IMG/VR virus record: IMGVR_UViG_3300031236_000995
Span: 1 to 42,320 of that record
Direction: 5' to 3' (one strand)
Source: a virus
Length of the DNA stretch: 42,320 nucleotides
Below are positions 1 through 42,320 of this stretch, piece after piece. Positions within the stretch are counted from its first letter, which is position 1, and each line of letters begins with the position of its first letter. The position numbers and the translations under genes are program-made. The notes under the pieces were generated by a model that saw only the letters and a list, made by a program, of their open reading frames with translations, searched no databases and was not told where the DNA came from.

Positions 1-276
1 CGCGTCCCTGGTCGCGTCCCCGGTCGCGGCCCAGGTCGCGTCCCTGGTCGCGTCCCCGGTCGCGTCCCTGGTCGCGTCCCTGGTCGCGTCCCTGGTCGCG
101 TCCCCGGTCGCGTCCCCGGTCGCGGCCCAGGTCGCGTCCCTGGTCGCGTCCCCGGTCGCGTCCCAGGTCGCGTCCCTGGTCGCGTCCCAGGTCGCGGCCT
201 CGGTCGCGGCCCTGGTCGCGGCCCCGGTCGCGGCCCCGGTCGCGTCCCAGGTCGCGGCCCTGGTCGCGTCCCAGGT
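1..276 (-). repeat. 12-bp coding tandem repeat, 23 units
   Basis: Twenty-three uninterrupted 12-bp units, read on the minus strand as ACC-NGG-GMC-GCG (one unit has GAG as second codon). Differences are confined to the second codon (TGG, AGG, GGG, GAG) and the middle base of the third (GAC or GCC), so variation changes only two of four amino-acid positions. The array continues beyond the left edge. It lies inside the gene that starts at 597. Confidence 0.95.
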
Positions 277-597
277 CGCGTCCTCGTCGGCTCCTGCGGA
301 GCCGACGAGGCTCGTCACGAACTCGGGATGATCGCGCGTGTACCAAATCCCGGCAGCGAAGCCGCCGGCGAGCGCCGCTACGAACGGCGAGCTGACGAAC
401 ACGATCCGTTCACGGGGCGGCGGCTCGAGCTTCGCTGCGCGGTAGAGCCCTTCGATCGCGACGACTGTCTTCGCGCGATCGTCGTCGGTCATCGCATCGG
501 TGTTCATCGAAATCTCAAGCCAGCGCTCGTGATGCGGGCCAAGACGCGCTTGCACGTCCGGCGTCATCTCGTAAGGCGGCAACTTGCGTTTGGCCAT
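1..597 (-). CDS. Tetrapeptide-repeat protein, DUF6745-like N-terminus (3' end cut by window)
   Basis: The reading frame opens at an ATG at 597 and runs off the left edge, so 199 residues are visible and the C-terminus is missing. Residues 1-100 are non-repetitive; the stretch with W26, DDR around 39-41, LYRAAKLEPP (51-60) and FVSSP (67-71) resembles, from memory, the N-terminal part of DUF6745 proteins. From residue 108 the protein is 23 consecutive units T-x-[D/A]-A with x being W, R, G or once E. The start overlaps the stop of the upstream gene (TGATG), so translation is probably coupled. It lies at the far end of the early operon. Function unknown; the gene is clearly open and in frame with the repeat. 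Confidence 0.75.
   Translation of the reverse strand, partial: MAKRKLPPYEMTPDVQARLGPHHERWLEISMNTDAMTDDDRAKTVVAIEGLYRAAKLEPPPRERIVFVSSPFVAALAGGFAAGIWYTRDHPEFVTSLVGSAGADEDATWDATRAATWDATGAATGAATRAATEAATWDATRDATWDATGDATRDATWAATGDATGDATRDATRDATRDATGDATRDATWAATGDATRDA
282..310. repeat. Perfect inverted repeat beside the 12-bp array
   Basis: CCTCGTCGGCTC (282-293) and GAGCCGACGAGG (299-310) form a perfect 12-bp stem, extendable by one C-G pair to leave a 3-nt loop. It lies in the coding sequence directly before the first tetrapeptide repeat. There is no T-run, so it is not a typical terminator. Confidence 0.7.
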
Positions 598-824
598 CAA
601 CGTGGGTCCTCTCGTTCATCGCGGCGGCCGGTGATATAGGCGGTGCGCAGATCTCCGTCGTTCCACTTGCGGGAGACACCGACGGTCAGGTTCGCGCCCT
701 TGGCTTTGTTGAGGTACCGCTGCGCGAGTTGCCGATCGTCGGCGTCACGCTCGGCGCGGGCCGGGGCGACTGAGACGCAGCTTGCCGGCCGCAATCCCAG
801 CGCCCGCAGCACCGTCGTGATCAT
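597..824 (-). CDS. Small phage protein, 75 aa, unknown
   Basis: Starts at ATG 824, five bases after the stop of the upstream gene, and its TGA overlaps the ATG of the repeat-protein gene (TGATG). A longer frame reaching up to 1334 is only the shadow of the neighbouring gene, so the short start is preferred. The product is basic (many Arg and Lys), with a central segment QLAQRYLNKAKGANLTVGVS and a charged tail ending in REDPR. No family recognised. Its place in a tightly packed, translationally coupled row supports it being real. Confidence 0.6.
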   Translation of the reverse strand: MITTVLRALGLRPASCVSVAPARAERDADDRQLAQRYLNKAKGANLTVGVSRKWNDGDLRTAYITGRRDEREDPR

Positions 825-829
825 GGCGT

Positions 830-1306
830 CTAGTCGGCGACGCGGATCGCGGGCATATCGGCGGCGGTGTACTCGCGCTGCCCCGGCAACGCGTAGTTGC
901 CCGGCGCGACGACAATGCCGTGGTGCTCTTCGTGCGTGAGCACGGAGCCCCGCAGCGTCAGCGTGCGCGACTCGCGCAGCGCCGTCTCCGCAGCACGAAA
1001 CGCGGCGGGCTCGAGCCGCACCGGAAGGGCCATGCCCTCCATGCGCACGTCGCGCTTGGTCGCGTCTTCGATGGCGGTCGGGCGCAGCGTAAGCTCGACG
1101 TCGTCGACGCGCACGAACTCGCTGCCGTCGCCGTCGCGCAGCTTCGTCGCGCAGCTGCCGGACTCGAAGCGGTGGTGGTGCCCGGTGACCTCGCCGAACG
1201 CGAGGATGACCTTGCCGTTGGTGCGCGGGAGCTCGACGGCGGACTCCGGGATGCGGGCGACGGGGACCAGCGGAACATCGCCCTGTCGGTAAGACTTGGT
1301 TTTCAC
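830..1306 (-). CDS. Phage protein of the 'QGDV / GEVTGHHH' type
   Basis: 158 residues from a GTG start at 1306, chosen because GAGGAG lies upstream on the minus strand. Near the N-terminus it has RQGDVPLVPV, then AFGEVTGHHHRF around residues 36-47, and late in the protein THEEHHGIVVAPGNYALPGQREY. The clustered histidines, with HEEHH near the C-terminus, suggest a metal or ligand site. I remember proteins with these signatures lying next to DUF6745-type proteins, and a DUF6745-like gene follows two genes downstream here; this link is from memory. Biochemical role unknown. Confidence 0.75.
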   Translation of the reverse strand: MKTKSYRQGDVPLVPVARIPESAVELPRTNGKVILAFGEVTGHHHRFESGSCATKLRDGDGSEFVRVDDVELTLRPTAIEDATKRDVRMEGMALPVRLEPAAFRAAETALRESRTLTLRGSVLTHEEHHGIVVAPGNYALPGQREYTAADMPAIRVAD

Positions 1307-1412
1307 GGTGTCGTTCTCCTCGGGGCGGCATCATTCAGGCCGCGGTGCCCCACGTCGCGACGACGCGCTCCAACGAGCGCGTTTCGCCTTGGATTCGGCT
1401 ACGATCGCGGCG
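1307..1412. other. Short intergenic gap in the early operon
   Basis: About 106 bp between the annealing-protein gene and the next leftward gene. The annealing gene's stop is overlapped by an ATG (ATGA) that opens only five codons. The gap otherwise holds the ribosome-binding site of the 1306 gene; no promoter or terminator is evident. Confidence 0.5.
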
Positions 1413-2516
1413 TCATGCCGCCACCTCGGGCATCTGCCAGAGCGCCGTCATGACCGCCGGGAACGTCTTGCGCTTGAGGCCGCCGTTCGCGCGGCACAGC
1501 GCGCTGAACTGATCGGCGGTCAGCCCGCGAGCGCGAGCGAGATCGACGGCCTCCGCGCCGAGCTCCTCGGTCGTCTTTCCCTCGACCGTGAACGACGGCG
1601 GCAGCGTGTGCTCTGCGTACTCGACGAGCTCGTCGTTGTCGCTCGCCGCGGGCTCTCCATCCGGCGGGAGCAGCTCTTGCTGCGGTTCAGCGGCCGCTGC
1701 CTGGCCTTGCGTCTCCGTCGCCGCCGTGGCCGCCGCCGCTGCCGGCGGCTTCTCGACCTCCGCTGCGCGCGTGCGCAGCTGTTCCCGCACGGCCGCTGTG
1801 CGCGATCCCCCGGGCGAGGCAGCCGTGGTCGCTGCTGCCGCCGCCGGCAGCGCCTGGGCGGGCACCGCTGCCACGGCAGCAACAGGCGCGCCGTTGTCTT
1901 GCTGCGCCATCTCGTCCGAGGTGTAGATCCCGTTCAACTTCGCCGGGAACGCCTTGCGCAGCGCGAGCGCCTCAGCGCACTTCGCGAGCATCAGCGCGGG
2001 CATGTTCTTCCACATGCCAGTCGCCTTGCCGTCCTTGTCCGTCTGCGCGTACTCGTTCCACGTCGCGATCGCGGAGAGCGGCGCGGCGAACCCATGACGC
2101 AGCACGCCGACTTTCGCTGCCGACGGGTGCTCCTTCTTCAGCCAGACGTCGACCCACACGCCGTCCTCGCCGCACCAGTACGGCCCGTCCTGGCCCGCGT
2201 ACGCGCTGGCCTCGTGCGACTCGGCGACGGCACGAAACAGATCGATCGACGACTGCATCTGCCAGATCGTCTGCTTCTCCCAGCGCCCCGTCCCGCTGCG
2301 CTCGGGCGGGACGTTCTGCGTGCGCGGGATGACGTAGAGCATCTTGCCCAGCGGGTCCGCGCCGAGCTGTTGGCAGCGCGCGAAGAACAACGCCAGCACG
2401 TCGTCGGGTGCGCCCGGCGCGATCTGCGCTCGCACGAGCTCGACCATCTCGGGAGACGCACCCATGCGCACCGCAAGGGACGTGGCCTTCTGCGCAACCG
2501 TCGCGAGTTCGCCCAT
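1413..2516 (-). CDS. bet: Phage single-strand annealing protein, Bet/RecT type
   Basis: 367 residues. The first 210 match the lambda Bet family: ADPLGKMLYVIPR (52-64), QSSIDLFRAVAE, a GQDGPYWCGEDG block, AAKVGVLRHGF, then the strongly conserved LAKCAEALALRKAFP and a YTSDEM close. The protein would anneal complementary single strands made by the exonuclease encoded just upstream (gap of 3 bp). Lambda Bet is about 260 residues; here an Ala/Pro/Gln-rich linker of about 80 residues is followed by a compact C-terminal domain (roughly 305-367) that may bind partner proteins. Start is ATG at 2516. Confidence 0.93.
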   Translation of the reverse strand: MGELATVAQKATSLAVRMGASPEMVELVRAQIAPGAPDDVLALFFARCQQLGADPLGKMLYVIPRTQNVPPERSGTGRWEKQTIWQMQSSIDLFRAVAESHEASAYAGQDGPYWCGEDGVWVDVWLKKEHPSAAKVGVLRHGFAAPLSAIATWNEYAQTDKDGKATGMWKNMPALMLAKCAEALALRKAFPAKLNGIYTSDEMAQQDNGAPVAAVAAVPAQALPAAAAATTAASPGGSRTAAVREQLRTRAAEVEKPPAAAAATAATETQGQAAAAEPQQELLPPDGEPAASDNDELVEYAEHTLPPSFTVEGKTTEELGAEAVDLARARGLTADQFSALCRANGGLKRKTFPAVMTALWQMPEVAA

Positions 2517-2519
2517 GAC

Positions 2520-3422
2520 TTAGTCCCCCCGCACCGTGCGGAACGTCCGCACGGTGGACGGCTTGACGACGTAGCCCTTGCGCTCCGAGGTCTTCCACGT
2601 CGCTAGCCGCTTGCCGTCGAACGTGAGCTCCTCGCACTCGCCCATGTACGCGCAGATGCGGCCCTTGGTCGCGTCGAGTTCGCCCTCGGCGGTTTTTGTG
2701 TTCTGCGAGAGCACGACGAGCCTATCGAGGTCTTCGAGGATCTCCGGGGTCGCCTCGATCGCGGTGGCGACGGACTTCGGGAAGCGCGCTCGGGCGTCGG
2801 CGACGCTGGCGACGTCGGGCGCAACGCCGAGCTCGACGCAGCGCCAGAAGGCCGCCTCGAGGTCGACCAGGGTCGCGATCAGCTCCTCGTCGCGCGGGAT
2901 CGTGTAGATGCGCAACGTGTTCCCGCCGATCAGCGCGGCCAGGTCGAACGTCTCGTAGCCGGTGACGGCGAGGTAATGCTCGATCTGCAGGTGATAGGTC
3001 GACGGAATCTCGTCGATGCCCTCACCCCACTCGCCGAACTTGAACGCGAGCGCGTCGACGTTCTTGCACTCCAAGCCCCGACGCTCGCCGACAATTCGGC
3101 GGTCGAGGTTGGCGAGCATGAACGGGTGCTCGGCGCTACGCAGGATGCGGTTGACGCGGTGCACGCGTCGCCCGGTCCGCTGCGCGTACGCCTCCGCGAT
3201 CGCGTCTTCTAGACGCACGCCCCACTCCAAGCGCTCGGGGTTCTCCGGCTCGTCGTCGGGCGCTTCGCCGCGCTTTTCCAAGTAGAGCTGGTACTGCGTT
3301 TTGTACGGCGAGAGGCCGCACGCGACGGCCGCGTCGGAACCGCCGATACCCTTGCGACGCGCTTCGAGCCAGGCGGCTCGGCTGTCGATCTCCGTCTCGA
3401 GCGGTTGAATGGTCGAAGTCAT
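2520..3422 (-). CDS. YqaJ-type phage exonuclease
   Basis: 300 residues from ATG 3422, which overlaps the stop of the upstream gene (ATGA). Family signs of the YqaJ viral recombinases: AWLEARRKGIGGSDAAVACG with LSPYKTQYQLYLEK directly after it, EWGVRLEDAIAEAYAQRTGR, LANLDRRIVGERRGLECKN (active-site D and E-x-K) and YHLQIEHYLAVTGY (the Q residue). It would degrade one strand of linear duplex DNA and load the annealing protein encoded next to it. The C-terminal 80 residues are helical and may be the interaction tail. A longer frame up to 3665 is rejected because its extra part reads the preceding gene out of frame. Confidence 0.92.
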   Translation of the reverse strand: MTSTIQPLETEIDSRAAWLEARRKGIGGSDAAVACGLSPYKTQYQLYLEKRGEAPDDEPENPERLEWGVRLEDAIAEAYAQRTGRRVHRVNRILRSAEHPFMLANLDRRIVGERRGLECKNVDALAFKFGEWGEGIDEIPSTYHLQIEHYLAVTGYETFDLAALIGGNTLRIYTIPRDEELIATLVDLEAAFWRCVELGVAPDVASVADARARFPKSVATAIEATPEILEDLDRLVVLSQNTKTAEGELDATKGRICAYMGECEELTFDGKRLATWKTSERKGYVVKPSTVRTFRTVRGD

Positions 3423-3640
3423 GATGTCGCTCCCTCCGAAGCGGGCGCGCATGTCGGCGCGCAGGCGGCACAGTAGGGCTGTTTGTCGTTGAAGCGGCCG
3501 GCGTCCAGCAGCGTGAACGTCGTCAGGATGCGGTCGTTGATCAACTCGTCGAAGTCGACTTCGAGCGGGATGAGCTTGAGACAACCGTCGCCCGCGCAGC
3601 GCGTGAAGTGGCCGTGCGAATCGGTGCCGAGGAACATCAT
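3419..3640 (-). CDS. Small cysteine-motif phage protein, 73 aa
   Basis: Starts ATG 3640 and stops in overlap with the exonuclease start. Contains CAGDGC (about 16-21) and CAACAPTC near the C-terminus, a possible zinc-binding pair, with a middle EVDFDELINDRILTTF segment. No family recognised; the ATGA overlaps on both sides make it part of the early operon. Confidence 0.7.
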   Translation of the reverse strand: MMFLGTDSHGHFTRCAGDGCLKLIPLEVDFDELINDRILTTFTLLDAGRFNDKQPYCAACAPTCAPASEGATS

Positions 3641-3867
3641 GAGACGAGCTCGGTCCAGTCCGCACCGCTGCGGTCGAGCACGGTGCGCCCGCGCTGGTAC
3701 GCGAGCTCCGCGTCGATCTCAGGCCAGTAGGGTGGCTTGTAAAGGTCGCCGTGCTGCCTGGCGATCGCGCTGATGCAGTCGCTGGTCACGAAGAGCGAAC
3801 CGCGGCCGATGGCGACGATCTGCTCGCGCGTGAACGCGAGCGCCGCGGGCGCAACGACGGCACTCAT
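3637..3867 (-). CDS. Small phage protein, 76 aa, unknown
   Basis: Start ATG 3867 overlaps the upstream stop (ATGA); the stop overlaps the next start. The sequence has FTREQIVAIGRG, a Tyr/Pro-rich LYKPPYWPEIDAE centre and a charged tail. The upstream extension of this frame is low-complexity Arg-rich shadow and is left out. Function unknown. Confidence 0.65.
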   Translation of the reverse strand: MSAVVAPAALAFTREQIVAIGRGSLFVTSDCISAIARQHGDLYKPPYWPEIDAELAYQRGRTVLDRSGADWTELVS

Positions 3868-4100
3868 GCAGCGCGCCCGTAGACTTCCGAGATGATGCGC
3901 GCCTTGGCGCTCTTGCCGTAGTTGCTCATCGCCGCACCGGCAACGCCGAGCGCCCAATTCGTGCGCTCGGGATCGCGGCGTCGCAGCGCCAGCTCACGCC
4001 GCGCGACGCCGTGCAGCATCCCGCAAATCCGCGCCAGCGCCGTGTTCACCGACGGCGGGACGGGGCGACGAAGGTCGGGGATCAACTCGGCCTGGTACAT
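3864..4100 (-). CDS. Small phage protein, 78 aa, unknown
   Basis: Starts at ATG 4100 and overlaps the next gene by 4 bp. The product begins MYQAELIPDLRRPVPPSVNT and continues with a basic helical stretch ending KSAKARIISEVYGRAA. No recognised domain. The coupled arrangement and sensible composition support it as a gene. Confidence 0.65.
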   Translation of the reverse strand: MYQAELIPDLRRPVPPSVNTALARICGMLHGVARRELALRRRDPERTNWALGVAGAAMSNYGKSAKARIISEVYGRAA

Positions 4101-4114
4101 CGTAGTCTCCGTGT

Positions 4115-4264
4115 TTAGGCGGCGCGCCGCTGCTGCCGGCGCAGGCGCCGTGCGGCGAGTCGCTCTTGCGCGAGTTGGTCGACGGCTTGGCGCTGCACGA
4201 CGGCGGCAAATAGCGCGAGGAACACGACCGTCGCCGGTGCGCCAGGCCGCGGGCGCACGCACAT
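4115..4264 (-). CDS. Very small membrane protein, 49 aa
   Basis: An ATG at 4264 opens a 49-residue frame between two better supported genes, 8 bp from its upstream neighbour and 14 bp from the next start. One hydrophobic segment (ATVVFLALFAAVV, about 11-23) is followed by a basic Gln/Arg-rich tail, the layout of a single-span membrane peptide with a cytoplasmic tail. No family recognised. It fills an otherwise unexplained gap in a packed operon. Confidence 0.5.
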   Translation of the reverse strand: MCVRPRPGAPATVVFLALFAAVVQRQAVDQLAQERLAARRLRRQQRRAA

Positions 4265-4272
4265 CGTCGACG

Positions 4273-4473
4273 TCACCGTACGCGCTCGCCATCGGCGATT
4301 ATCACCCCGACCATCGCGTGCGGGACGATCGTGAAGTCGTCGCCGGCGCCTTTCACGATCAGACCGCGCTCGAAGTAGCCGCCGAACGTGCCGGTGACGG
4401 CGAAGAGAGCCTCGCTCTCCGAACGTTGCAGCGGCTGCGCTAGGACGACCTCGATGCGACTGCCGACTTCCAT
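4273..4473 (-). CDS. Small phage protein, 66 aa, probably beta-rich
   Basis: ATG 4473 overlaps the stop of the upstream gene (TGATG). The product alternates short hydrophobic strands (RIEVVLAQPL, ALFAVTGTFGGYF, GLIVKG, FTIVPHAMVGVIIADG), which suggests a small beta-barrel-like fold. No named family. Confidence 0.65.
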   Translation of the reverse strand: MEVGSRIEVVLAQPLQRSESEALFAVTGTFGGYFERGLIVKGAGDDFTIVPHAMVGVIIADGERVR

Positions 4474-4772
4474 CAGCTCACGCCTCGCGCACGTGTGCCG
4501 TGGCGGCGGCCAATGCGCTCTTCGGCGGCCTCGTAACCGGCTTGAATCTCCGGGTACGTGCGCTCGATGCGATCACGCAGGGCGCGCAAGCTGCGCGCGG
4601 CGTCCCAGCCGCGCACCTTGCCTTCGATCACGACCGTGATCTCGCGGTGCGCGGTGTGCAGCACGAGCATCGACTCGACCAGCGCCTCGGTGACGAGGAT
4701 GTCGGGCGCGGTCGGCTGATACTTCGGCCGACGCGGGCACGGCTGGTCGCCGTGTGCTACGGTGCTCCCCAT
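4473..4772 (-). CDS. Small phage protein, 99 aa, unknown
   Basis: Start at ATG 4772; the longer frame upstream reads through the regulator gene and is rejected. After a proline-rich start (CPRRPKYQPTAPDILVTEAL) the protein has HREITVVIEGKVRGWDAARSL and a long charged helix ending RIGRRHGTRARG. Second gene of the early operon, directly behind the Cro-like regulator. Function unknown. Confidence 0.65.
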   Translation of the reverse strand: MGSTVAHGDQPCPRRPKYQPTAPDILVTEALVESMLVLHTAHREITVVIEGKVRGWDAARSLRALRDRIERTYPEIQAGYEAAEERIGRRHGTRARGVS

Positions 4773-4777
4773 GACGA

Positions 4778-5011
4778 TCACGCCGCGCTCAGCAGATGCT
4801 CGCGCACCACCATGTTGCGGCGCATCAGCAGCACCACGATCTCGCCCGACGGGGTGGCGTCGCCGTCGAGCCATGACTGCGCGGCTTGGGCGCTGGCGTC
4901 AGCTTCGGCGCCCAGCTTGGTCGCTGTCCAGCGCAGCTCGGCGCACGCGGCCTTGAGCCCCTCGGCGATCGCCTTCTTGACCCGCTCGCGCTCGGTCAAT
5001 ATGGTGTCCAT
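4778..5011 (-). CDS. Cro-like small DNA-binding regulator, 77 aa (leaderless start predicted)
   Basis: The first leftward gene, divergent from the repressor. The 77 residues are mainly helical; AACAELRWTATKLGAEADAS then QSWLDGDATPSGE has the spacing of a helix-turn-helix followed by a wing or turn, as in Cro/CII-type proteins; this is an inference from pattern and place. The -10 hexamer TAGACT lies only 6 bp before the ATG at 5011, so the mRNA should start at or next to the A of the ATG and carry no ribosome-binding site. It probably shuts off the repressor or times the early operon. Confidence 0.7.
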   Translation of the reverse strand: MDTILTERERVKKAIAEGLKAACAELRWTATKLGAEADASAQAAQSWLDGDATPSGEIVVLLMRRNMVVREHLLSAA

Positions 5012-5017
5012 GCCGCG

Positions 5018-5047
5018 AGTCTACTATCGTGGGCCGTATCGTGTCAA
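5018..5047 (-). promoter_or_regulatory. Early leftward promoter TTGACA-N18-TAGACT
   Basis: On the minus strand TTGACA (5047-5042) is separated by 18 bp from TAGACT (5023-5018), 6 bp before the start codon at 5011. The same -10 hexamer occurs in the host tRNA promoter at 40932-40937, which supports recognition by the host housekeeping sigma factor. The -35 lies inside the candidate operator, as expected for repression in the lysogen. Confidence 0.75.
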
Positions 5048-5063
5048 GCATCAAAGACACGAT
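5038..5063. promoter_or_regulatory. Candidate repressor operator (inverted repeat)
   Basis: ATCGTGTC (5038-5045) and GACACGAT (5056-5063) form an 8-bp perfect inverted repeat with a 10-bp spacer. A third half-site, TATCGTG, lies at 5025-5031. The array covers the -35 of the leftward promoter and lies between the two divergent regulators, the usual place for a CI/Cro operator. Confidence 0.65.
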
Positions 5064-5069
5064 CTTTGG

Positions 5070-5075
5070 TAGGTT
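5070..5075 (+). promoter_or_regulatory. Possible -10 of the repressor promoter
   Basis: TAGGTT lies 7 bp before the GTG at 5083, mirroring the spacing of the leaderless leftward gene. No convincing -35 is present, which would fit a promoter needing activation, as in lambda PRM. GGTAGG (5068-5073) could instead be a ribosome-binding site. Confidence 0.35.
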
Positions 5076-5082
5076 TTCTGTC

Positions 5083-5535
5083 GTGGAAACCTTTGCCGAG
5101 CGTGTAAGGCGACTACGAGAGGGAGCCAACCTCTCGCTCGCTGACGTGGCTTCGAGAGTGGGTCACTCGGTGCAGTGGGTGTCTGCCATCGAGACTGGCC
5201 GACTCAAGGAACCCGGAATCTTCGCCGGCGTGAAGCTCGCGCGCACGCTGAAGGTGACGCTCGAGGAGCTCGTCTTTGGTCAGGCAGGTTCGCAGGATCG
5301 CACGATCGCCCAACTAGACGGGGACGTGCCGGCCGACGTCATCCCGATCGACGGAGCCCGAAGACGGCCTGAGGCCGACGCGCGCCTACGACGAGTCGAA
5401 GAGGCGGTAAAAGAGCTTCCAGGCCTGACGGCTCTCGTGACTCGGCTGAACGGTCGCGTTGAAGAGCTTCTAGCCGAGCGCACATCTGTGAAAGAACCAG
5501 CGAGTCAGCGTAGGACTCGGCGAGCGCCCGGGTGA
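5083..5535 (+). CDS. XRE-family phage repressor (CI-like)
   Basis: Counted from GTG 5083, the protein has 150 residues. Residues 5-60 are an XRE helix-turn-helix: FAERVRRLREGANLSLADVA, then SVQWVSAIETGR as turn and recognition helix, then KLARTLKVTLEELVFG. The C-terminal half is a heptad-like helix (RLRRVEEAVKELPGLTALVTRL) probably used for dimerisation; there is no S24 protease domain, so induction would not be by RecA-driven self-cleavage. A GTG at 5029 could extend it by 18 residues but would put the operator inside the gene, so 5083 is preferred. It should hold down the leftward promoter at 5018-5047. Confidence 0.85.
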   Translation: METFAERVRRLREGANLSLADVASRVGHSVQWVSAIETGRLKEPGIFAGVKLARTLKVTLEELVFGQAGSQDRTIAQLDGDVPADVIPIDGARRRPEADARLRRVEEAVKELPGLTALVTRLNGRVEELLAERTSVKEPASQRRTRRAPG

Positions 5536-5740
5536 GCGGGTCTAGTGGCAGCGGGATGACGGCGGACCGATCCTTGTTTTGCACCCCGCTAGCTTGGTCT
5601 ATCGTAGTGCCAGCGTCGCGGCACTCGGCACCAAAAGCAGTCTGGCCCCCCGGTTGCCACATGTCCCTGGGTATCGGCCAGAAAATGCGCCGGCCGCACC
5701 TCAGTAGATCACACGTACAAGCTGGCGGACGGCTGAAGTA
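5536..5740. other. Intergenic region in the lysogeny block
   Basis: About 205 bp with no convincing gene. A TATCGTA at 5600-5606 resembles the operator half-site TATCGTG seen at 5025 and 5037, so a regulated promoter for the two genes downstream may lie here, but no clear -35/-10 pair was found. Confidence 0.35.
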
Positions 5741-6076
5741 ATGCTGCGCTCGTTGACGGGGAGCGGTCGCGAACGCGACATCGACGATCAGCTCAAGCAA
5801 GCCGGGGCGCCAGACGAGCTACGAGCGGAAATCACGGCGAACTTCCGCGAACTCCGCGCATCTTTGCGCGACGCACAAATGGCGTTCCAAGCCGTCCTTG
5901 ACGCCAAGGCTGATGAGTCAACCAAACATGCCGTCGACGTGCGCAGGCTCGCCGAAACTGAGCTCGAACGCGAGCGTGCGCGAGGATGGGCGACGCTTTG
6001 GTGCGTCGTCGCGCTTACCGCGATCCTCACGCTGCTCGGCGTCCACGTCAGTTCCGAACCTTGGTGGCCGGTCTGA
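5741..6076 (+). CDS. Membrane-anchored coiled-coil protein, 111 aa
   Basis: ATG 5741 to a TGA that overlaps the integrase start (TGATG), so the two are coupled. Residues 12-85 are charged and helical, likely a coiled coil. A single hydrophobic segment (WATLWCVVALTAILTLLGVHV, about 82-102) lies near the C-terminus, giving a C-terminal membrane anchor. No family recognised. Its place in the lysogeny transcription unit suggests expression in the lysogen, where such proteins sometimes block superinfection; that role is only a guess. Confidence 0.65.
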   Translation: MLRSLTGSGRERDIDDQLKQAGAPDELRAEITANFRELRASLRDAQMAFQAVLDAKADESTKHAVDVRRLAETELERERARGWATLWCVVALTAILTLLGVHVSSEPWWPV

Positions 6077-7617
6077 TGCGCGTCGTCACCTACGCGCGCG
6101 TCTCGACGACCGCCCAGGGCGAGCGCGGCGCTTCCCTCGTCAACCAAAGCCGCAAGTTCGCTCTGTGGAAGGCCCGCGGCGGCCACGAGATCGTCGACTC
6201 CTACCAAGAGATGGAGTCCGCCAGCACCACCGTCCGACGCCGCCTGTTCTCCCGCATGCTCGAAGACCTCCCCGCCACCCGACCCGACTGCATCGTCATC
6301 GACTCGGCCGACCGGTTCAGCCGTAACCTCGAGGACACGTTCGAGGTCATCCGCCGCCTGCGCGAGCACGGGATCAATATCTGGCCCTTGGAGTGGGACC
6401 GCGACGATCCGCCCGACATCATCACCTACGACTCCCCCGATTACATCCGCTTCCGCGACGAGATCATCGCCGCTCAAGCCGAGGCCAAGCGCATCCGCGT
6501 GCGCCGCCAGCGCTCGATGCAAGGCCGGCGCGAGCGCGGCGCGACCCTCACGATGCGCGCCCCCTTCGGCCTGCAACGCGATCCCGCCGACCGCGATCGG
6601 CTCGCGCCGAGCCCCCAGGCCGGCATCGTCGCCGAGATCGACCGCCGCTACCTTGCGGGCGAGTCACCGCTGGCGATCCTGCGTTGGCTGGACTCCGAGG
6701 TACCCGGCGCCTGGAAGAGCCGTCCTGGCCTACGCAAGGCCCTCTTAAACCCGTCCTACGAGCTCGCCGGCGTCCGGTCCGCCCAGACGGCCGCGGCCAT
6801 CCGCGCGCTCCTGGCGACCCGCGAGACGCGCCACGGCCTCTACCGGCTGCACGACCACGAATTCACCGGCGTCTTCGCCTGCGGCCGGTGCGTCGCGATG
6901 GGCGTGGATCCCAAGAACGCGCTTATGGGGGAGCAGCTCGGCTACGGCCAGGCCGCTCAGCCGCCGCAGATGAACCTCGTCTGCCAGTCGGCCGGCAACA
7001 CCCTGGGGGCACGCCACCCGACCCTCTACATCCGCGTCTCGCGGATCGCCGGCGCCTGGGACCAGCTCTTGGCCGCGCTCGAGGTCGACCCCGCTGACGT
7101 CGACGCGCACGCGCGCCGCACGACCGCCGGCCAGGGCGATTCCAAGGTGCGCCGCCGGCGGCTCGAAAGAGCGCGCGCTCGACTCGATCAGGACGAGGCG
7201 GCCCTAGCGACGCGGCGTTCGCGCGCGCTGGACTTCCTCGCCGACGCCGAGCCGCGCGTCGTCGCGCAGGCCCGCAAGGCGCTCCTCGCGATCGACGCAG
7301 ACGAAGCGGAGCTCTACCTGCGCCGCGACGTCGTGCGCGGCGAACTCGCGCAGCTCGATCAGGCGGCCGCAACGATCGTGGACGTCGGCGCGGCGCTCGC
7401 GCGGTACCGCGAGCACTACGAACGTGCCAGCGTCCGCCAGCGCAACCTGCTCAACCGCGCGCTGTGCGCAGCCGTCGGCTCACACCCGATCGTCGCACGC
7501 GACGAAGATCACCGCTGGGGCACCGTCAGCGTCTCCTGGCCGGCGGTGATGACTGAACCGATCTTGGCGCCCTACCGAGCGTTCGCGCCGACGCTCAGCG
7601 CCGCGTGCGTCGTTTAG
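6076..7617 (+). CDS. int: Large serine recombinase (phage integrase)
   Basis: 513 residues from ATG 6076. The N-terminal resolvase domain (1-150) has TYARVSTTAQ with the nucleophile at Ser10, and DSADRFSRN further in. The recombinase domain follows (RAPFGLQRDP to NPSYELAGV, about 160-250), then a zinc-ribbon-like part with CGRC and one later Cys and His, then a long coiled-coil segment with many Arg and Ala (about 355-480). This order is that of large serine integrases, which join attP to attB without host factors. Its 3' end overlaps the convergent 7595-7831 gene by 23 bp. No attP could be identified nearby. Confidence 0.93.
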   Translation: MRVVTYARVSTTAQGERGASLVNQSRKFALWKARGGHEIVDSYQEMESASTTVRRRLFSRMLEDLPATRPDCIVIDSADRFSRNLEDTFEVIRRLREHGINIWPLEWDRDDPPDIITYDSPDYIRFRDEIIAAQAEAKRIRVRRQRSMQGRRERGATLTMRAPFGLQRDPADRDRLAPSPQAGIVAEIDRRYLAGESPLAILRWLDSEVPGAWKSRPGLRKALLNPSYELAGVRSAQTAAAIRALLATRETRHGLYRLHDHEFTGVFACGRCVAMGVDPKNALMGEQLGYGQAAQPPQMNLVCQSAGNTLGARHPTLYIRVSRIAGAWDQLLAALEVDPADVDAHARRTTAGQGDSKVRRRRLERARARLDQDEAALATRRSRALDFLADAEPRVVAQARKALLAIDADEAELYLRRDVVRGELAQLDQAAATIVDVGAALARYREHYERASVRQRNLLNRALCAAVGSHPIVARDEDHRWGTVSVSWPAVMTEPILAPYRAFAPTLSAACVV

Positions 7618-7831
7618 CCGTTCGCTTCCCGACGCGCTTACGCTTCCAGAAAGGCTTGCGCTTATGCGCCATCTTGCGGAAGGTGAGCGCGAGCCGCGCC
7701 TGTTTTCCCGTGCGGCCGGGATCGTGCGCGTGCTTTCGCGCGTACGCCGCAGTGCTCAGGCCAGCCCGCTTGGCCTTGCGCTTCAGCGCGCCGGGCCGCT
7801 TGACGGCGCTCTTGATCCAATTCGCGGCCAT
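7595..7831 (-). CDS. Small basic phage protein, 'WIKSAVKRPGAL' type, 78 aa
   Basis: From ATG 7831: MAANWIKSAVKRPGALKRKA, then AGLSTAAYARKHAHDPGRTG and a strongly basic end (KRKPFWKRKRVGKRTAKRR). Proteins with the W-I-x-x-A-x-K-x-P-G-A-L start are frequent small phage proteins; the role is not settled, but the charge suggests DNA contact or packing in the capsid. Last gene of the leftward lysis block, overlapping the end of the integrase gene tail to tail. The earlier part of this frame (up to 8083) is shadow. Confidence 0.75.
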   Translation of the reverse strand: MAANWIKSAVKRPGALKRKAKRAGLSTAAYARKHAHDPGRTGKQARLALTFRKMAHKRKPFWKRKRVGKRTAKRRTRR

Positions 7832-7833
7832 TA

Positions 7834-8472
7834 CTAGTGCTTGGCGGTGAGCGCCACGCCGACGCCGGCGATCGTCGTGCCGGCCGTGACGACGCACAAC
7901 GAGACGCCGGCCGGCAGGATGTACGGGTTCGCCGCCGGGATCACGGCGTCGCCGTTGCCGTTGCGCCCGCCACCGGCAAAGGCCGCGGTCGTAAGGCCAG
8001 CCGCCGTCTGCGGTGTGAGAATCTGTCCGCCCCAGAGCGACGTTGTGCCGGTGCCGCAGTTCGTGCCCGTTCCGTACTCCCATATCACGGTGTCGGACGA
8101 GTTGGTCGCCGTCGACTGGAACCCCGCGTAGAACACGTAGAGGTTCTGACCAGAGGTCCCGGCCGCAACCTGCGTCGTCGTCGCGGTCGTGATCGACGCG
8201 GTGACGTTCTGCGTGTCGATCGCCGCCGTCATGTAGAGCGTGCCGGTGCCGCTCGCGGCGGTATCGGCGACGGCGTGCCCGGTGACGCCATCGGCGTCGG
8301 CGTCCATCTTCTGCGGCAAGAGCGCCGCACCGCCGGACGTTTCGCCCGCGCCGACTTGGTTGAACGACGGCGCGGGGAAGTTGCTCGCCGCGTACGCCGC
8401 GATCGGCACGCTGACGAGGAGCGCAACGAGAACGAGCGCTTCTTGCGGCAGCGACCGAAGGCGGCGCAGCAC
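7834..8472 (-). CDS. Secreted or virion-associated protein with signal peptide, 212 aa
   Basis: Starts at GTG 8472, two bases from the stop of the upstream gene. Residues 1-32 look like a Sec signal peptide: basic start (LRRLRSLP), hydrophobic core ALVLVALLVSVPIAAYA and an A-x-A cut site before SNFPAP. The mature part is Thr/Ala/Gly-rich and beta-like (TGTLYMTAAIDTQNVTASIT, WEYGTGTNCGTG) with an ending GVSLCVVTAGTTIAGVGVAL, a pattern common in phage tail-fibre or head-fibre proteins. The combination of fibre-like body and signal peptide is unusual. Confidence 0.65.
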   Translation of the reverse strand: MLRRLRSLPQEALVLVALLVSVPIAAYAASNFPAPSFNQVGAGETSGGAALLPQKMDADADGVTGHAVADTAASGTGTLYMTAAIDTQNVTASITTATTTQVAAGTSGQNLYVFYAGFQSTATNSSDTVIWEYGTGTNCGTGTTSLWGGQILTPQTAAGLTTAAFAGGGRNGNGDAVIPAANPYILPAGVSLCVVTAGTTIAGVGVALTAKH

Positions 8473-8474
8473 GA

Positions 8475-8768
8475 TCAGCCGCCGAGCTTCTTCGCTTCGG
8501 CCACGGCGAGCGACGTCAGGAACGCTGCGATCGTCGCCGGCGGCAGCTTCGCGAACTCTGCGTTGACCTCGGTTTCGACCGTGCCCTTCGCAGCGCTGAT
8601 GACGATGCCGGCGACGCCGGAAGCCTTGAGGTTGGCGATGGCGTTGTCGGCGAGCGTTTCGAGCGGGACTTCGCCAGCCGCGATCGCCGCGGTGAACGTC
8701 GCCTGAACGGTTGGGGATTCGAGAGCGGACACGAAGACGTCCGCGATGGACCCGATTTCGGTTGCCAC
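8475..8768 (-). CDS. Small helical phage protein, 97 aa
   Basis: GTG 8768 is used because AGGAG lies upstream and it directly follows the holin stop. Ala-rich amphipathic helices (DVFVSALESPTVQATFTAAI; ADNAIANLKASGVAGIVISA; IAAFLTSLAVAEAKKLGG). No family recognised. Position behind holin and endolysin suggests a lysis or virion accessory role. Confidence 0.6.
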   Translation of the reverse strand: MATEIGSIADVFVSALESPTVQATFTAAIAAGEVPLETLADNAIANLKASGVAGIVISAAKGTVETEVNAEFAKLPPATIAAFLTSLAVAEAKKLGG

Positions 8769-8773
8769 GGTGG

Positions 8774-9022
8774 TTACTTCTCCTGCGGGCCCTGGCCCGC
8801 TGACTGAGGGGGGACGGCTTCGGTGCCGCCGTTTGGGGTGAGACGTGCGAGCACGAGCGCAGCAACGCTCCCGAGCAGAGCGAAGATCGTCGAGATCTTC
8901 ACCGGCCACGGATCGCTTGCGATCGAGTTGAGCATCTGCACGAACGCGGGGCTCGCGGCCCACTGTCCGATGGCGACGAACAGCACGAGCGCCGTCGCGA
9001 CGTCTTGCTGGTTGAGCTTCAT
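8774..9022 (-). CDS. Putative holin, 82 aa, two membrane spans
   Basis: ATG 9022 overlaps the endolysin stop (ATGA). Two hydrophobic helices, about residues 8-25 (VATALVLFVAIGQWAA) and 42-60 (KISTIFALLGSVAALVLARL), with a polar Pro/Gln-rich C-terminal tail. Size, two spans and the adjoining endolysin gene fit a class II holin, which would open the inner membrane at lysis time. No sequence family was recognised, so the call rests on topology and context. Confidence 0.7.
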   Translation of the reverse strand: MKLNQQDVATALVLFVAIGQWAASPAFVQMLNSIASDPWPVKISTIFALLGSVAALVLARLTPNGGTEAVPPQSAGQGPQEK

Positions 9023-9549
9023 GCGTGCGACTCCACGACGAACGCCTCGTAGCGCGAGAGGACGTCAGCGGCGTAGCCGTTGGTCGTCTGCGTGTCGGCG
9101 TCGACGCCCTCGAGCATCGCGAGCTGCACCTTTCCCCATCCGGCGTTGTAGCCAGCGGCCACGGCGAAGACGACCTGGCCTCGGCACGATGCAGCGAACT
9201 CGCCTGGCCGTTCGGTCTGCGCGCGCTGCGCGCTGACCAAGAGCGGCGCGAGGAAGAACACCGCCGCGACGTGCAGGTTCTCGCTTGGGACCAGGAGCGG
9301 GTACCCCTCGTACGTCGGATTCGTGATCGACGCCCACGAAACGCCGGCCGTGATCTGACACAGCCCGCAGCCGCAACCCGGTCCGGGCGCGACGCCGATC
9401 TGCAGGATGTTCCGGCCGCCAGTTTCGCGCGCCACGATCGCGGCGAGCAGGCACGGCGGAATCTGCGCAGCTTGCGCCGCAGCGTTGATCGGCGGCGCAA
9501 GCGCCCCGACGGCAGGGTTCGCCGAGGACTTGAATGCGACGAAGTCCAT
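9019..9549 (-). CDS. Endolysin, SLT-type lytic transglycosylase
   Basis: 176 residues without a signal peptide. The family core is visible: LLAAIVARETGGRN with the catalytic Glu at 42, the GLCQIT motif at 62-67 (usual form GLxQI), and the late AAGYNAGWGKV (usual A-x-Y-N-x-G) around 130-140. It would cut the glycan strands of peptidoglycan after the adjacent holin releases it. The start overlaps the stop of the upstream membrane protein gene (TGATG). Confidence 0.88.
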   Translation of the reverse strand: MDFVAFKSSANPAVGALAPPINAAAQAAQIPPCLLAAIVARETGGRNILQIGVAPGPGCGCGLCQITAGVSWASITNPTYEGYPLLVPSENLHVAAVFFLAPLLVSAQRAQTERPGEFAASCRGQVVFAVAAGYNAGWGKVQLAMLEGVDADTQTTNGYAADVLSRYEAFVVESHA

Positions 9550-9908
9550 CAGTGCGGACCCATGTGCAGCGCGCTCTCAACCGCGAGCGTCGCGACGGAA
9601 ACGAAGATCGCCCCGAGTAGCGCGATCACCCACGTAATGCCGCGACGGAACTGCGAGACGACGAGCAGGATGCCAGGACGCGGCTCACCATCCTCGGTGA
9701 CCGCGCCGACGATCGTGCCGTAGATCCAGTCGACCTTCTTGGCAACCGCCTCGTGCGCGACGGCGAGGGCGCTCTGCTGGCCTTTGACCTCTTGAACCGC
9801 GCTCGTCAACCTACCCAACGCCTCCACGGTGGCGAACTGCATACGGCCTTCGAGGGCATGACGCGACGCGCGTTCAAGGCTCTCCTCGTCATCATCTGAC
9901 CCCGGCAT
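9549..9908 (-). CDS. Small membrane protein of the lysis block, 119 aa
   Basis: ATG 9908 is chosen; a GTG at 9917 would add three residues and neither has a clear ribosome-binding site. An acidic start and a coiled-coil region (ATVEALGRLTSAVQEVKGQQ) are followed by a basic motif and one C-terminal span (GITWVIALLGAIFVSVATLAV, about 91-111). The layout resembles XhlA-type hemolysin/lysis accessory proteins, but only in outline. First protein-coding gene of the lysis unit, downstream of the late promoter near 10.0 kb. Confidence 0.65.
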   Translation of the reverse strand: MPGSDDDEESLERASRHALEGRMQFATVEALGRLTSAVQEVKGQQSALAVAHEAVAKKVDWIYGTIVGAVTEDGEPRPGILLVVSQFRRGITWVIALLGAIFVSVATLAVESALHMGPH

Positions 9909-9972
9909 GACCGGCACCCGAATCTAGGTCACAGCGCCCCGCGAGGGGCCATCCTCGCAGCCTCACGGGCCC

Positions 9973-10013
9973 ATGCTCGCGCGCTGGCAAGAACCGCGTG
10001 TGGGGGAATCCCC
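9973..10013 (-). promoter_or_regulatory. Late promoter copy 1 (palindrome + -10), lysis unit
   Basis: Minus strand GGGGATTCCCCCAC, palindrome centre at 10008, with hexamer GAGCAT at 9978-9973 starting exactly 30 nt downstream. Predicted +1 at 9966, which is the G of a GTG opening a 24-codon frame (9966-9892); that short frame may be a leader peptide or chance. The palindrome begins 6 bp after the stop codon of the upstream virion gene. Its -10 is the weakest of the four. Confidence 0.55.
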
Positions 10014-10019
10014 AGGCGC

Positions 10020-13000
10020 TTACCGCTGGACGAACCGAGCGTCGACCGCCCGCAGCGCCTCGTCCCGCTGCGCGATGAGCCGATCGACCGCGCGCTGGTT
10101 CTTCGCCGTCTGCGCCGCCTTGATCAGCGGCCCGAACTCGACGCGCACCGCGTGCTCGGCGCGCTTCTTCTCAGCGGGCTCGACGCCGTACGGGAAGCCG
10201 CCCGTGACGTAGGTCGTCGCGCCGCCCAGCGGGTCGTCGGCCACCCGGCCGGCGGCCTCGATCGGCGCCAGGACGTGGCCGGCCGCTTTGCCGGCAATCG
10301 CCGCGGCCTGCTTCCAGCCCGGGTCCTGGGGGTTCGACGCGAACGTGTTCCACGGCGGCAGCGCCGAACGGCCACCGCCCTGCGCGGCTTGGAGCGCGTC
10401 CAGGAGCAACGAGAGCGGTAGGCTGGCGTGGCCGGCGACGTAGTTGACCGGCGCGGCAGCGTCTTCACGAACGCCCTGGAAGTCGCCGTGCGCGACGTCG
10501 ACGGGCAGACGTGCCAGCGCGGCTACCGGCTCGAGCACGCGCTGCGGCAGCGGCACCACGACCCGTCGGAAGTCCCCGTTCTTGCGCCGCCCCAGCGTCG
10601 CGGTGAACGGCCGCGACGGGTCGTCGTACCCCTGCGCCTGGTTGTTGACCTCGATCGCGCGCTCGGGCGCCTCCCACCACTTCGGATCGATGATTCCCTT
10701 GCGCGTCCAGAACGGCACGACCGTCTTCATCCACGGCAAGAAGTAGAACAGCCGGTCGAGGTTCGCTTGGATCTCGCGCGGTGAGATGTCGCCGTACTTC
10801 CCGAGCGTGTTGCGCACGCGGATCGCCGCCGCGTCGTCGCTCATGCCGGCTTTGGTGAACCGGTCGAACAGATCGATCGCGTACCCACGCTCGGCGTTCT
10901 GCCACAGCCACTCGTTCATCGGCTGGTAGCCGAACGACTTGCCGCCGAGCAGCGGGATCTTCACGCCCAACCGCGCCGGGATTTCTGGCGTCGCGCCGAT
11001 GGTCACTGTCGTCGTACCGAGCGTACCGGTGTGCGTCTGGGTGGTCCCGGGTTTCCCGGGGATATTGGCCCGACCGCCGATGCGTTCCGGGATCGTCACG
11101 CCGCGCTCGAGGTTGATCGCGGCGCGCGCGACCGGCTTGACGACGCCGGCGAACGGCCCCGCCTTCGCCCCGATCTCGCCCGCGAGCTCACCGGCAGCCG
11201 TCGTCGTGGCGTGCGCGCTCGTCTCGCCCAGCGCTCCGCCGAAGGCGCGATGCGCGTACTCGTTGACCGCACCGGCTTTCACGGCGCGCGCCTCGAGCTC
11301 CGGGGCGAACTTCACCCGGCCGGCCAAGATCGCTGCCATACGCTCCGGCGTCGCCCCAAACTCAGCGCCCTCGGCGAGGTAATGCATCCCCTCGTTGTTG
11401 ATCCCGTGCACCGTGGGCATGAGCACGATCGACGCGCGCGCCAGCCGGTTGAGCACCTGAAACGCGCGCCAGAGCGCGCCGGCCTGCTCCGTCTCGCGCG
11501 GACTCAACCGCTCCGCGCCCTTGAAGAACTGCGCGAACGAATCGTCCAGCGCCATCTCGCGGCCCGACGGCGACGCCAGGCCGAGCGAAGATTCGCGCAC
11601 GTACCCCTCGGGCATCTTGATCGCCGAGGCCTCCGCGCGCTGCTTCACCGTGTCGTAGACCTCGGCGTAATACCGGTCGGCCGTCTTGCGGAACGCCTGC
11701 GCCACCTCGCCGCGGTTGCGCACTTCGTCTGCAGCTCGCCGCTGCGCGTCGAGGGAGACGCGCGCTTTGCGATCGAGCGCGCCGATCCGCTCGAGCGCCG
11801 CCGCTTCGCCGCCCGTTGGCACCGTGGTCCCACGCAGGGCGTCGCCGGCCGCATCGATCGCACCCGAGGCGCCCGACGCCCGAGCTGCCGCCGTGCGCAT
11901 CTGCGCGATCGCGCCGGTGAGCGAGCCGGTCGCCTTGCGCGCACCGCGCTCTGCCCCGGCCGCGACATCGCGGCCCTTGCGCGCCGCCTGCAGGTCGCGA
12001 CGCAGGTTCTCGATCTGATCGGCTCCGGCGTTGCGGTACTTCGGCAGCACCTCGGCCAGCACGCGCTCGCGCGCGTCGTCGGCGAAATCACCGGCACGCG
12101 GCGGTCGCGGGTGCCTGGTGAAGAACTCGCGCACCTCGGAATCGGTGATATCGGGGTGCGTCTTGCGCACGATCGCCGTGACCTGGTCGAGGTTGCCCAG
12201 CGCGCGCCCTGCCTCGTCGGGCTTCGGAATCGCCTTGAGGGGAGCAAGTAACGAGCGCGGCATCCCCGCGAACTCGCCGGCCAGCACGAACTTCTTCTTG
12301 CCGGCGTCCCACACGACGTCGGGGACGATCTTGCCGCCGACCTGCTGCAGCGCATCCCAAAACGGCTGCTGCGCGATAGCGTGCTCTTCGGCCATCCCGC
12401 CGGCCACGTCGCGCACGTTCCCAGGCCGCTGCGCCGCGATCGACGCACGAGCGTCTTGCAACTCGGTCAGCACCGCGTTCGCGGCCTCACGCTGGCTCTG
12501 CACGTTGCTCGCGAGCGCCTCGCGCAGCGTGCCGTTCTCCCGCAAGGCGGTACCGAGCGCGTCGTTGCCGAGCATGAGCGACTGCTTCACCCGGTCGAGC
12601 CCATTGAGCGTCTTGGCGAGGTCCTTCGCGCGCTGCTGGGCGCTTCGAACGACGTCCTGGGTCGCCTTGGTCGCAAGCTTGGCGATCTGCGTCTGTGCAC
12701 CACGCGAGGCCGCAAGACGCGCATCGTACGGCGCCATACTGCGCGCGACGACGCGGCGCGTCCCCAGCTCCGCGGGGTTGATCCCGTGCGCGTCGGCCAG
12801 CGCGGCGATCGCGGGGTCCTGGCGCGCGGCGGCCTTGGCCCGCGCGCTCGCCGTCGCCTCGACGTAGCGCTGCAGGTTCTTCGCCCCCTCCTCACCCCCG
12901 CCGAGCGCGATATCGCCGCCGGGGCGTTCGAGCGCGTAGCGCAGCGGCACGCGGGCGGCGAGCGCCTCGCGCGTCTCGGTACCCGGCTGCGTCCACCACC

Positions 13001-14390
13001 GCTGCTCGCCCGTCGCCTGGTCGGTCAGCGGCACGTGCTCGAGGTCGCGCCGGGACAGCTCGTTTGCGATCGCGCGGTTCGACTCGATCCGGTGCACCTG
13101 GTACTGATGCGCTGGATCGTACTCGGGGTGCAGCTCGTCCTCGTGCCCTAGGATCGTGTCGTTGAGCTTGTGGCCGCCCTTGGTCACCCCGGCGGAGAAC
13201 GCGCCGCGCCGACGCACCAGACGACCCTCTGCGTCGACAGCGTTGACCTCACCGCGTGCGAGCGGATCGCCCTCGGACTGCGCGCGTTCGTCGTAAACCG
13301 GCCGGCCGCGCTCGCGCATCGGGTAGAACGTCCCCGAATCGTAGAGCTCGCCGCGATCCTCGCTGCGGATCTGGAGCTGATCCTGCAGCACGTCATCCTT
13401 CTGGAAGTCGGCGCGCACGCCGGCGCCGCGCGCCTCGAGCGAGAGGCCGCGCCTGGGCTCGGGAACGGACGGGTTGCGCTGCGCGATCCGTGCTCCGTCG
13501 GCGTCGACGTACGAGAGCCGCTGCACCTCGATCTTCTGCGCGCGCGTTAGGCCGCCGAAGCGTGCGGCGGTGTCCTTGATGACCTGCGCCTCGGCGTGCT
13601 GCGGTGCAGCTTGAGCAGCGAGCCCAGCGCCGACGTATCGCGTCCCGCCGCGCTCGCGCAGCGGCGCGTAGCGCGAGACGAACGCGCGGGACGCGGCGAT
13701 CGTCGGGCCAACACCAGGCACCTTCTCCGCGGCTCGCACGACCTTCCCTGCGGTGGCGCCGGCGGCGTGTCCGACCGCACGCGTCGCGCGCCCCAGCGGC
13801 TTGGTCGTCACGTTCTCGGCCGCGCTGGCCGCCGCGTCGACAGCCGGCGATGCAGCGCGCGCCGCGCGCACGCCCTTCGATAGGCCGCCGAGCAGGATGC
13901 CCGCTGTGCGGCCGGCGGCGAGGTTGCCCGGGTTGTACCACTGCCCTGCGAACTCGGCAGCAGCCCGCAAGTACGGGTTCACGGTCTGCGGATCGACGCC
14001 CTCACGCGTCAGCGCTGCGTCTGAAACCGGATCGTACTCGGCGTTGAGCGCCGCCGGTCCCTGGTGCCGCAAGATGTCGACCGCGCGTGCCAGGTGGTTT
14101 CCGGTCGGGTGGTCCGCCCAATTCATCCAACCCGTCAGCGGTCCGCGCGGGACCGATTCCCACGCTGCACCGCCGAGCGAAAGGGGGACGCTCAGCTCTT
14201 CGCCGACCCTGCGCAACAAGCTCGCGCGCCGCGGCTTGCCCTGCGCGTCGCTCGCCACCTCGACGTGGTGAACGCCGTGGGGCGGCTCGAGTGCGGCGTA
14301 CGGGTCCGCTGCATGATGGCTCGGCGTCAGCGCCGCGTACGGGTCGGCGTTCGCGTGCGGGACCAGCGCCGCGTACGGATCGTCGGCCAC
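10020..14390 (-). CDS. Very large internal/ejected virion protein, 1456 aa
   Basis: The N-terminus has three short repeats with the core DPYAAL (near residues 4, 16 and 29), a start I recall from large podophage internal proteins. The body is Ala/Arg-rich and mainly helical, with membrane-like Ala/Gly stretches (about 160-230) and long coiled-coil segments between about 500 and 900. A region around 950-1250 (FYFLPWMKTVVPFWTRKGII) recalls large proteins injected with DNA. No lytic-enzyme motif was recognised. Being the largest product and next to two other low-complexity virion genes, it is probably packed in the head and ejected on infection. Confidence 0.75.
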   Translation of the reverse strand: MADDPYAALVPHANADPYAALTPSHHAADPYAALEPPHGVHHVEVASDAQGKPRRASLLRRVGEELSVPLSLGGAAWESVPRGPLTGWMNWADHPTGNHLARAVDILRHQGPAALNAEYDPVSDAALTREGVDPQTVNPYLRAAAEFAGQWYNPGNLAAGRTAGILLGGLSKGVRAARAASPAVDAAASAAENVTTKPLGRATRAVGHAAGATAGKVVRAAEKVPGVGPTIAASRAFVSRYAPLRERGGTRYVGAGLAAQAAPQHAEAQVIKDTAARFGGLTRAQKIEVQRLSYVDADGARIAQRNPSVPEPRRGLSLEARGAGVRADFQKDDVLQDQLQIRSEDRGELYDSGTFYPMRERGRPVYDERAQSEGDPLARGEVNAVDAEGRLVRRRGAFSAGVTKGGHKLNDTILGHEDELHPEYDPAHQYQVHRIESNRAIANELSRRDLEHVPLTDQATGEQRWWTQPGTETREALAARVPLRYALERPGGDIALGGGEEGAKNLQRYVEATASARAKAAARQDPAIAALADAHGINPAELGTRRVVARSMAPYDARLAASRGAQTQIAKLATKATQDVVRSAQQRAKDLAKTLNGLDRVKQSLMLGNDALGTALRENGTLREALASNVQSQREAANAVLTELQDARASIAAQRPGNVRDVAGGMAEEHAIAQQPFWDALQQVGGKIVPDVVWDAGKKKFVLAGEFAGMPRSLLAPLKAIPKPDEAGRALGNLDQVTAIVRKTHPDITDSEVREFFTRHPRPPRAGDFADDARERVLAEVLPKYRNAGADQIENLRRDLQAARKGRDVAAGAERGARKATGSLTGAIAQMRTAAARASGASGAIDAAGDALRGTTVPTGGEAAALERIGALDRKARVSLDAQRRAADEVRNRGEVAQAFRKTADRYYAEVYDTVKQRAEASAIKMPEGYVRESSLGLASPSGREMALDDSFAQFFKGAERLSPRETEQAGALWRAFQVLNRLARASIVLMPTVHGINNEGMHYLAEGAEFGATPERMAAILAGRVKFAPELEARAVKAGAVNEYAHRAFGGALGETSAHATTTAAGELAGEIGAKAGPFAGVVKPVARAAINLERGVTIPERIGGRANIPGKPGTTQTHTGTLGTTTVTIGATPEIPARLGVKIPLLGGKSFGYQPMNEWLWQNAERGYAIDLFDRFTKAGMSDDAAAIRVRNTLGKYGDISPREIQANLDRLFYFLPWMKTVVPFWTRKGIIDPKWWEAPERAIEVNNQAQGYDDPSRPFTATLGRRKNGDFRRVVVPLPQRVLEPVAALARLPVDVAHGDFQGVREDAAAPVNYVAGHASLPLSLLLDALQAAQGGGRSALPPWNTFASNPQDPGWKQAAAIAGKAAGHVLAPIEAAGRVADDPLGGATTYVTGGFPYGVEPAEKKRAEHAVRVEFGPLIKAAQTAKNQRAVDRLIAQRDEALRAVDARFVQR

Positions 14391-14393
14391 GGG

Positions 14394-15599
14394 CTACTGC
14401 CCCGGCAGCAAGTACGGGCTGATGCCGCTGATCGCAGGCTGGCGCGGAACCGGCAGCGGCGGCAGCGTGCGGCGCACCGGCGCGGCGGCGGATGTGTCGC
14501 CGACCGATGCGGCGTTCGTCGCGTATGCTGCGTCGCCGATGCGCTGGCGCAAGAGCGCGCGCACCTTCACCGGATCGGCGCCGTTCTTGATCGCCGCCTG
14601 CGCACGCTGCACCTCGCTTGTGACCTGCGCCGGCTGAGCACCCGCGCCGCCACCACCACCACCACCGCTAGCGTTCCCACCGCCGCGGAGCAGGCTGCGC
14701 AGGTAGGTCTGCGCGGCCGGCGTCAACTCGCCGTTGGGCCCGATGAGGCTCCCGCCGCCCTGCGGAACGTTGACCGTGATCGACGGCGAGGAAGGCATGA
14801 TGAGCTGCGGCTGAACCGCGCCCGCCGCCGCGCTGGGATCGAGCAACGCGTTGCGCGCGCTGGTCTGCTGGCGGTACGTCTGCGAGTCCTGGTTGAACTG
14901 ATCGATCGCGGTTTTCGTCGCCGCTTCGTAATTCATCCCCTGGAGGTGATACGCCGCCGTGAGCTGCGCGAGCCCGACGCGCACGTTGCCTTGGTAGTGC
15001 GCGAGCTCCGTGCGGTTATTAGCTTCGACCGTGGCGCGCGCCAGCGACGCCGCGTCGTGGCCGGCCGCGATCTGACGCGCACGCGCTGGCAAGTCGCGCG
15101 CCGCCGCCGCCTGCGCCTCGTAGAGGCCGACGTGCGCCTTCGCCTCTGGCAGTCTCCCCTGGGTGTTCAGCGTTGCCGTCGACTCGCGTTGCGTGCCCAG
15201 CGCGATCCCGTCCATCTCGTGCTGCGTCGCCGTGGCCGTCTCGGAGTCACCGGCCTGGAGCGCCGCGTTCTGACGTTTCTGCAAGTACGAAATCTTGTCG
15301 CTATCGGGCATCCGCGCCCAGCCCGCCGGGAGCTGCAGCTTCGAGCGGAACGCCTTGTTGGCCGCGTCCTGAGCGTTCGCCGCTGACGTGTCGGCCGTGG
15401 TCCTCCCGGCCGCAGCAGCGCGCGCCGCGTTCTCGGCCGCGAGCTGCTGCCGACGCAGGTCTTCGTCGACGTCGAACTCGCGCCGGTACTCGGCGTCCTG
15501 CGACTGCTCTTCCGCGCGCTTCTGGCGGTTCTGATTGCGCTGTGCGACACCGGTCGCTGCGCCAGCCAGCGCCGCGCCGAGCGCGCCCCATCCAGCCAT
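14394..15599 (-). CDS. Internal virion protein, 401 aa, Ala/Gln-rich
   Basis: Starts MAGWGALGAALAGAATGVAQ, a glycine/alanine-rich hydrophobic leader, followed by a charged coiled coil (RRQQLAAENAARAAAAG), Gln/Asn-rich helices and a glycine run (ASGGGGGGGAG) before a Pro-rich end SGISPYLLPGQ. This composition and order (small hydrophobic head, coiled coil, low-complexity linker) is typical of podophage internal core proteins. Gap of 3 bp to the next gene. No enzymatic motif seen. Confidence 0.7.
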   Translation of the reverse strand: MAGWGALGAALAGAATGVAQRNQNRQKRAEEQSQDAEYRREFDVDEDLRRQQLAAENAARAAAAGRTTADTSAANAQDAANKAFRSKLQLPAGWARMPDSDKISYLQKRQNAALQAGDSETATATQHEMDGIALGTQRESTATLNTQGRLPEAKAHVGLYEAQAAAARDLPARARQIAAGHDAASLARATVEANNRTELAHYQGNVRVGLAQLTAAYHLQGMNYEAATKTAIDQFNQDSQTYRQQTSARNALLDPSAAAGAVQPQLIMPSSPSITVNVPQGGGSLIGPNGELTPAAQTYLRSLLRGGGNASGGGGGGGAGAQPAQVTSEVQRAQAAIKNGADPVKVRALLRQRIGDAAYATNAASVGDTSAAAPVRRTLPPLPVPRQPAISGISPYLLPGQ

Positions 15600-15600
15600 C

Positions 15601-16629
15601 CTAGGCGCCGGCTCCCACGAGCAGCGCGTCGAAGAGCTGGTTATCGTTGTTCTCGGTGTTCTGCTCGCCGGTCAGATACGAGTTCTGCGCGTTGCTCGAG
15701 CCGGTGTTCGCGATCGACCCGACCGCGCTGAGTCCCGAGCCCTCGAGGCCGCCGAGCTCTTGCAGCATCGTGATGTAGTTCTGTTGCGTGTCGCCGACCT
15801 GCTGGCTGTTGTAGCTGTTGAGCGCGCTAGCGTTCAAGGCGTCGTTGCTCGACTGCTCGCCCGTCAGCAGCTCGTTGAGCGTGTTCTCAGCGCTCTGATT
15901 GCCCTGCGCGGTCGAGAAGTTCTCGCCCGTGAGCTGCGAGAGCAACGAGTTGAGGGCGCCCGCGTTCGTCGTCTGCGCGCCGGCGTTCAGGCCGGTGAGC
16001 TGCTGCGTCTGCGAGTTGGCCGCAGCGGCATTGGCTTGGTTCGCCGCGGCGGTTTCCTGCTGGCCCTGCTGGATCTCCGAGAGCTCCCCGGACGCGAGCG
16101 TCGCGCCCTGCTGGGCGGCGAGGTTCTGCAAGCTGTTGCTCGCGGCGCCGGAGTCCAGGATGCCCATCCCCGCAAGGTTTTCGGCCGTCGTTTGGTCTTG
16201 CTGTTGGAACAGCGGCGCGTACGACTGCTCGAGGATTTGCGCGTACTGTGCGTCCGTCGGCGAAGCCGCGACCTGGGCCACAGGGCCCGCCGCCGTGATC
16301 GGCGCGACCTGCGCGACCGTGCCGGCGGCGGAGTTCGGTCCGGCGAGCGCAACGTTCGAGTACGGCGTCGCGGGCGCCACTTGCGCAACGCTGTTCGGCG
16401 AGATGCCGGACGTCGACGGAGCGGTCGACGCAGGCGTGGTCGCTGCCGTCGCTGCCGTCGTCGCCGGCTGTTGCAGCGCCTGCGTCAGGTTCCCAACGAG
16501 CCCCGCGCCCGCGTTACCCGTGGCGGTTGTGCTCGTGCCGTCGCCCACCTGCGCGACCGGCGCTCCCGACTCGATCGGGGCGATACCGAAGGGGTCTTCG
16601 GCCTCCGTCTCCGAGCCATCGTAGTACAT
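15601..16629 (-). CDS. Gln/Asn-rich virion protein with AQV(A) repeats, 342 aa
   Basis: Low-complexity product with repeated PVAQVG, SVAQVAP, TVAQVAP and PVAQVAA pieces in the first third, then a Gln/Asn/Ser/Ala-rich helical body (FQQQDQTTAENLAGMGILDS, LTGLNAGAQTTNAGALNSLL). One Gly-rich C-terminus (ALLVGAGA). No family named. Position between two internal virion genes suggests a structural or ejected protein; Q/N richness suggests an extended assembly. Confidence 0.7.
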   Translation of the reverse strand: MYYDGSETEAEDPFGIAPIESGAPVAQVGDGTSTTATGNAGAGLVGNLTQALQQPATTAATAATTPASTAPSTSGISPNSVAQVAPATPYSNVALAGPNSAAGTVAQVAPITAAGPVAQVAASPTDAQYAQILEQSYAPLFQQQDQTTAENLAGMGILDSGAASNSLQNLAAQQGATLASGELSEIQQGQQETAAANQANAAAANSQTQQLTGLNAGAQTTNAGALNSLLSQLTGENFSTAQGNQSAENTLNELLTGEQSSNDALNASALNSYNSQQVGDTQQNYITMLQELGGLEGSGLSAVGSIANTGSSNAQNSYLTGEQNTENNDNQLFDALLVGAGA

Positions 16630-16638
16630 CGCTGCCGC

Positions 16639-17142
16639 TCAGATCGTCGGCGGTGGCGGTGGTGCGCCGGCTGCGGGCTGGGCAAGGCCGAGCAGCTGCG
16701 CGAGATACGCGGCGTTCGACCCGTTCGGATCCGCGCCGTTGCTGCGCGCGGCGACCGGCGCGCTGCGCCGGGCTGGGGGCGCTCCGATCGGCGGGGCCGC
16801 CGATGCAGGAGCGCCCGACGCGCCGACGCCTAGCGACGGCATCGTCGTCGTCGGCACCGACGCCGCGGTCGGCGCGCCCGCCATCACCGGGCCCAGGTTC
16901 GCATCCTGCAAGGCGGGATCGGGACCGAGCGTCTTCGCCTGGTTGAGATAGTCGGCGATGTCGGACGCCTTCGCCCCTTGCACCTGATCGATCGCGGTCT
17001 GCGTGTTCTGTTCGGACTGCTGGTTGTTGCCGGTGGCCTGGCCGCTGCCGAACAGGCCGTTCAGCGCGTTGCCGATGAACTTCGCGACGATGACGGGGCG
17101 ATTGCGCGCGCCCTCGAGCGCAGCGCGGTCGATGTCGGCCAT
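16639..17142 (-). CDS. Virion-associated small protein, 167 aa
   Basis: ATG 17142 is used, two bases after the upstream stop; the extension to 17199 is Arg-rich shadow. N-terminal helix DIDRAALEGARNRPVIVAKF, a short hydrophobic patch (FIGNALNGLFGSG), Gln-rich centre and a Pro/Ala-rich tail ending PPPPPTI. No recognised family; grouped with the internal virion proteins by location and composition. Confidence 0.6.
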   Translation of the reverse strand: MADIDRAALEGARNRPVIVAKFIGNALNGLFGSGQATGNNQQSEQNTQTAIDQVQGAKASDIADYLNQAKTLGPDPALQDANLGPVMAGAPTAASVPTTTMPSLGVGASGAPASAAPPIGAPPARRSAPVAARSNGADPNGSNAAYLAQLLGLAQPAAGAPPPPPTI

Positions 17143-17144
17143 GC

Positions 17145-17591
17145 TCACCGCTCGCCTCCGATCGCGTACGTCACGCGCTCGGCGACCATACCGAGACACG
17201 CCATCACCGCGCGCATCGCCTCGTTGTCGCGGTCGACGGTCGCCACAAGCGGCAAGCCGTACGTTCGCGTGCCCTCGATGAGATAGCGGCCCAGCTCGAT
17301 CACCGCACGGCGCGAGCCGGCGATATGCACGACCTCGCGCACCGTCGCTGAGGTGTGCGGATCGAAGACGTCACGGTACGCGGCGACACCCACGGCGACC
17401 TCACGCTGCCACGCGATCAGCCAGCGGATGTTCGCGACCTCGTCGTGATCCGCGGTGCGCGGCGTCCCCCGCTGGCCCAGCGCCGCGATCTGCGGCGCGA
17501 GCGTCGGCAAGAGCCCCGCGATGTGCAGCGCGTCGATCAAGACCGCCGGGACTTCTTCGATGCCGCGATGCCGAGCGCAGTCAGCCACCAT
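17145..17591 (-). CDS. GNAT-like acetyltransferase of the virion cluster, 148 aa
   Basis: Starts at ATG 17591, predicted to be the first transcribed base (leaderless). The second half has the end of a GNAT fold: a strand VVHIAG, a helix RRAVIELGRYLIEG, then YGLPLVATVDRDNEAMRAVM and LGMVAERVTYAIGG, where the DN-x2-M-R part is typical of the GNAT region after the acetyl-CoA site. Similar small GNAT-like proteins lie among podophage head and tail genes. The substrate is unknown, and the protein may be structural rather than active. Confidence 0.7.
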   Translation of the reverse strand: MVADCARHRGIEEVPAVLIDALHIAGLLPTLAPQIAALGQRGTPRTADHDEVANIRWLIAWQREVAVGVAAYRDVFDPHTSATVREVVHIAGSRRAVIELGRYLIEGTRTYGLPLVATVDRDNEAMRAVMACLGMVAERVTYAIGGER

Positions 17592-17597
17592 GCGCCC

Positions 17598-17638
17598 ACC
17601 CTACGGAGCGCAAGCGCCCCGGAAGTGGGGGAATCCCC
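17598..17638 (-). promoter_or_regulatory. Late promoter copy 2 (palindrome + TAGGGT)
   Basis: GGGGATTCCCCCAC on the minus strand, centre 17633; hexamer TAGGGT at 17603-17598, again 30 nt from the centre; then 6 bp to ATG 17591, the predicted +1. No -35 hexamer occupies the normal position, so the palindrome at -42 may replace it. A hairpin GGGGCG-CTTG-CGCTCC lies between palindrome and -10. On the plus strand the flank CAGGCGCT after the palindrome is shared with copy 1. Confidence 0.7.
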
Positions 17639-17644
17639 CAGGCG

Positions 17645-18025
17645 CTATCCCAGGTACAAGATCGAGTTCGCGTCCAGCGCGTTCACCGTCGGAACGACCG
17701 TCACCGAGGTCGCTGAACGGGCCGTCACCTGGAGCAGCGGCTCGGCTGTGACCCCGTTATCGACCATCCGAACGCAGACCGGGGTGCGGCCGAGCTTGTG
17801 CGGCAGGGCCGTCGGTGTCCCGACCGCGACGGCGCCCGGGAGGAGGTAGACTCCGCTTCCTGCACGCTGGCCGGTCGACGGCCGCTGGCCGCCGGCGAAG
17901 AACCACGGGATCGCCGCGAGCGGCGCGAAGAACGGCTTGAGCTTCGAGACGAGCTGCGCGAGCGACCCTGAAGTCAGCCCTGCGGAGCTCGGCGTCGGTG
18001 TCGACGACGTCGGTGAAGCACTCAC
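17645..18025 (-). CDS. Small virion protein, 126 aa
   Basis: GTG 18025 overlaps the tailspike stop (GTGA). After a Ser/Thr/Pro-rich start and a hydrophobic PFFAPLAAIPWFFAGG stretch, a compact beta-rich C-terminal domain follows: LPHKLGRTPVCVRMVD, LLQVTARSATSVTVVP, ANSILYLG. Domains with this kind of ending sit at the ends of phage tail or fibre assemblies. Probably a tail accessory or tailspike-associated protein; no family named. Confidence 0.65.
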   Translation of the reverse strand: MSASPTSSTPTPSSAGLTSGSLAQLVSKLKPFFAPLAAIPWFFAGGQRPSTGQRAGSGVYLLPGAVAVGTPTALPHKLGRTPVCVRMVDNGVTAEPLLQVTARSATSVTVVPTVNALDANSILYLG

Positions 18026-20214
18026 CACTCCGCCGTCCAGGTCGTGCCGACCGAGGTCGCGCCCGTGGTGTTCAGGTAGAAGCGCGCGCCTGGCCCGCCG
18101 GCGTAGTTCGAGTAGGTCGAGCCGTTGGAGGCCGAGCACGTCGGCACGCCCGAGCCCGTGAGATTCACGACGCCGTTGAGATACGCGTATCCGCCGTTGC
18201 ATGGCGACGATCCGGTCGCCGACTGGGTCTGGGCGACGAACTGCGCGCCCGCGAAGTTGAGGCTGAGCCCACCAGGGTTCGACGATGCGTACGTGTCGTT
18301 GAGCGTGAGCAGCGTCTGACTAGCCGTGTCGTCGATGATCTTGTAGCTGTGCGAGTTCGAGACTGAGAAGCCGAGGTTGGCGCCGTTGGTCGCGTTATCT
18401 TGCATCTCAAAGCCGACGCCACTCCCGGTGCCGTACGCGTAGAACGCCTGCGTCGTGTTGCCGAGGTAGACGTTGAACGGGGTGAGCTGGCTCTCTTGGA
18501 AGGCGTACGTCGAGGAACCCGAGTTCGTCACCCCACCGAAGAACGTGTTGAACTGCCCGTTCCCACCGCTCGGGTCGATGTACGGGATATTCCCTTTGAC
18601 AGCCAGCCCTGCGGTGACCTGATTTCCGTAGGCGTTGCCGTTCGAATAGTGGACCATCGCGACTTGCAGCGCGCCTATATCGTAGCCGCTCACCCCGGTG
18701 ATCTTGTTAGCGTCCGCGTAGCCACCAACATAGACGGCGTAACGATACCCCGGCATCTCCACGTAGGAGTCGCGGATGATGTTTCCCGCGATCTGCCCGG
18801 CGCCGGGGATATCGGGGAACAGAAACGCCGAGCCGCCCCCGAACGTGTAGCCGCTGGTCAGATCTCCGCAGGTGGTATCGAACAGGACGTTGTCGACTAG
18901 TACGTTGTTTGCGCCGGCCCCCCAGGTGAAACCGCGACGGATGTTGGCGAACTTGACGTTGACCCAGCTCGTCCGGTAGCCCTGGAGCGACGCCCAGCGC
19001 GTCTGCACGAACGGCGACGCCGCGCCGGCGGGCGTGTACGGGTGGGTCGAGGATACCCCGTTGGTGATAGTGACTGTCGCGGCCGCCGAGAGCGTGACCT
19101 GCGTCGACGAGACGAACGTCGCGATGGTCGCGTTGTAAGGCGTCGACGTCGGGGTCTGCTGATAGTCGATCGTCCAGCCGACCATCGCCGATGTGAAGGG
19201 CTGGTCGCCGCCACCGATCGTGAGCGTCGTCGAGCTAGACGTGATGTTGACGCTCGACGCGAGTGCCCCTTGGCTTCCCAAATAGATCCCGTCTTGCGTC
19301 GGGCAGCCCGTCCCTAGCGTGGTGTTGCAGACCTGGGTCGCATCCCCCCAGAACGACAGATCGTGGCCATAGACAGTCGAGTACGTCTGCTCGACGAACG
19401 GCAGGTGATCGCCCGGGCTCGCCTTGTCGCAGATCGAGAGGTGGTCGAACTCGACGCTGCCGGACGCGTAGAAGTTGATCTTCGCCGAGTTGAGCCCGTC
19501 CGCGCCCGTGTAGCGCAGGTCGAGCGCGCAGGTGATGCCGGTTTGACCCGACGAGTTCAGCGTGACGTCGGGCCCGTTCCCGTGGATGCGCAGTCGCGGC
19601 ATCGTCGTGCTCGTCGTCGGCACGATCGCGCTGTCGACGAGATAGGTTCCCGTCCCGCTGTCGACGTTGATCGACGTGCAGAAACCGGTCTGCCACAAGG
19701 CGAACGCAGCGGCCCACGCCGCCGATGCGTCGGTCGTACCGTTCGCGACGGCGCCGAACCACGAAAGCGGGCAGTCGCCGTTTAGCAGCGTCCCGCCCCC
19801 TGCCGAAATCGCGAACGCTGGCGCCGTCGTCGACGCCGAGCTCGTGTAAATGTCGAGCAGGTCAGCCGTCTGCGTCGTGTAGCCCGTGAGCGTGAGGGGC
19901 GTCTGCGTTGCAGCGCCGCTGGGAATCGTGTAGCCGCTGGGCCCGAACGTACCCTGCGCCGTCGTGGTCGGGATGATCTGCGAAGCGTAGAAGCCGGCCG
20001 GCCCGACGTTCGTGTTATCGACCTTGAGCGCGTTGATGCACGCGACGATCGCCGTCGGGTTGGCGTTGAGGTTGACCGCGATCAGCGTCTCACCCGTCAC
20101 GAAGACGTGCGCAACGCTGCACGACGCCCCCGCCAGCGCCGGGCGCGCCCCACCACCGATGAACGCCGCGGCGATGAACGCCGCAGACAGGACGAAACGA
20201 GCTAAGGTCTTCAC
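18022..20214 (-). CDS. Tailspike-like beta-helix protein with signal peptide, 730 aa
   Basis: GTG 20214 overlaps the upstream stop (GTGA). Residues 1-29 form a Sec-type signal: KTLARF, hydrophobic core VLSAAFIAAAFIGGG, then ARPALAGA. Around 150-260 the sequence has the opening of a pectate-lyase-like beta helix (PLSWFGAVANGTTDASAAW, GTYLVDSAIVP, RLRIHGNGPDVTL), followed by about 400 residues of short Gly/Asn/Ser-rich strands. Such proteins bind or cut surface polysaccharide as tailspikes. Tailspikes normally have no export signal, so either the N-terminus has another role or the protein passes through the membrane. The C-terminus is beta-rich (GARFYLNTTGATSVGTTWTA). Confidence 0.75.
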   Translation of the reverse strand: MKTLARFVLSAAFIAAAFIGGGARPALAGASCSVAHVFVTGETLIAVNLNANPTAIVACINALKVDNTNVGPAGFYASQIIPTTTAQGTFGPSGYTIPSGAATQTPLTLTGYTTQTADLLDIYTSSASTTAPAFAISAGGGTLLNGDCPLSWFGAVANGTTDASAAWAAAFALWQTGFCTSINVDSGTGTYLVDSAIVPTTSTTMPRLRIHGNGPDVTLNSSGQTGITCALDLRYTGADGLNSAKINFYASGSVEFDHLSICDKASPGDHLPFVEQTYSTVYGHDLSFWGDATQVCNTTLGTGCPTQDGIYLGSQGALASSVNITSSSTTLTIGGGDQPFTSAMVGWTIDYQQTPTSTPYNATIATFVSSTQVTLSAAATVTITNGVSSTHPYTPAGAASPFVQTRWASLQGYRTSWVNVKFANIRRGFTWGAGANNVLVDNVLFDTTCGDLTSGYTFGGGSAFLFPDIPGAGQIAGNIIRDSYVEMPGYRYAVYVGGYADANKITGVSGYDIGALQVAMVHYSNGNAYGNQVTAGLAVKGNIPYIDPSGGNGQFNTFFGGVTNSGSSTYAFQESQLTPFNVYLGNTTQAFYAYGTGSGVGFEMQDNATNGANLGFSVSNSHSYKIIDDTASQTLLTLNDTYASSNPGGLSLNFAGAQFVAQTQSATGSSPCNGGYAYLNGVVNLTGSGVPTCSASNGSTYSNYAGGPGARFYLNTTGATSVGTTWTAEW

Positions 20215-21830
20215 CGGCGTAGCGTCTCCTCTGCTTCGATGTAATACGCGAGCTCCACGATCTCGTAGGCCGAGGTCGCGGACGACTCGCTGATTTGGAA
20301 CTGAAAGTTTCGCCCGCGCAGGGAAGGCTCGATCGGGGCGGATGAGCTCTGGTACTGCGTCGAGATGAGCGGACCGACTTGGGCGATTCCGACCACCGCC
20401 GTGCCGACCACGGCCGGGATCCCCGTGACGGCGTCGACGACTTGCGTCGTGGCCGACGTCGAAAGCTGGTCGGTCACGACTTCGATCACAAACGTCGCCG
20501 ACGTGCTCTCGACGTTGAGATAGAGCTGGCCGACGTTCTTGATCGTCTCGTCGTTGCCACCCGTGTCGCGACCCGTCTGCACGACGACGTCGATCGGCGT
20601 CGTCCCGACGTCCGCCGTCGGGCTGCCACCCAAGAGCGCCGCCGACCCAGCAAGGCCGCTGCCGATGTAGAGCAGCTTCAAGTCGCCAGGGCCACCCCAG
20701 GGGACGAGCGCGCCAACGGTGAGGCCCGCCCACTTCGTCCACGCCGGCTTCCCAGCGAACTGCGTCGCGTCGTCGTCGTAGACGCAGATCTCGTCGGCGG
20801 CGCCGTCCCCGCTGTCCACCGCGCACAAGTAGACCCCGGTGTAGCTCTGATAGCCGCCCGCGGTCTGCACGAGAAAGTCCCCGGCGACCGAGCGCATTAA
20901 GGACTGGTTGCCCTGCGCGATCAGCGCCGTCGACTGCAAGAGCGGCAGCCCGATGTTGATCGCCTCGAGCGCATTGGGAAAGAGGCGGTAGAAGCTCTGG
21001 CCGTTCCAGAAGACCAGCGTCCCGCGCACCACGGCAACGCTGTGCGGCGCGGTCGTGCCGGCGTCGCTCAACCACGGCGCAAGCTGGAACTGATAGTCGC
21101 CGGCGTAGAAATCGTAGCCCGCCATCGCGTAGACCGAGCTCGTCTTGAAGACTGCAAGCGTCGGCCCGAGCGGCACGCACACCTGCACGGTCGGATCGCC
21201 GTCGCCCTGGCCGATCAGATAGCCGCCGTACGACGTCGAGAAGACGTAGCTCTCCGGGTTCCCCAAGTCCGTCGCGAAGACAGTGTCAGGGTTGTTCGGA
21301 TCGCCCCACAAGAAGACGTGGTTGTGCCAGAAACAGCAGCCCGTAAAGTGATTGGCGATCGACGAGTTGAGCTGCGTGAGATGCGTCCCGTCCCATTTCA
21401 TCGGCGGTCCCGAGCCGTACGCGATGATCAGGATGTCCGACGCCGGCGTGCCGGAAACGCCGCTCTCGGCCGGATCGTAGGCCGCAGCGAAGAACGCCGG
21501 GGTCGCCCCGGCGGCCAGCGTGCCGATGTTCGTGCACACGCCGGTGATGTCGTTGCCGACCCACAGGTTGCCATCGGCGGTCTGCAGGATCATCTGCTTG
21601 AGCGCCGATGGCTGCGCGCGATACCAGCGCACACCCGAGACGATCGGCGAGCTGCTGAACTGCGCGCCGTACGACGACGTCCCCGTGCGCTTGCCGACCG
21701 CGCCGAAGCGCCGGTAGACAACGTTCTGCGCCATCACCAGGCCCGGATTGCGCGAGGGCGAGAGCGACTCGTCGAGCAGCCCAGAGAACTGCCGCCGTGC
21801 GTACCGCTTGCCGCGCTGGAGGTCCCCCAC
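20211..21830 (-). CDS. Beta-propeller tail protein (P22 gp10-like), 539 aa
   Basis: The N-terminus YARRQFSGLLDESLSPSRNPG with LVMAQNVVYRRFGAVGKRTG, then repeated blades of the type SGVRWYRAQP, QMILQTADGNLWVG, ILIIAYGSGPPMKWDG, GTLVFWNGQSFYRLFPN and YDDDATQFAGKPAWTKWAG mark the beta-propeller proteins that cap the P22-type portal/tail. It would bind the adaptor and hold the packaged DNA, or carry the tailspikes. Its TGA overlaps the tailspike GTG, and its start overlaps the end of the adaptor gene. Confidence 0.75.
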   Translation of the reverse strand: MGDLQRGKRYARRQFSGLLDESLSPSRNPGLVMAQNVVYRRFGAVGKRTGTSSYGAQFSSSPIVSGVRWYRAQPSALKQMILQTADGNLWVGNDITGVCTNIGTLAAGATPAFFAAAYDPAESGVSGTPASDILIIAYGSGPPMKWDGTHLTQLNSSIANHFTGCCFWHNHVFLWGDPNNPDTVFATDLGNPESYVFSTSYGGYLIGQGDGDPTVQVCVPLGPTLAVFKTSSVYAMAGYDFYAGDYQFQLAPWLSDAGTTAPHSVAVVRGTLVFWNGQSFYRLFPNALEAINIGLPLLQSTALIAQGNQSLMRSVAGDFLVQTAGGYQSYTGVYLCAVDSGDGAADEICVYDDDATQFAGKPAWTKWAGLTVGALVPWGGPGDLKLLYIGSGLAGSAALLGGSPTADVGTTPIDVVVQTGRDTGGNDETIKNVGQLYLNVESTSATFVIEVVTDQLSTSATTQVVDAVTGIPAVVGTAVVGIAQVGPLISTQYQSSSAPIEPSLRGRNFQFQISESSATSAYEIVELAYYIEAEETLRR

Positions 21831-22921
21831 TACCCGACGATCCCATCTGCGTAGTTGACGTCGACGTCCTCGCCCGCGAGCGTCGGCTGCGTCGAACGAT
21901 CGTTATCGAAGACGTACTGCTTGCCCAGGCGCACGAGCCGATCGAACTTCCCCTCGTACGCTTTCGCCTGCGCCAGATCGCCCTTGCGCAGCCAATAGTC
22001 CGACAGGCACCCGTACGCCGGTGCCATGTTGAACTGCGCGGGGATCCCCGGCATATCCGTCGGGTTGACCAGGATCGATCCGAGCGATTCGAAGTAGATC
22101 GTGATCTCGTCGGGCACGCCACCGCCGGCCAGCGCCGTCGCGATCGTCGGCGAGATTTGCAGCGTGCTGCCGGTCACGGTCCCGTACGCGGTGATCGCGT
22201 TGCCGCCCGTACCCGTCGCGAGCGACGTGAGCTGCACGGTAGGCCCGTCCAGCGGCACCGTCGCCGTGGCGAGGAACGCCTGCGCCCCGCTCACCGCGCT
22301 CGACGCGTTGATCGCCGCCGCCAGCGCCGTCGCGATCGACGCGAGGGTGTCCGTCGAAAGCACGGTGTACGGGGTCGTCGTGACGTTGAGCGCTCCGTAC
22401 GCCAGCGTCGCCGTGACCTGGTTGCCCGCCGTCGGCGTACCCGAGAGCGTGAGCGTCGCGAGCGCCTGCCCAGCGTTCCCCGGGCCCGGCTGCGGCTGCA
22501 TCCGGATCAGGCCGCCGAACGGCTGGCGGTAGTAGTACGGCTGGCCCGTCGCCGGCGGCACGATGCCACCCGTCGTCGAGTCGAACTCATCGAACGACTT
22601 GCCGACCAGCGTGTACGGATACTGGCCGGCGGGCGTGTACTCGACGCGCACGAGCGACGCGCAGTTCGCCGGCAACGCGAAGTCCAGACCCGCGACGATC
22701 GGCTCGGTCTGCACGACGTCGGTCATCGCCGGGGCCATCCCGGTCAGACCGATATACATCCCAAGCCAGATATTCAGATCCCGCGTGAGCGTCGTCGCAG
22801 GGAAGTCACCCGTCGTCGGGATGACGGCGACCCCGGTCGTATCCGGCCCCGGCTCGAAGAGCAGGTGCAGGATACGACACTGCAGGTCGTAGAGCGACAT
22901 CGCGCCCGGCGTGGTCGCCAC
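21830..22921 (-). CDS. Head-to-tail adaptor, gp4-like, with inserted domain, 363 aa
   Basis: The two ends match the P22 gp4-type adaptor outline: N-terminal helices MSLYDLQCRILHLLFEPG and TRDLNIWLGMYIGLTG, and C-terminal YGCLSDYWLRKGDLAQAKAY with EGKFDRLVRLG. Between about 160 and 290 lies an inserted Thr/Ala-rich domain (TLSGTPTAGNQVTATLAYG, DTLASIATALAAAINAS) of a type I recall from phage structural proteins with immunoglobulin-like or similar add-ons. The protein would sit under the portal. Placement directly upstream of the propeller gene fits. Confidence 0.7.
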   Translation of the reverse strand: MATTPGAMSLYDLQCRILHLLFEPGPDTTGVAVIPTTGDFPATTLTRDLNIWLGMYIGLTGMAPAMTDVVQTEPIVAGLDFALPANCASLVRVEYTPAGQYPYTLVGKSFDEFDSTTGGIVPPATGQPYYYRQPFGGLIRMQPQPGPGNAGQALATLTLSGTPTAGNQVTATLAYGALNVTTTPYTVLSTDTLASIATALAAAINASSAVSGAQAFLATATVPLDGPTVQLTSLATGTGGNAITAYGTVTGSTLQISPTIATALAGGGVPDEITIYFESLGSILVNPTDMPGIPAQFNMAPAYGCLSDYWLRKGDLAQAKAYEGKFDRLVRLGKQYVFDNDRSTQPTLAGEDVDVNYADGIVG

Positions 22922-22924
22922 GGC

Positions 22925-23125
22925 CTACCGCCCGCGCTTGGTCTTAGCGGTGCCCTTCGTGAGCGACGGCGGGACGAAGTAGCCGTTGGTGTGCTTCTCC
23001 CGCATGAGCATCCCCGAGACGATCACGTCTTTGCCGCCCGTGCCCTCGCGCGCGAGCTGCGGCGCGCCGCCGGCCGGGTCTTGCCGACGCTGGTCGTCAC
23101 CGCCGCTACGCGCCAACGGGAGCAC
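22925..23125 (-). CDS. Small basic phage protein, 66 aa
   Basis: Uses GTG 23125, overlapping the end of the preceding gene by 20 bp. The C-terminal half (VIVSGMLMREKHTNGYFVPP then SLTKGTAKTKRGR) looks like true coding sequence; the N-terminal Gly/Gln-rich part is less certain and an internal ATG is possible. Function unknown. Confidence 0.55.
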   Translation of the reverse strand: MLPLARSGGDDQRRQDPAGGAPQLAREGTGGKDVIVSGMLMREKHTNGYFVPPSLTKGTAKTKRGR

Positions 23126-23537
23126 CCTCAGTCGGCGTTACGGTCGTCGGATCGGCTGCAGGTGCTGGCGCCGTCGTCCCCCCAGCCGGCGGCGCCAGCG
23201 TGACCGTAGCGGCCGGCGCAGGCGTCGGCGGCGTCACGGCGGCAGCGAGGCTCTGTTCGAGCGTTGAGAGCTGCTCTTGCAACGCGGTCACCGACGCCGC
23301 GAGCGTCGCGATCGGCGCGACCTGCGCTTCGAGCGCGGCAATGCGCGCCTCGAACTCGCGCGTCGACACGGGCTGGGCCGACGCAGCGACCGGCGCGACG
23401 TAGGCCGTGTTGACCAGCGTCACCAGGAAGTTGTCGATCGGGCAGTGCCCGGTCAGCAACTCGGTCGTCTCGTCGCCGATGCACGTGACCAAGGTGCCGT
23501 CGTTGGGGCACGCCTGGCCGCGCGCGATCGTCGCCAC
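23106..23537 (-). CDS. Coiled-coil virion protein, 143 aa
   Basis: GTG 23537 start. Two Cys-containing pieces near the N-terminus (GQACPNDGTLVTCIGD and a later HCPIDNF), a clear heptad coiled coil (FEARIAALEAQVAPIATLAA to LQEQLSTLEQSLAAAV, 62-101) and a Pro/Ala/Thr-rich tail. Trimeric coiled coils of this kind occur in phage fibre or needle proteins. No family named. Confidence 0.65.
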   Translation of the reverse strand: MATIARGQACPNDGTLVTCIGDETTELLTGHCPIDNFLVTLVNTAYVAPVAASAQPVSTREFEARIAALEAQVAPIATLAASVTALQEQLSTLEQSLAAAVTPPTPAPAATVTLAPPAGGTTAPAPAADPTTVTPTEGAPVGA

Positions 23538-23539
23538 GG

Positions 23540-24280
23540 TTACTTCACCTTGCTGGCAGGAACCGCGATCTTCTCGGTCGGCTCGGCCGCTACGGCGGGC
23601 GCACCCGCAGCGCTCGCCGCGGGCACCTTGAGCCCAGCGATGAAGCCTTGGAGCTGGCCGCTCAGCGCCGACACCTCGCGACGCATCTCAGCCATCGTCG
23701 CGGCGTGCGAGGCGTCCTTCTCGGCGAGCTTCTCTTCGTACTCGGCGCGCACGTCCTCGGCCGACTCGGCCTGCGCGAACGTGACCGTGTCGAACTCGCC
23801 GATCCGGTAGAGCTCGTGCAGGCAGATCGGCGCCATCTCGGTGCCGTCCGACTCGATCACCGTGACGGTGATGTCAGGAAAGCGGTGCGGCCCCGTCGGG
23901 GTCATATCGCCGTCCTTGCCGCCCACGCGCGGATAGTCGTACCGGTCGAGCACGCGCTTCTTCTCGACGCGCCAGAACTTCTGGAGCGCCTCGCGCTTGC
24001 GCTCGTCGGTCGTGTTCGCGTACCGCTCGGGCGTGGTGAACGGCCCGAACCACACTTCGACCTTCGCGAGCAGATCGACGCAGCTCTCGCCCGGCTTGAG
24101 CGTGACGTTCGAGCGAACGCCGGTGCCCTTGCCGGGATGCCACCGCAACTCGATCGGCGCGGTGGCCGTCTTCGCGAGGGTGACGCGGCACAGCCGCGGG
24201 GACTCGTTGACCTCACCGGGCGTCGCGGGCTCGCGATCGAGCCCTTCGAGCGCGGAGAGGTCGATCGCCGGGGCGGCCAT
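23540..24280 (-). CDS. Virion-associated protein, 246 aa, unknown
   Basis: ATG 24280 is preferred over an Arg-rich extension to 24388. The first 150 residues look like a folded beta-rich domain (ESPRLCRVTLAKTATAPIEL, GTGVRSNVTLKPGESCVDLL, VEVWFGPFTTPERYANTTDE), followed by a coiled coil (VRAEYEEKLAEKDASHAATM) and a low-complexity Ala/Pro tail. Possibly a minor capsid or completion protein, from location only. Confidence 0.65.
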   Translation of the reverse strand: MAAPAIDLSALEGLDREPATPGEVNESPRLCRVTLAKTATAPIELRWHPGKGTGVRSNVTLKPGESCVDLLAKVEVWFGPFTTPERYANTTDERKREALQKFWRVEKKRVLDRYDYPRVGGKDGDMTPTGPHRFPDITVTVIESDGTEMAPICLHELYRIGEFDTVTFAQAESAEDVRAEYEEKLAEKDASHAATMAEMRREVSALSGQLQGFIAGLKVPAASAAGAPAVAAEPTEKIAVPASKVK

Positions 24281-24281
24281 C

Positions 24282-25247
24282 CTAGACGACCTGCGCCGGG
24301 ATCGAGCCCTTGTAGCCCGTACCGTTGGCGAAGTTACCGCTCGCGGTCGACACCGACCCGCCGACCGCGGCCGACGTGTGGGTCGCACCGTTCATCGCCG
24401 AGCCCGAGGTCGTGAACGAGAACTGCGAGACGACCACGGTCGTGCCGTTGTACGTGCCCGAGTAGTTCACCGTGAACGTTCCGCCCTGCACCACGGTGTG
24501 CGTGATGACGCCGGCGACGTTCGAGGCGATGTAGTACAGCGAGTAGATTGCGTCCGCGTTGCACGCGGCGACCACCGCTGCGGCCGCGGTCGTGACCGAG
24601 ACGGCCTGCGCCGCGGTCAGCGTCGTGGCGACCGAACGCGTCTGCGCGACGCCCGGGTTCGCGGTGACGTACGGGATCTGGACCGTGACGGTGATGACGT
24701 CGTTCAGCGCCGGGGCGCCGGTGATCGTGTCGGTGCAGCTCGCCTGGACGAGCGCCGCGGCCGTCAAGCTCGAGCACAGGCCCGAGGCCGGCAGCATCGC
24801 GACCGCCGTCGTGCCAAGGCCAGCGACCGGGGTGGTCGTGCCCATGCCGTACCCGGAGGTGCCGCGCGAGGGGATGATCGGCGTCTCGTTGGTGATCGTC
24901 GCCGCGCCCGTGCCGCTCTGGTCGATCAAGAGCGCCGGGTGATAGCCCTGCGTGATGACGTCGACGTTGAACGTGCCGCGGGCGTTCGTGAGCGGCGCGG
25001 TGTACCCGAACGCGGGACCGAAGCCGCCCCACATATCGGACACGACACCGATCTGCAACTGCTGCGTCGCCGCAGTCGTCGCCGGGATGACCATGTTCTC
25101 GTCGACCCAGACCTGCTGGTCGAGCGAAGCGAACTTCACGATCAAGCCGATCGGATACGCAACACCCGGGAGCGGGCGGTACGAGTTCTCCGACCGATTG
25201 TAGCCGAGGTTCTGTTTGGTGGCGTCGGTAGTCTGCTGAACGGCCAC
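24282..25247 (-). CDS. Capsid decoration or head-fibre-like protein, 321 aa
   Basis: GTG 25247, one base after the next unit. N-terminal domain (SYRPLPGVAYPIGLIVKFAS, VDENMVIPATTAATQQLQIG, YTAPLTNARGTFNVDVITQG) resembles small head-decoration domains; the C-terminal half is Thr/Val/Ala-rich with an inserted repeat domain (TITGAPALNDVITVTVQIPY, LTAAQAVSVTTAAAAVVAAC) similar in style to the adaptor's insertion. Directly follows the coat-protein unit, which supports a capsid surface role. No catalytic motif. Confidence 0.65.
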   Translation of the reverse strand: MAVQQTTDATKQNLGYNRSENSYRPLPGVAYPIGLIVKFASLDQQVWVDENMVIPATTAATQQLQIGVVSDMWGGFGPAFGYTAPLTNARGTFNVDVITQGYHPALLIDQSGTGAATITNETPIIPSRGTSGYGMGTTTPVAGLGTTAVAMLPASGLCSSLTAAALVQASCTDTITGAPALNDVITVTVQIPYVTANPGVAQTRSVATTLTAAQAVSVTTAAAAVVAACNADAIYSLYYIASNVAGVITHTVVQGGTFTVNYSGTYNGTTVVVSQFSFTTSGSAMNGATHTSAAVGGSVSTASGNFANGTGYKGSIPAQVV

Positions 25248-25248
25248 G

Positions 25249-25440
25249 TTACTTTACCTTGCCTTCGGTCGCGCGACTCTTCGTGCCGCCCTTGTTGATG
25301 TGCAGCGAGTTGTGCGCCGGCCAGCCCCCGTTTTCGTAGCTGGCCGGCTGCGCGAGCGATTTTGCAGCGGTGACGATGTCGCCGACTTTGGCGTTCACCG
25401 CGCTGTTGATCTTCTGGCTGCTGTTGCCTTTGGAAGCCAC
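25249..25440 (-). CDS. Small phage protein next to the coat gene, 63 aa
   Basis: GTG 25440, between the coat and decoration genes with 1 to 10 bp gaps. Polar, Lys/Asn-rich (KINSAVNAKVGDIVTAAKSL then ENGGWPAHNSLHINKGGTKS). Possibly a head-stabilising peptide; no family recognised. Confidence 0.6.
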   Translation of the reverse strand: MASKGNSSQKINSAVNAKVGDIVTAAKSLAQPASYENGGWPAHNSLHINKGGTKSRATEGKVK

Positions 25441-25450
25441 GGTGTTCTCC

Positions 25451-26416
25451 TTAGCCGTTCAGGATGTTCGCGTAGTAGCCGTTTGAGGCGGGCTTGCGGC
25501 ACTCGTAGTTGCCGTAGACGAAGACGTGACCCGTCTCCGTGTCCTGGTTGACGGGCTTCTGGAACCCGTCGAAGTGGAAGTTCACGTCCTTGTGCACCAC
25601 CATGCGGCAGTGATCCAAGTTGACGTAGTACATGTAGCCGGCCGGGCAGTGGCTGTCTTCGAGCACCGGCTTGCCCTGGAACGCGATGTTGTCGAAGCCC
25701 ATCGACGCGAGCGTCGAGTCGACGAAGCGTTCGTTGGGGGTGAGCGTCGCCCAGTACAGCGCGTACGAATTCTTCGTGGTGACGATCGCGTGGATCGTCT
25801 CCTCGTCGGTCTTCGTCTGCATATAGAGCGTCATCATCGACGCGGTCGAGAGCGTGGTTGGCGTGCCCGGGTTGAAGACCTGGGCCTGCCACCACGGGTT
25901 CGCCAGACGATCGATGCCCAGGTACACCTGGAAGCCCGACGCGTTGTTGACGCCGGCGGCGAAGCCGTCCCAGTCCTTGCCGCTGTTGGTCGTGCCGTTG
26001 GCGAAGACCTGAGCGGCCATCTTGTTGTAGAGGGCCAGGTACGCGGACTGGATCTTGTTCTTGACGAGGTCGAGCTGCTTGCGCTTGCCCGAGACGCGCG
26101 CCTTGTCGATCCCGTTGATGGTGACCGACACCTGCGCCTGCTTCCAGGGCAGCTCGTACGAGCTGAACTCTTCCTGCGCGTCGCTGGGCAGCACGTCGGC
26201 GCCCGAGTACGTCACCGCCGTGTCGTTGATCGCGACCAGGATCGGCTGCGAGATGATCGAGCCGCCGTCCTCGAGCACGATGCGCTTCTTGTGGCGCAGG
26301 AACCCGAGCCACGTGGCCGAGCCGTACTGGCCCGGGTCGATGATCGACGTGCGCAGGTTGCGCTCGACGAAGGCGTTGATTTCGCTAGTGCTGACGAACG
26401 GGATCCCAGTTGCCAC
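25451..26416 (-). CDS. Major capsid (coat) protein, 321 aa
   Basis: Recognised from coat-protein features: an N-arm (INAFVERNLRTSIIDPGQYG), GGSIISQPILVAINDTAVTY, the E-loop-like YELPWKQAQVSVTINGIDKA, the long helix LVKNKIQSAYLALYNKMAAQ, the FNPGTPTTLSTASMMTLYMQ segment, and the late P-domain pieces TLTPNERFVDSTLASMGFDN, FQGKPVLEDSHCPAG and MYYVNLDHCRMVV. This matches phage coat proteins with the HK97 fold. It follows the scaffold gene as expected. Start codon is GTG at 26416. Confidence 0.85.
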   Translation of the reverse strand: MATGIPFVSTSEINAFVERNLRTSIIDPGQYGSATWLGFLRHKKRIVLEDGGSIISQPILVAINDTAVTYSGADVLPSDAQEEFSSYELPWKQAQVSVTINGIDKARVSGKRKQLDLVKNKIQSAYLALYNKMAAQVFANGTTNSGKDWDGFAAGVNNASGFQVYLGIDRLANPWWQAQVFNPGTPTTLSTASMMTLYMQTKTDEETIHAIVTTKNSYALYWATLTPNERFVDSTLASMGFDNIAFQGKPVLEDSHCPAGYMYYVNLDHCRMVVHKDVNFHFDGFQKPVNQDTETGHVFVYGNYECRKPASNGYYANILNG

Positions 26417-26429
26417 GGGGCTTTACTCC

Positions 26430-27569
26430 TTACTTGAAACCGGCCGCGACCGCGCCGCCCGACATCCACGCGTCGACTGGGTCGACGTTGGGATCAGGGC
26501 GTGAGGGCGCCGGTCGCATGCTGGTGGGTGAAGCTCCCGGGCTCGTCAGGAGCGCGGGAACGGGCGCGGCAGTCGGAGCCGCGGTGCTGGCGCCGCTCGC
26601 AGCGGCAGCGTTCGCTTGGGCCTGGACGGCCTCGAGGATGTCCTTCATTCGCGCGACGGCGTCGGGCAGGCCGAGCTTCGGGTCGCTCTTGGCGAGATTG
26701 CTCGCGAACAGAGCGACCTGCTGAAGCAGCATCCGATTCGTCGCGAGGACCGGATAGGTCGTCTGTGCGTCGGTGAGCTCGCGGTTGAACCGGTCGCGCG
26801 CATCGGTCGCGTCGCGATCGCGCTTCCACGCTTGCAACTCGGTGATCGTCTGTCGCGTCTGCGGATCGAGCTGCGCGGCGGGAGGCTGCGTCGGCTGAGC
26901 CGGCGGCGTCGGTGCGGCGGCGCCGTTCTCGTCGTCGTAGAACTTGAGGCACTTGCCGAGGTACTCGGCACGCGCCGGATCGGCCAAGTACGCGTCGACG
27001 AACGCGGCCGTCTGCGGCTCGCTCTTGAGCCGCTGGAGGATCGGCGTGAGCAATCGCGCGGCGACGTCCGGCGCAAGGCCGATCGCGTCGCGGTACGCCT
27101 TCGTCTCGTTCTGGAACGCGATGCGCTGTTGCAGGCCGGCGACGACCTGCTCGCGCGTCCACTCGACGCCCTCAGCGAGCGCGAACTTCTCGGTCGGCTC
27201 GAACGTCTTTGGCGCCGGCGTTGCCGCAGCGGCGGCCGCGGCGGTTGCGTCCGGTGTCGCCGCGTCGGCGGCAGCCGGAGCGGCCGTCGACGCGGTGCCT
27301 GGCGCGGCACTCGCGCTCGCCGGCGTGACGGTCGATCCCGAGGGAGCCGCGTCGGTCGTACTCGCAGCGGTCGACTCGTCCGTCTCCGGATGCTCGGCGA
27401 TCCAGGCAGCGACGTCGTCGCCGCCGCCCAAAGCGAGATCTTCGGGAGTACGAGTCGCAGTCGAAGGAGCGTCCGCTGTTGCGGCCGCTGCGGTGGAAGG
27501 AGCGCTCGCGGGCGCAGCCGGTTGCGGCGCGCCGTTCAGACCGAGCGGTTTCAAATCTTTTTCAGGCAT
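26430..27569 (-). CDS. Scaffolding protein, 379 aa
   Basis: Directly upstream of the coat gene. An Ala/Thr/Pro-rich N-terminal half (about 20-125) is followed by a helical, charged C-terminal half (EGVEWTREQVVAGLQQRIAF, LLTPILQRLKSEPQTAAFVD, LDPQTRQTITELQAWKRDRD, DAVARMKDILEAVQAQANAA). A disordered head plus a helical coat-binding end fits scaffolding proteins of this phage type. It should guide coat assembly and then leave the procapsid. Start ATG 27569. Confidence 0.8.
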   Translation of the reverse strand: MPEKDLKPLGLNGAPQPAAPASAPSTAAAATADAPSTATRTPEDLALGGGDDVAAWIAEHPETDESTAASTTDAAPSGSTVTPASASAAPGTASTAAPAAADAATPDATAAAAAAATPAPKTFEPTEKFALAEGVEWTREQVVAGLQQRIAFQNETKAYRDAIGLAPDVAARLLTPILQRLKSEPQTAAFVDAYLADPARAEYLGKCLKFYDDENGAAAPTPPAQPTQPPAAQLDPQTRQTITELQAWKRDRDATDARDRFNRELTDAQTTYPVLATNRMLLQQVALFASNLAKSDPKLGLPDAVARMKDILEAVQAQANAAAASGASTAAPTAAPVPALLTSPGASPTSMRPAPSRPDPNVDPVDAWMSGGAVAAGFK

Positions 27570-27635
27570 GAGCCTTTTGCACGTAGCAGCGAGACGCGGA
27601 AGCGGATCGAATCCGCCCCCGCGCTCTGGCTGCTG

Positions 27636-27803
27636 CTAGCGGCGCGCTCGCCGGGTCGCCTTGCGGCTGACCTTGCGATGCCCGGCGCGCTCCGTCTTCC
27701 GAGATGCCTTGCGGCCGGGATGACGGAGCCCACGTCGCAGGCCGCGATTGCCCTTTTTCGAGCCGACCTCGTGGGCCAGCTTGCGCCTTTTGCGATGCTT
27801 CAC
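27636..27803 (-). CDS. Very basic 55-aa protein
   Basis: GTG 27803 with AAGGAGGA upstream. Nearly half of the 55 residues are Arg, Lys or His (KHRKRRKLAHEVGSKKGNRG ... SRKATRRARR). Such peptides often bind DNA or RNA or coat the inside of capsids; this is an inference from charge alone. First gene after the late promoter near 27.9 kb, with about 50 nt of leader. Between it and the scaffold start lies a small hairpin (GCGGAT-CGA-ATCCGC, 27602-27616). Confidence 0.6.
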   Translation of the reverse strand: MKHRKRRKLAHEVGSKKGNRGLRRGLRHPGRKASRKTERAGHRKVSRKATRRARR

Positions 27804-27859
27804 GTGCGTTTCGATCCTCCTTCCTGTGTAGTCCAGAGCCCGAGGGCCCCAGCGACCTC

Positions 27860-27900
27860 ACAGTAGGAGCGACGACCAAATCGCCCGTGGGGGAATCCCC
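27860..27900 (-). promoter_or_regulatory. Late promoter copy 3 (palindrome + TACTGT), coat unit
   Basis: Minus strand GGGGATTCCCCCAC, centre 27895; hexamer TACTGT at 27865-27860, 30 nt from the centre; predicted +1 at 27853. It begins about 10 bp downstream of the intrinsic terminator, so it restarts transcription for the scaffold and coat genes. Confidence 0.65.
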
Positions 27901-27907
27901 ACACCGG

Positions 27908-27947
27908 CGGAGCAAACGAAAACGCCCCGCGTTTCCACGAGGCGTTT
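27908..27947 (-). terminator. Intrinsic terminator on the minus strand
   Basis: AAACGCC (plus 27920-27926) pairs with GGCGTTT (27941-27947), extended inward by about three pairs. On the minus strand the stem is followed by TTTTCGTTT, a T-rich tail. It closes the stretch transcribed from the promoter at 28131-28160. Confidence 0.75.
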
Positions 27948-28124
27948 CCTGATCGGCGGGCGCACGTCGCCGCCGCATTTCGCCGATCGCGCAGGTCGGG
28001 CCGATCTTTCGCCGGTTACCACCTACCCGCCGAAGCGGCGCCCTGTCACGGGCGGAGTCGTTGAGGCGTCCCTCTCGTCACTCGGTGAAGCTGATGCGCC
28101 CCAGCGTTCGGTGCCGATTACTGC
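27908..28124 (-). ncRNA. Candidate structured phage non-coding RNA, about 215 nt
   Basis: A stretch with no plausible gene lies between a strong-looking promoter (TTGACG-N18-TAGGGT, 28131-28160) and an intrinsic terminator. It holds several hairpins: an 8-bp perfect stem GATCGGCG/CGCCGATC (27951-27958 with 27981-27988) with an inner GGCG/CGCC pair; CCGC-UUCG-GCGG with a cUUCGg tetraloop (28027-28038); CGCCC/GGGCG (28039-28043 with 28050-28054); and GAGG/CCUC (28063-28066 with 28071-28074). It matches no riboswitch or RNA family I could recall. It could be a free RNA (packaging or regulatory) or a leader with an attenuator for the coat unit. Confidence 0.5.
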
Positions 28125-28130
28125 GCGAGC

Positions 28131-28160
28131 ACCCTATCACAGCGGCGCGGCGCGCGTCAA
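28131..28160 (-). promoter_or_regulatory. Promoter TTGACG-N18-TAGGGT in front of the candidate RNA
   Basis: Minus strand TTGACG at 28160-28155, 18-bp spacer, TAGGGT at 28136-28131. Both hexamers and the spacer length are identical to the promoter at 40491-40520. It starts just after the stop codon of the 28162 gene, so it cannot serve that gene. Predicted +1 near 28124. Confidence 0.65.
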
Positions 28161-28161
28161 C

Positions 28162-28539
28162 CTACGGCTCAGCGTTGTAGAAGTCGTCGATCCGCTGCCG
28201 CAGCGGCTTGGCGTGCGGCTTCCTGCGGACCGTGGCCTTCTTCGGTGAAGCCATCTGACGCGCCAGCTTTTTGGGCGACGGGCAACTCTTGCACCGAAAC
28301 CCGACGGTCCGATGGCCCTCCTGGACCGGCGCCATCGCGCTGCGGCCCCGCTCTTTGCCGCACGTCACGCACGCCGTCAGCTTCGTCGTGTCCCTGATGA
28401 AGCGCTCAGGGTCGTGCTTGCCGATGTCCTTTTCGACGCGGATGGCTTGGACGATGCGTGATACCTGTACTGCTGCGGCACCGCCGTGAAACAACCTCGT
28501 CGACCGCTTCGCCCAGGGCGTCTTACTCGGGAGCGCCAT
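28162..28539 (-). CDS. Zinc-ribbon phage protein, 125 aa
   Basis: ATG 28539. A basic N-terminus (KTPWAKRSTRLFHGG), then CVTCGKERGRSA and later FRCKSCPSP form a C-x2-C ... C-x2-C zinc ribbon (about 57-86), followed by a very basic tail (KKATVRRKPHAKPLRQRIDD). Probably a nucleic-acid-binding protein of the head region. Last gene of the portal-side unit, ending where the candidate RNA promoter begins. No family assigned. Confidence 0.65.
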   Translation of the reverse strand: MALPSKTPWAKRSTRLFHGGAAAVQVSRIVQAIRVEKDIGKHDPERFIRDTTKLTACVTCGKERGRSAMAPVQEGHRTVGFRCKSCPSPKKLARQMASPKKATVRRKPHAKPLRQRIDDFYNAEP

Positions 28540-28571
28540 GCCGCGATCCTACCACGCGCGCAACGTGCGCG

Positions 28572-28964
28572 CTACGATTCGTCCGCGCCCGGCGGCGGCG
28601 ACGCCGGAGCTGGTGTCGCCGACAGTCCGCCGGCGAGGTCGACGCCTTCGTTCGCACTCGGTGCCGGCGGCGCAACACCGGCCGGCTTACCGCCAGCGAC
28701 GATCGCCTGGATCCACGCGTCGATCTGCGGGCCCATCGCGGGGATGTCGCCCTTGAGCTCGCGCAGCGCCGCGACGGCAGCCGACGCTTTCTCTTTCGCC
28801 GTCGTCGACGTCGACCCGGTCTGCATCGGCCCGACACCGGTCGGCGCGGGCGGCAGGCCCGGCATCTTCGGCGGCGCGCCGAGCTGCGCGCCCGGCGGAG
28901 CCGGCGCCCCACCAGCGGCGGGAGCACCGCCGGCGACCTGATCGAGAAGTCCTAGATACGCCAC
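28572..28964 (-). CDS. Pro/Ala-rich head protein, 130 aa
   Basis: GTG 28964. Long Pro/Ala/Gly-rich N-terminus, one helical segment (TAKEKASAAVAALRELKGDI to GPQIDAWIQAIVAGG, about 54-92), then a Pro/Ala tail. It follows the portal gene by 6 bp. Function unknown; structural role by place. Confidence 0.55.
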   Translation of the reverse strand: MAYLGLLDQVAGGAPAAGGAPAPPGAQLGAPPKMPGLPPAPTGVGPMQTGSTSTTAKEKASAAVAALRELKGDIPAMGPQIDAWIQAIVAGGKPAGVAPPAPSANEGVDLAGGLSATPAPASPPPGADES

Positions 28965-28970
28965 GTTGAT

Positions 28971-31091
28971 CTACCTCGTCGAGCTGAGCGCTGCGCGCGT
29001 TGGGATGTTGGAGATGGGAGGCTGCGGTTTCTTCGCGCTACGCGCGGGCTTGGACGGTGCCGGCCCCGGCTTTTTCTTCGAGACGGCCTTCTGCTGCGCC
29101 GCCATCGCGTCTTGACGCTCCATGCGCGGCAGCTCGGTCTTCCAACCGTCCAGACGGAACTTCTGATGCCACCACCGCCGGTCGACCAGGTGCAGCTTGT
29201 AGAGGTCCATCCAACGATTCCACAACCCAGCCGGCGAGGTCGAGAGCGAGCTGATCGGCACAACGCCGAACTCGACCGGCCCTTGCAGATCGGGGTTGGT
29301 GTACTCGCGGAACTTCACCTCAGCGATGCCAGCCGACGGCACGACCACCGGCTCGTCGCCGTCCGCTCCGCCGAAGACCTGCGGCGGCCGCTCGACTCGC
29401 TCGCGCAGCGGCCGATCGCCGCGATCGTACTGCTGGATCAACTGCACGCGCAGCTTGCCGATGCGCCCGATCCCCGTCTCGAGGTTACGCACCTTGAGCC
29501 GGATCGGCGCCGCGCCGCTCTCCTGCAGTTGGTCGACCATCGCCCACGACGTGTTCGCGCCTGGCGACCCGCCGCGTACGGCCTCTGTGATCCCCGACAC
29601 CTCGCTCATCGCCGTGTTGAGCAAGCCGTACAGCTCGACGAACTGCTGCGGCATCGGCGGCATCTGCAACGGCTGGAGCGAGTCCATCTCTTCCATCGGG
29701 ATGATCGCGCCGGGTTTGTTCTTAATCGACGACGCGTTGACGCCGCCGCCCTTCTTGAGCTTCCACGACGGGTTGCCCGTCTTCTCCAGGATGTCGTACA
29801 CCTGCGAGAGGATACGGTTCGAAGCGATTTGCGAATCTTTGAGCGCGAGCGGTTCGCCTTGTCCCCAAAACGCGCCGACGTCGTAGTCCTTCCACATCGC
29901 AAACGGGAAGCCGTCGGTCTGGAATGGGTTGGGGATGTCGCGCAGCAGCACGCGCGCGCCGGCGATGACGACGAGCCGGCCGTTGGGGTACTTCTCCCGC
30001 CACGCCGGCTCCATGACCGGCACGCGCTTGGGCCGGCGCAGCGGCATGAGGAACAGCGAGCCGTCGATCGGGCTCACCTGGAGCTGGTGGCCGAAGACCT
30101 CCATCTCGTACAGGCCCGTCGTCGGGTCGACGGCTTCGGTCGTCTGCGGCACGCCGTTGACGACCTTCTGCTTCTGGTACGCTTCGAGCGTCTCGTCGCG
30201 CAGCCAGCACTCCATGATCTCGACCGAGTCACCGTCGGCCAGATCGTAGTCCGTGCCCAGCGGCGAGTATTGCGGACCGACGATGTTGCCGTTGACGTTC
30301 GCCGCGCTGATGATCCGCGACGCTTCGTTCGAGTCGCCCTCGCGGATGAAGTCGCGGTCCGTCTCGCTCGAGTCGAGCGTCCGCATCCCCTTGACCTTAT
30401 GAACCACGGCGGCGCGCTCGGGGTAGTTGCGCCGCACCCACCCCATCGTCTGCTCTTCGACGTGGAGGATGAACTCGGCGTCGTCGACGCAGGTCGCTGT
30501 GCGGTTCGAGAAGATTCGATACGGCACGATCGGCGTCGCGATGTGACGCCCGCGGCCGCCATCCGCCTTCGGATCGAACGCGATCTTCATGAACCCGGTG
30601 CCCCACACCAGGCCGTACAGGACGAAGATGCTGATCTTCGCCTGCATATCGTTCTCGTCCCAATCGCGATCGACTAGCTTGCGCAGCAGGTCGGCGGCGT
30701 CTTCTGTCCCAGGGACGAGCGGATCGACGGAGATGCGCGGCTTGTTGTCCGTCATCACCGCTTGCATGAAGGTGATGAAGGCGCGAATCTTGTTGATCGT
30801 GATCTTCGCCCGCCAGGTCGGCCAGCGCGACGGCCAGACGTTTCCGATGAACAGATCCCAGGCGACGTCGAACGTCTCGTACGGCTCGCGCGCTTTGCGC
30901 GCGTCGTCGTAGAGCGCCGAGCAGTAGCGCAGAATCTTGAGCTTGCCCTGCTCCTCTTCGGTCAGCTCCGGGAAGTCGTCAGCGACGTCGTCGTCGCCTT
31001 CAGCGTCCTCGCGCTCTTGCGCGCGCTGCATCGCGTAGACGTCGTGACGAACGAGGTTCGGCTTCGAGTCGCGCTCGAGCGTGATCGCCAC
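28971..31091 (-). CDS. Portal protein, P22-like, 706 aa
   Basis: GTG 31091. Long portal protein with typical pieces: WDLFIGNVWPSRWPTWRAKI, NKIRAFITFMQAVMTDNKPR, LVDRDWDENDMQAKISIFVL, GTGFMKIAFDPKA, IVPYRIFSNRTAT, GFPFAMWKDYDVGAFWGQGE, SQIASNRILSQVYDILEKTG, AIIPMEEMDSLQPLQMPPMP and SEVSGITEAVRGGSPG. It forms the dodecameric channel at the packaging vertex that docks terminase and later the adaptor. The acidic N-terminus and Lys/Pro-rich C-terminus (KKKPGPAPSKPARSAKKPQP) are probably flexible. Second gene of the unit started by the promoter near 31.5 kb. Confidence 0.85.
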   Translation of the reverse strand: MAITLERDSKPNLVRHDVYAMQRAQEREDAEGDDDVADDFPELTEEEQGKLKILRYCSALYDDARKAREPYETFDVAWDLFIGNVWPSRWPTWRAKITINKIRAFITFMQAVMTDNKPRISVDPLVPGTEDAADLLRKLVDRDWDENDMQAKISIFVLYGLVWGTGFMKIAFDPKADGGRGRHIATPIVPYRIFSNRTATCVDDAEFILHVEEQTMGWVRRNYPERAAVVHKVKGMRTLDSSETDRDFIREGDSNEASRIISAANVNGNIVGPQYSPLGTDYDLADGDSVEIMECWLRDETLEAYQKQKVVNGVPQTTEAVDPTTGLYEMEVFGHQLQVSPIDGSLFLMPLRRPKRVPVMEPAWREKYPNGRLVVIAGARVLLRDIPNPFQTDGFPFAMWKDYDVGAFWGQGEPLALKDSQIASNRILSQVYDILEKTGNPSWKLKKGGGVNASSIKNKPGAIIPMEEMDSLQPLQMPPMPQQFVELYGLLNTAMSEVSGITEAVRGGSPGANTSWAMVDQLQESGAAPIRLKVRNLETGIGRIGKLRVQLIQQYDRGDRPLRERVERPPQVFGGADGDEPVVVPSAGIAEVKFREYTNPDLQGPVEFGVVPISSLSTSPAGLWNRWMDLYKLHLVDRRWWHQKFRLDGWKTELPRMERQDAMAAQQKAVSKKKPGPAPSKPARSAKKPQPPISNIPTRAALSSTR

Positions 31092-31094
31092 GAG

Positions 31095-31496
31095 CTACCG
31101 GCCCACCGATCGATACCGGCCGCCCTCGGCGGGCGTCAGCCCTTGGCGGGCGGCTTCCTCGCGCACGCCGCGATTCGAGCCGAGCTCGGCGTTGGTGCGC
31201 GGCCGGTACGCGAGCCGTGGCTTCCCGTCGGCCCGCTCGCCGACGACGGTGTCGATCCCCTTCAGCCCGACGTTGAACTTCGAAGTACCGTCGGCGACGC
31301 GCGCCGGGTCGTTGGAGTCCTCGCCGCCGGCGTCGATCCGGATGTGCTGCCCGTGCCGCGGCCCAAAGTGCTGAGGTGATGGCGTGCCGCAGACGCCGCA
31401 CCGCAGGACGCCGCCGCTCTTGCGGACGTCGGCGAGCAACGCGATGACCTCGTTGACCCCGCAGGTCGGGCAGTTGACGTCGTACAGACCGGGCAC
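31095..31496 (-). CDS. Zinc-ribbon (FmdB-like) phage protein, 133 aa (leaderless start predicted)
   Basis: GTG 31496 is exactly the predicted first transcribed base of late promoter copy 4. N-terminal MPGLYDVNCPTCGVNEVIAL and LRCGVCGTPSP give a C-x2-C ... C-x2-C ribbon like FmdB family regulators, followed by HFGPRHGQHIRIDAGG and a basic end. Its stop lies 3 bp before the portal start. It may help packaging or regulate late genes; unproved. Confidence 0.7.
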   Translation of the reverse strand: MPGLYDVNCPTCGVNEVIALLADVRKSGGVLRCGVCGTPSPQHFGPRHGQHIRIDAGGEDSNDPARVADGTSKFNVGLKGIDTVVGERADGKPRLAYRPRTNAELGSNRGVREEAARQGLTPAEGGRYRSVGR

Positions 31497-31502
31497 GAGC
31501 CT

Positions 31503-31543
31503 ACTCTGGCGGTCCGTAAGATCGCGAATGTGGGGGAATCCCC
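31503..31543 (-). promoter_or_regulatory. Late promoter copy 4 (palindrome + CAGAGT), portal unit
   Basis: Minus strand GGGGATTCCCCCAC, centre 31538; hexamer CAGAGT at 31508-31503, 30 nt from the centre; six bases later comes the GTG at 31496. The palindrome lies about 13 bp after the terminase stop codon. Confidence 0.65.
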
Positions 31544-31556
31544 AAGGGCACGACCG

Positions 31557-33422
31557 TCATCGCATCCACCCCAAGGCTTCCTCGGCGCCGCCCTCGTCCG
31601 CGTCGCGAATCCAGCCCAGACCGTCCTCCTCGAACGGATCGAACGGGACGTCGCCCGCATCGTCACCGCCGAACTCGGGCACCTCGATCGCGTCGGCTTG
31701 CTCTTGCGATCGCCCGGCGTAGATGCGCAGCAGAACGCACAGGATCTCAAGAGCGCTCACCGTGTCGTCGTGTCGGCCCGCCGCGCCGCCGTAATCACCC
31801 GGATCGCCAAAGCCGCGCTGCTCGCGGTACGTGCTCATCTCCAAGATCGTGGTCGCGTCGGGGACGTCGATCATATCGCGCTCGATCATGCGCCGCGTCC
31901 AGTCGACCATCAGCGGCTTGGTCTTCGCGTTCGACTCCCAGCCGATGCCCTTGGTGCGCGGGAAGCCGTGCGTGCCCGGCTGCCGATAGCGGTACAGATT
32001 CGGATAGAGATTCTTCTGATCGATGTAGGTGCACATCGTGACGCCGGGGCCCGTCCACTCCGGCGCGAGCATCGGCATCTCGACTTCGTCGCCGACGCGA
32101 ATCGCCATCAGCCACGAGAGGGCGCTTGCGACCTCGGCGAACAGCACGGGGTTGAGGTGGCCGCGCCAGGTCATGATCAACTCGTCGCGGTCCCACGGCT
32201 TGAGCACGCCGACCTGGATGACCGAGAAGTCGCCGTCCTCGGTGTCGGGATTGCCCCGGCCGACGTCGCAGGCGAGGAAGACCCGCTCGCCGTTGACGGG
32301 CCAGCGGTAGACCTTCAGGCTCTTGAGCGACCCGGAGTTGACGTGCGACTTGAACCCGCGCGAACGTGCTTCGCCCGGGGTGAGGAACTGCGGCCGGCGG
32401 ACGACGTCGTGCGGCGCGGCGTTCTCGTTCTTCGCATCCGACTCGCCCCAGTAGATATCGCCCTCGGCGAGCGGGTGACGCTTCTTCGCAGCGAGCCGCT
32501 TGATGTGCTTGCGGCCGAAGACGACGGTACCCGAGGTCAAGAACGCCGTCTCCAGATCAGTCGGGTACTCCTGATCGAAAAGGTCCTCGTCGCGGTTGAA
32601 CGTTGGCCCCGCGAGCATCATGCGGCGCCAGTTGAACTGCTCGAGCGTGATCGCCGGATACAGGCGCAGCAAGTCCTTCTCTTGCTGCGTGAGCGACAGC
32701 TCGAACGCGTGCCGCTTCTCCGGCGCGATCGGGATGGCGAACGAGAGCGTCATCTCGTGCCAGGGCAGGAAGAGCAACCGCGTGACGCCGTACTCGCCGG
32801 CGCGCGACGAGCGCGACGCGGCATCCATGCACTGCTGATGGAAGAACGCACCCGGGCCCGTCTGACCGTTCGGCGTCGACTCCATGTAGAGCGCCGAGTG
32901 CGGGTCGGTCGAGAGCGTCGGGTAGAGCGAGCGAAAGAGCTCGTGGCCGTCCTTGTACCGGCTGACCTCGGTCGCGTGGATGTTCTGGAAGCCGTAGCCC
33001 AGGTACGCGTCGATCGAGCGTGCCGTCGCGACGTAGATCCGCGAGTCGAGCGGCGAGTCGAACTCGATGCGGTCCTTGGGCGGGTTGTTGCGGTAGACCG
33101 CAGGGAGCTGCGGCCGCAGCCGAATGGGCTCGCGCCCAATCGAGGCCGCGACGTCGGGCGGCACGAGCCACTCGGGCGTGTGCGCCCAGAAGCGCCGGCA
33201 CATATCCAGGACGTTTTCGCTGGGGTTCTTCTCGTTGGCGACGATCAGCGACCACGTGTTCGCGTGCTGCGTGGTGTCGTCGTAGATGATCGCCTCGACG
33301 CCCGTTGAAATGCCCGCGCGCCTCGCCTTGCAGATGACGACGCGCACGGGCAGATGCTTGGCACCGAACCACTGGTGCAGGCGGTAGAGCTTGAGCTGCG
33401 CCTCGTTGAAACGCAGCGGCAC
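31557..33422 (-). CDS. terL: Terminase large subunit, start uncertain
   Basis: 621 residues from GTG 33422. The Walker A-like KARRAGIST is at 32-40, followed by IVANEKNPSENVLDMCRRFW, YGFQNIHATEVSRYKDG (Walker B region), LYMESTPNGQTG (motif III), and in the nuclease half LACDVGRGNPDTEDGDFSVI and RHDDTVSALEIL with the metal-binding Asp residues. It cuts and pumps DNA into the head. The frame stays open upstream to about 33543 and there encodes FRIENQFRIKVKRG, which looks like the conserved piece before VPLRFNEAQ, but has no ATG, GTG or TTG. A coupled GTG at the small-gene stop (33545) opens another frame for seven codons. A frameshift is likely; see findings. Confidence 0.88.
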   Translation of the reverse strand: MPLRFNEAQLKLYRLHQWFGAKHLPVRVVICKARRAGISTGVEAIIYDDTTQHANTWSLIVANEKNPSENVLDMCRRFWAHTPEWLVPPDVAASIGREPIRLRPQLPAVYRNNPPKDRIEFDSPLDSRIYVATARSIDAYLGYGFQNIHATEVSRYKDGHELFRSLYPTLSTDPHSALYMESTPNGQTGPGAFFHQQCMDAASRSSRAGEYGVTRLLFLPWHEMTLSFAIPIAPEKRHAFELSLTQQEKDLLRLYPAITLEQFNWRRMMLAGPTFNRDEDLFDQEYPTDLETAFLTSGTVVFGRKHIKRLAAKKRHPLAEGDIYWGESDAKNENAAPHDVVRRPQFLTPGEARSRGFKSHVNSGSLKSLKVYRWPVNGERVFLACDVGRGNPDTEDGDFSVIQVGVLKPWDRDELIMTWRGHLNPVLFAEVASALSWLMAIRVGDEVEMPMLAPEWTGPGVTMCTYIDQKNLYPNLYRYRQPGTHGFPRTKGIGWESNAKTKPLMVDWTRRMIERDMIDVPDATTILEMSTYREQRGFGDPGDYGGAAGRHDDTVSALEILCVLLRIYAGRSQEQADAIEVPEFGGDDAGDVPFDPFEEDGLGWIRDADEGGAEEALGWMR

Positions 33423-33543
33423 GATCCCGCGCTTGACCTTGATCCGAAACTGGTTCTCGATCCGAAACCGGGCGTCGGATCGAAACCGCTCTAGCCGCCG
33501 TCCGAGCTCGCGCTCGTCAACGGCTACGTTCGCAGGTTGTCGT

Positions 33544-33762
33544 TCACTTCAGCGCCGGCATGACGGCCATCTCAAACTCGCGCTGAAGTAGCTTCGCTGC
33601 GGCCTGGCGCGCGGCCTGAACGACGTCGTCCGGCTCAGTGGCGACAACGTCGGTTGCGGCGCGCAGCACCTCGGCGTACCTGTCCTCGGCAAGGGACGCG
33701 CGCTCCCACGCAGTGAGTCCGGCGGTCTTGCCGCGTGGTTTAGAAGGAGCTTTCGTCGCCAT
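33544..33762 (-). CDS. Small basic/helical protein upstream of terminase, 72 aa
   Basis: ATG 33762 rather than the longer Arg-rich frame. Lys/Pro-rich start (ATKAPSKPRGKTAG) and two helices (LTAWERASLAEDRYAEVLRA and VVQAARQAAAKLLQREFEMA). Place directly before the large terminase gene and size suggest a role in DNA recognition or packaging; not enough to call a small terminase. Confidence 0.6.
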   Translation of the reverse strand: MATKAPSKPRGKTAGLTAWERASLAEDRYAEVLRAATDVVATEPDDVVQAARQAAAKLLQREFEMAVMPALK

Positions 33763-33946
33763 CGTCTTCTTCCGGTGCGAATCCGGCCGACGCCGCATCG
33801 GCCGTCGCTGCGATCGCGTGCAGCTTCTCGGAGTTGATCGCCTCCTTGCTGAGCTCGGCGTCGGCCAGCTCGAGCGCCCTCATGTAGACGCTGCGCGAAC
33901 GCTCGGCGATCTGCTTGTCGTTGTAGGTCCGGACTTCCACGGTCAC
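33740..33946 (-). CDS. Small helical protein, 68 aa
   Basis: GTG 33946 overlaps the stop of the LuxR-type gene (GTGA) and overlaps the next gene by 23 bp. Helix-rich (YNDKQIAERSRSVYMRALEL, ADAELSKEAINSEKLHAIAA) with an acidic tail EEDDGDESSF. Unknown; possibly part of the packaging set. Confidence 0.6.
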   Translation of the reverse strand: MTVEVRTYNDKQIAERSRSVYMRALELADAELSKEAINSEKLHAIAATADAASAGFAPEEDDGDESSF

Positions 33947-34320
33947 TCCTCGGCTTTGACGTCCGCGATGAACGCGGAGGGGTTGATAATCCCGAGCGCC
34001 ACTGCGATGACGCAGAGGTTCGCTCGGTTCATGGCGTTGAGCCGGCGCGACAGCCGGTTGACGGCGTGCTCGACTTGCTTGGGCGTCACGCTCAGCTCAG
34101 CCGCGATCTCGACGTCGCGGAAGCCCGCGGCGATCCGCTCCAGCACGGTGCGATGCAGGTCGTCCAGCAGCGCGTAGTCATCCGAGAAGAGCACGTGGTA
34201 GGCGTCGCAGTCGGTGCAGAACGTGATCTTGCACCGCAGGCGAAGGTACTTCATGACGCGCCGCTTGCCCGCCTCAGCCTCGTCCTTCGCGTACGCCGTG
34301 ACGACGCACTTAGTCGTCAT
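33943..34320 (-). CDS. LuxR-type HTH phage regulator, 125 aa (candidate late activator)
   Basis: ATG 34320. Residues 22-52 form a small domain with CTDC (35-38), which may bind metal. Residues 55-110 match the LuxR/GerE helix-turn-helix: LHRTVLERIAAGFRDVEIAA, ELSVTPKQVEHAVNRLSRR and LNAMNRANLCVIAVALGI. No receiver or autoinducer domain is present, so it is a stand-alone DNA-binding unit. LuxR-type activators commonly bind a palindrome centred near -42, which is where the GGGGATTCCCC element lies in four late promoters of this phage. Acting as the late switch is my inference; a role as small terminase is the main alternative. Confidence 0.75.
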   Translation of the reverse strand: MTTKCVVTAYAKDEAEAGKRRVMKYLRLRCKITFCTDCDAYHVLFSDDYALLDDLHRTVLERIAAGFRDVEIAAELSVTPKQVEHAVNRLSRRLNAMNRANLCVIAVALGIINPSAFIADVKAEE

Positions 34321-34945
34321 CAGCAACCACGTTCTCCGGGAGGTCTTCAGCAACGTCGATCGGCGTCGGAGCGCCAGGCTCGTAGCCGAGCAGGTCCAGC
34401 CCGTTCGTCCCGCCGCCACCCTCGATCGCGGCCTGCCCGGCGCGCGCGCGGTCTTGCTCGCCGAACATTTGCCACACGTTCACCGTGCGCTTGTCGACGT
34501 TGAACGTGGAGTCGGGGGTCTTCTGCCAGCCCAGCGTCCGCGCGAGCGTACCGAACGCGCGCGTCGCGTTCTCGTCCGTCCCGTGCAAGGCTATCTGCAC
34601 CTGGCGCGCGATCATGGCGAGGCGCTGACCCTCGAAGTCCTCGAGGTTTGCCGTCATCTTCGCCCGCACGCCCTCGGTATCGAAGACCAGCTTCGCCATG
34701 TTGCGCAGGTCGATGATGGAGCGGTCCTTGGTGTCGAACCCGAGCTGGCGCAGCGCGGCGTACATATCGCCCGTGTGGACGAAGAGCGCGCGCACGGCGA
34801 GCGCGTCGCGCACGTCCTGCGCGAGCGTGAGGAACGTCGCGTCGGGATCCGGGTTGAGCTCCATCTCTAGACGCTCGCGCAAGGCGGCGTTGGCGACGCG
34901 CAGCTCCTCGATCTCGGCCCTGCGGCCCGGTCTAGCGGCCAACAC
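34310..34945 (-). CDS. Phage protein, 211 aa; possible small terminase
   Basis: GTG 34945 overlaps the upstream gene by 14 bp; the frame further up is shadow. A short coiled coil (RRAEIEELRVANAALRERLE) leads into a helical domain (FLTLAQDVRDALAVRALFVH, MYAALRQLGFDTKDRSIIDL, LAMIARQVQIALHGTDENAT, RAFGTLARTLGWQ) and a C-terminal tail ending with acidic residues. Coiled coil plus helical domain and a place three genes above the large terminase would suit a small terminase, but no motif confirms it. Confidence 0.6.
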   Translation of the reverse strand: MLAARPGRRAEIEELRVANAALRERLEMELNPDPDATFLTLAQDVRDALAVRALFVHTGDMYAALRQLGFDTKDRSIIDLRNMAKLVFDTEGVRAKMTANLEDFEGQRLAMIARQVQIALHGTDENATRAFGTLARTLGWQKTPDSTFNVDKRTVNVWQMFGEQDRARAGQAAIEGGGGTNGLDLLGYEPGAPTPIDVAEDLPENVVADDD

Positions 34946-35345
34946 TGCTCTCGCGATACATCCCGCCCTCGGGGATGGGCGTCGTCTCCTCGATCCCCTC
35001 GTTGCCCAAGGTCGTGTACTCGGCGTCCTTACCGCGCCGGCCGAGCACGCGCTCCTCCAGGAGCAGCGCCGCGAGCTCGTCGTCGGTCGGCGGGACGAAC
35101 GGTGCGCGCGAGCGGGCGCGCTCGTCGCGCTCCTCGTCGAGTGCCTGCGCGGCGTCGTCGGCGGCGGCCGCGACGTTCGCCTGCACGCCCTGGTAGCGGG
35201 CTTGGTGCAGCGCGCCGACGGCCTCAGCCCAAACGCGCGCACCGTGCGCGAGCACCCACACCCCGCCGATGAACAGCACGGCGAAGATGACCAGCGCAGC
35301 GCCGCCGACGGCGATGCCGACGGCTACGGGGACGGCGGGCGACAT
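34932..35345 (-). CDS. Single-span membrane protein, 137 aa
   Basis: ATG 35345. One long hydrophobic segment near the N-terminus (VAVGIAVGGAALVIFAVLFI then GGVWVLAHGA, about 6-36), then a charged helical cytoplasmic part (QGVQANVAAAADDAAQALDE, FVPPTDDELAALLLEERVLG). No family recognised. Confidence 0.65.
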   Translation of the reverse strand: MSPAVPVAVGIAVGGAALVIFAVLFIGGVWVLAHGARVWAEAVGALHQARYQGVQANVAAAADDAAQALDEERDERARSRAPFVPPTDDELAALLLEERVLGRRGKDAEYTTLGNEGIEETTPIPEGGMYRESSVGR

Positions 35346-35617
35346 ATGTCGTGCTCCACGATGAACTGCATGGTCTTGGCGACGCACCCTTCCAGGACGT
35401 TCCTGATGGTCGCCACGCGCGACTCGTCGTTCGGCAGGCGCTCCAGATCGTCGATCTGGAGCTCGCAGATCGCCCACGAGCTACCGCCGAAGAGGTCCAG
35501 CCGTCGTCCCCACATCGCGCCGTTGGCGTAGCCGAGCTGCCAATCGCTCCAGGCGCCGCCGACGGGCGGGGGCACCTCGGCTCGGGCGGAGAGCTCGCGC
35601 AGGTCTTGCAGCGTCAC
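35324..35617 (-). CDS. Small phage protein, 97 aa, unknown
   Basis: GTG 35617 overlaps the previous stop (GTGA). MTLQDLRELSARAEVPPPVG then WSDWQLGYANGAMWGRRLDL and ICELQIDDLERLPNDESRVA form a compact, Trp-rich domain with a late Cys (HDICRPP). No family recognised. Confidence 0.65.
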   Translation of the reverse strand: MTLQDLRELSARAEVPPPVGGAWSDWQLGYANGAMWGRRLDLFGGSSWAICELQIDDLERLPNDESRVATIRNVLEGCVAKTMQFIVEHDICRPPSP

Positions 35618-35841
35618 GGCTCGCGCTCCAGCTCATCGACGATCGCGAGGATGTCGGGGTGAACAACGATATGGTCGGTGCCGACGCCGCGCATGCCGGC
35701 CGGCGGCGTGCGCTTCGTCTTCGGCTTGCCCTTCGACGCGCGGCCGCCAGCGGCGCCGATCGTCTCGTAGTACCCGGGCTCGGCCTTCGCCTTGGTCGCC
35801 GCGCCACCGCGCCGGCCCAGCATCCGCATCTCGGATTTCAC
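35614..35841 (-). CDS. KGG-like small protein, 75 aa
   Basis: GTG 35841 overlaps the upstream stop (GTGA). MLGRRGGAATKAKAEPGYYE followed by TIGAAGGRASKGKPKTKRTP resembles the Gly/Lys-rich KGG repeats of small stress-type proteins; the end (HIVVHPDILAIVDELERE) is a folded helix. Possibly a nucleic-acid or protein-stabilising peptide; the match is weak. Confidence 0.6.
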   Translation of the reverse strand: MKSEMRMLGRRGGAATKAKAEPGYYETIGAAGGRASKGKPKTKRTPPAGMRGVGTDHIVVHPDILAIVDELEREP

Positions 35842-36065
35842 GCTTCGCCGTACCGATGCGCGTTGAGCACCTGGACACGGCGGGCGATCCGCTCGGGGAT
35901 CTCGCCCATGACCGTCGGCCCGCCCCGAAGCGCGACCTCCTCGCCCGTGACGTCGATGAACGCGGTGCCGTGCTCGCTGCGAACGATCGTCCGCAGCACG
36001 TCGGCGTTCACTAGCGGGAACGTCTCGACTGCGACGGCCGGCCGGCGCACCTGACCAGGCCGCAC
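35838..36065 (-). CDS. Small phage protein, 75 aa, unknown
   Basis: GTG 36065 overlaps the upstream TAG (TAGTG). Contains AFIDVTGEEVALRGGPTVMG and IPERIARRVQVLNAHRYG; looks like a small beta-alpha domain. Unknown. Confidence 0.6.
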   Translation of the reverse strand: MRPGQVRRPAVAVETFPLVNADVLRTIVRSEHGTAFIDVTGEEVALRGGPTVMGEIPERIARRVQVLNAHRYGEA

Positions 36066-36271
36066 TACTCGCCATCCTCTGGGTCGTCGTCGACCTCGGT
36101 CGCTGCTGGGTCATCACGATCCTCGTGTTCGCCACCCCAGCCGGCGTCGAACTCCGTCTTCAGGAACGCGTTCGCAGAATCGCGCACGCCCTCGTCGATC
36201 GCGTCCCGCGGCGCGAGCGCGACGCGCACGGCAGCGTCGAGGAGCGCGTGGTAATCGGTATCGCAATTCAT
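36065..36271 (-). CDS. Small acidic phage protein, 68 aa
   Basis: ATG 36271 overlaps the upstream TGA (TGATG). Helix YHALLDAAVRVALAPRDAID, then SANAFLKTEFDAGWGG and a strongly acidic tail (DRDDPAATEVDDDPEDGE). Acidic small phage proteins can mimic DNA; that is only a possibility here. Confidence 0.6.
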   Translation of the reverse strand: MNCDTDYHALLDAAVRVALAPRDAIDEGVRDSANAFLKTEFDAGWGGEHEDRDDPAATEVDDDPEDGE

Positions 36272-36663
36272 CAGGCGAACTGATCAATCGAGCACGGCAG
36301 CACGTCGCCGTCGTTGAAGCGCACGGTGTTGATCCCGCCCTCGCCCGTGCGCAGGTAGCGGTCGAGCTCGCTCAGCGCCGCGCGTTCGAGTCGCGCCGCG
36401 ATCTGATCGAAGTGTGCCACGTGAAACATTTTCGCGGTGACGGCGTGCGCAGTTGTGAGATGCGGACCGGCACCGTAGCTGTCGTCTTCGAACACGTCGA
36501 GCACGTAGTACCGCCGCACCCACACGAGTAGGTTCGGCTGCACGATCCAGCCGGTCTGATGGACGCCCTTGAGCGCGGCCGCGGTTGTCGGCGACGGCAG
36601 CGTCACGACCGCGGCAACGGTTGCTGCGACGGCCGACGCGGCGAGGAAGCCCGCGCGCTTCAC
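36271..36663 (-). CDS. Exported small protein with signal peptide, 130 aa
   Basis: GTG 36663 overlaps the upstream stop (GTGA). Residues 1-31 form a Sec-type signal or anchor (KRAGFLAASAVAATVAAVVT, then LPSPTTAAA). The remaining domain includes QTGWIVQPNLLVWVRRYYVL and AKMFHVAHFDQIAARLERAA. Predicted to act in the periplasm or envelope; superinfection exclusion is one option, unsupported by motif. Confidence 0.65.
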   Translation of the reverse strand: MKRAGFLAASAVAATVAAVVTLPSPTTAAALKGVHQTGWIVQPNLLVWVRRYYVLDVFEDDSYGAGPHLTTAHAVTAKMFHVAHFDQIAARLERAALSELDRYLRTGEGGINTVRFNDGDVLPCSIDQFA

Positions 36664-36818
36664 GTCGGCACTTCGCATTCGATGCACGCCGCGGTCGCCG
36701 GCGCGCCGTGCGGGCAGAAGCGCCGGACGATGCGAGCGACGATCTCCGCGATCGCCAAGCGCAGCCGCTCGACGCGCGCCTCAGTGGGCTCGAGGTCGAC
36801 GGCACCACGCGGCGTCAC
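36660..36818 (-). CDS. Small protein with CPH...C motifs, 52 aa
   Basis: GTG 36818 overlaps the upstream stop (GTGA). Helix ARVERLRLAIAEIVARIVRR followed by FCPHGAPATAACIECEVPT, giving three Cys and a His that could bind zinc. Unknown. Confidence 0.6.
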   Translation of the reverse strand: MTPRGAVDLEPTEARVERLRLAIAEIVARIVRRFCPHGAPATAACIECEVPT

Positions 36819-37117
36819 GATTCGACCTGCGCCTGCGGCAGCCGCTTTGGCTTCCGGCCCCCGCACGTGTGATAAACCATCGGGCGGAAAACATCGAGGT
36901 CGTCGACCGGGATAATCGCCCCCGGCTTTGTGAGCCGCGCCCATGCGGAGAAGCCGGCGCCTTTCTTGAGCAGGTACACGGTGCAGCAGCCGCACGACGA
37001 GGGGCTGCGCGGTGCGATTCGCTGTCCGCCCAACATCGTCGCGAGATACGCAGCCGTCGTAACAGCGCACCCGACGATCGCGCCGAGCCCGACGGCGGGG
37101 ATGTAGTCCGGGCTCAC
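36815..37117 (-). CDS. Small membrane protein with CGCC motif, 100 aa
   Basis: GTG 37117 overlaps the upstream stop (GTGA). N-terminal span (IPAVGLGAIVGCAVTTAAYL, then ATMLGG), followed by SSCGCCTVYLLKKGAGFSAW, RLTKPGAIIPVDDLDVFRPM and HTCGGRKPK. The cysteine clusters may bind metal. Unknown. Confidence 0.6.
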   Translation of the reverse strand: MSPDYIPAVGLGAIVGCAVTTAAYLATMLGGQRIAPRSPSSCGCCTVYLLKKGAGFSAWARLTKPGAIIPVDDLDVFRPMVYHTCGGRKPKRLPQAQVES

Positions 37118-37491
37118 GCTGCCGCCTCGGCGACGTCGCACCACGGGACGCACGACCACTCGCGCTGCAATTCGCCGCGCACGCGCTCGATCGCCCGCGC
37201 CTTCCAGTCGAGCACCTGGCGCAGCGCGTACATCCGGCCGGCCAACGCGTGCTCCATGATCCGATGCCGCGCGCCGACCTCGTACTCGACGACCGCCTCC
37301 CGGCTGATCGTCCGGCCATCGGTTAGCGTGACCGTGACGACGCAGCTCTCCCGCTCGCCCTCGCGCTCCCACGCGCCGGCCGCCGTCCACGCGATCGTCG
37401 CGAGCCGCCGACGCTGCACGAGCGGCCCGGTCGCACGCGGCCGTAGCGGGCCTGCCGGCTGGACCGCTCGCTGCTGGTCCTGCTTACTCAT
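37114..37491 (-). CDS. Phage protein, 125 aa, unknown
   Basis: ATG 37491. Basic, Gln/Pro-rich N-terminus; then a beta-containing stretch (CVVTVTLTDGRTISREAVVE) and a helix (HRIMEHALAGRMYALRQVLD) with a C-terminal Trp/Cys piece (EWSCVPWCDVAE). No family recognised; ATGA overlap with the preceding gene. Confidence 0.6.
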   Translation of the reverse strand: MSKQDQQRAVQPAGPLRPRATGPLVQRRRLATIAWTAAGAWEREGERESCVVTVTLTDGRTISREAVVEYEVGARHRIMEHALAGRMYALRQVLDWKARAIERVRGELQREWSCVPWCDVAEAAA

Positions 37492-37787
37492 AGAAGCCGC
37501 GCCTGAAGAAGGCACGCCTCGACCCGCTGCTCGGCATCGCGAAGCGCCGTCACCGTCACGATGGCGTCGGGCGAGATCACGTATGCGTAAAGCTCTCCAA
37601 CGACCGCGCGGGGGACGAGGTGGCCGCCGCGATTTATGCAGTGACCCTTTGCGTCGATCGCGATCGACGCGTACGGCAAACTCGGGTCGACTCGGTAGCG
37701 AACGGTCGGGCTCGCCGAGGGCGCGACGGCCAGGAGCGCAAGCGCCGCGCAGACGAGGACGGCGCGCTGTCGATTCGGCGAGCTCAC
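37488..37787 (-). CDS. Exported small protein with signal peptide, 99 aa
   Basis: GTG 37787 overlaps the upstream TGA (GTGA). Signal-like start: SSPNRQR, hydrophobic AVLVCAALALLAVAPSASP. The mature part has YASIAIDAKGHCINRGGHLV and VVGELYAYVISPDAIVTVTA. It would be exported; role unknown. Several genes of this operon encode envelope-directed products. Confidence 0.6.
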   Translation of the reverse strand: MSSPNRQRAVLVCAALALLAVAPSASPTVRYRVDPSLPYASIAIDAKGHCINRGGHLVPRAVVGELYAYVISPDAIVTVTALRDAEQRVEACLLQARLL

Positions 37788-37939
37788 GTTCCCTCAGTCT
37801 CTTCACCAAAGCCGACGACATCGACAGCCGAGCCGGCGGCGCTGAGAACCTCGGCGTCGCGCAGCCGGCGCTTCGTGGCCTCACGGCCCTTTCGTCCCAT
37901 CGCAACGAGCCGTGCGTGGTCGATGTCGTCTGACTTCAC
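37784..37939 (-). CDS. Very small protein, 51 aa
   Basis: GTG 37939 overlaps the upstream stop (GTGA), and its own stop overlaps the next GTG. A basic helix (HARLVAMGRKGREATKRRLR) is followed by AEVLSAAGSAVDVVGFGEE. Supported mainly by the overlap pattern shared with its neighbours. Confidence 0.55.
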   Translation of the reverse strand: MKSDDIDHARLVAMGRKGREATKRRLRDAEVLSAAGSAVDVVGFGEETEGT

Positions 37940-38196
37940 GGCCTCGGCTCCGATTCAAACGCCCGCGCCAGATCGGAGTACCGCGCGACCGGCACGCCTT
38001 GCACCGCGATGTTGTGCACGCCGCGGGTCCAAAGTATGTCATCGATGAACCGCTCGCCCTCCGGCGTTGCGTCGACGATGGCGGCGAACTCGTCGTCAGC
38101 GACGAAGACGGCGCACAGGGTCCGCCCCTCACCATCGCCGCGAAGGCTGTACGCGAGGCCCCCGATTAGCGTGCGGGAGCGTGAGCCGTCGATCAT
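37936..38196 (-). CDS. Small phage protein, 86 aa, unknown
   Basis: ATG 38196. Beta-rich opening (RTLIGGLAYSLRGDGEGRTL, CAVFVADDEFAAIVDATPEG) followed by FIDDILWTRGVHNIAVQGVP. No family recognised; ATGA overlap upstream and GTGA downstream. Confidence 0.6.
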   Translation of the reverse strand: MIDGSRSRTLIGGLAYSLRGDGEGRTLCAVFVADDEFAAIVDATPEGERFIDDILWTRGVHNIAVQGVPVARYSDLARAFESEPRP

Positions 38197-38384
38197 GGCG
38201 CCGGCGGCTTTCGCAGCAAGTCGTCGGCGTTGAACGCCGGCAACGCGGGGACGCCCGTCCCGCCAGGCGTGAGCTGCGTGAAGAGCGCGGTCAAGTCCCG
38301 CCGATCCCATGGGCCGCCACCGGGCGCCGCCTGGTCGCGCGGATCGTCGCTGGGCTCGAAAGCCGCCGCCTCGTCGGCGCTCAC
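38193..38384 (-). CDS. Small Pro/Asp-rich phage protein, 63 aa
   Basis: GTG 38384 overlaps the stop of the RyR-domain gene (GTGA). Mostly disordered; ends LTALFTQLTPGGTGVPALPA then FNADDLLRKPPAP. Unknown. Confidence 0.55.
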   Translation of the reverse strand: MSADEAAAFEPSDDPRDQAAPGGGPWDRRDLTALFTQLTPGGTGVPALPAFNADDLLRKPPAP

Positions 38385-38797
38385 GCCGGCGTTTCCGTCC
38401 CGAGCAGCGCGCGCACGACGGCGATGTAGAGCGAATCTTTCGCTTGCTGATCCGGCGGCAGCCGCTCGTACGGCACGAAGCAGGGGTGCTGCTTGGCCGC
38501 CGCGTCCTTGACCGACCCATAGGTCCAGCCGTCGCGCTCCTTCTCGGCTAGCCAGCTCCCGTGTGAGTCGGCCGGGGTCGCGTCGGGATGCTCGCGTAAA
38601 AAGCGCACGCCGGCGATCGCGCTCTGTACTTGCCACGTCGGCGCCTCGAACCAGGGCGGCTGCGAGTCGTCACCGATGGTCCAGCAGTACGCGCGGTTCG
38701 CCTCATGCGCGACGTGGGCGATCCGCGTGTCGGCGATCTCCCTCGAATCCGCGGTGGTGCTGCGCGCCTCCACCTGTCCGACTTGCTCGTCGCTCAT
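38381..38797 (-). CDS. Phage RyR-domain protein, 138 aa
   Basis: ATG 38797. The RyR (ryanodine receptor repeat-like) signature is clear: IAHVAHEANRAYCWTIGDDS (26-45), QPPWFEAPTWQVQSAIAGVR, SHGSWLAEKERDGWTYGSVK (78-97) and HPCFVPYERLP (104-114). Bacterial and phage RyR domains are single small domains thought to bind nucleotide-derived ligands; the ligand is unknown. It may sense or bind signalling nucleotides during infection. The overlap with both neighbours places it in the 40.5 kb operon. Confidence 0.85.
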   Translation of the reverse strand: MSDEQVGQVEARSTTADSREIADTRIAHVAHEANRAYCWTIGDDSQPPWFEAPTWQVQSAIAGVRFLREHPDATPADSHGSWLAEKERDGWTYGSVKDAAAKQHPCFVPYERLPPDQQAKDSLYIAVVRALLGTETPA

Positions 38798-39198
38798 CCG
38801 ATCCGCGCCCCGGCCTGGTTGAGATGCGGATCGCGGGTCGCCGTCTGCTGCCGTAGGTCGCCGTGCTGGCCCGATTGTTCAGCTTCCCCGCAGCCGCTTT
38901 CGTGGAACCGGCCCGAGCCCAGCTTGTTTATCGCGTCCTCGAGCGCGTACCGCGCGCCAGCGAGATCGTCGAACCGCCAAGGCGTCTGCGTCGCCGCCGA
39001 CCCGAGCGTCTCCCAACCATCCGCCTCGGTCAAGATCGCGATCATGTGCCGCTCGCTCACCCGCTGGAACGCCACCCGCACCCCGCGCGACTCCAAGGTC
39101 GCCGCGGTCGCCCCGAGGTACTCCGCGTCCCCAGCAGGCATCGCCACCGTGCGAATCTCGTCGTTGCGATGCCGGGCCAAAATCTCTGTCGTTGTCAC
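38794..39198 (-). CDS. Phage protein, 134 aa, unknown
   Basis: GTG 39198 is preferred because AAGAGGAG lies about 10 bp upstream, one of few separate ribosome-binding sites in this operon. Content: ILARHRNDEIRTVAMPAGDA, GVRVAFQRVSERHMIAILTE, DDLAGARYALEDAINKLGSG and a polar tail with one Cys. No recognised family; a small alpha/beta domain. Confidence 0.65.
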   Translation of the reverse strand: MTTTEILARHRNDEIRTVAMPAGDAEYLGATAATLESRGVRVAFQRVSERHMIAILTEADGWETLGSAATQTPWRFDDLAGARYALEDAINKLGSGRFHESGCGEAEQSGQHGDLRQQTATRDPHLNQAGARIG

Positions 39199-39261
39199 GC
39201 TTGCTTTACTCCTCTTTCTTGTCGTCAGCAATTTTTCGGGATGGGGTGGAGCGAGAAAGAC

Positions 39262-39930
39262 TCAGTTCGATCTCGCATCTCGTGGTCGCGAGGCATTGGG
39301 TTCGGCCGCATCCCCGCCGGTCGGGGTCGCGCGTTCGCCCGCGGGCTCGGCCGGTCGTCGCTGCGGCTCGTGGGTGAGGTGGTGCCAGCCGCAGCGCGGG
39401 CACCAGTACGCGCGCTGTTCGAGTGGTCCGGCGTGGCGCTGCGTGTCGCGCTGCTGCTGAATGACGACCAGCGCCCGCTGCGCGCGCTCGGCAGACGGGT
39501 AGCGCACCTTCCAGCACGGGTACTCCGGCGAGCGCCCCAGCCGGCTGGACCAGACGGAGGACGCCGCGCGAGCGGGCTTGCGGCTCACGCATCGGCACCG
39601 CGGACCTGAGGCCGGCTGCACGACCGACGCCACGCCAAGGCTGCACCGACCACGACCCCGACGACCACCGGCAGAACGGTCGCGCGCGCGCACTTGCGCA
39701 CGGCCTGAGACGACCACCGGCGGGAAAAGAGACTCTTGGTTCGGTCGCTGTTCGGGCTGGCGTCGCCCGCCGACCGAACCCGCGGCGTCGGCGTCCCTGA
39801 ACGCAACGCGGCGCAGCCACACCACGACCTCTAGTGGTGGCGGCGCGCCGCATGCGCCGGCGATGAGGGCGTCGTACAGCACGGAAGCGGCCGCACTGCG
39901 GGTCGCTGGGCTGCGGACGTCGCCGCTCAC
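39262..39930 (-). CDS. Zinc-ribbon phage protein, up to 222 aa (may be two genes)
   Basis: GTG 39930 overlaps the upstream stop (GTGA) and the frame stays open for 222 residues. The last 108 look most genuine: YPCWKVRYPSAERAQRALVV, then RAYWCPRCGWHHLTHEP, a pattern of small phage zinc-ribbon proteins with the Cys/His cluster next to a conserved Tyr. A GTG at 39588 would give only that part and overlaps the stop of a nested 38-codon membrane-peptide frame (39585-39701, with VLPVVVGVVVGAALAW). The middle of the long version is Arg/Gly-rich, so two smaller genes are possible. Confidence 0.55.
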   Translation of the reverse strand: MSGDVRSPATRSAAASVLYDALIAGACGAPPPLEVVVWLRRVAFRDADAAGSVGGRRQPEQRPNQESLFPPVVVSGRAQVRARDRSAGGRRGRGRCSLGVASVVQPASGPRCRCVSRKPARAASSVWSSRLGRSPEYPCWKVRYPSAERAQRALVVIQQQRDTQRHAGPLEQRAYWCPRCGWHHLTHEPQRRPAEPAGERATPTGGDAAEPNASRPRDARSN

Positions 39931-40481
39931 GCTGGCGTACCGCTGGGCGGGGCGGCGACCTTGGCGGCCGCGGTGGGGTCGGTCCAGCCTACGGCTGCGC
40001 CCTGCGCAGATGCTCGGGCAAGCGGAACCCCATCCCTACCCTTCCCCGTGATGGGGAGGCCGGGTGCTGACGACGGCTGGGCGCCGTGGTCGTCGCGGCC
40101 GCCTTCCGGTCGTGCCGGTGCGCGGGACGCCGCTCGATCGCCACCGCCCGGATGGGCGTCCTCCGCGTCGCGGACGGTGCAGCGGGGTCGAGACTGGACC
40201 CCGACGGTACCGCGGCCGCAATCGGCGACTGCTGGGAGTTCCCCCGCGATCTTCAGGTCGCGCTTGGCCTCGCAGATCGGGCACAAGACGGCCCGGGTCG
40301 TTGGACCGCCGCAGTCGCTACAAGGCCGAAACTGCGGGGGAACGGCTCGATTCCGGGCCCCAGGACGCGTTCTGGCTCGATCGGATGACCTGGGATACCC
40401 GGGGATCGGCGTGGCGAGGCCGGCAGCGTCGAAGGTGCGCGCTGCTGGTGGAGACGGTGGGGAATCCCCCGCTTTCGCCAT
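39927..40481 (-). CDS. First gene of the 40.5 kb operon; zinc-ribbon protein, 184 aa
   Basis: ATG 40481 lies 9 bp after the TAGGGT -10, so the transcript should have almost no leader. The middle holds PQFRPCSDCGGPTTRAVLCP then ICEAKRDLKIAGE, a C-x2-C ... C-x2-C ribbon (about 53-70); both ends are Pro/Ala/Gly-rich and disordered. The GGGGATTCCCC palindrome lies inside codons 5-8. Similar ribbons occur in small phage DNA-binding proteins. An opposing frame on the plus strand over this region is judged to be shadow. Confidence 0.6.
   Translation of the reverse strand: MAKAGDSPPSPPAARTFDAAGLATPIPGYPRSSDRARTRPGARNRAVPPQFRPCSDCGGPTTRAVLCPICEAKRDLKIAGELPAVADCGRGTVGVQSRPRCTVRDAEDAHPGGGDRAASRAPARPEGGRDDHGAQPSSAPGLPITGKGRDGVPLARASAQGAAVGWTDPTAAAKVAAPPSGTPA
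40459..40469. promoter_or_regulatory. Fifth copy of the GGGGATTCCCC palindrome
   Basis: Exact 11-bp core, same orientation as the other four, but flanked by GTG on the plus side as GTGGGGAATCCCCC. No -10-like hexamer lies at the 30-nt spacing (minus strand reads CTTCGA there). It lies about 20 nt downstream of the predicted start of the 40.5 kb promoter, a position suited to blocking rather than activating transcription. Confidence 0.55.
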
Positions 40482-40490
40482 GCCGCGAGT

Positions 40491-40520
40491 ACCCTACCGG
40501 ACGACCGCCCGTCCCGTCAA
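40491..40520 (-). promoter_or_regulatory. Promoter TTGACG-N18-TAGGGT of the 40.5 kb operon
   Basis: Minus strand TTGACG (40520-40515), 18-bp spacer, TAGGGT (40496-40491). The spacer contains a 5-bp inverted repeat GGACG/CGTCC (40499-40503 with 40510-40514). Downstream, ACTCGCGGCATGG is identical to the sequence at the early promoter's start codon (5020-5008), which ties the two promoters together. Confidence 0.7.
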
Positions 40521-40569
40521 TAGGGTGCCGGTGCGTCTTCGTCAAAGAGTTCATCCGGTCGATCGGTTG

Positions 40570-40890
40570 ATGGAGCTCGTCCCGGTTCGCTTCCAACCCC
40601 CCGCCCGGACCGGCCCGGCGGCGTCCCGCGGGACGTCCCGGACCCCGACGGCCGCCCCGGCCCACCCCGCGGCGGCCGTCGTCCACGCCACCACCGCGCA
40701 CGCGGCCAAAGCGCCGGCCCACCCGGCCACGCCCGAGGACGCCGACCTGATCGAACGCCAAGCTGCCTTCGACCGCTTCATGCAGCTGCGCGCCGAGCTC
40801 GACCGCGAAGCCAACGCCTTACGCGAGCTGGCGATGGAACAGATCAAGCGCGACGACGCCTTCATGAACGCCTGGATCAAGCTGATCTGA
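40570..40890 (+). CDS. Pro/Ala-rich protein with helical tail, 106 aa (phage or host flank)
   Basis: ATG 40570; a start at 40480 would overlap the divergent phage gene and promoter. A disordered Pro/Ala/Thr-rich half leads to a charged helix (TPEDADLIERQAAFDRFMQL, RAELDREANALRELAMEQIK) and ends DDAFMNAWIKLI. No ribosome-binding site was seen. Its direction and place between phage promoter and tRNA suggest it is a host gene, perhaps shortened at the junction, but a phage origin cannot be excluded. Confidence 0.5.
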   Translation: MELVPVRFQPPARTGPAASRGTSRTPTAAPAHPAAAVVHATTAHAAKAPAHPATPEDADLIERQAAFDRFMQLRAELDREANALRELAMEQIKRDDAFMNAWIKLI

Positions 40891-40908
40891 GCGCCTCCGG
40901 CGACGCCG

Positions 40909-40937
40909 TTGACAGGGCCCCGGACCTCGCCTAGACT
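40909..40937 (+). promoter_or_regulatory. tRNA promoter TTGACA-N17-TAGACT
   Basis: TTGACA (40909-40914), 17-bp spacer, TAGACT (40932-40937), 15 bp before the tRNA. A clean host housekeeping promoter and a useful internal reference for the host -10. Confidence 0.8.
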
Positions 40938-40952
40938 AAGCGTCGTCCCCCC

Positions 40953-41029
40953 GGGCCAATAGCTCAGTTGGTTAGAGCGCATGCTTGATAAGCATGAGGT
41001 CCCTGGTTCGAATCCAGGTTGGCCCACCA
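40953..41029 (+). tRNA. tRNA-Ile (anticodon GAT)
   Basis: All arms pair: acceptor GGGCCAA/TTGGCCC, D arm GCTC/GAGC, anticodon stem CATGC/GCATG with loop TTGATAA (anticodon GAT at 40987-40989), T arm CCTGG/CCAGG with TTCGAAT. The 3' CCA is encoded. It lies next to the phage boundary, but no second copy of its 3' end is visible, so use as attachment site is unproved. Confidence 0.97.
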
Positions 41030-41040
41030 TGAGCCGCAGG

Positions 41041-41411
41041 ATGCCGATGGAGCCACGCGCAGTCGTCCTGCGCGAAGAGCGTCCTGACGACATCACAGCG
41101 ATCCGCGAGGTCGTGACGGCTGCGTTCGGGGGGCAGGCTGAGGCGACGTTGGTCGACGCACTGCGCGACGCGACGGGATCGGATCAGCGCTTATTCGCGA
41201 GGCCATCAGCCGCGCGAGACCTGATTGGACCGCGATCTTCGTTCTCGGCGATCCGCGCCTCTACGGGCGCTTCGGCTTCGACGTCCGTCTCGCGACGGAC
41301 TTTGCGTCCCCCTACGCCGGACCACACTTCATGGCGCTCGCGCTCACCGGCACGCTGCCCACGTCGTCGGGAATCCTCCGCCACGCCCCGGCGTTCGCCG
41401 CGCTCTCCTAG
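41041..41411 (+). pseudogene. Decayed GNAT acetyltransferase (YhbS-like), internal deletion
   Basis: From ATG 41041 the frame gives a normal GNAT start (RAVVLREERPDDITAIREVV, TAAFGGQAEATLVDALRDA). In another frame ending at TAG 41411 lies the rest: GIGSALIREAISRARPDWTA, IFVLGDPRLYGRFGFD and YAGPHFMALALTG, a very typical YhbS-type end. The two parts meet near 41180, so roughly 40-50 codons of the fold (core strands and part of the acetyl-CoA site) are missing, with a frame change. The product would be inactive. Confidence 0.8.
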
Positions 41412-41420
41412 AAGCGCGTC

Positions 41421-42320
41421 TCACTTCCGTTTCAGCGCTTCCAGCTCTTCAAGCGTGCGAGGCCAGTCGCGACCTAAGAGGCGCGACAAGCTGCGGTCGG
41501 CGAGGAGCTTGCCGTCCGTTTGGCAGCGGGCGCAATAGTTGGTCTCGTTGTCGGCGTAGCGGATGCGCTGGATCGGCTCGCCGCAACGGGGACAGGGCTG
41601 TCCGTACCGACCGTGCACGACCATGTCTTTGCGGAAGGCGGTGACCTTCTCGGGGAAGGCGGCGTCCGCTTCGCTGCCGAGACGATCGATCCACTCCTGG
41701 AGGACGCTGCGCGTCGCGGCGAACAGCCGCTCCCACTCAGGCGGCGTGAGCCTGTGGGTGAGCGCGATCGGCGAGAGCTGCGCCGCGTGCAGGATCTCAT
41801 CGGAGTAGGCGTTGCCGATACCGCTCAGGATCCGCGGATCGGTCAGCGCGCGTTTGAGCGTGGGGTTCTCCCGCATCAAGGCGGCGCGAAACGTATCGAG
41901 GTCGGCCGAGAAGACGTCGATGCCGCCGGGGTCGAGCGACCGCAGGTCCGCTTCGCCGGCGATGAGGTGCAAGGACGCGCGGCGCTTCGTGCCGGCTTCG
42001 GTGACGACGAGCGACCCGTTGGGGAAGTCGAAGGCGGCCAGCTGTTGCCGCCCGGCCAGCATCGCGCCGGGCGGCTTCCAATGCAGCCGGCCGGCGATCA
42101 TCAGGTGCAGCACGAGCCACAGGTCGCCGTCGAGTCCGATCGCGATGCGCTTGCCGACGCGGCGCAGCTCGCGCACCCTCCGGCCTTCGACCGCCGTCAG
42201 GGGCGGCTGCGCGGTTCGCAGCAGAAACGGGTTCGCCAGCCGGACGCGTTCGAGCGGCTGGCCGACGATACGGGGCTCCAGCGCACGGAGGTACGCGGCG
42301 ACGTCCGGCAGTTCGGGCAC
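41421..42320 (-). CDS. Fpg-family DNA glycosylase, 299 aa
   Basis: GTG 42320 gives MPELPDV, the invariant start in which Pro2 is the nucleophile and Glu3 the helper. Lys57 (VGKRIAIGL) matches the conserved beta-hairpin lysine, LHLMIAGRLHW is the void-filling region, and RILSGIGNAYSDEILHAAQL is the helix-two-turn-helix. The C-terminal zinc finger has CPRC and CARC 16 residues apart. It would remove oxidised purines and related lesions and cut the strand. HLMIAGRL differs from the E. coli Fpg form, so a Fpg/Nei variant with altered lesion choice is possible. Complete, with the start at the window edge. Confidence 0.92.
   Translation of the reverse strand: MPELPDVAAYLRALEPRIVGQPLERVRLANPFLLRTAQPPLTAVEGRRVRELRRVGKRIAIGLDGDLWLVLHLMIAGRLHWKPPGAMLAGRQQLAAFDFPNGSLVVTEAGTKRRASLHLIAGEADLRSLDPGGIDVFSADLDTFRAALMRENPTLKRALTDPRILSGIGNAYSDEILHAAQLSPIALTHRLTPPEWERLFAATRSVLQEWIDRLGSEADAAFPEKVTAFRKDMVVHGRYGQPCPRCGEPIQRIRYADNETNYCARCQTDGKLLADRSLSRLLGRDWPRTLEELEALKRK

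Follow-up and report, generated by a model that had tools for sequence, protein, structure and literature searches.

A palindromic element that occurs four times on the minus strand of an uncultured phage genome is probably the operator of a single class of late promoters, which would be activated from about position -42, with the product of 33943-34320 as its candidate reader. The window studied here is the complete record IMGVR_UViG_3300031236_000995, at its full length of 42,320 bases. Beyond this one phage, it is an evenly balanced possibility that the candidate reader represents an undescribed family of late master activators, built of a Cys/His knuckle and a GerE helix-turn-helix (HTH) and encoded beside the terminase, whose recognition helices co-diversify with their operators so as to give each phage a private switch.

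The 14-mer GGGGATTCCCCCAC is present in exactly four copies in the window, all on the minus strand: 10000-10013 (site 1, before presumed lysis genes), 17625-17638 (site 2, before gene 17145-17591), 27887-27900 (site 3, before a gene for a small basic protein and the coat operon) and 31530-31543 (site 4, after the terminase gene). Three of the four copies lengthen to TGGGGATTCCCCCAC, which forms the 14-bp dyad TGGGG-ATTC-CCCCA, and the operator copies at sites 1, 3, and 4 extend over 10000-10014, 27887-27901, and 31530-31544. The plus strand of the window contains no GGGGATTCCCCCAC, a reversed control sequence likewise gave zero matches, and the 14-mer never appeared in 100 dinucleotide-shuffled windows. 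However, when this GC-rich window was shuffled 100 times, two of the shuffles contained some 14-mer or other in four copies, and copy number on its own is therefore only moderately surprising. To this extent chance could account for the repeats, or they could be RNA or packaging elements without a regulatory function, but such explanations are negligible when one considers that all four copies are intergenic (non-coding sequence makes up 8.4% of the late/early gene region in the predicted gene set), that their spacing to a -10 hexamer is fixed, and that independent phages repeat this layout at orthologous places, each with a different sequence.

Exactly 21 nt separate each copy of the 14-mer from a minus-strand hexamer of the form nAnnnT. 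These -10-like hexamers are GAGCAT (9973-9978) after site 1, TAGGGT (17598-17603) after site 2, TACTGT (27860-27865) after site 3, and CAGAGT (31503-31508), 30 nt from the dyad center of site 4. It had been claimed that an nAnnnT hexamer lies a fixed 30 nt from the palindrome center and that none of the four promoters has a -35 hexamer; the first statement was right at 4/4 sites and the second proved correct as well. The predicted +1 lies 42 nt from the palindrome center. In two of the units this +1 coincides with the first base of the start codon (GTG 31496 and ATG 17591), six bases past the hexamer, which is a leaderless-type arrangement. A dyad at a fixed distance from the -10, standing in place of a -35, is the layout of a class II activator promoter, here with respect to a predicted +1.

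The late functions that had been proposed for the four units are plausible to different degrees. A portal role for the unit at the 31.5-kb site and a coat role for that at the 27.9-kb site were both supported, the "internal virion" role of the 17.6-kb unit is putative, and the lysis role of the unit at site 1 is no more than hinted at by a sub-threshold SLT match. Site 4 is separated from the candidate activator gene by the terminase large subunit gene (31557-33422, minus strand; phrog_2, E 7e-16), and the unit after it begins with a gene for a zinc-ribbon-like protein (31095-31496, minus strand) and includes the portal protein gene (28971-31091, minus strand; phrog_156, E 9e-37). The first gene after site 3 encodes a very basic protein of 55 aa (27636-27803, minus strand), and the major capsid protein is encoded at 25451-26416 (minus strand; phrog_9953, E 2e-53). 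In nearly all phages examined, the coat unit opens with a protein of 33-77 aa that is about half Lys/Arg/His (e.g., L009 12216-12353) and that may be a DNA condensation or virion protein. Separately, the terminase match of L010 (1440-4148) comes in two pieces about 1 kb apart, with the break at about query residue 287, and the terminase genes of G003 and G009 have a long span; these oddities possibly reflect an intron- or intein-like insertion. Another observation concerns the non-coding stretch 27905-28160 (minus strand) between the portal and coat units, which has patches (CACGCTGGGGC, CTCCGCCCnTGACAGGGCG, and CGAAAnGCGG) in common with phage G007/L011 (about 12540-12800 in L011). It is a possible small structured RNA with a promoter-like start (TTGACG/TAGGGT); it gave no Rfam match, and the patches were not seen in the other phages.

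The phage is probably temperate, given its serine integrase (6064-7617). The end of the window (40953-42320), with its tRNA-Ile (GAT) and a gene for a formamidopyrimidine-DNA glycosylase, looks like the host flank of a prophage. At the other end, within positions 1-280, a 12-bp unit similar to GGGACGCGACCA when read on the minus strand is repeated head to tail about twenty times, and a RyR-domain phage protein (PF02026, E 6e-10) is encoded at 38381-38797 and is also found in G001 and L095. No near DNA match was found among sequenced phages, where capsid relatives, the Myxococcus phages Mx8 and Mx9 among them, are distant, with at most about 30% identity. Bacterial genomes searched with the terminase yielded no relatives, and those searched with the capsid yielded one match, bin L051. 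The relatives compared below come from IMG/VR, which contains about 20 with roughly 45-75% identity in capsid, portal, or terminase, several of them about 50 kb in length.

The earlier note had proposed that the 14-mer be sought in related phages together with its distance to the -10. The 14-mer was present only in the near-identical contigs L007 and L013, whereas the location of the element, its dyad-like character, and its spacing to the -10 were conserved, with a sequence private to each phage. This became evident when two orthologous places were compared within each phage, that of site 4 (after the terminase) and that of site 3 (between the unit upstream and the small basic gene that precedes the coat operon). 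Of 14 phages, 11 had at both places an element of 15-20 nt that was the phage's own and usually dyad-like, with 15-18 of 18 nt identical between the places; by comparison, one of 182 between-phage pairs reached 15/18 nt and 17 reached 14 (Mann-Whitney p 4e-10). Examples of such shared elements are CCCCCTTTTTGGGGG in G002, CTCCAGGATTCTGGA in G003, CGAGTAAATCTACTCG in G008, CCGTGATTTTACGG in L009, and CCCTCAACTTTCAGAGG in L010. Four near-complete genomes, G001-G004, carry a third copy at the place orthologous to site 2 (17.6 kb), and scanning them revealed no further convincing copies beyond sites 4, 3, and 2. A counterpart of site 1 (10 kb) was not found in the relatives. The elements of G004, G012, and L008 are poor palindromes, those shared in G005, G013, and L088 are only partial, and none was detectable between the sites of G007. 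L088 has a diverged activator and shares only GGACGCTGG, at a similar distance to the hexamer. L095, which was added after the pattern had been defined, carries the activator gene and has at site 4 a perfect dyad, GGCTAAGATTAGCC, with 6-bp arms and with TACGAT starting 29.5 nt from its center. A literal search for the same motif in relatives would have failed, and would have wrongly dismissed the late-promoter finding, because what is conserved is the layout and not the sequence. The proposal of a single late-promoter class served by one protein near -42 appears well supported by this comparison.

Across phages, the distance from dyad center to the start of the nAnnnT hexamer is about 30-32 nt in almost all copies. 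With the start of the hexamer taken as -12, the center would lie at about -42 to -44. In overlapping two-register bins, those at 30 and 31 nt held 21 and 25 of 33 copies and bins 18-28 held 0-5, counts that include dyad centers that are ambiguous (G001, G004, G005, G012, G013, and L008) or were set by hand in several phages, that of G004 having been altered after the data were seen. In a strict set of eight clear phages (19 copies), the bins at 30 and 31 nt held 12 and 13. A spacing longer by one helical turn, at one time considered for site 2 of G002-G004, was dropped, as GAAAAT, GAGAAT, and GAAGAT are found there at the usual distance.

The constancy of this spacing bears on whether the palindromes could be repressor operators that silence the late promoters in the lysogen. 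In favor of this, phage immunity repressors typically have private operators, the phage is, as its integrase suggests, probably temperate, and polymerase can also be blocked by a dyad that overlaps the -35 region. However, a repressor site needs only to overlap the promoter, and here the distance between element and -10 is held within about 1-2 nt across diverged phages. Moreover, these promoters offer no -35 hexamer to be blocked and hence need help to fire. Because of the position of the element and the missing -35, activation is preferred to repression, which we consider unlikely.

The candidate for the cognate activator, a protein that the earlier note left unnamed, is the 125-aa protein encoded at 33943-34320 (minus strand), directly upstream of the terminase. 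It matches the GerE family PF00196 with 29.9 bits, above the curated cut-off of 23.5, and 9 of 12 homologs match the same family at E up to 0.1. An ortholog is present at the equivalent place in every relative that includes this region, two later-added contigs among them. The AF2 model (pLDDT 88) superimposes on GerE (6jqs; Z 12.3, rmsd 1.1, 67 residues aligned) as a four-helix fold with the C-terminal dimer helix, and the family profile matches RhlR (6e-10) in the PDB, with ComA also among the matches. The N-terminus, a helix plus hairpin, has a conserved C...C-x2-C...H set (C5, C35, C38, and H42), which suggests a zinc-binding knuckle; searched alone, it gave no convincing fold match, which does not demonstrate a new fold. 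With 125 aa in all, the protein lacks the N-terminal autoinducer-binding domain of LuxR quorum receptors, and it belongs with the GerE HTH family and not with those receptors.

Alternatively, the element could be the -35 part of a promoter read by a phage sigma-like factor, with the GerE-like protein acting as a sigma domain-4 factor. Over the HTH, 9 of 12 activator homologs matched a PHROG annotated as sigma factor, and sigma-70 region 4 was matched weakly by 4 of 12. Nevertheless, the fold and profile matches cover full GerE/LuxR domains, dimer helix included, the elements are mostly dyads centered near -42, and the 125-aa protein has no sigma region 2. A sigma-like role is thus very unlikely, and the protein is better regarded as a putative dimeric activator.

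In the 33943-34320 protein, the recognition helix (about residues 80-93) is the most variable of the parts compared, and conservation is highest in the dimer helix (residues 94-110). Over 78 phage pairs, operator similarity correlated with similarity of the recognition surface (r 0.27, Mantel p 0.012; partial p 0.024 with the rest of the protein allowed for), a modest effect for a surface picked post hoc, after the alignment had been seen. Among sliding windows along the activator, residues 82-90 gave the highest r, and when sets of nine positions were drawn at random from outside the recognition helix, 1.5% of them did as well as the chosen surface. The pair G005-L010 has the most similar operators (both CCCTCAACTT...) and ranks first in recognition surface as well (TKFTVYR and TKYTVQR).

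A different phage or host protein could also read the sites. The zinc-ribbon protein (31095-31496) comes to mind, as P2 has a zinc-finger late activator, Ogr, that could serve as the model; the zinc-ribbon protein, too, is conserved, and there is a weak correlation between its similarity and that of the operators (r 0.20, p 0.05). But as the first gene in a late unit it cannot start the programme, it has no HTH, and its Cys-rich part is absent from the aligned stretch in several phages. A host protein, for its part, would leave a different element in every phage unexplained. Such readers are very unlikely, and the product of 33943-34320 remains our candidate.

Taken together, we infer the following switch. 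Early transcription would make the GerE-type protein, a dimer of which would bind the palindromic operators (such as TGGGGATTCCCCCA) centered at about -42. There the bound activator, in place of a -35 hexamer, would recruit or isomerise RNA polymerase at the nAnnnT -10, and the late units would be started together by class II-like activation. Within this phage group, operators and recognition helices have diverged and site positions, spacing, and dimer helix have stayed alike; each phage would thus have a late switch of its own. Perhaps the driver of this co-diversification is the avoidance of cross-activation by co-infecting phages or of capture by satellites.

A fifth palindrome, an exact GGGGATTCCCC, lies at 40459-40469 (minus strand) just inside a start codon, at about +20 of a strong sigma-70-like promoter (TTGACG 40520-40515 and TAGGGT 40496-40491). 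This 11-mer occurred 0 times in 100 shuffles, and no counterpart was found in the relatives scanned. It is a possible repression site, through which early genes could be turned off by the late activator.

For most uncultured phages the control of late genes is unknown, and here late promoters and their probable activator were obtained computationally. At least a dozen candidate pairs of activator and operator, alike in scaffold and different in specificity, form a natural series, in which the retargeting of a GerE-type recognition helix to new DNA sequences becomes directly testable. The same series offers candidate pairs of mutually orthogonal promoters and activators.

The general kind of system is known, while the activator family and the private operators under a conserved layout appear to be new; the literature searched, which was mostly outside subscription journals, yielded no description of a phage late activator of the GerE/LuxR type. 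P2 Ogr and P4 Delta are zinc-binding activators of several late promoters that have a dyad and no -35. The Ogr dyads lie further upstream, near -55, and are common to P2-like phages, whereas those described here lie near -42 and are private.

Closer in geometry is phage Mu. As a dimer, Mor (129 aa) contacts two inverted repeats of 5 bp each, which lie in a 16-bp element centered at -43.5 of Pm, a promoter without a -35 (PMC4390567), and C drives the four late promoters lys, I, P, and mom (PMC4461284). As proposed here, a small phage protein acts at promoters that have a -10 and, in the case of Pm, no -35. Unlike Mor and C, the protein proposed here is of GerE/LuxR type with an N-terminal Cys/His knuckle, and within a single group every phage has a different version of its putative operator. 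The Mor family did not appear in the Pfam scans of the activator and its homologs, and the fold matches listed are of GerE type.

The Ltr/RinA proteins, late regulators of Gram-positive phages, resemble the candidate activator in size (about 130 aa) and in their place directly upstream of the packaging genes (PMC13123087). They reportedly do not resemble any known bacterial transcription factor, and direct repeats, four in number, are found in the phi13 promoter (PMC13123087), in contrast to the dyads and the GerE fold found here.

DNA-binding fold and dyad position are both shared with the LuxR/GerE activators (LuxR, RhlR, NarL, ComA, and GerE), and LuxR-type sites are dyads centered at -42.5 (PMC4471428). 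What sets the present protein apart from these activators is that a 50-residue knuckle domain takes the place of an autoinducer or receiver domain, and that it is encoded by a phage, beside the terminase, and linked to structural genes.

Follow-up and report, generated by a model that had tools for sequence, protein, structure and literature searches.

Typical morons encode proteins. Regulatory small RNAs encoded by prophages, such as DicF, IsrK, and PinT, are short, bounded by a promoter and a terminator, and act mainly by short base-pairing regions. In the case of the HK022 put RNA, the folded RNA itself lets the polymerase read through. The P22 moron locus pid, which encodes an 86-amino-acid protein, was recognised because related phages have its insertion site empty or otherwise occupied (PMC3573128). 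Accessory prophage loci are often expressed in lysogens (PMC7067206). For the PR'-tR' module of phage 21, it is established that Q brings about antitermination, and it does so via DNA sites in the promoter (PMC6606751).

The locus described here lies in a 42,320-bp IMG/VR virus record, analysed over its whole length and referred to as the window. The original prediction placed a phage-encoded structured RNA in a gene-free region of about 215 nucleotides between the portal and coat units. Like phage morons (P22 pid, the accessory loci of Salmonella prophages), it is an extra locus among late genes, and its site is empty or differently filled in relatives. Morons are also transcribed autonomously, as the RNA would be from its own predicted promoter and terminator. 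Unlike pid, the product is an RNA without an ORF, and it is transcribed in the same direction as its neighbours, whereas pid is transcribed divergently. The locus resembles DicF, IsrK, and PinT in being a short promoter- and terminator-bounded RNA gene on a prophage. It differs from them in conserving a closed, multi-branched core with joining strands and in having no sequence relation in Rfam.

Two other phage RNAs invite comparison. The lambdoid PR'-tR' late leader (lambda 6S RNA) and the HK022 put RNA are likewise terminated transcripts of about 200 nucleotides upstream of virion genes. Late leaders are constant and essential and act via promoter DNA sites and Q, whereas most relatives lack this RNA, and what is conserved in it is the RNA fold. 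The phi29 pRNA is also a phage-encoded multi-helix RNA, but the packaging machinery differs, packaging-competent relatives lack the RNA, and there is no Rfam match to it.

Genomic Context

The genes around the locus form a minus-strand series of terminase large subunit, portal, a small protein, p125, the RNA, a basic protein, a scaffold-like protein, and the major head protein (Table 1). The interval between the portal and coat units can thus be narrowed to that between the p125 gene and the basic-protein gene, within the terminase-portal and scaffold-coat block. The basic-protein gene was found in every relative whose region was read. Comparison with relatives showed p125 to be confined to the window phage. 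The p125 protein has no match in Pfam, PHROGs, or PADLOC, and PADLOC gave no match for the genes adjoining the RNA. The p125 gene is probably a second accessory gene beside the RNA.

Table 1. Positions of the RNA locus, its parts, and the neighbouring genes in the window.
Feature	Position	Strand	Remarks
Terminase large subunit (phrog_2)	31557-33422	minus	
P22-like portal	28971-31091	minus	
Conserved small protein	28572-28964	minus	
p125, small CxxC..CxxC protein gene	28162-28539	minus	Leaderless promoter-like start (TAGGATCGCGGC-ATG) of its own
Promoter TTGACG-N18-TAGGGT	28131-28160	minus	-35 at 28160-28155, spacer 18, -10 at 28136-28131
Whole predicted non-coding RNA, about 213 nt	27914-28126	minus	5' end inferred from -10 box, 3' end from terminator
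Multi-branched core, conserved	27989-28126	minus	L013 homologue at 8621-8766; alifold, pairs kept, CM R1
Closing stem P1	28126-28121/27994-27989	minus	
First hairpin	28117-28108	minus	
P2, 6 pairs	28106-28101/28015-28010	minus	
Hairpin after P2 5' strand	28100-28089	minus	
P4	28083-28055	minus	
P5, CGCCC-RUGACA-GGGCG	28054-28039	minus	
P6, UUCG hairpin CCGC-UUCG-GCGG	28038-28027	minus	
Conserved joining strand GUAGGUG..AA	28026-28016	minus	
Last core hairpin	28004-27996	minus	
Extra 3' hairpin	27951-27988	minus	8-bp perfect stem GAUCGGCG/CGCCGAUC; as such not conserved in L013
Intrinsic terminator	27914-27947	minus	AAACGCCUCGUG-GAAA-CGCGGGGCGUUU (27947-27920), U-rich tail to 27914
Short Lys/Arg-rich (basic) protein gene	27802-27638	minus	GTG start; opens basic-scaffold-coat unit
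Scaffold-like protein	26430-27569	minus	
Major head protein	25451-26416	minus	

The window encodes a serine integrase (5986-7617) together with RecE and RecT. Its right end (40909-42320) is a host-type flank with a tRNA-Ile(GAT), whose promoter is TTGACA-N17-TAGACT, and an Fpg/MutM-type glycosylase gene. On account of the integrase and the tRNA-Ile/Fpg flank, the window appears to be a prophage that runs into host sequence on the right. The phage reads as temperate and podovirus-like. The coat protein found only distant prophage relatives (27-32% identity) in 299 Pseudomonadota genomes, and none in 296 Actinomycetota genomes.

Elsewhere in the window, a protein with a RyR domain (PF02026, E 5.7e-10) is encoded at 38381-38797, and a LuxR-type (GerE) regulator at 33943-34419 lies in the same half. 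ARAGORN placed a tRNA-Gly at 16811-16892 that the Rfam tRNA model did not report at its gathering score, and this is probably a false call.

Promoter, Terminator, and Predicted Extent of the RNA

The promoter and the intrinsic terminator named in the original prediction are both present on the minus strand; a simple promoter/terminator scanner passed over the two owing to its thresholds. The TGA-TAGGGT of the promoter can also be read as an extended -10. The window has four sites of the form TTGAC[AG]-N16-18-TAnnnT, where Markov sequences give an expectation of 0.1, and they precede the tRNA-Ile gene, two leaderless genes, and the RNA. In those two leaderless genes, the ATG lies 6-9 nucleotides past the -10. 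The -10/discriminator motif of the RNA promoter, TAGnnT(N)CTCGCG, is repeated at 40496, 28551, and 5023 on the minus strand, and the discriminator itself (GCTCGCGC) resembles that of three leaderless genes in the window. All three CGCGGCATG strings in the window are leaderless starts, one being that of p125. Because of the excess of such sites and the motif common to leaderless starts, the RNA promoter is probably real, and the 5' end of the RNA is expected to coincide with the start of the closing stem, at its first nucleotide.

The leaderless genes (minus strand, 40520-40479, 28551-28537, and 5047-5009) have the motif TAGnnT(N)CTCGCGGC-ATG in common. They may constitute a class of accessory genes that depends on the host polymerase for expression.

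The terminator is a strong one, a 12-pair stem with two G-U pairs and a GAAA loop. It is the best of six hairpin-plus-U-run matches in a crude scan of both strands of the 42 kb.

None of the frames between 27979 and 28161 contains an ORF of at least 60 amino acids, and the G+C-rich window as a whole has 260 such ORFs. The predicted transcript of about 213 nucleotides thus holds no credible ORF, in agreement with the gene-free region first described. The window copy and its homologue, described below, have no long conserved reading frame in common and align with single-base gaps; a protein-coding reading of the locus was rejected for lack of such a frame.

The Homologous Locus

A homologous stretch is present in one other lineage, that of L013, L006, and L023 (contig 3300014501_000068; 25 kb, partial, with no Pfam integrase). 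It occupies the same syntenic place, between a p130 homologue and the basic-protein gene. The L013 phage is 60% identical to the window phage in its portal and 61% in its coat protein. With the window RNA as the sole query, nhmmer found only this stretch in 635 kb (E=0.0044). The two cores are identical at 81 of 135 positions (60%), with identical blocks of 10-11 nucleotides in loops and stems alike. Conservation is highest in ACGCUGGGGC, in the P5 hairpin and its RUGACA loop, and in the joining strand GUAGGUG..AA.

The L013 copy has its own extended -10, TGC-TAAAAT, with one terminator ahead of the promoter and another behind the RNA. The latter is in the same place as that of the window and is unrelated to it.

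Structure and Covariation

The 8-base-pair perfect stem, the cUUCGg-capped hairpin, and the further hairpins of the original prediction were all found on the minus strand. RNAalifold was applied to a structure-blind MAFFT alignment of the window and L013 copies. The consensus consists of a closing stem, the 6-pair P2, and hairpins both inside and outside P2. Its energy (-28.1) lies below the mean of the shuffles (-16.9), with z -2.84 and 6 of 500 shuffles as good. All 28 consensus pairs are standard in both sequences, and shifting the partners by 1-3 columns left only 29-44% pairing. Double-sided changes occur in 5 of the 28 pairs (two in P1 and one each in the first hairpin, P4, and P6), and one-sided changes occur in two. 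The 28 standard pairs with their five double-sided changes were equalled by 12 of 500 shuffles; these counts come from two independent sequences, the minimum for a test of covariation. With a looser MAFFT setting the alifold z was -0.95, so the covariation is partly dependent on the alignment. A hand-fitted alignment gave z -7.9, which is biased by construction and was not counted as evidence.

The folding energy of the single sequences is ordinary, with z -1.7 for the reported region and, for the core, -1.2 in the window and +0.4 in L013. By conservation and covariation the locus is more than chance, whereas folding energy alone is unremarkable.

Rfam 15 (4227 models) was searched with both copies. 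None matched at the gathering score or meaningfully up to E 10, and the best matches were terminator-like chance ones, scoring far under the gathering threshold. This agrees with the earlier remark that the region fits none of the riboswitches compared (FMN, c-di-GMP, c-di-AMP, TPP).

Distribution among Relatives

Searches with the coat and portal proteins collected over 20 contigs. One of these, L009, is a twin of the window phage and is 100% identical. At least 14 further relatives, in which the region is intact, have no such RNA, and most have just a short leader there. In L002/L003, L058, and L060, the site holds other, unrelated inserts or terminated units. In L058 (7515-7640), TTGTCA-N18-TAGGGT precedes a terminated transcript that is unrelated and about 100 nucleotides long or less. 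The same insertion site holds, in L002 (2840-3400, identical in L003), a different intergenic unit of about 400 nucleotides containing two hairpins that resemble terminators. This stretch was considered as a divergent homologue and rejected, as it has no covariance model match and no motif in common with the RNA.

A protamine-like Lys/Arg-rich gene stands just before the scaffold gene in L011, L012, L016, L017, L018, L041, and L060-L064. In many relatives the basic gene is preceded by a conserved leader, AAATCTT.GGGAGAGGAGG, which could mask the ribosome site by base-pairing with it.

The portal tree places the window outside a supported clade (96/91) to which L013 belongs, and the two are not sister lineages; the presence of the RNA is therefore patchy. 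We interpret this patchy occurrence as repeated loss or horizontal gain.

The covariance model (R1) detected the RNA in two lineages only among 33 related virus records. It gave no match in 296 Actinomycetota genomes, a search with strict filters and no positive control. Exact-pattern scans of IMG/VR and 84,980 species genomes, which would miss divergent copies, revealed no third lineage. Motif-pattern matches beyond L009 and L013 were read as chance or coding, and Blastn against named phages and plasmids returned no real match. Since the patterns would miss divergent copies, further lineages may belong to the family.

Discussion

The structured RNA gene is very probably real. Its promoter, terminator, absence of ORFs, syntenic homologue, common fold, and patchy occurrence are well supported. 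The syntenic homologue with compensatory changes supports the original claim of a phage-encoded structured RNA, and the check for such changes came out favourably for two sequences only, the window and L013. As a candidate RNA family with two members it is new, although its general kind is known.

The explanation that we somewhat favour is a free-standing, trans-acting accessory ('moron'-type) non-coding RNA gene of a temperate phage. It is preferred because the RNA has its own promoter and terminator, is dispensable in close relatives, and sits at a site of variable content beside the window-specific p125 gene. A host sigma-70-type promoter would start the RNA at the closing stem. The transcript would fold into the multi-branched core, where the unpaired GGGGC, the RUGACA loop, and GUAGGUG..AA would meet at junctions, and would end at the intrinsic terminator, ahead of the basic-protein/scaffold/coat unit. 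Having both a promoter and a terminator to itself, it would be produced in the lysogen whether or not the late genes are expressed. It may then act in trans, its folded core most likely binding a protein of the host or the phage. That this core is the working part of the RNA is suggested by the conserved junction strands.

The alternative that survives best, although unlikely, is a terminated late leader, in which the short transcript keeps ending at the terminator until either an antitermination factor or the folded RNA permits readthrough into the basic-scaffold-coat genes. The order of promoter, about 200 nucleotides, terminator, and structural genes resembles the phage 21 PR'-tR' module, and a junction-rich nascent RNA could act on the polymerase. 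However, Q needs no conserved multi-branched RNA, and no Q-like protein was recognised among the proteins scanned. With terminase and portal upstream, such a leader would serve just part of the late genes. A late leader also predicts constant presence in the family, whereas the RNA is patchy, and at least 14 relatives run the basic-scaffold-coat operon without it, from a promoter-like TAnnnT before the basic gene. This TAnnnT occurs in relatives with or without the RNA, and the window and L013 seem to have one.

Less probable again is a ligand- or protein-sensing (riboswitch-like) attenuator in the 5' leader of the basic-scaffold-coat unit. That unit encodes virion proteins, which would be unusual for a metabolite switch; relatives do without the RNA, and no Rfam riboswitch matches it. 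The closing stem, the core with conserved joining strands, and the nearby terminator do look like an aptamer with an expression platform. In L013, GCCGA/UCGGC could compete with the 5' arm of the terminator, but no terminator-overlapping antiterminator strand is visible by eye in the window.

It is improbable that there is no RNA gene at all and that the locus is a conserved DNA element, a decayed ORF, or a chance similarity. The presence of two lineages only, the modest similarity between the window and L013 (E=0.0044), and the ordinary folding energy of the core would fit such a case. Against them stand the same syntenic place, the identical blocks in loops and stems, the double changes in four helices, and a promoter and terminator in both copies. 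A packaging or virion-assembly RNA like the phi29 pRNA, to which the location among terminase, portal, scaffold, and coat genes beside a very basic protein might point, is the least probable reading. The RNA is lacking in at least 14 relatives that share the gene order and have homologous terminase and portal, and the phage itself carries a terminase large subunit (phrog_2) together with a P22-like portal rather than the phi29 motor.

Among the three functions originally offered, a regulatory RNA therefore fits best and a packaging RNA is unlikely. An attenuated leader is conceivable but less likely, as all relatives have a separate promoter-like element for the basic-protein/coat unit.

Returning to the accessory RNA gene, it is rather doubtful that it founds a new class of junction-structured prophage RNAs in which the folded core, and not base pairing, is active. 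A tentative example of such a class, to be held no more firmly, would be an RNA-only moron made by the lysogen as a decoy or inhibitor of a host protein (polymerase, nuclease, or a defence system).

At present the locus is a well-bounded candidate RNA family. Accessory prophage loci have been sought almost solely as proteins. A promoter-RNA-terminator locus swapped at one site among the virion genes suggests that RNA genes also move as cargo, and such cargo can be found by comparing one insertion site across phages. If it is true that the folded core binds a host protein, the RNA would be a new kind of phage effector.

Follow-up and report, generated by a model that had tools for sequence, protein, structure and literature searches.

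The window, that is the whole stretch of 42,320 nucleotides that was analysed, codes on its minus strand for a protein of 125 residues with a LuxR-type helix-turn-helix (HTH), whose gene lies between a small-terminase-like gene and the large terminase gene. The open reading frame is real and its translation begins MTTKC; the plus-strand reading of the same positions does not give the LuxR protein. The genes and promoter that define the locus are as follows.

40492-40520, minus strand: sigma-70-type promoter TTGACG-N17-TAGGGT, assigned from the sequence
34310-35242, minus strand: small-terminase-like (TerS-like) gene, start uncertain
33943-34320, minus strand: LuxR-HTH protein of 125 residues, proposed late-gene activator (open reading frame, Pfam, AlphaFold2 model, fold match)
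33740-33940, minus strand: gene of 66 residues directly after the activator gene, kept in some relatives
31557-33422, minus strand: large terminase (TerL; phrog_2, E 7e-16)

The 3' end of the TerS-like gene overlaps the start of the activator gene. The name of the TerS-like gene is uncertain, being given by position and sequence character, and its product has no family match in a search of PHROGs and Pfam-type profiles. The activator gene had been assigned to an operon starting at 40.5 kb, upstream of the terminase. Its place downstream of the promoter at 40492-40520 and ahead of the terminase agrees with this, while the unity of the operon is deduced from the orientation and spacing of the genes. 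The transcript with the activator gene on it probably starts from that promoter.

The window also holds features outside this locus. The presence of a serine recombinase together with RecT and YqaJ recombination genes indicates that the phage is probably temperate.

7-272: 16 copies (≤1 mismatch) of CCTGGTCGCGTCCC in a 12-bp tandem array at the left end of the record; 0.06 expected by chance
1413-3665, minus strand: RecT and YqaJ recombination genes
5986-7617, plus strand: serine recombinase, among the few plus-strand genes
21830-22921, minus strand: weak tail-sheath match (phrog_165, E 2.8e-6); the portal of this phage is of P22 type
38381-38797, minus strand: RyR domain (PF02026, E 5.7e-10) in a small phage protein
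40953-41029, plus strand: tRNA-Ile (GAT), on the strand opposite to the genes
41421-42320, minus strand: Fpg/Nei-type DNA glycosylase (PF01149, PF06831, zf-FPG), running to the end of the record

The activator protein is divided into two parts, the second of which includes the recognition helix.

34177-34320, minus strand: N-terminal module, residues 1-48, with C5, C35, C38 and H42 (model pLDDT 85)
33985-34170, minus strand: LuxR/GerE HTH domain, residues 51-112
34042-34083, minus strand: recognition helix, residues 80-93, the least conserved stretch tested

The Pfam family GerE is matched over residues 57-106 (E 4.2e-7) with 29.9 bits, above the curated cut-off of 23.5 bits, and is found in 9/13 homologues (E 0.01). 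The AlphaFold2 model, built from a 13-row alignment, has a pLDDT of 88.3 and a pTM of 0.78. Residues 46-114 of this model superpose on 6jqs (Z 12.0, rmsd 1.1 over 67 residues) and on GerE itself, 1fse (Z 11.8, rmsd 0.9 over 64 residues), and fold comparison gives the model the four-helix GerE fold including the C-terminal helix. Because the Pfam match exceeds its cut-off and the predicted model matches GerE-type domains, the first-pass annotation of a LuxR/GerE HTH in a 125-residue product, which did not state the minus strand, is correct at the level of profile and model. Compared by itself with the PDB, the N-terminal module gives no clear match (best Z 4.6). Its residues C5, C35 and H42 are kept in 15/15 homologues and C38 in 14/15, a conservation that suggests a zinc site with these four residues as likely ligands. 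Note that the product of another window gene, 39262-39930 on the minus strand (PHROGs 3424, 14788 and 16009; coding status of its first half doubtful), ends in a C-...-CPRCGWHH module that weakly resembles this N-terminal module (hhalign probability 27, E 6.5e-4).

The palindrome GGGGATTCCCC is present in five exact copies, all on the minus (coding) strand, at 10003, 17628, 27890, 31533 and 40459; no copies were found in 100 dinucleotide shuffles. All but the copy at 40459 extend to GGGGATTCCCCCAC-N21-NANNNT (0/100 shuffles). At these four promoters 30 nt separate the palindrome centre from the start of the -10 hexamer downstream of it, which places the centre at about -42, as had been claimed for four late promoters. 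A centre near -42 is the class II activator position. No -35 hexamer is found at the four promoters.

31503-31543, minus strand: late promoter 1, element 31530-31543, -10 CAGAGT; precedes the pre-portal gene and the portal gene
27860-27900, minus strand: late promoter 2, element and -10 TACTGT; precedes the gene in the scaffold position and the major capsid gene
17598-17638, minus strand: late promoter 3, element and -10 TAGGGT; precedes gene 17145-17591
9973-10013, minus strand: late promoter 4, element and -10 GAGCAT; precedes genes 9549-9917 and 9019-9549
40459-40469, minus strand: fifth exact palindrome, within the first codons of open reading frame 39927-40481

Gene 9019-9549 has a weak SLT match, and a lysis role for it is queried. 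The fifth palindrome lies at about +21 of the early promoter at 40.5 kb. It is outside any activator position and counts against the activator reading; it is possibly an autoregulatory site. No counterpart was seen in the relatives: all other element copies (≤1 mismatch) are at late sites except one in the portal gene of L114.

Relatives are viral contigs recruited through terminase and portal sequences and their alignments. The group is uncultured as far as the collection searched goes, a tblastn search with the portal against 50,697 records of cultured phages having given no match. A LuxR homologue is coded immediately ahead of the large terminase gene in 16/16 phages whose contig covers that stretch (13/13 in the first set plus L167, L171 and L176), and the TerS-like gene precedes it in 14/16, not being detected in L152 and L153. 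Phage G012 has, in addition, another LuxR-HTH gene on the opposite strand (L176:2411-2842, minus strand, E 4e-8). When 41 listed window proteins were compared with seven relatives, those common to G003, G004, G005, G007 and G009 came from the packaging and structural region only: the TerS-like protein, the LuxR protein, TerL, the pre-portal protein, the portal, the major capsid protein and the products of the two genes just after the capsid gene. The LuxR protein is the only one of these with a recognised regulator domain, in a comparison that could miss strongly diverged small regulators. In cultured phages the LuxR queries matched nothing beyond weakly similar HTHs, which came from phages of Vibrio, Pseudomonas and Agrobacterium and from a tail gene of one Flyfo siphovirus; they were rejected as the same system on account of differing gene contexts in the three examined. 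The metagenome-assembled genome containing L156 was also rejected as a relative: it has the portal, no TerL match, and LuxR matches that look bacterial.

The element of each relative was sought, phage by phage, as a word shared between the terminase-portal gap and the portal-capsid gap. Such a phage-specific word is present in 12/17 phages compared, or 12/15 with complete gaps. The first set gave it in 10/14 loci, window included (0/60 mononucleotide shuffles each), and the second set adds L148 and G012 (0/200 dinucleotide shuffles each). The elements of the relatives are listed by contig and, where assigned, phage.

L114: GGGCTTTTCCC
L115: CCGTGATTTTACGG
L116: CCCTCAACTTTCAGAGG
L118: CCTGTATATwGTCAGG
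L113/G004: CTCCAGGATTCTGGAG
L119/G003: GGTCCTAAGTrTTCCAGAG
L150/G009: CCCCCTTTTTGGGGG
L145: CGGTAGATTCCCG
L153: CGCAAAAATTTGCG
L148: CGAGTAAATCTACTCG
G012: GTATTTTTAC

In L148 the gap contains a tRNA-like insert and the element was found using a longer region; the tRNA-like sequence itself, seen by eye, lies between the terminase and the first late promoter (L148:6740-6870). No significant shared element was found in L117/G001, L152 and L171, which have complete gaps and the LuxR gene and so count against the activator reading, nor in L109 and L167, whose portal gaps are incomplete; L122 was too short for the comparison. By eye, and outside the count, a weak pair of GTnAAwwTTTAC can be made out in L152, and GGGGCGCCCC in a single gap of L117.

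In each relative the element recurs at two or three promoters, which are homologous between the phages. In G003, G004 and G009 a third copy precedes the homologue of window gene 17145-17591, as in the window, this gene and its promoter having been kept together. A NANNNT hexamer starts 29-32 nt from the element centre in 28/29 late sites of 12 phages, while other four-wide offset windows have a mean of 3.6 and a maximum of 10 of 29. The form NANNNT was derived from the window sites, which makes the count in the relatives (24/25) the fairer one. In G003 the three sites are not clearly symmetrical, and a centre was assigned to them after the spacing was known; without them the count is 25/26. 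L152 was excluded from this count. The best match to a -35 hexamer in the 29 sites is 4/6, in two of them.

Each element belongs to its own phage. A search of eleven elements against eleven genomes (≤1 mismatch) gave 2-5 copies at home, including five in the window, with that at 40459, and three in L114, with the one inside the portal gene; 3/110 foreign cells were non-zero, and in none of the ten other genomes is the window element used repeatedly. Exact GGGGATTCCCCCAC is found in 101 stretches of the viral collection, nearly all with a single copy, and among the matches listed two copies occur only in L006, which is the same phage as the window. This search had suggested that gene and element fail to co-occur, a conclusion overturned once the relatives' own elements were found. 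A de novo search for palindromes over whole genomes was abandoned, swamped by GC-rich palindromes of coding regions. The co-occurrence of gene family and element proposed in the first-pass annotation stands for the gene (16/16) and fails for GGGGATTCCCC as a sequence common to the relatives, each of the 12/17 phages with a shared word having its private element. Phages having the element and lacking the gene were not seen where the stretch was covered; the rule has to be reworded, the relatives having the gene with a different element.

The divergence of the elements has a parallel in the protein family. Mean pairwise identity is 0.16 in the recognition helix (80-93), about 0.25 in helices 54-64 and 69-76, and 0.45 in the C-terminal stretch 94-112, which makes the dimer contact in LuxR proteins. 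The low conservation of the recognition helix fits what would be expected if the operator changes and the architecture stays. Mantel tests of element similarity against similarity of the LuxR HTH (r 0.09, p 0.25) or of the recognition helix (r 0.01, p 0.46) were not significant, nor was partial Mantel co-divergence. Since LuxR identity is near 27% and the elements resemble each other little, these tests have low power, and their negative outcome is probably due to saturation on both sides.

We consider it quite probable that the LuxR-HTH protein is the class II late-gene activator of these phages, with a private operator in each. The link between protein and element, first made from the window alone, is supported by position, fold, promoter geometry and comparative evidence, the main new support being the homologue at the same locus in 16/16 phages and the own element at homologous late promoters in 12/17. 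Gene, modelled fold, conserved place, elements, homologous positions and spacing can be read from the sequences; the model built on them has further steps. The activator would be made from the early or middle operon together with the terminase genes, before the late genes. A dimer would bind the phage-specific inverted repeat through the LuxR HTH, centred at about -42, at three or four late promoters that have a -10 and no -35. Since the promoters are of this type, it would recruit the host housekeeping RNA polymerase by contact in the class II mode. Recognition helix and palindrome would have diverged across the family while promoter sites and spacing stayed fixed, which argues for one private activator-operator pair per phage. 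A more tentative extension is that at least a dozen mutually orthogonal pairs operate on one promoter frame, that fast evolution of the helix blocks cross-activation by co-infecting or resident relatives, and that the window phage has an autoregulatory site in its early operon.

That the LuxR protein, and not another phage protein, pairs with the element is what we infer from this evidence. It is unlikely that the elements are bound by the TerS-like neighbour or by an unrecognised small regulator, the LuxR protein then doing something else. At this locus the TerS-like protein is conserved almost to the same degree, such proteins bind DNA, and the co-divergence test gave no link between LuxR and the element; yet the fixed distance from element to -10 at several promoters is the geometry of a transcription factor, and the LuxR protein alone among the shared proteins has a recognised regulator domain.

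Two other roles for the LuxR protein itself are less probable still. A sigma-like factor reading the element as an unusual -35 would account for the match of phrog_3282, the closest family in PHROGs and annotated "sigma factor", to 9/13 members (best E 1.7e-9) and for weak Sigma70_r4 matches in one or two. We regard it as very improbable: GerE is matched in 9/13 members, the modelled fold is of GerE type with the LuxR C-terminal helix, and a dimer, rather than region 4, is the likely reader of an inverted repeat with its centre at -42. The sigma-70 combination of regions 2 and 4 is not found either, the protein having one HTH (51-112) after a Cys/His N-terminus, no region 2 match and, at 125 residues, too short a chain for region 2. 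Little credence can likewise be given to a repressor for which the palindromes are operators keeping the late promoters off. The fifth copy, downstream of the early promoter start, is in a repressor-like place, but the late promoters lack a -35 and need help, not repression, and their sites keep a tight spacing with the centre at -42.

As a class II activator the protein would be the likely late-gene switch of a phage group without a cultured member in the collection searched, and one part of a regulator-operator pair whose recognition sequence varies between phages on promoters of constant position and spacing. The group offers a case for decoding the specificity of LuxR-type HTHs and candidates for ready-made orthogonal activators.

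Activators of the LuxR/NarL/GerE type are typically dimers on an inverted repeat, often near -42. The window protein shares the HTH fold of bacterial GerE, VraR, RhlR and TraR (Z 10-12 over about 62-67 residues); it differs from the bacterial proteins in having no receiver or ligand domain and a 48-residue Cys/His module instead. The Ogr/Delta proteins of P2-like phages are zinc-finger late activators that act from a dyad near -55 and are not known to have a LuxR HTH. The likeness to them, a small Cys-containing phage protein acting on several late promoters with an upstream dyad, is one of general description. A literature search, with subscription papers mostly outside its reach, found no LuxR-HTH late activator of phages; in the papers that it did find, phage LuxR proteins are quorum-sensing receptors, which sense host autoinducers (PMC6456758). 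These are also phage-encoded and have a LuxR HTH, while the window protein has no ligand-binding domain. The 13 NCBIfam families listed for the window protein include no RinA or ArpU model, and neither do the 25 listed out of 36 for the set. The Ltr/RinA/ArpU regulators of phages of Gram-positive bacteria, such as Ltr of Staphylococcus aureus phage Phi13, follow the same logic with other protein families; Ltr/RinA-type regulators are described as proteins of about 130 residues whose gene closes the early cluster and directly precedes their promoter (PMC13123087). Compared with Ltr, the window protein has a LuxR HTH and a Cys/His module, its terminase gene lies upstream of the first late promoter, and several promoters carry its site, an inverted repeat, where that of Ltr consists of direct repeats at one promoter (PMC13123087).
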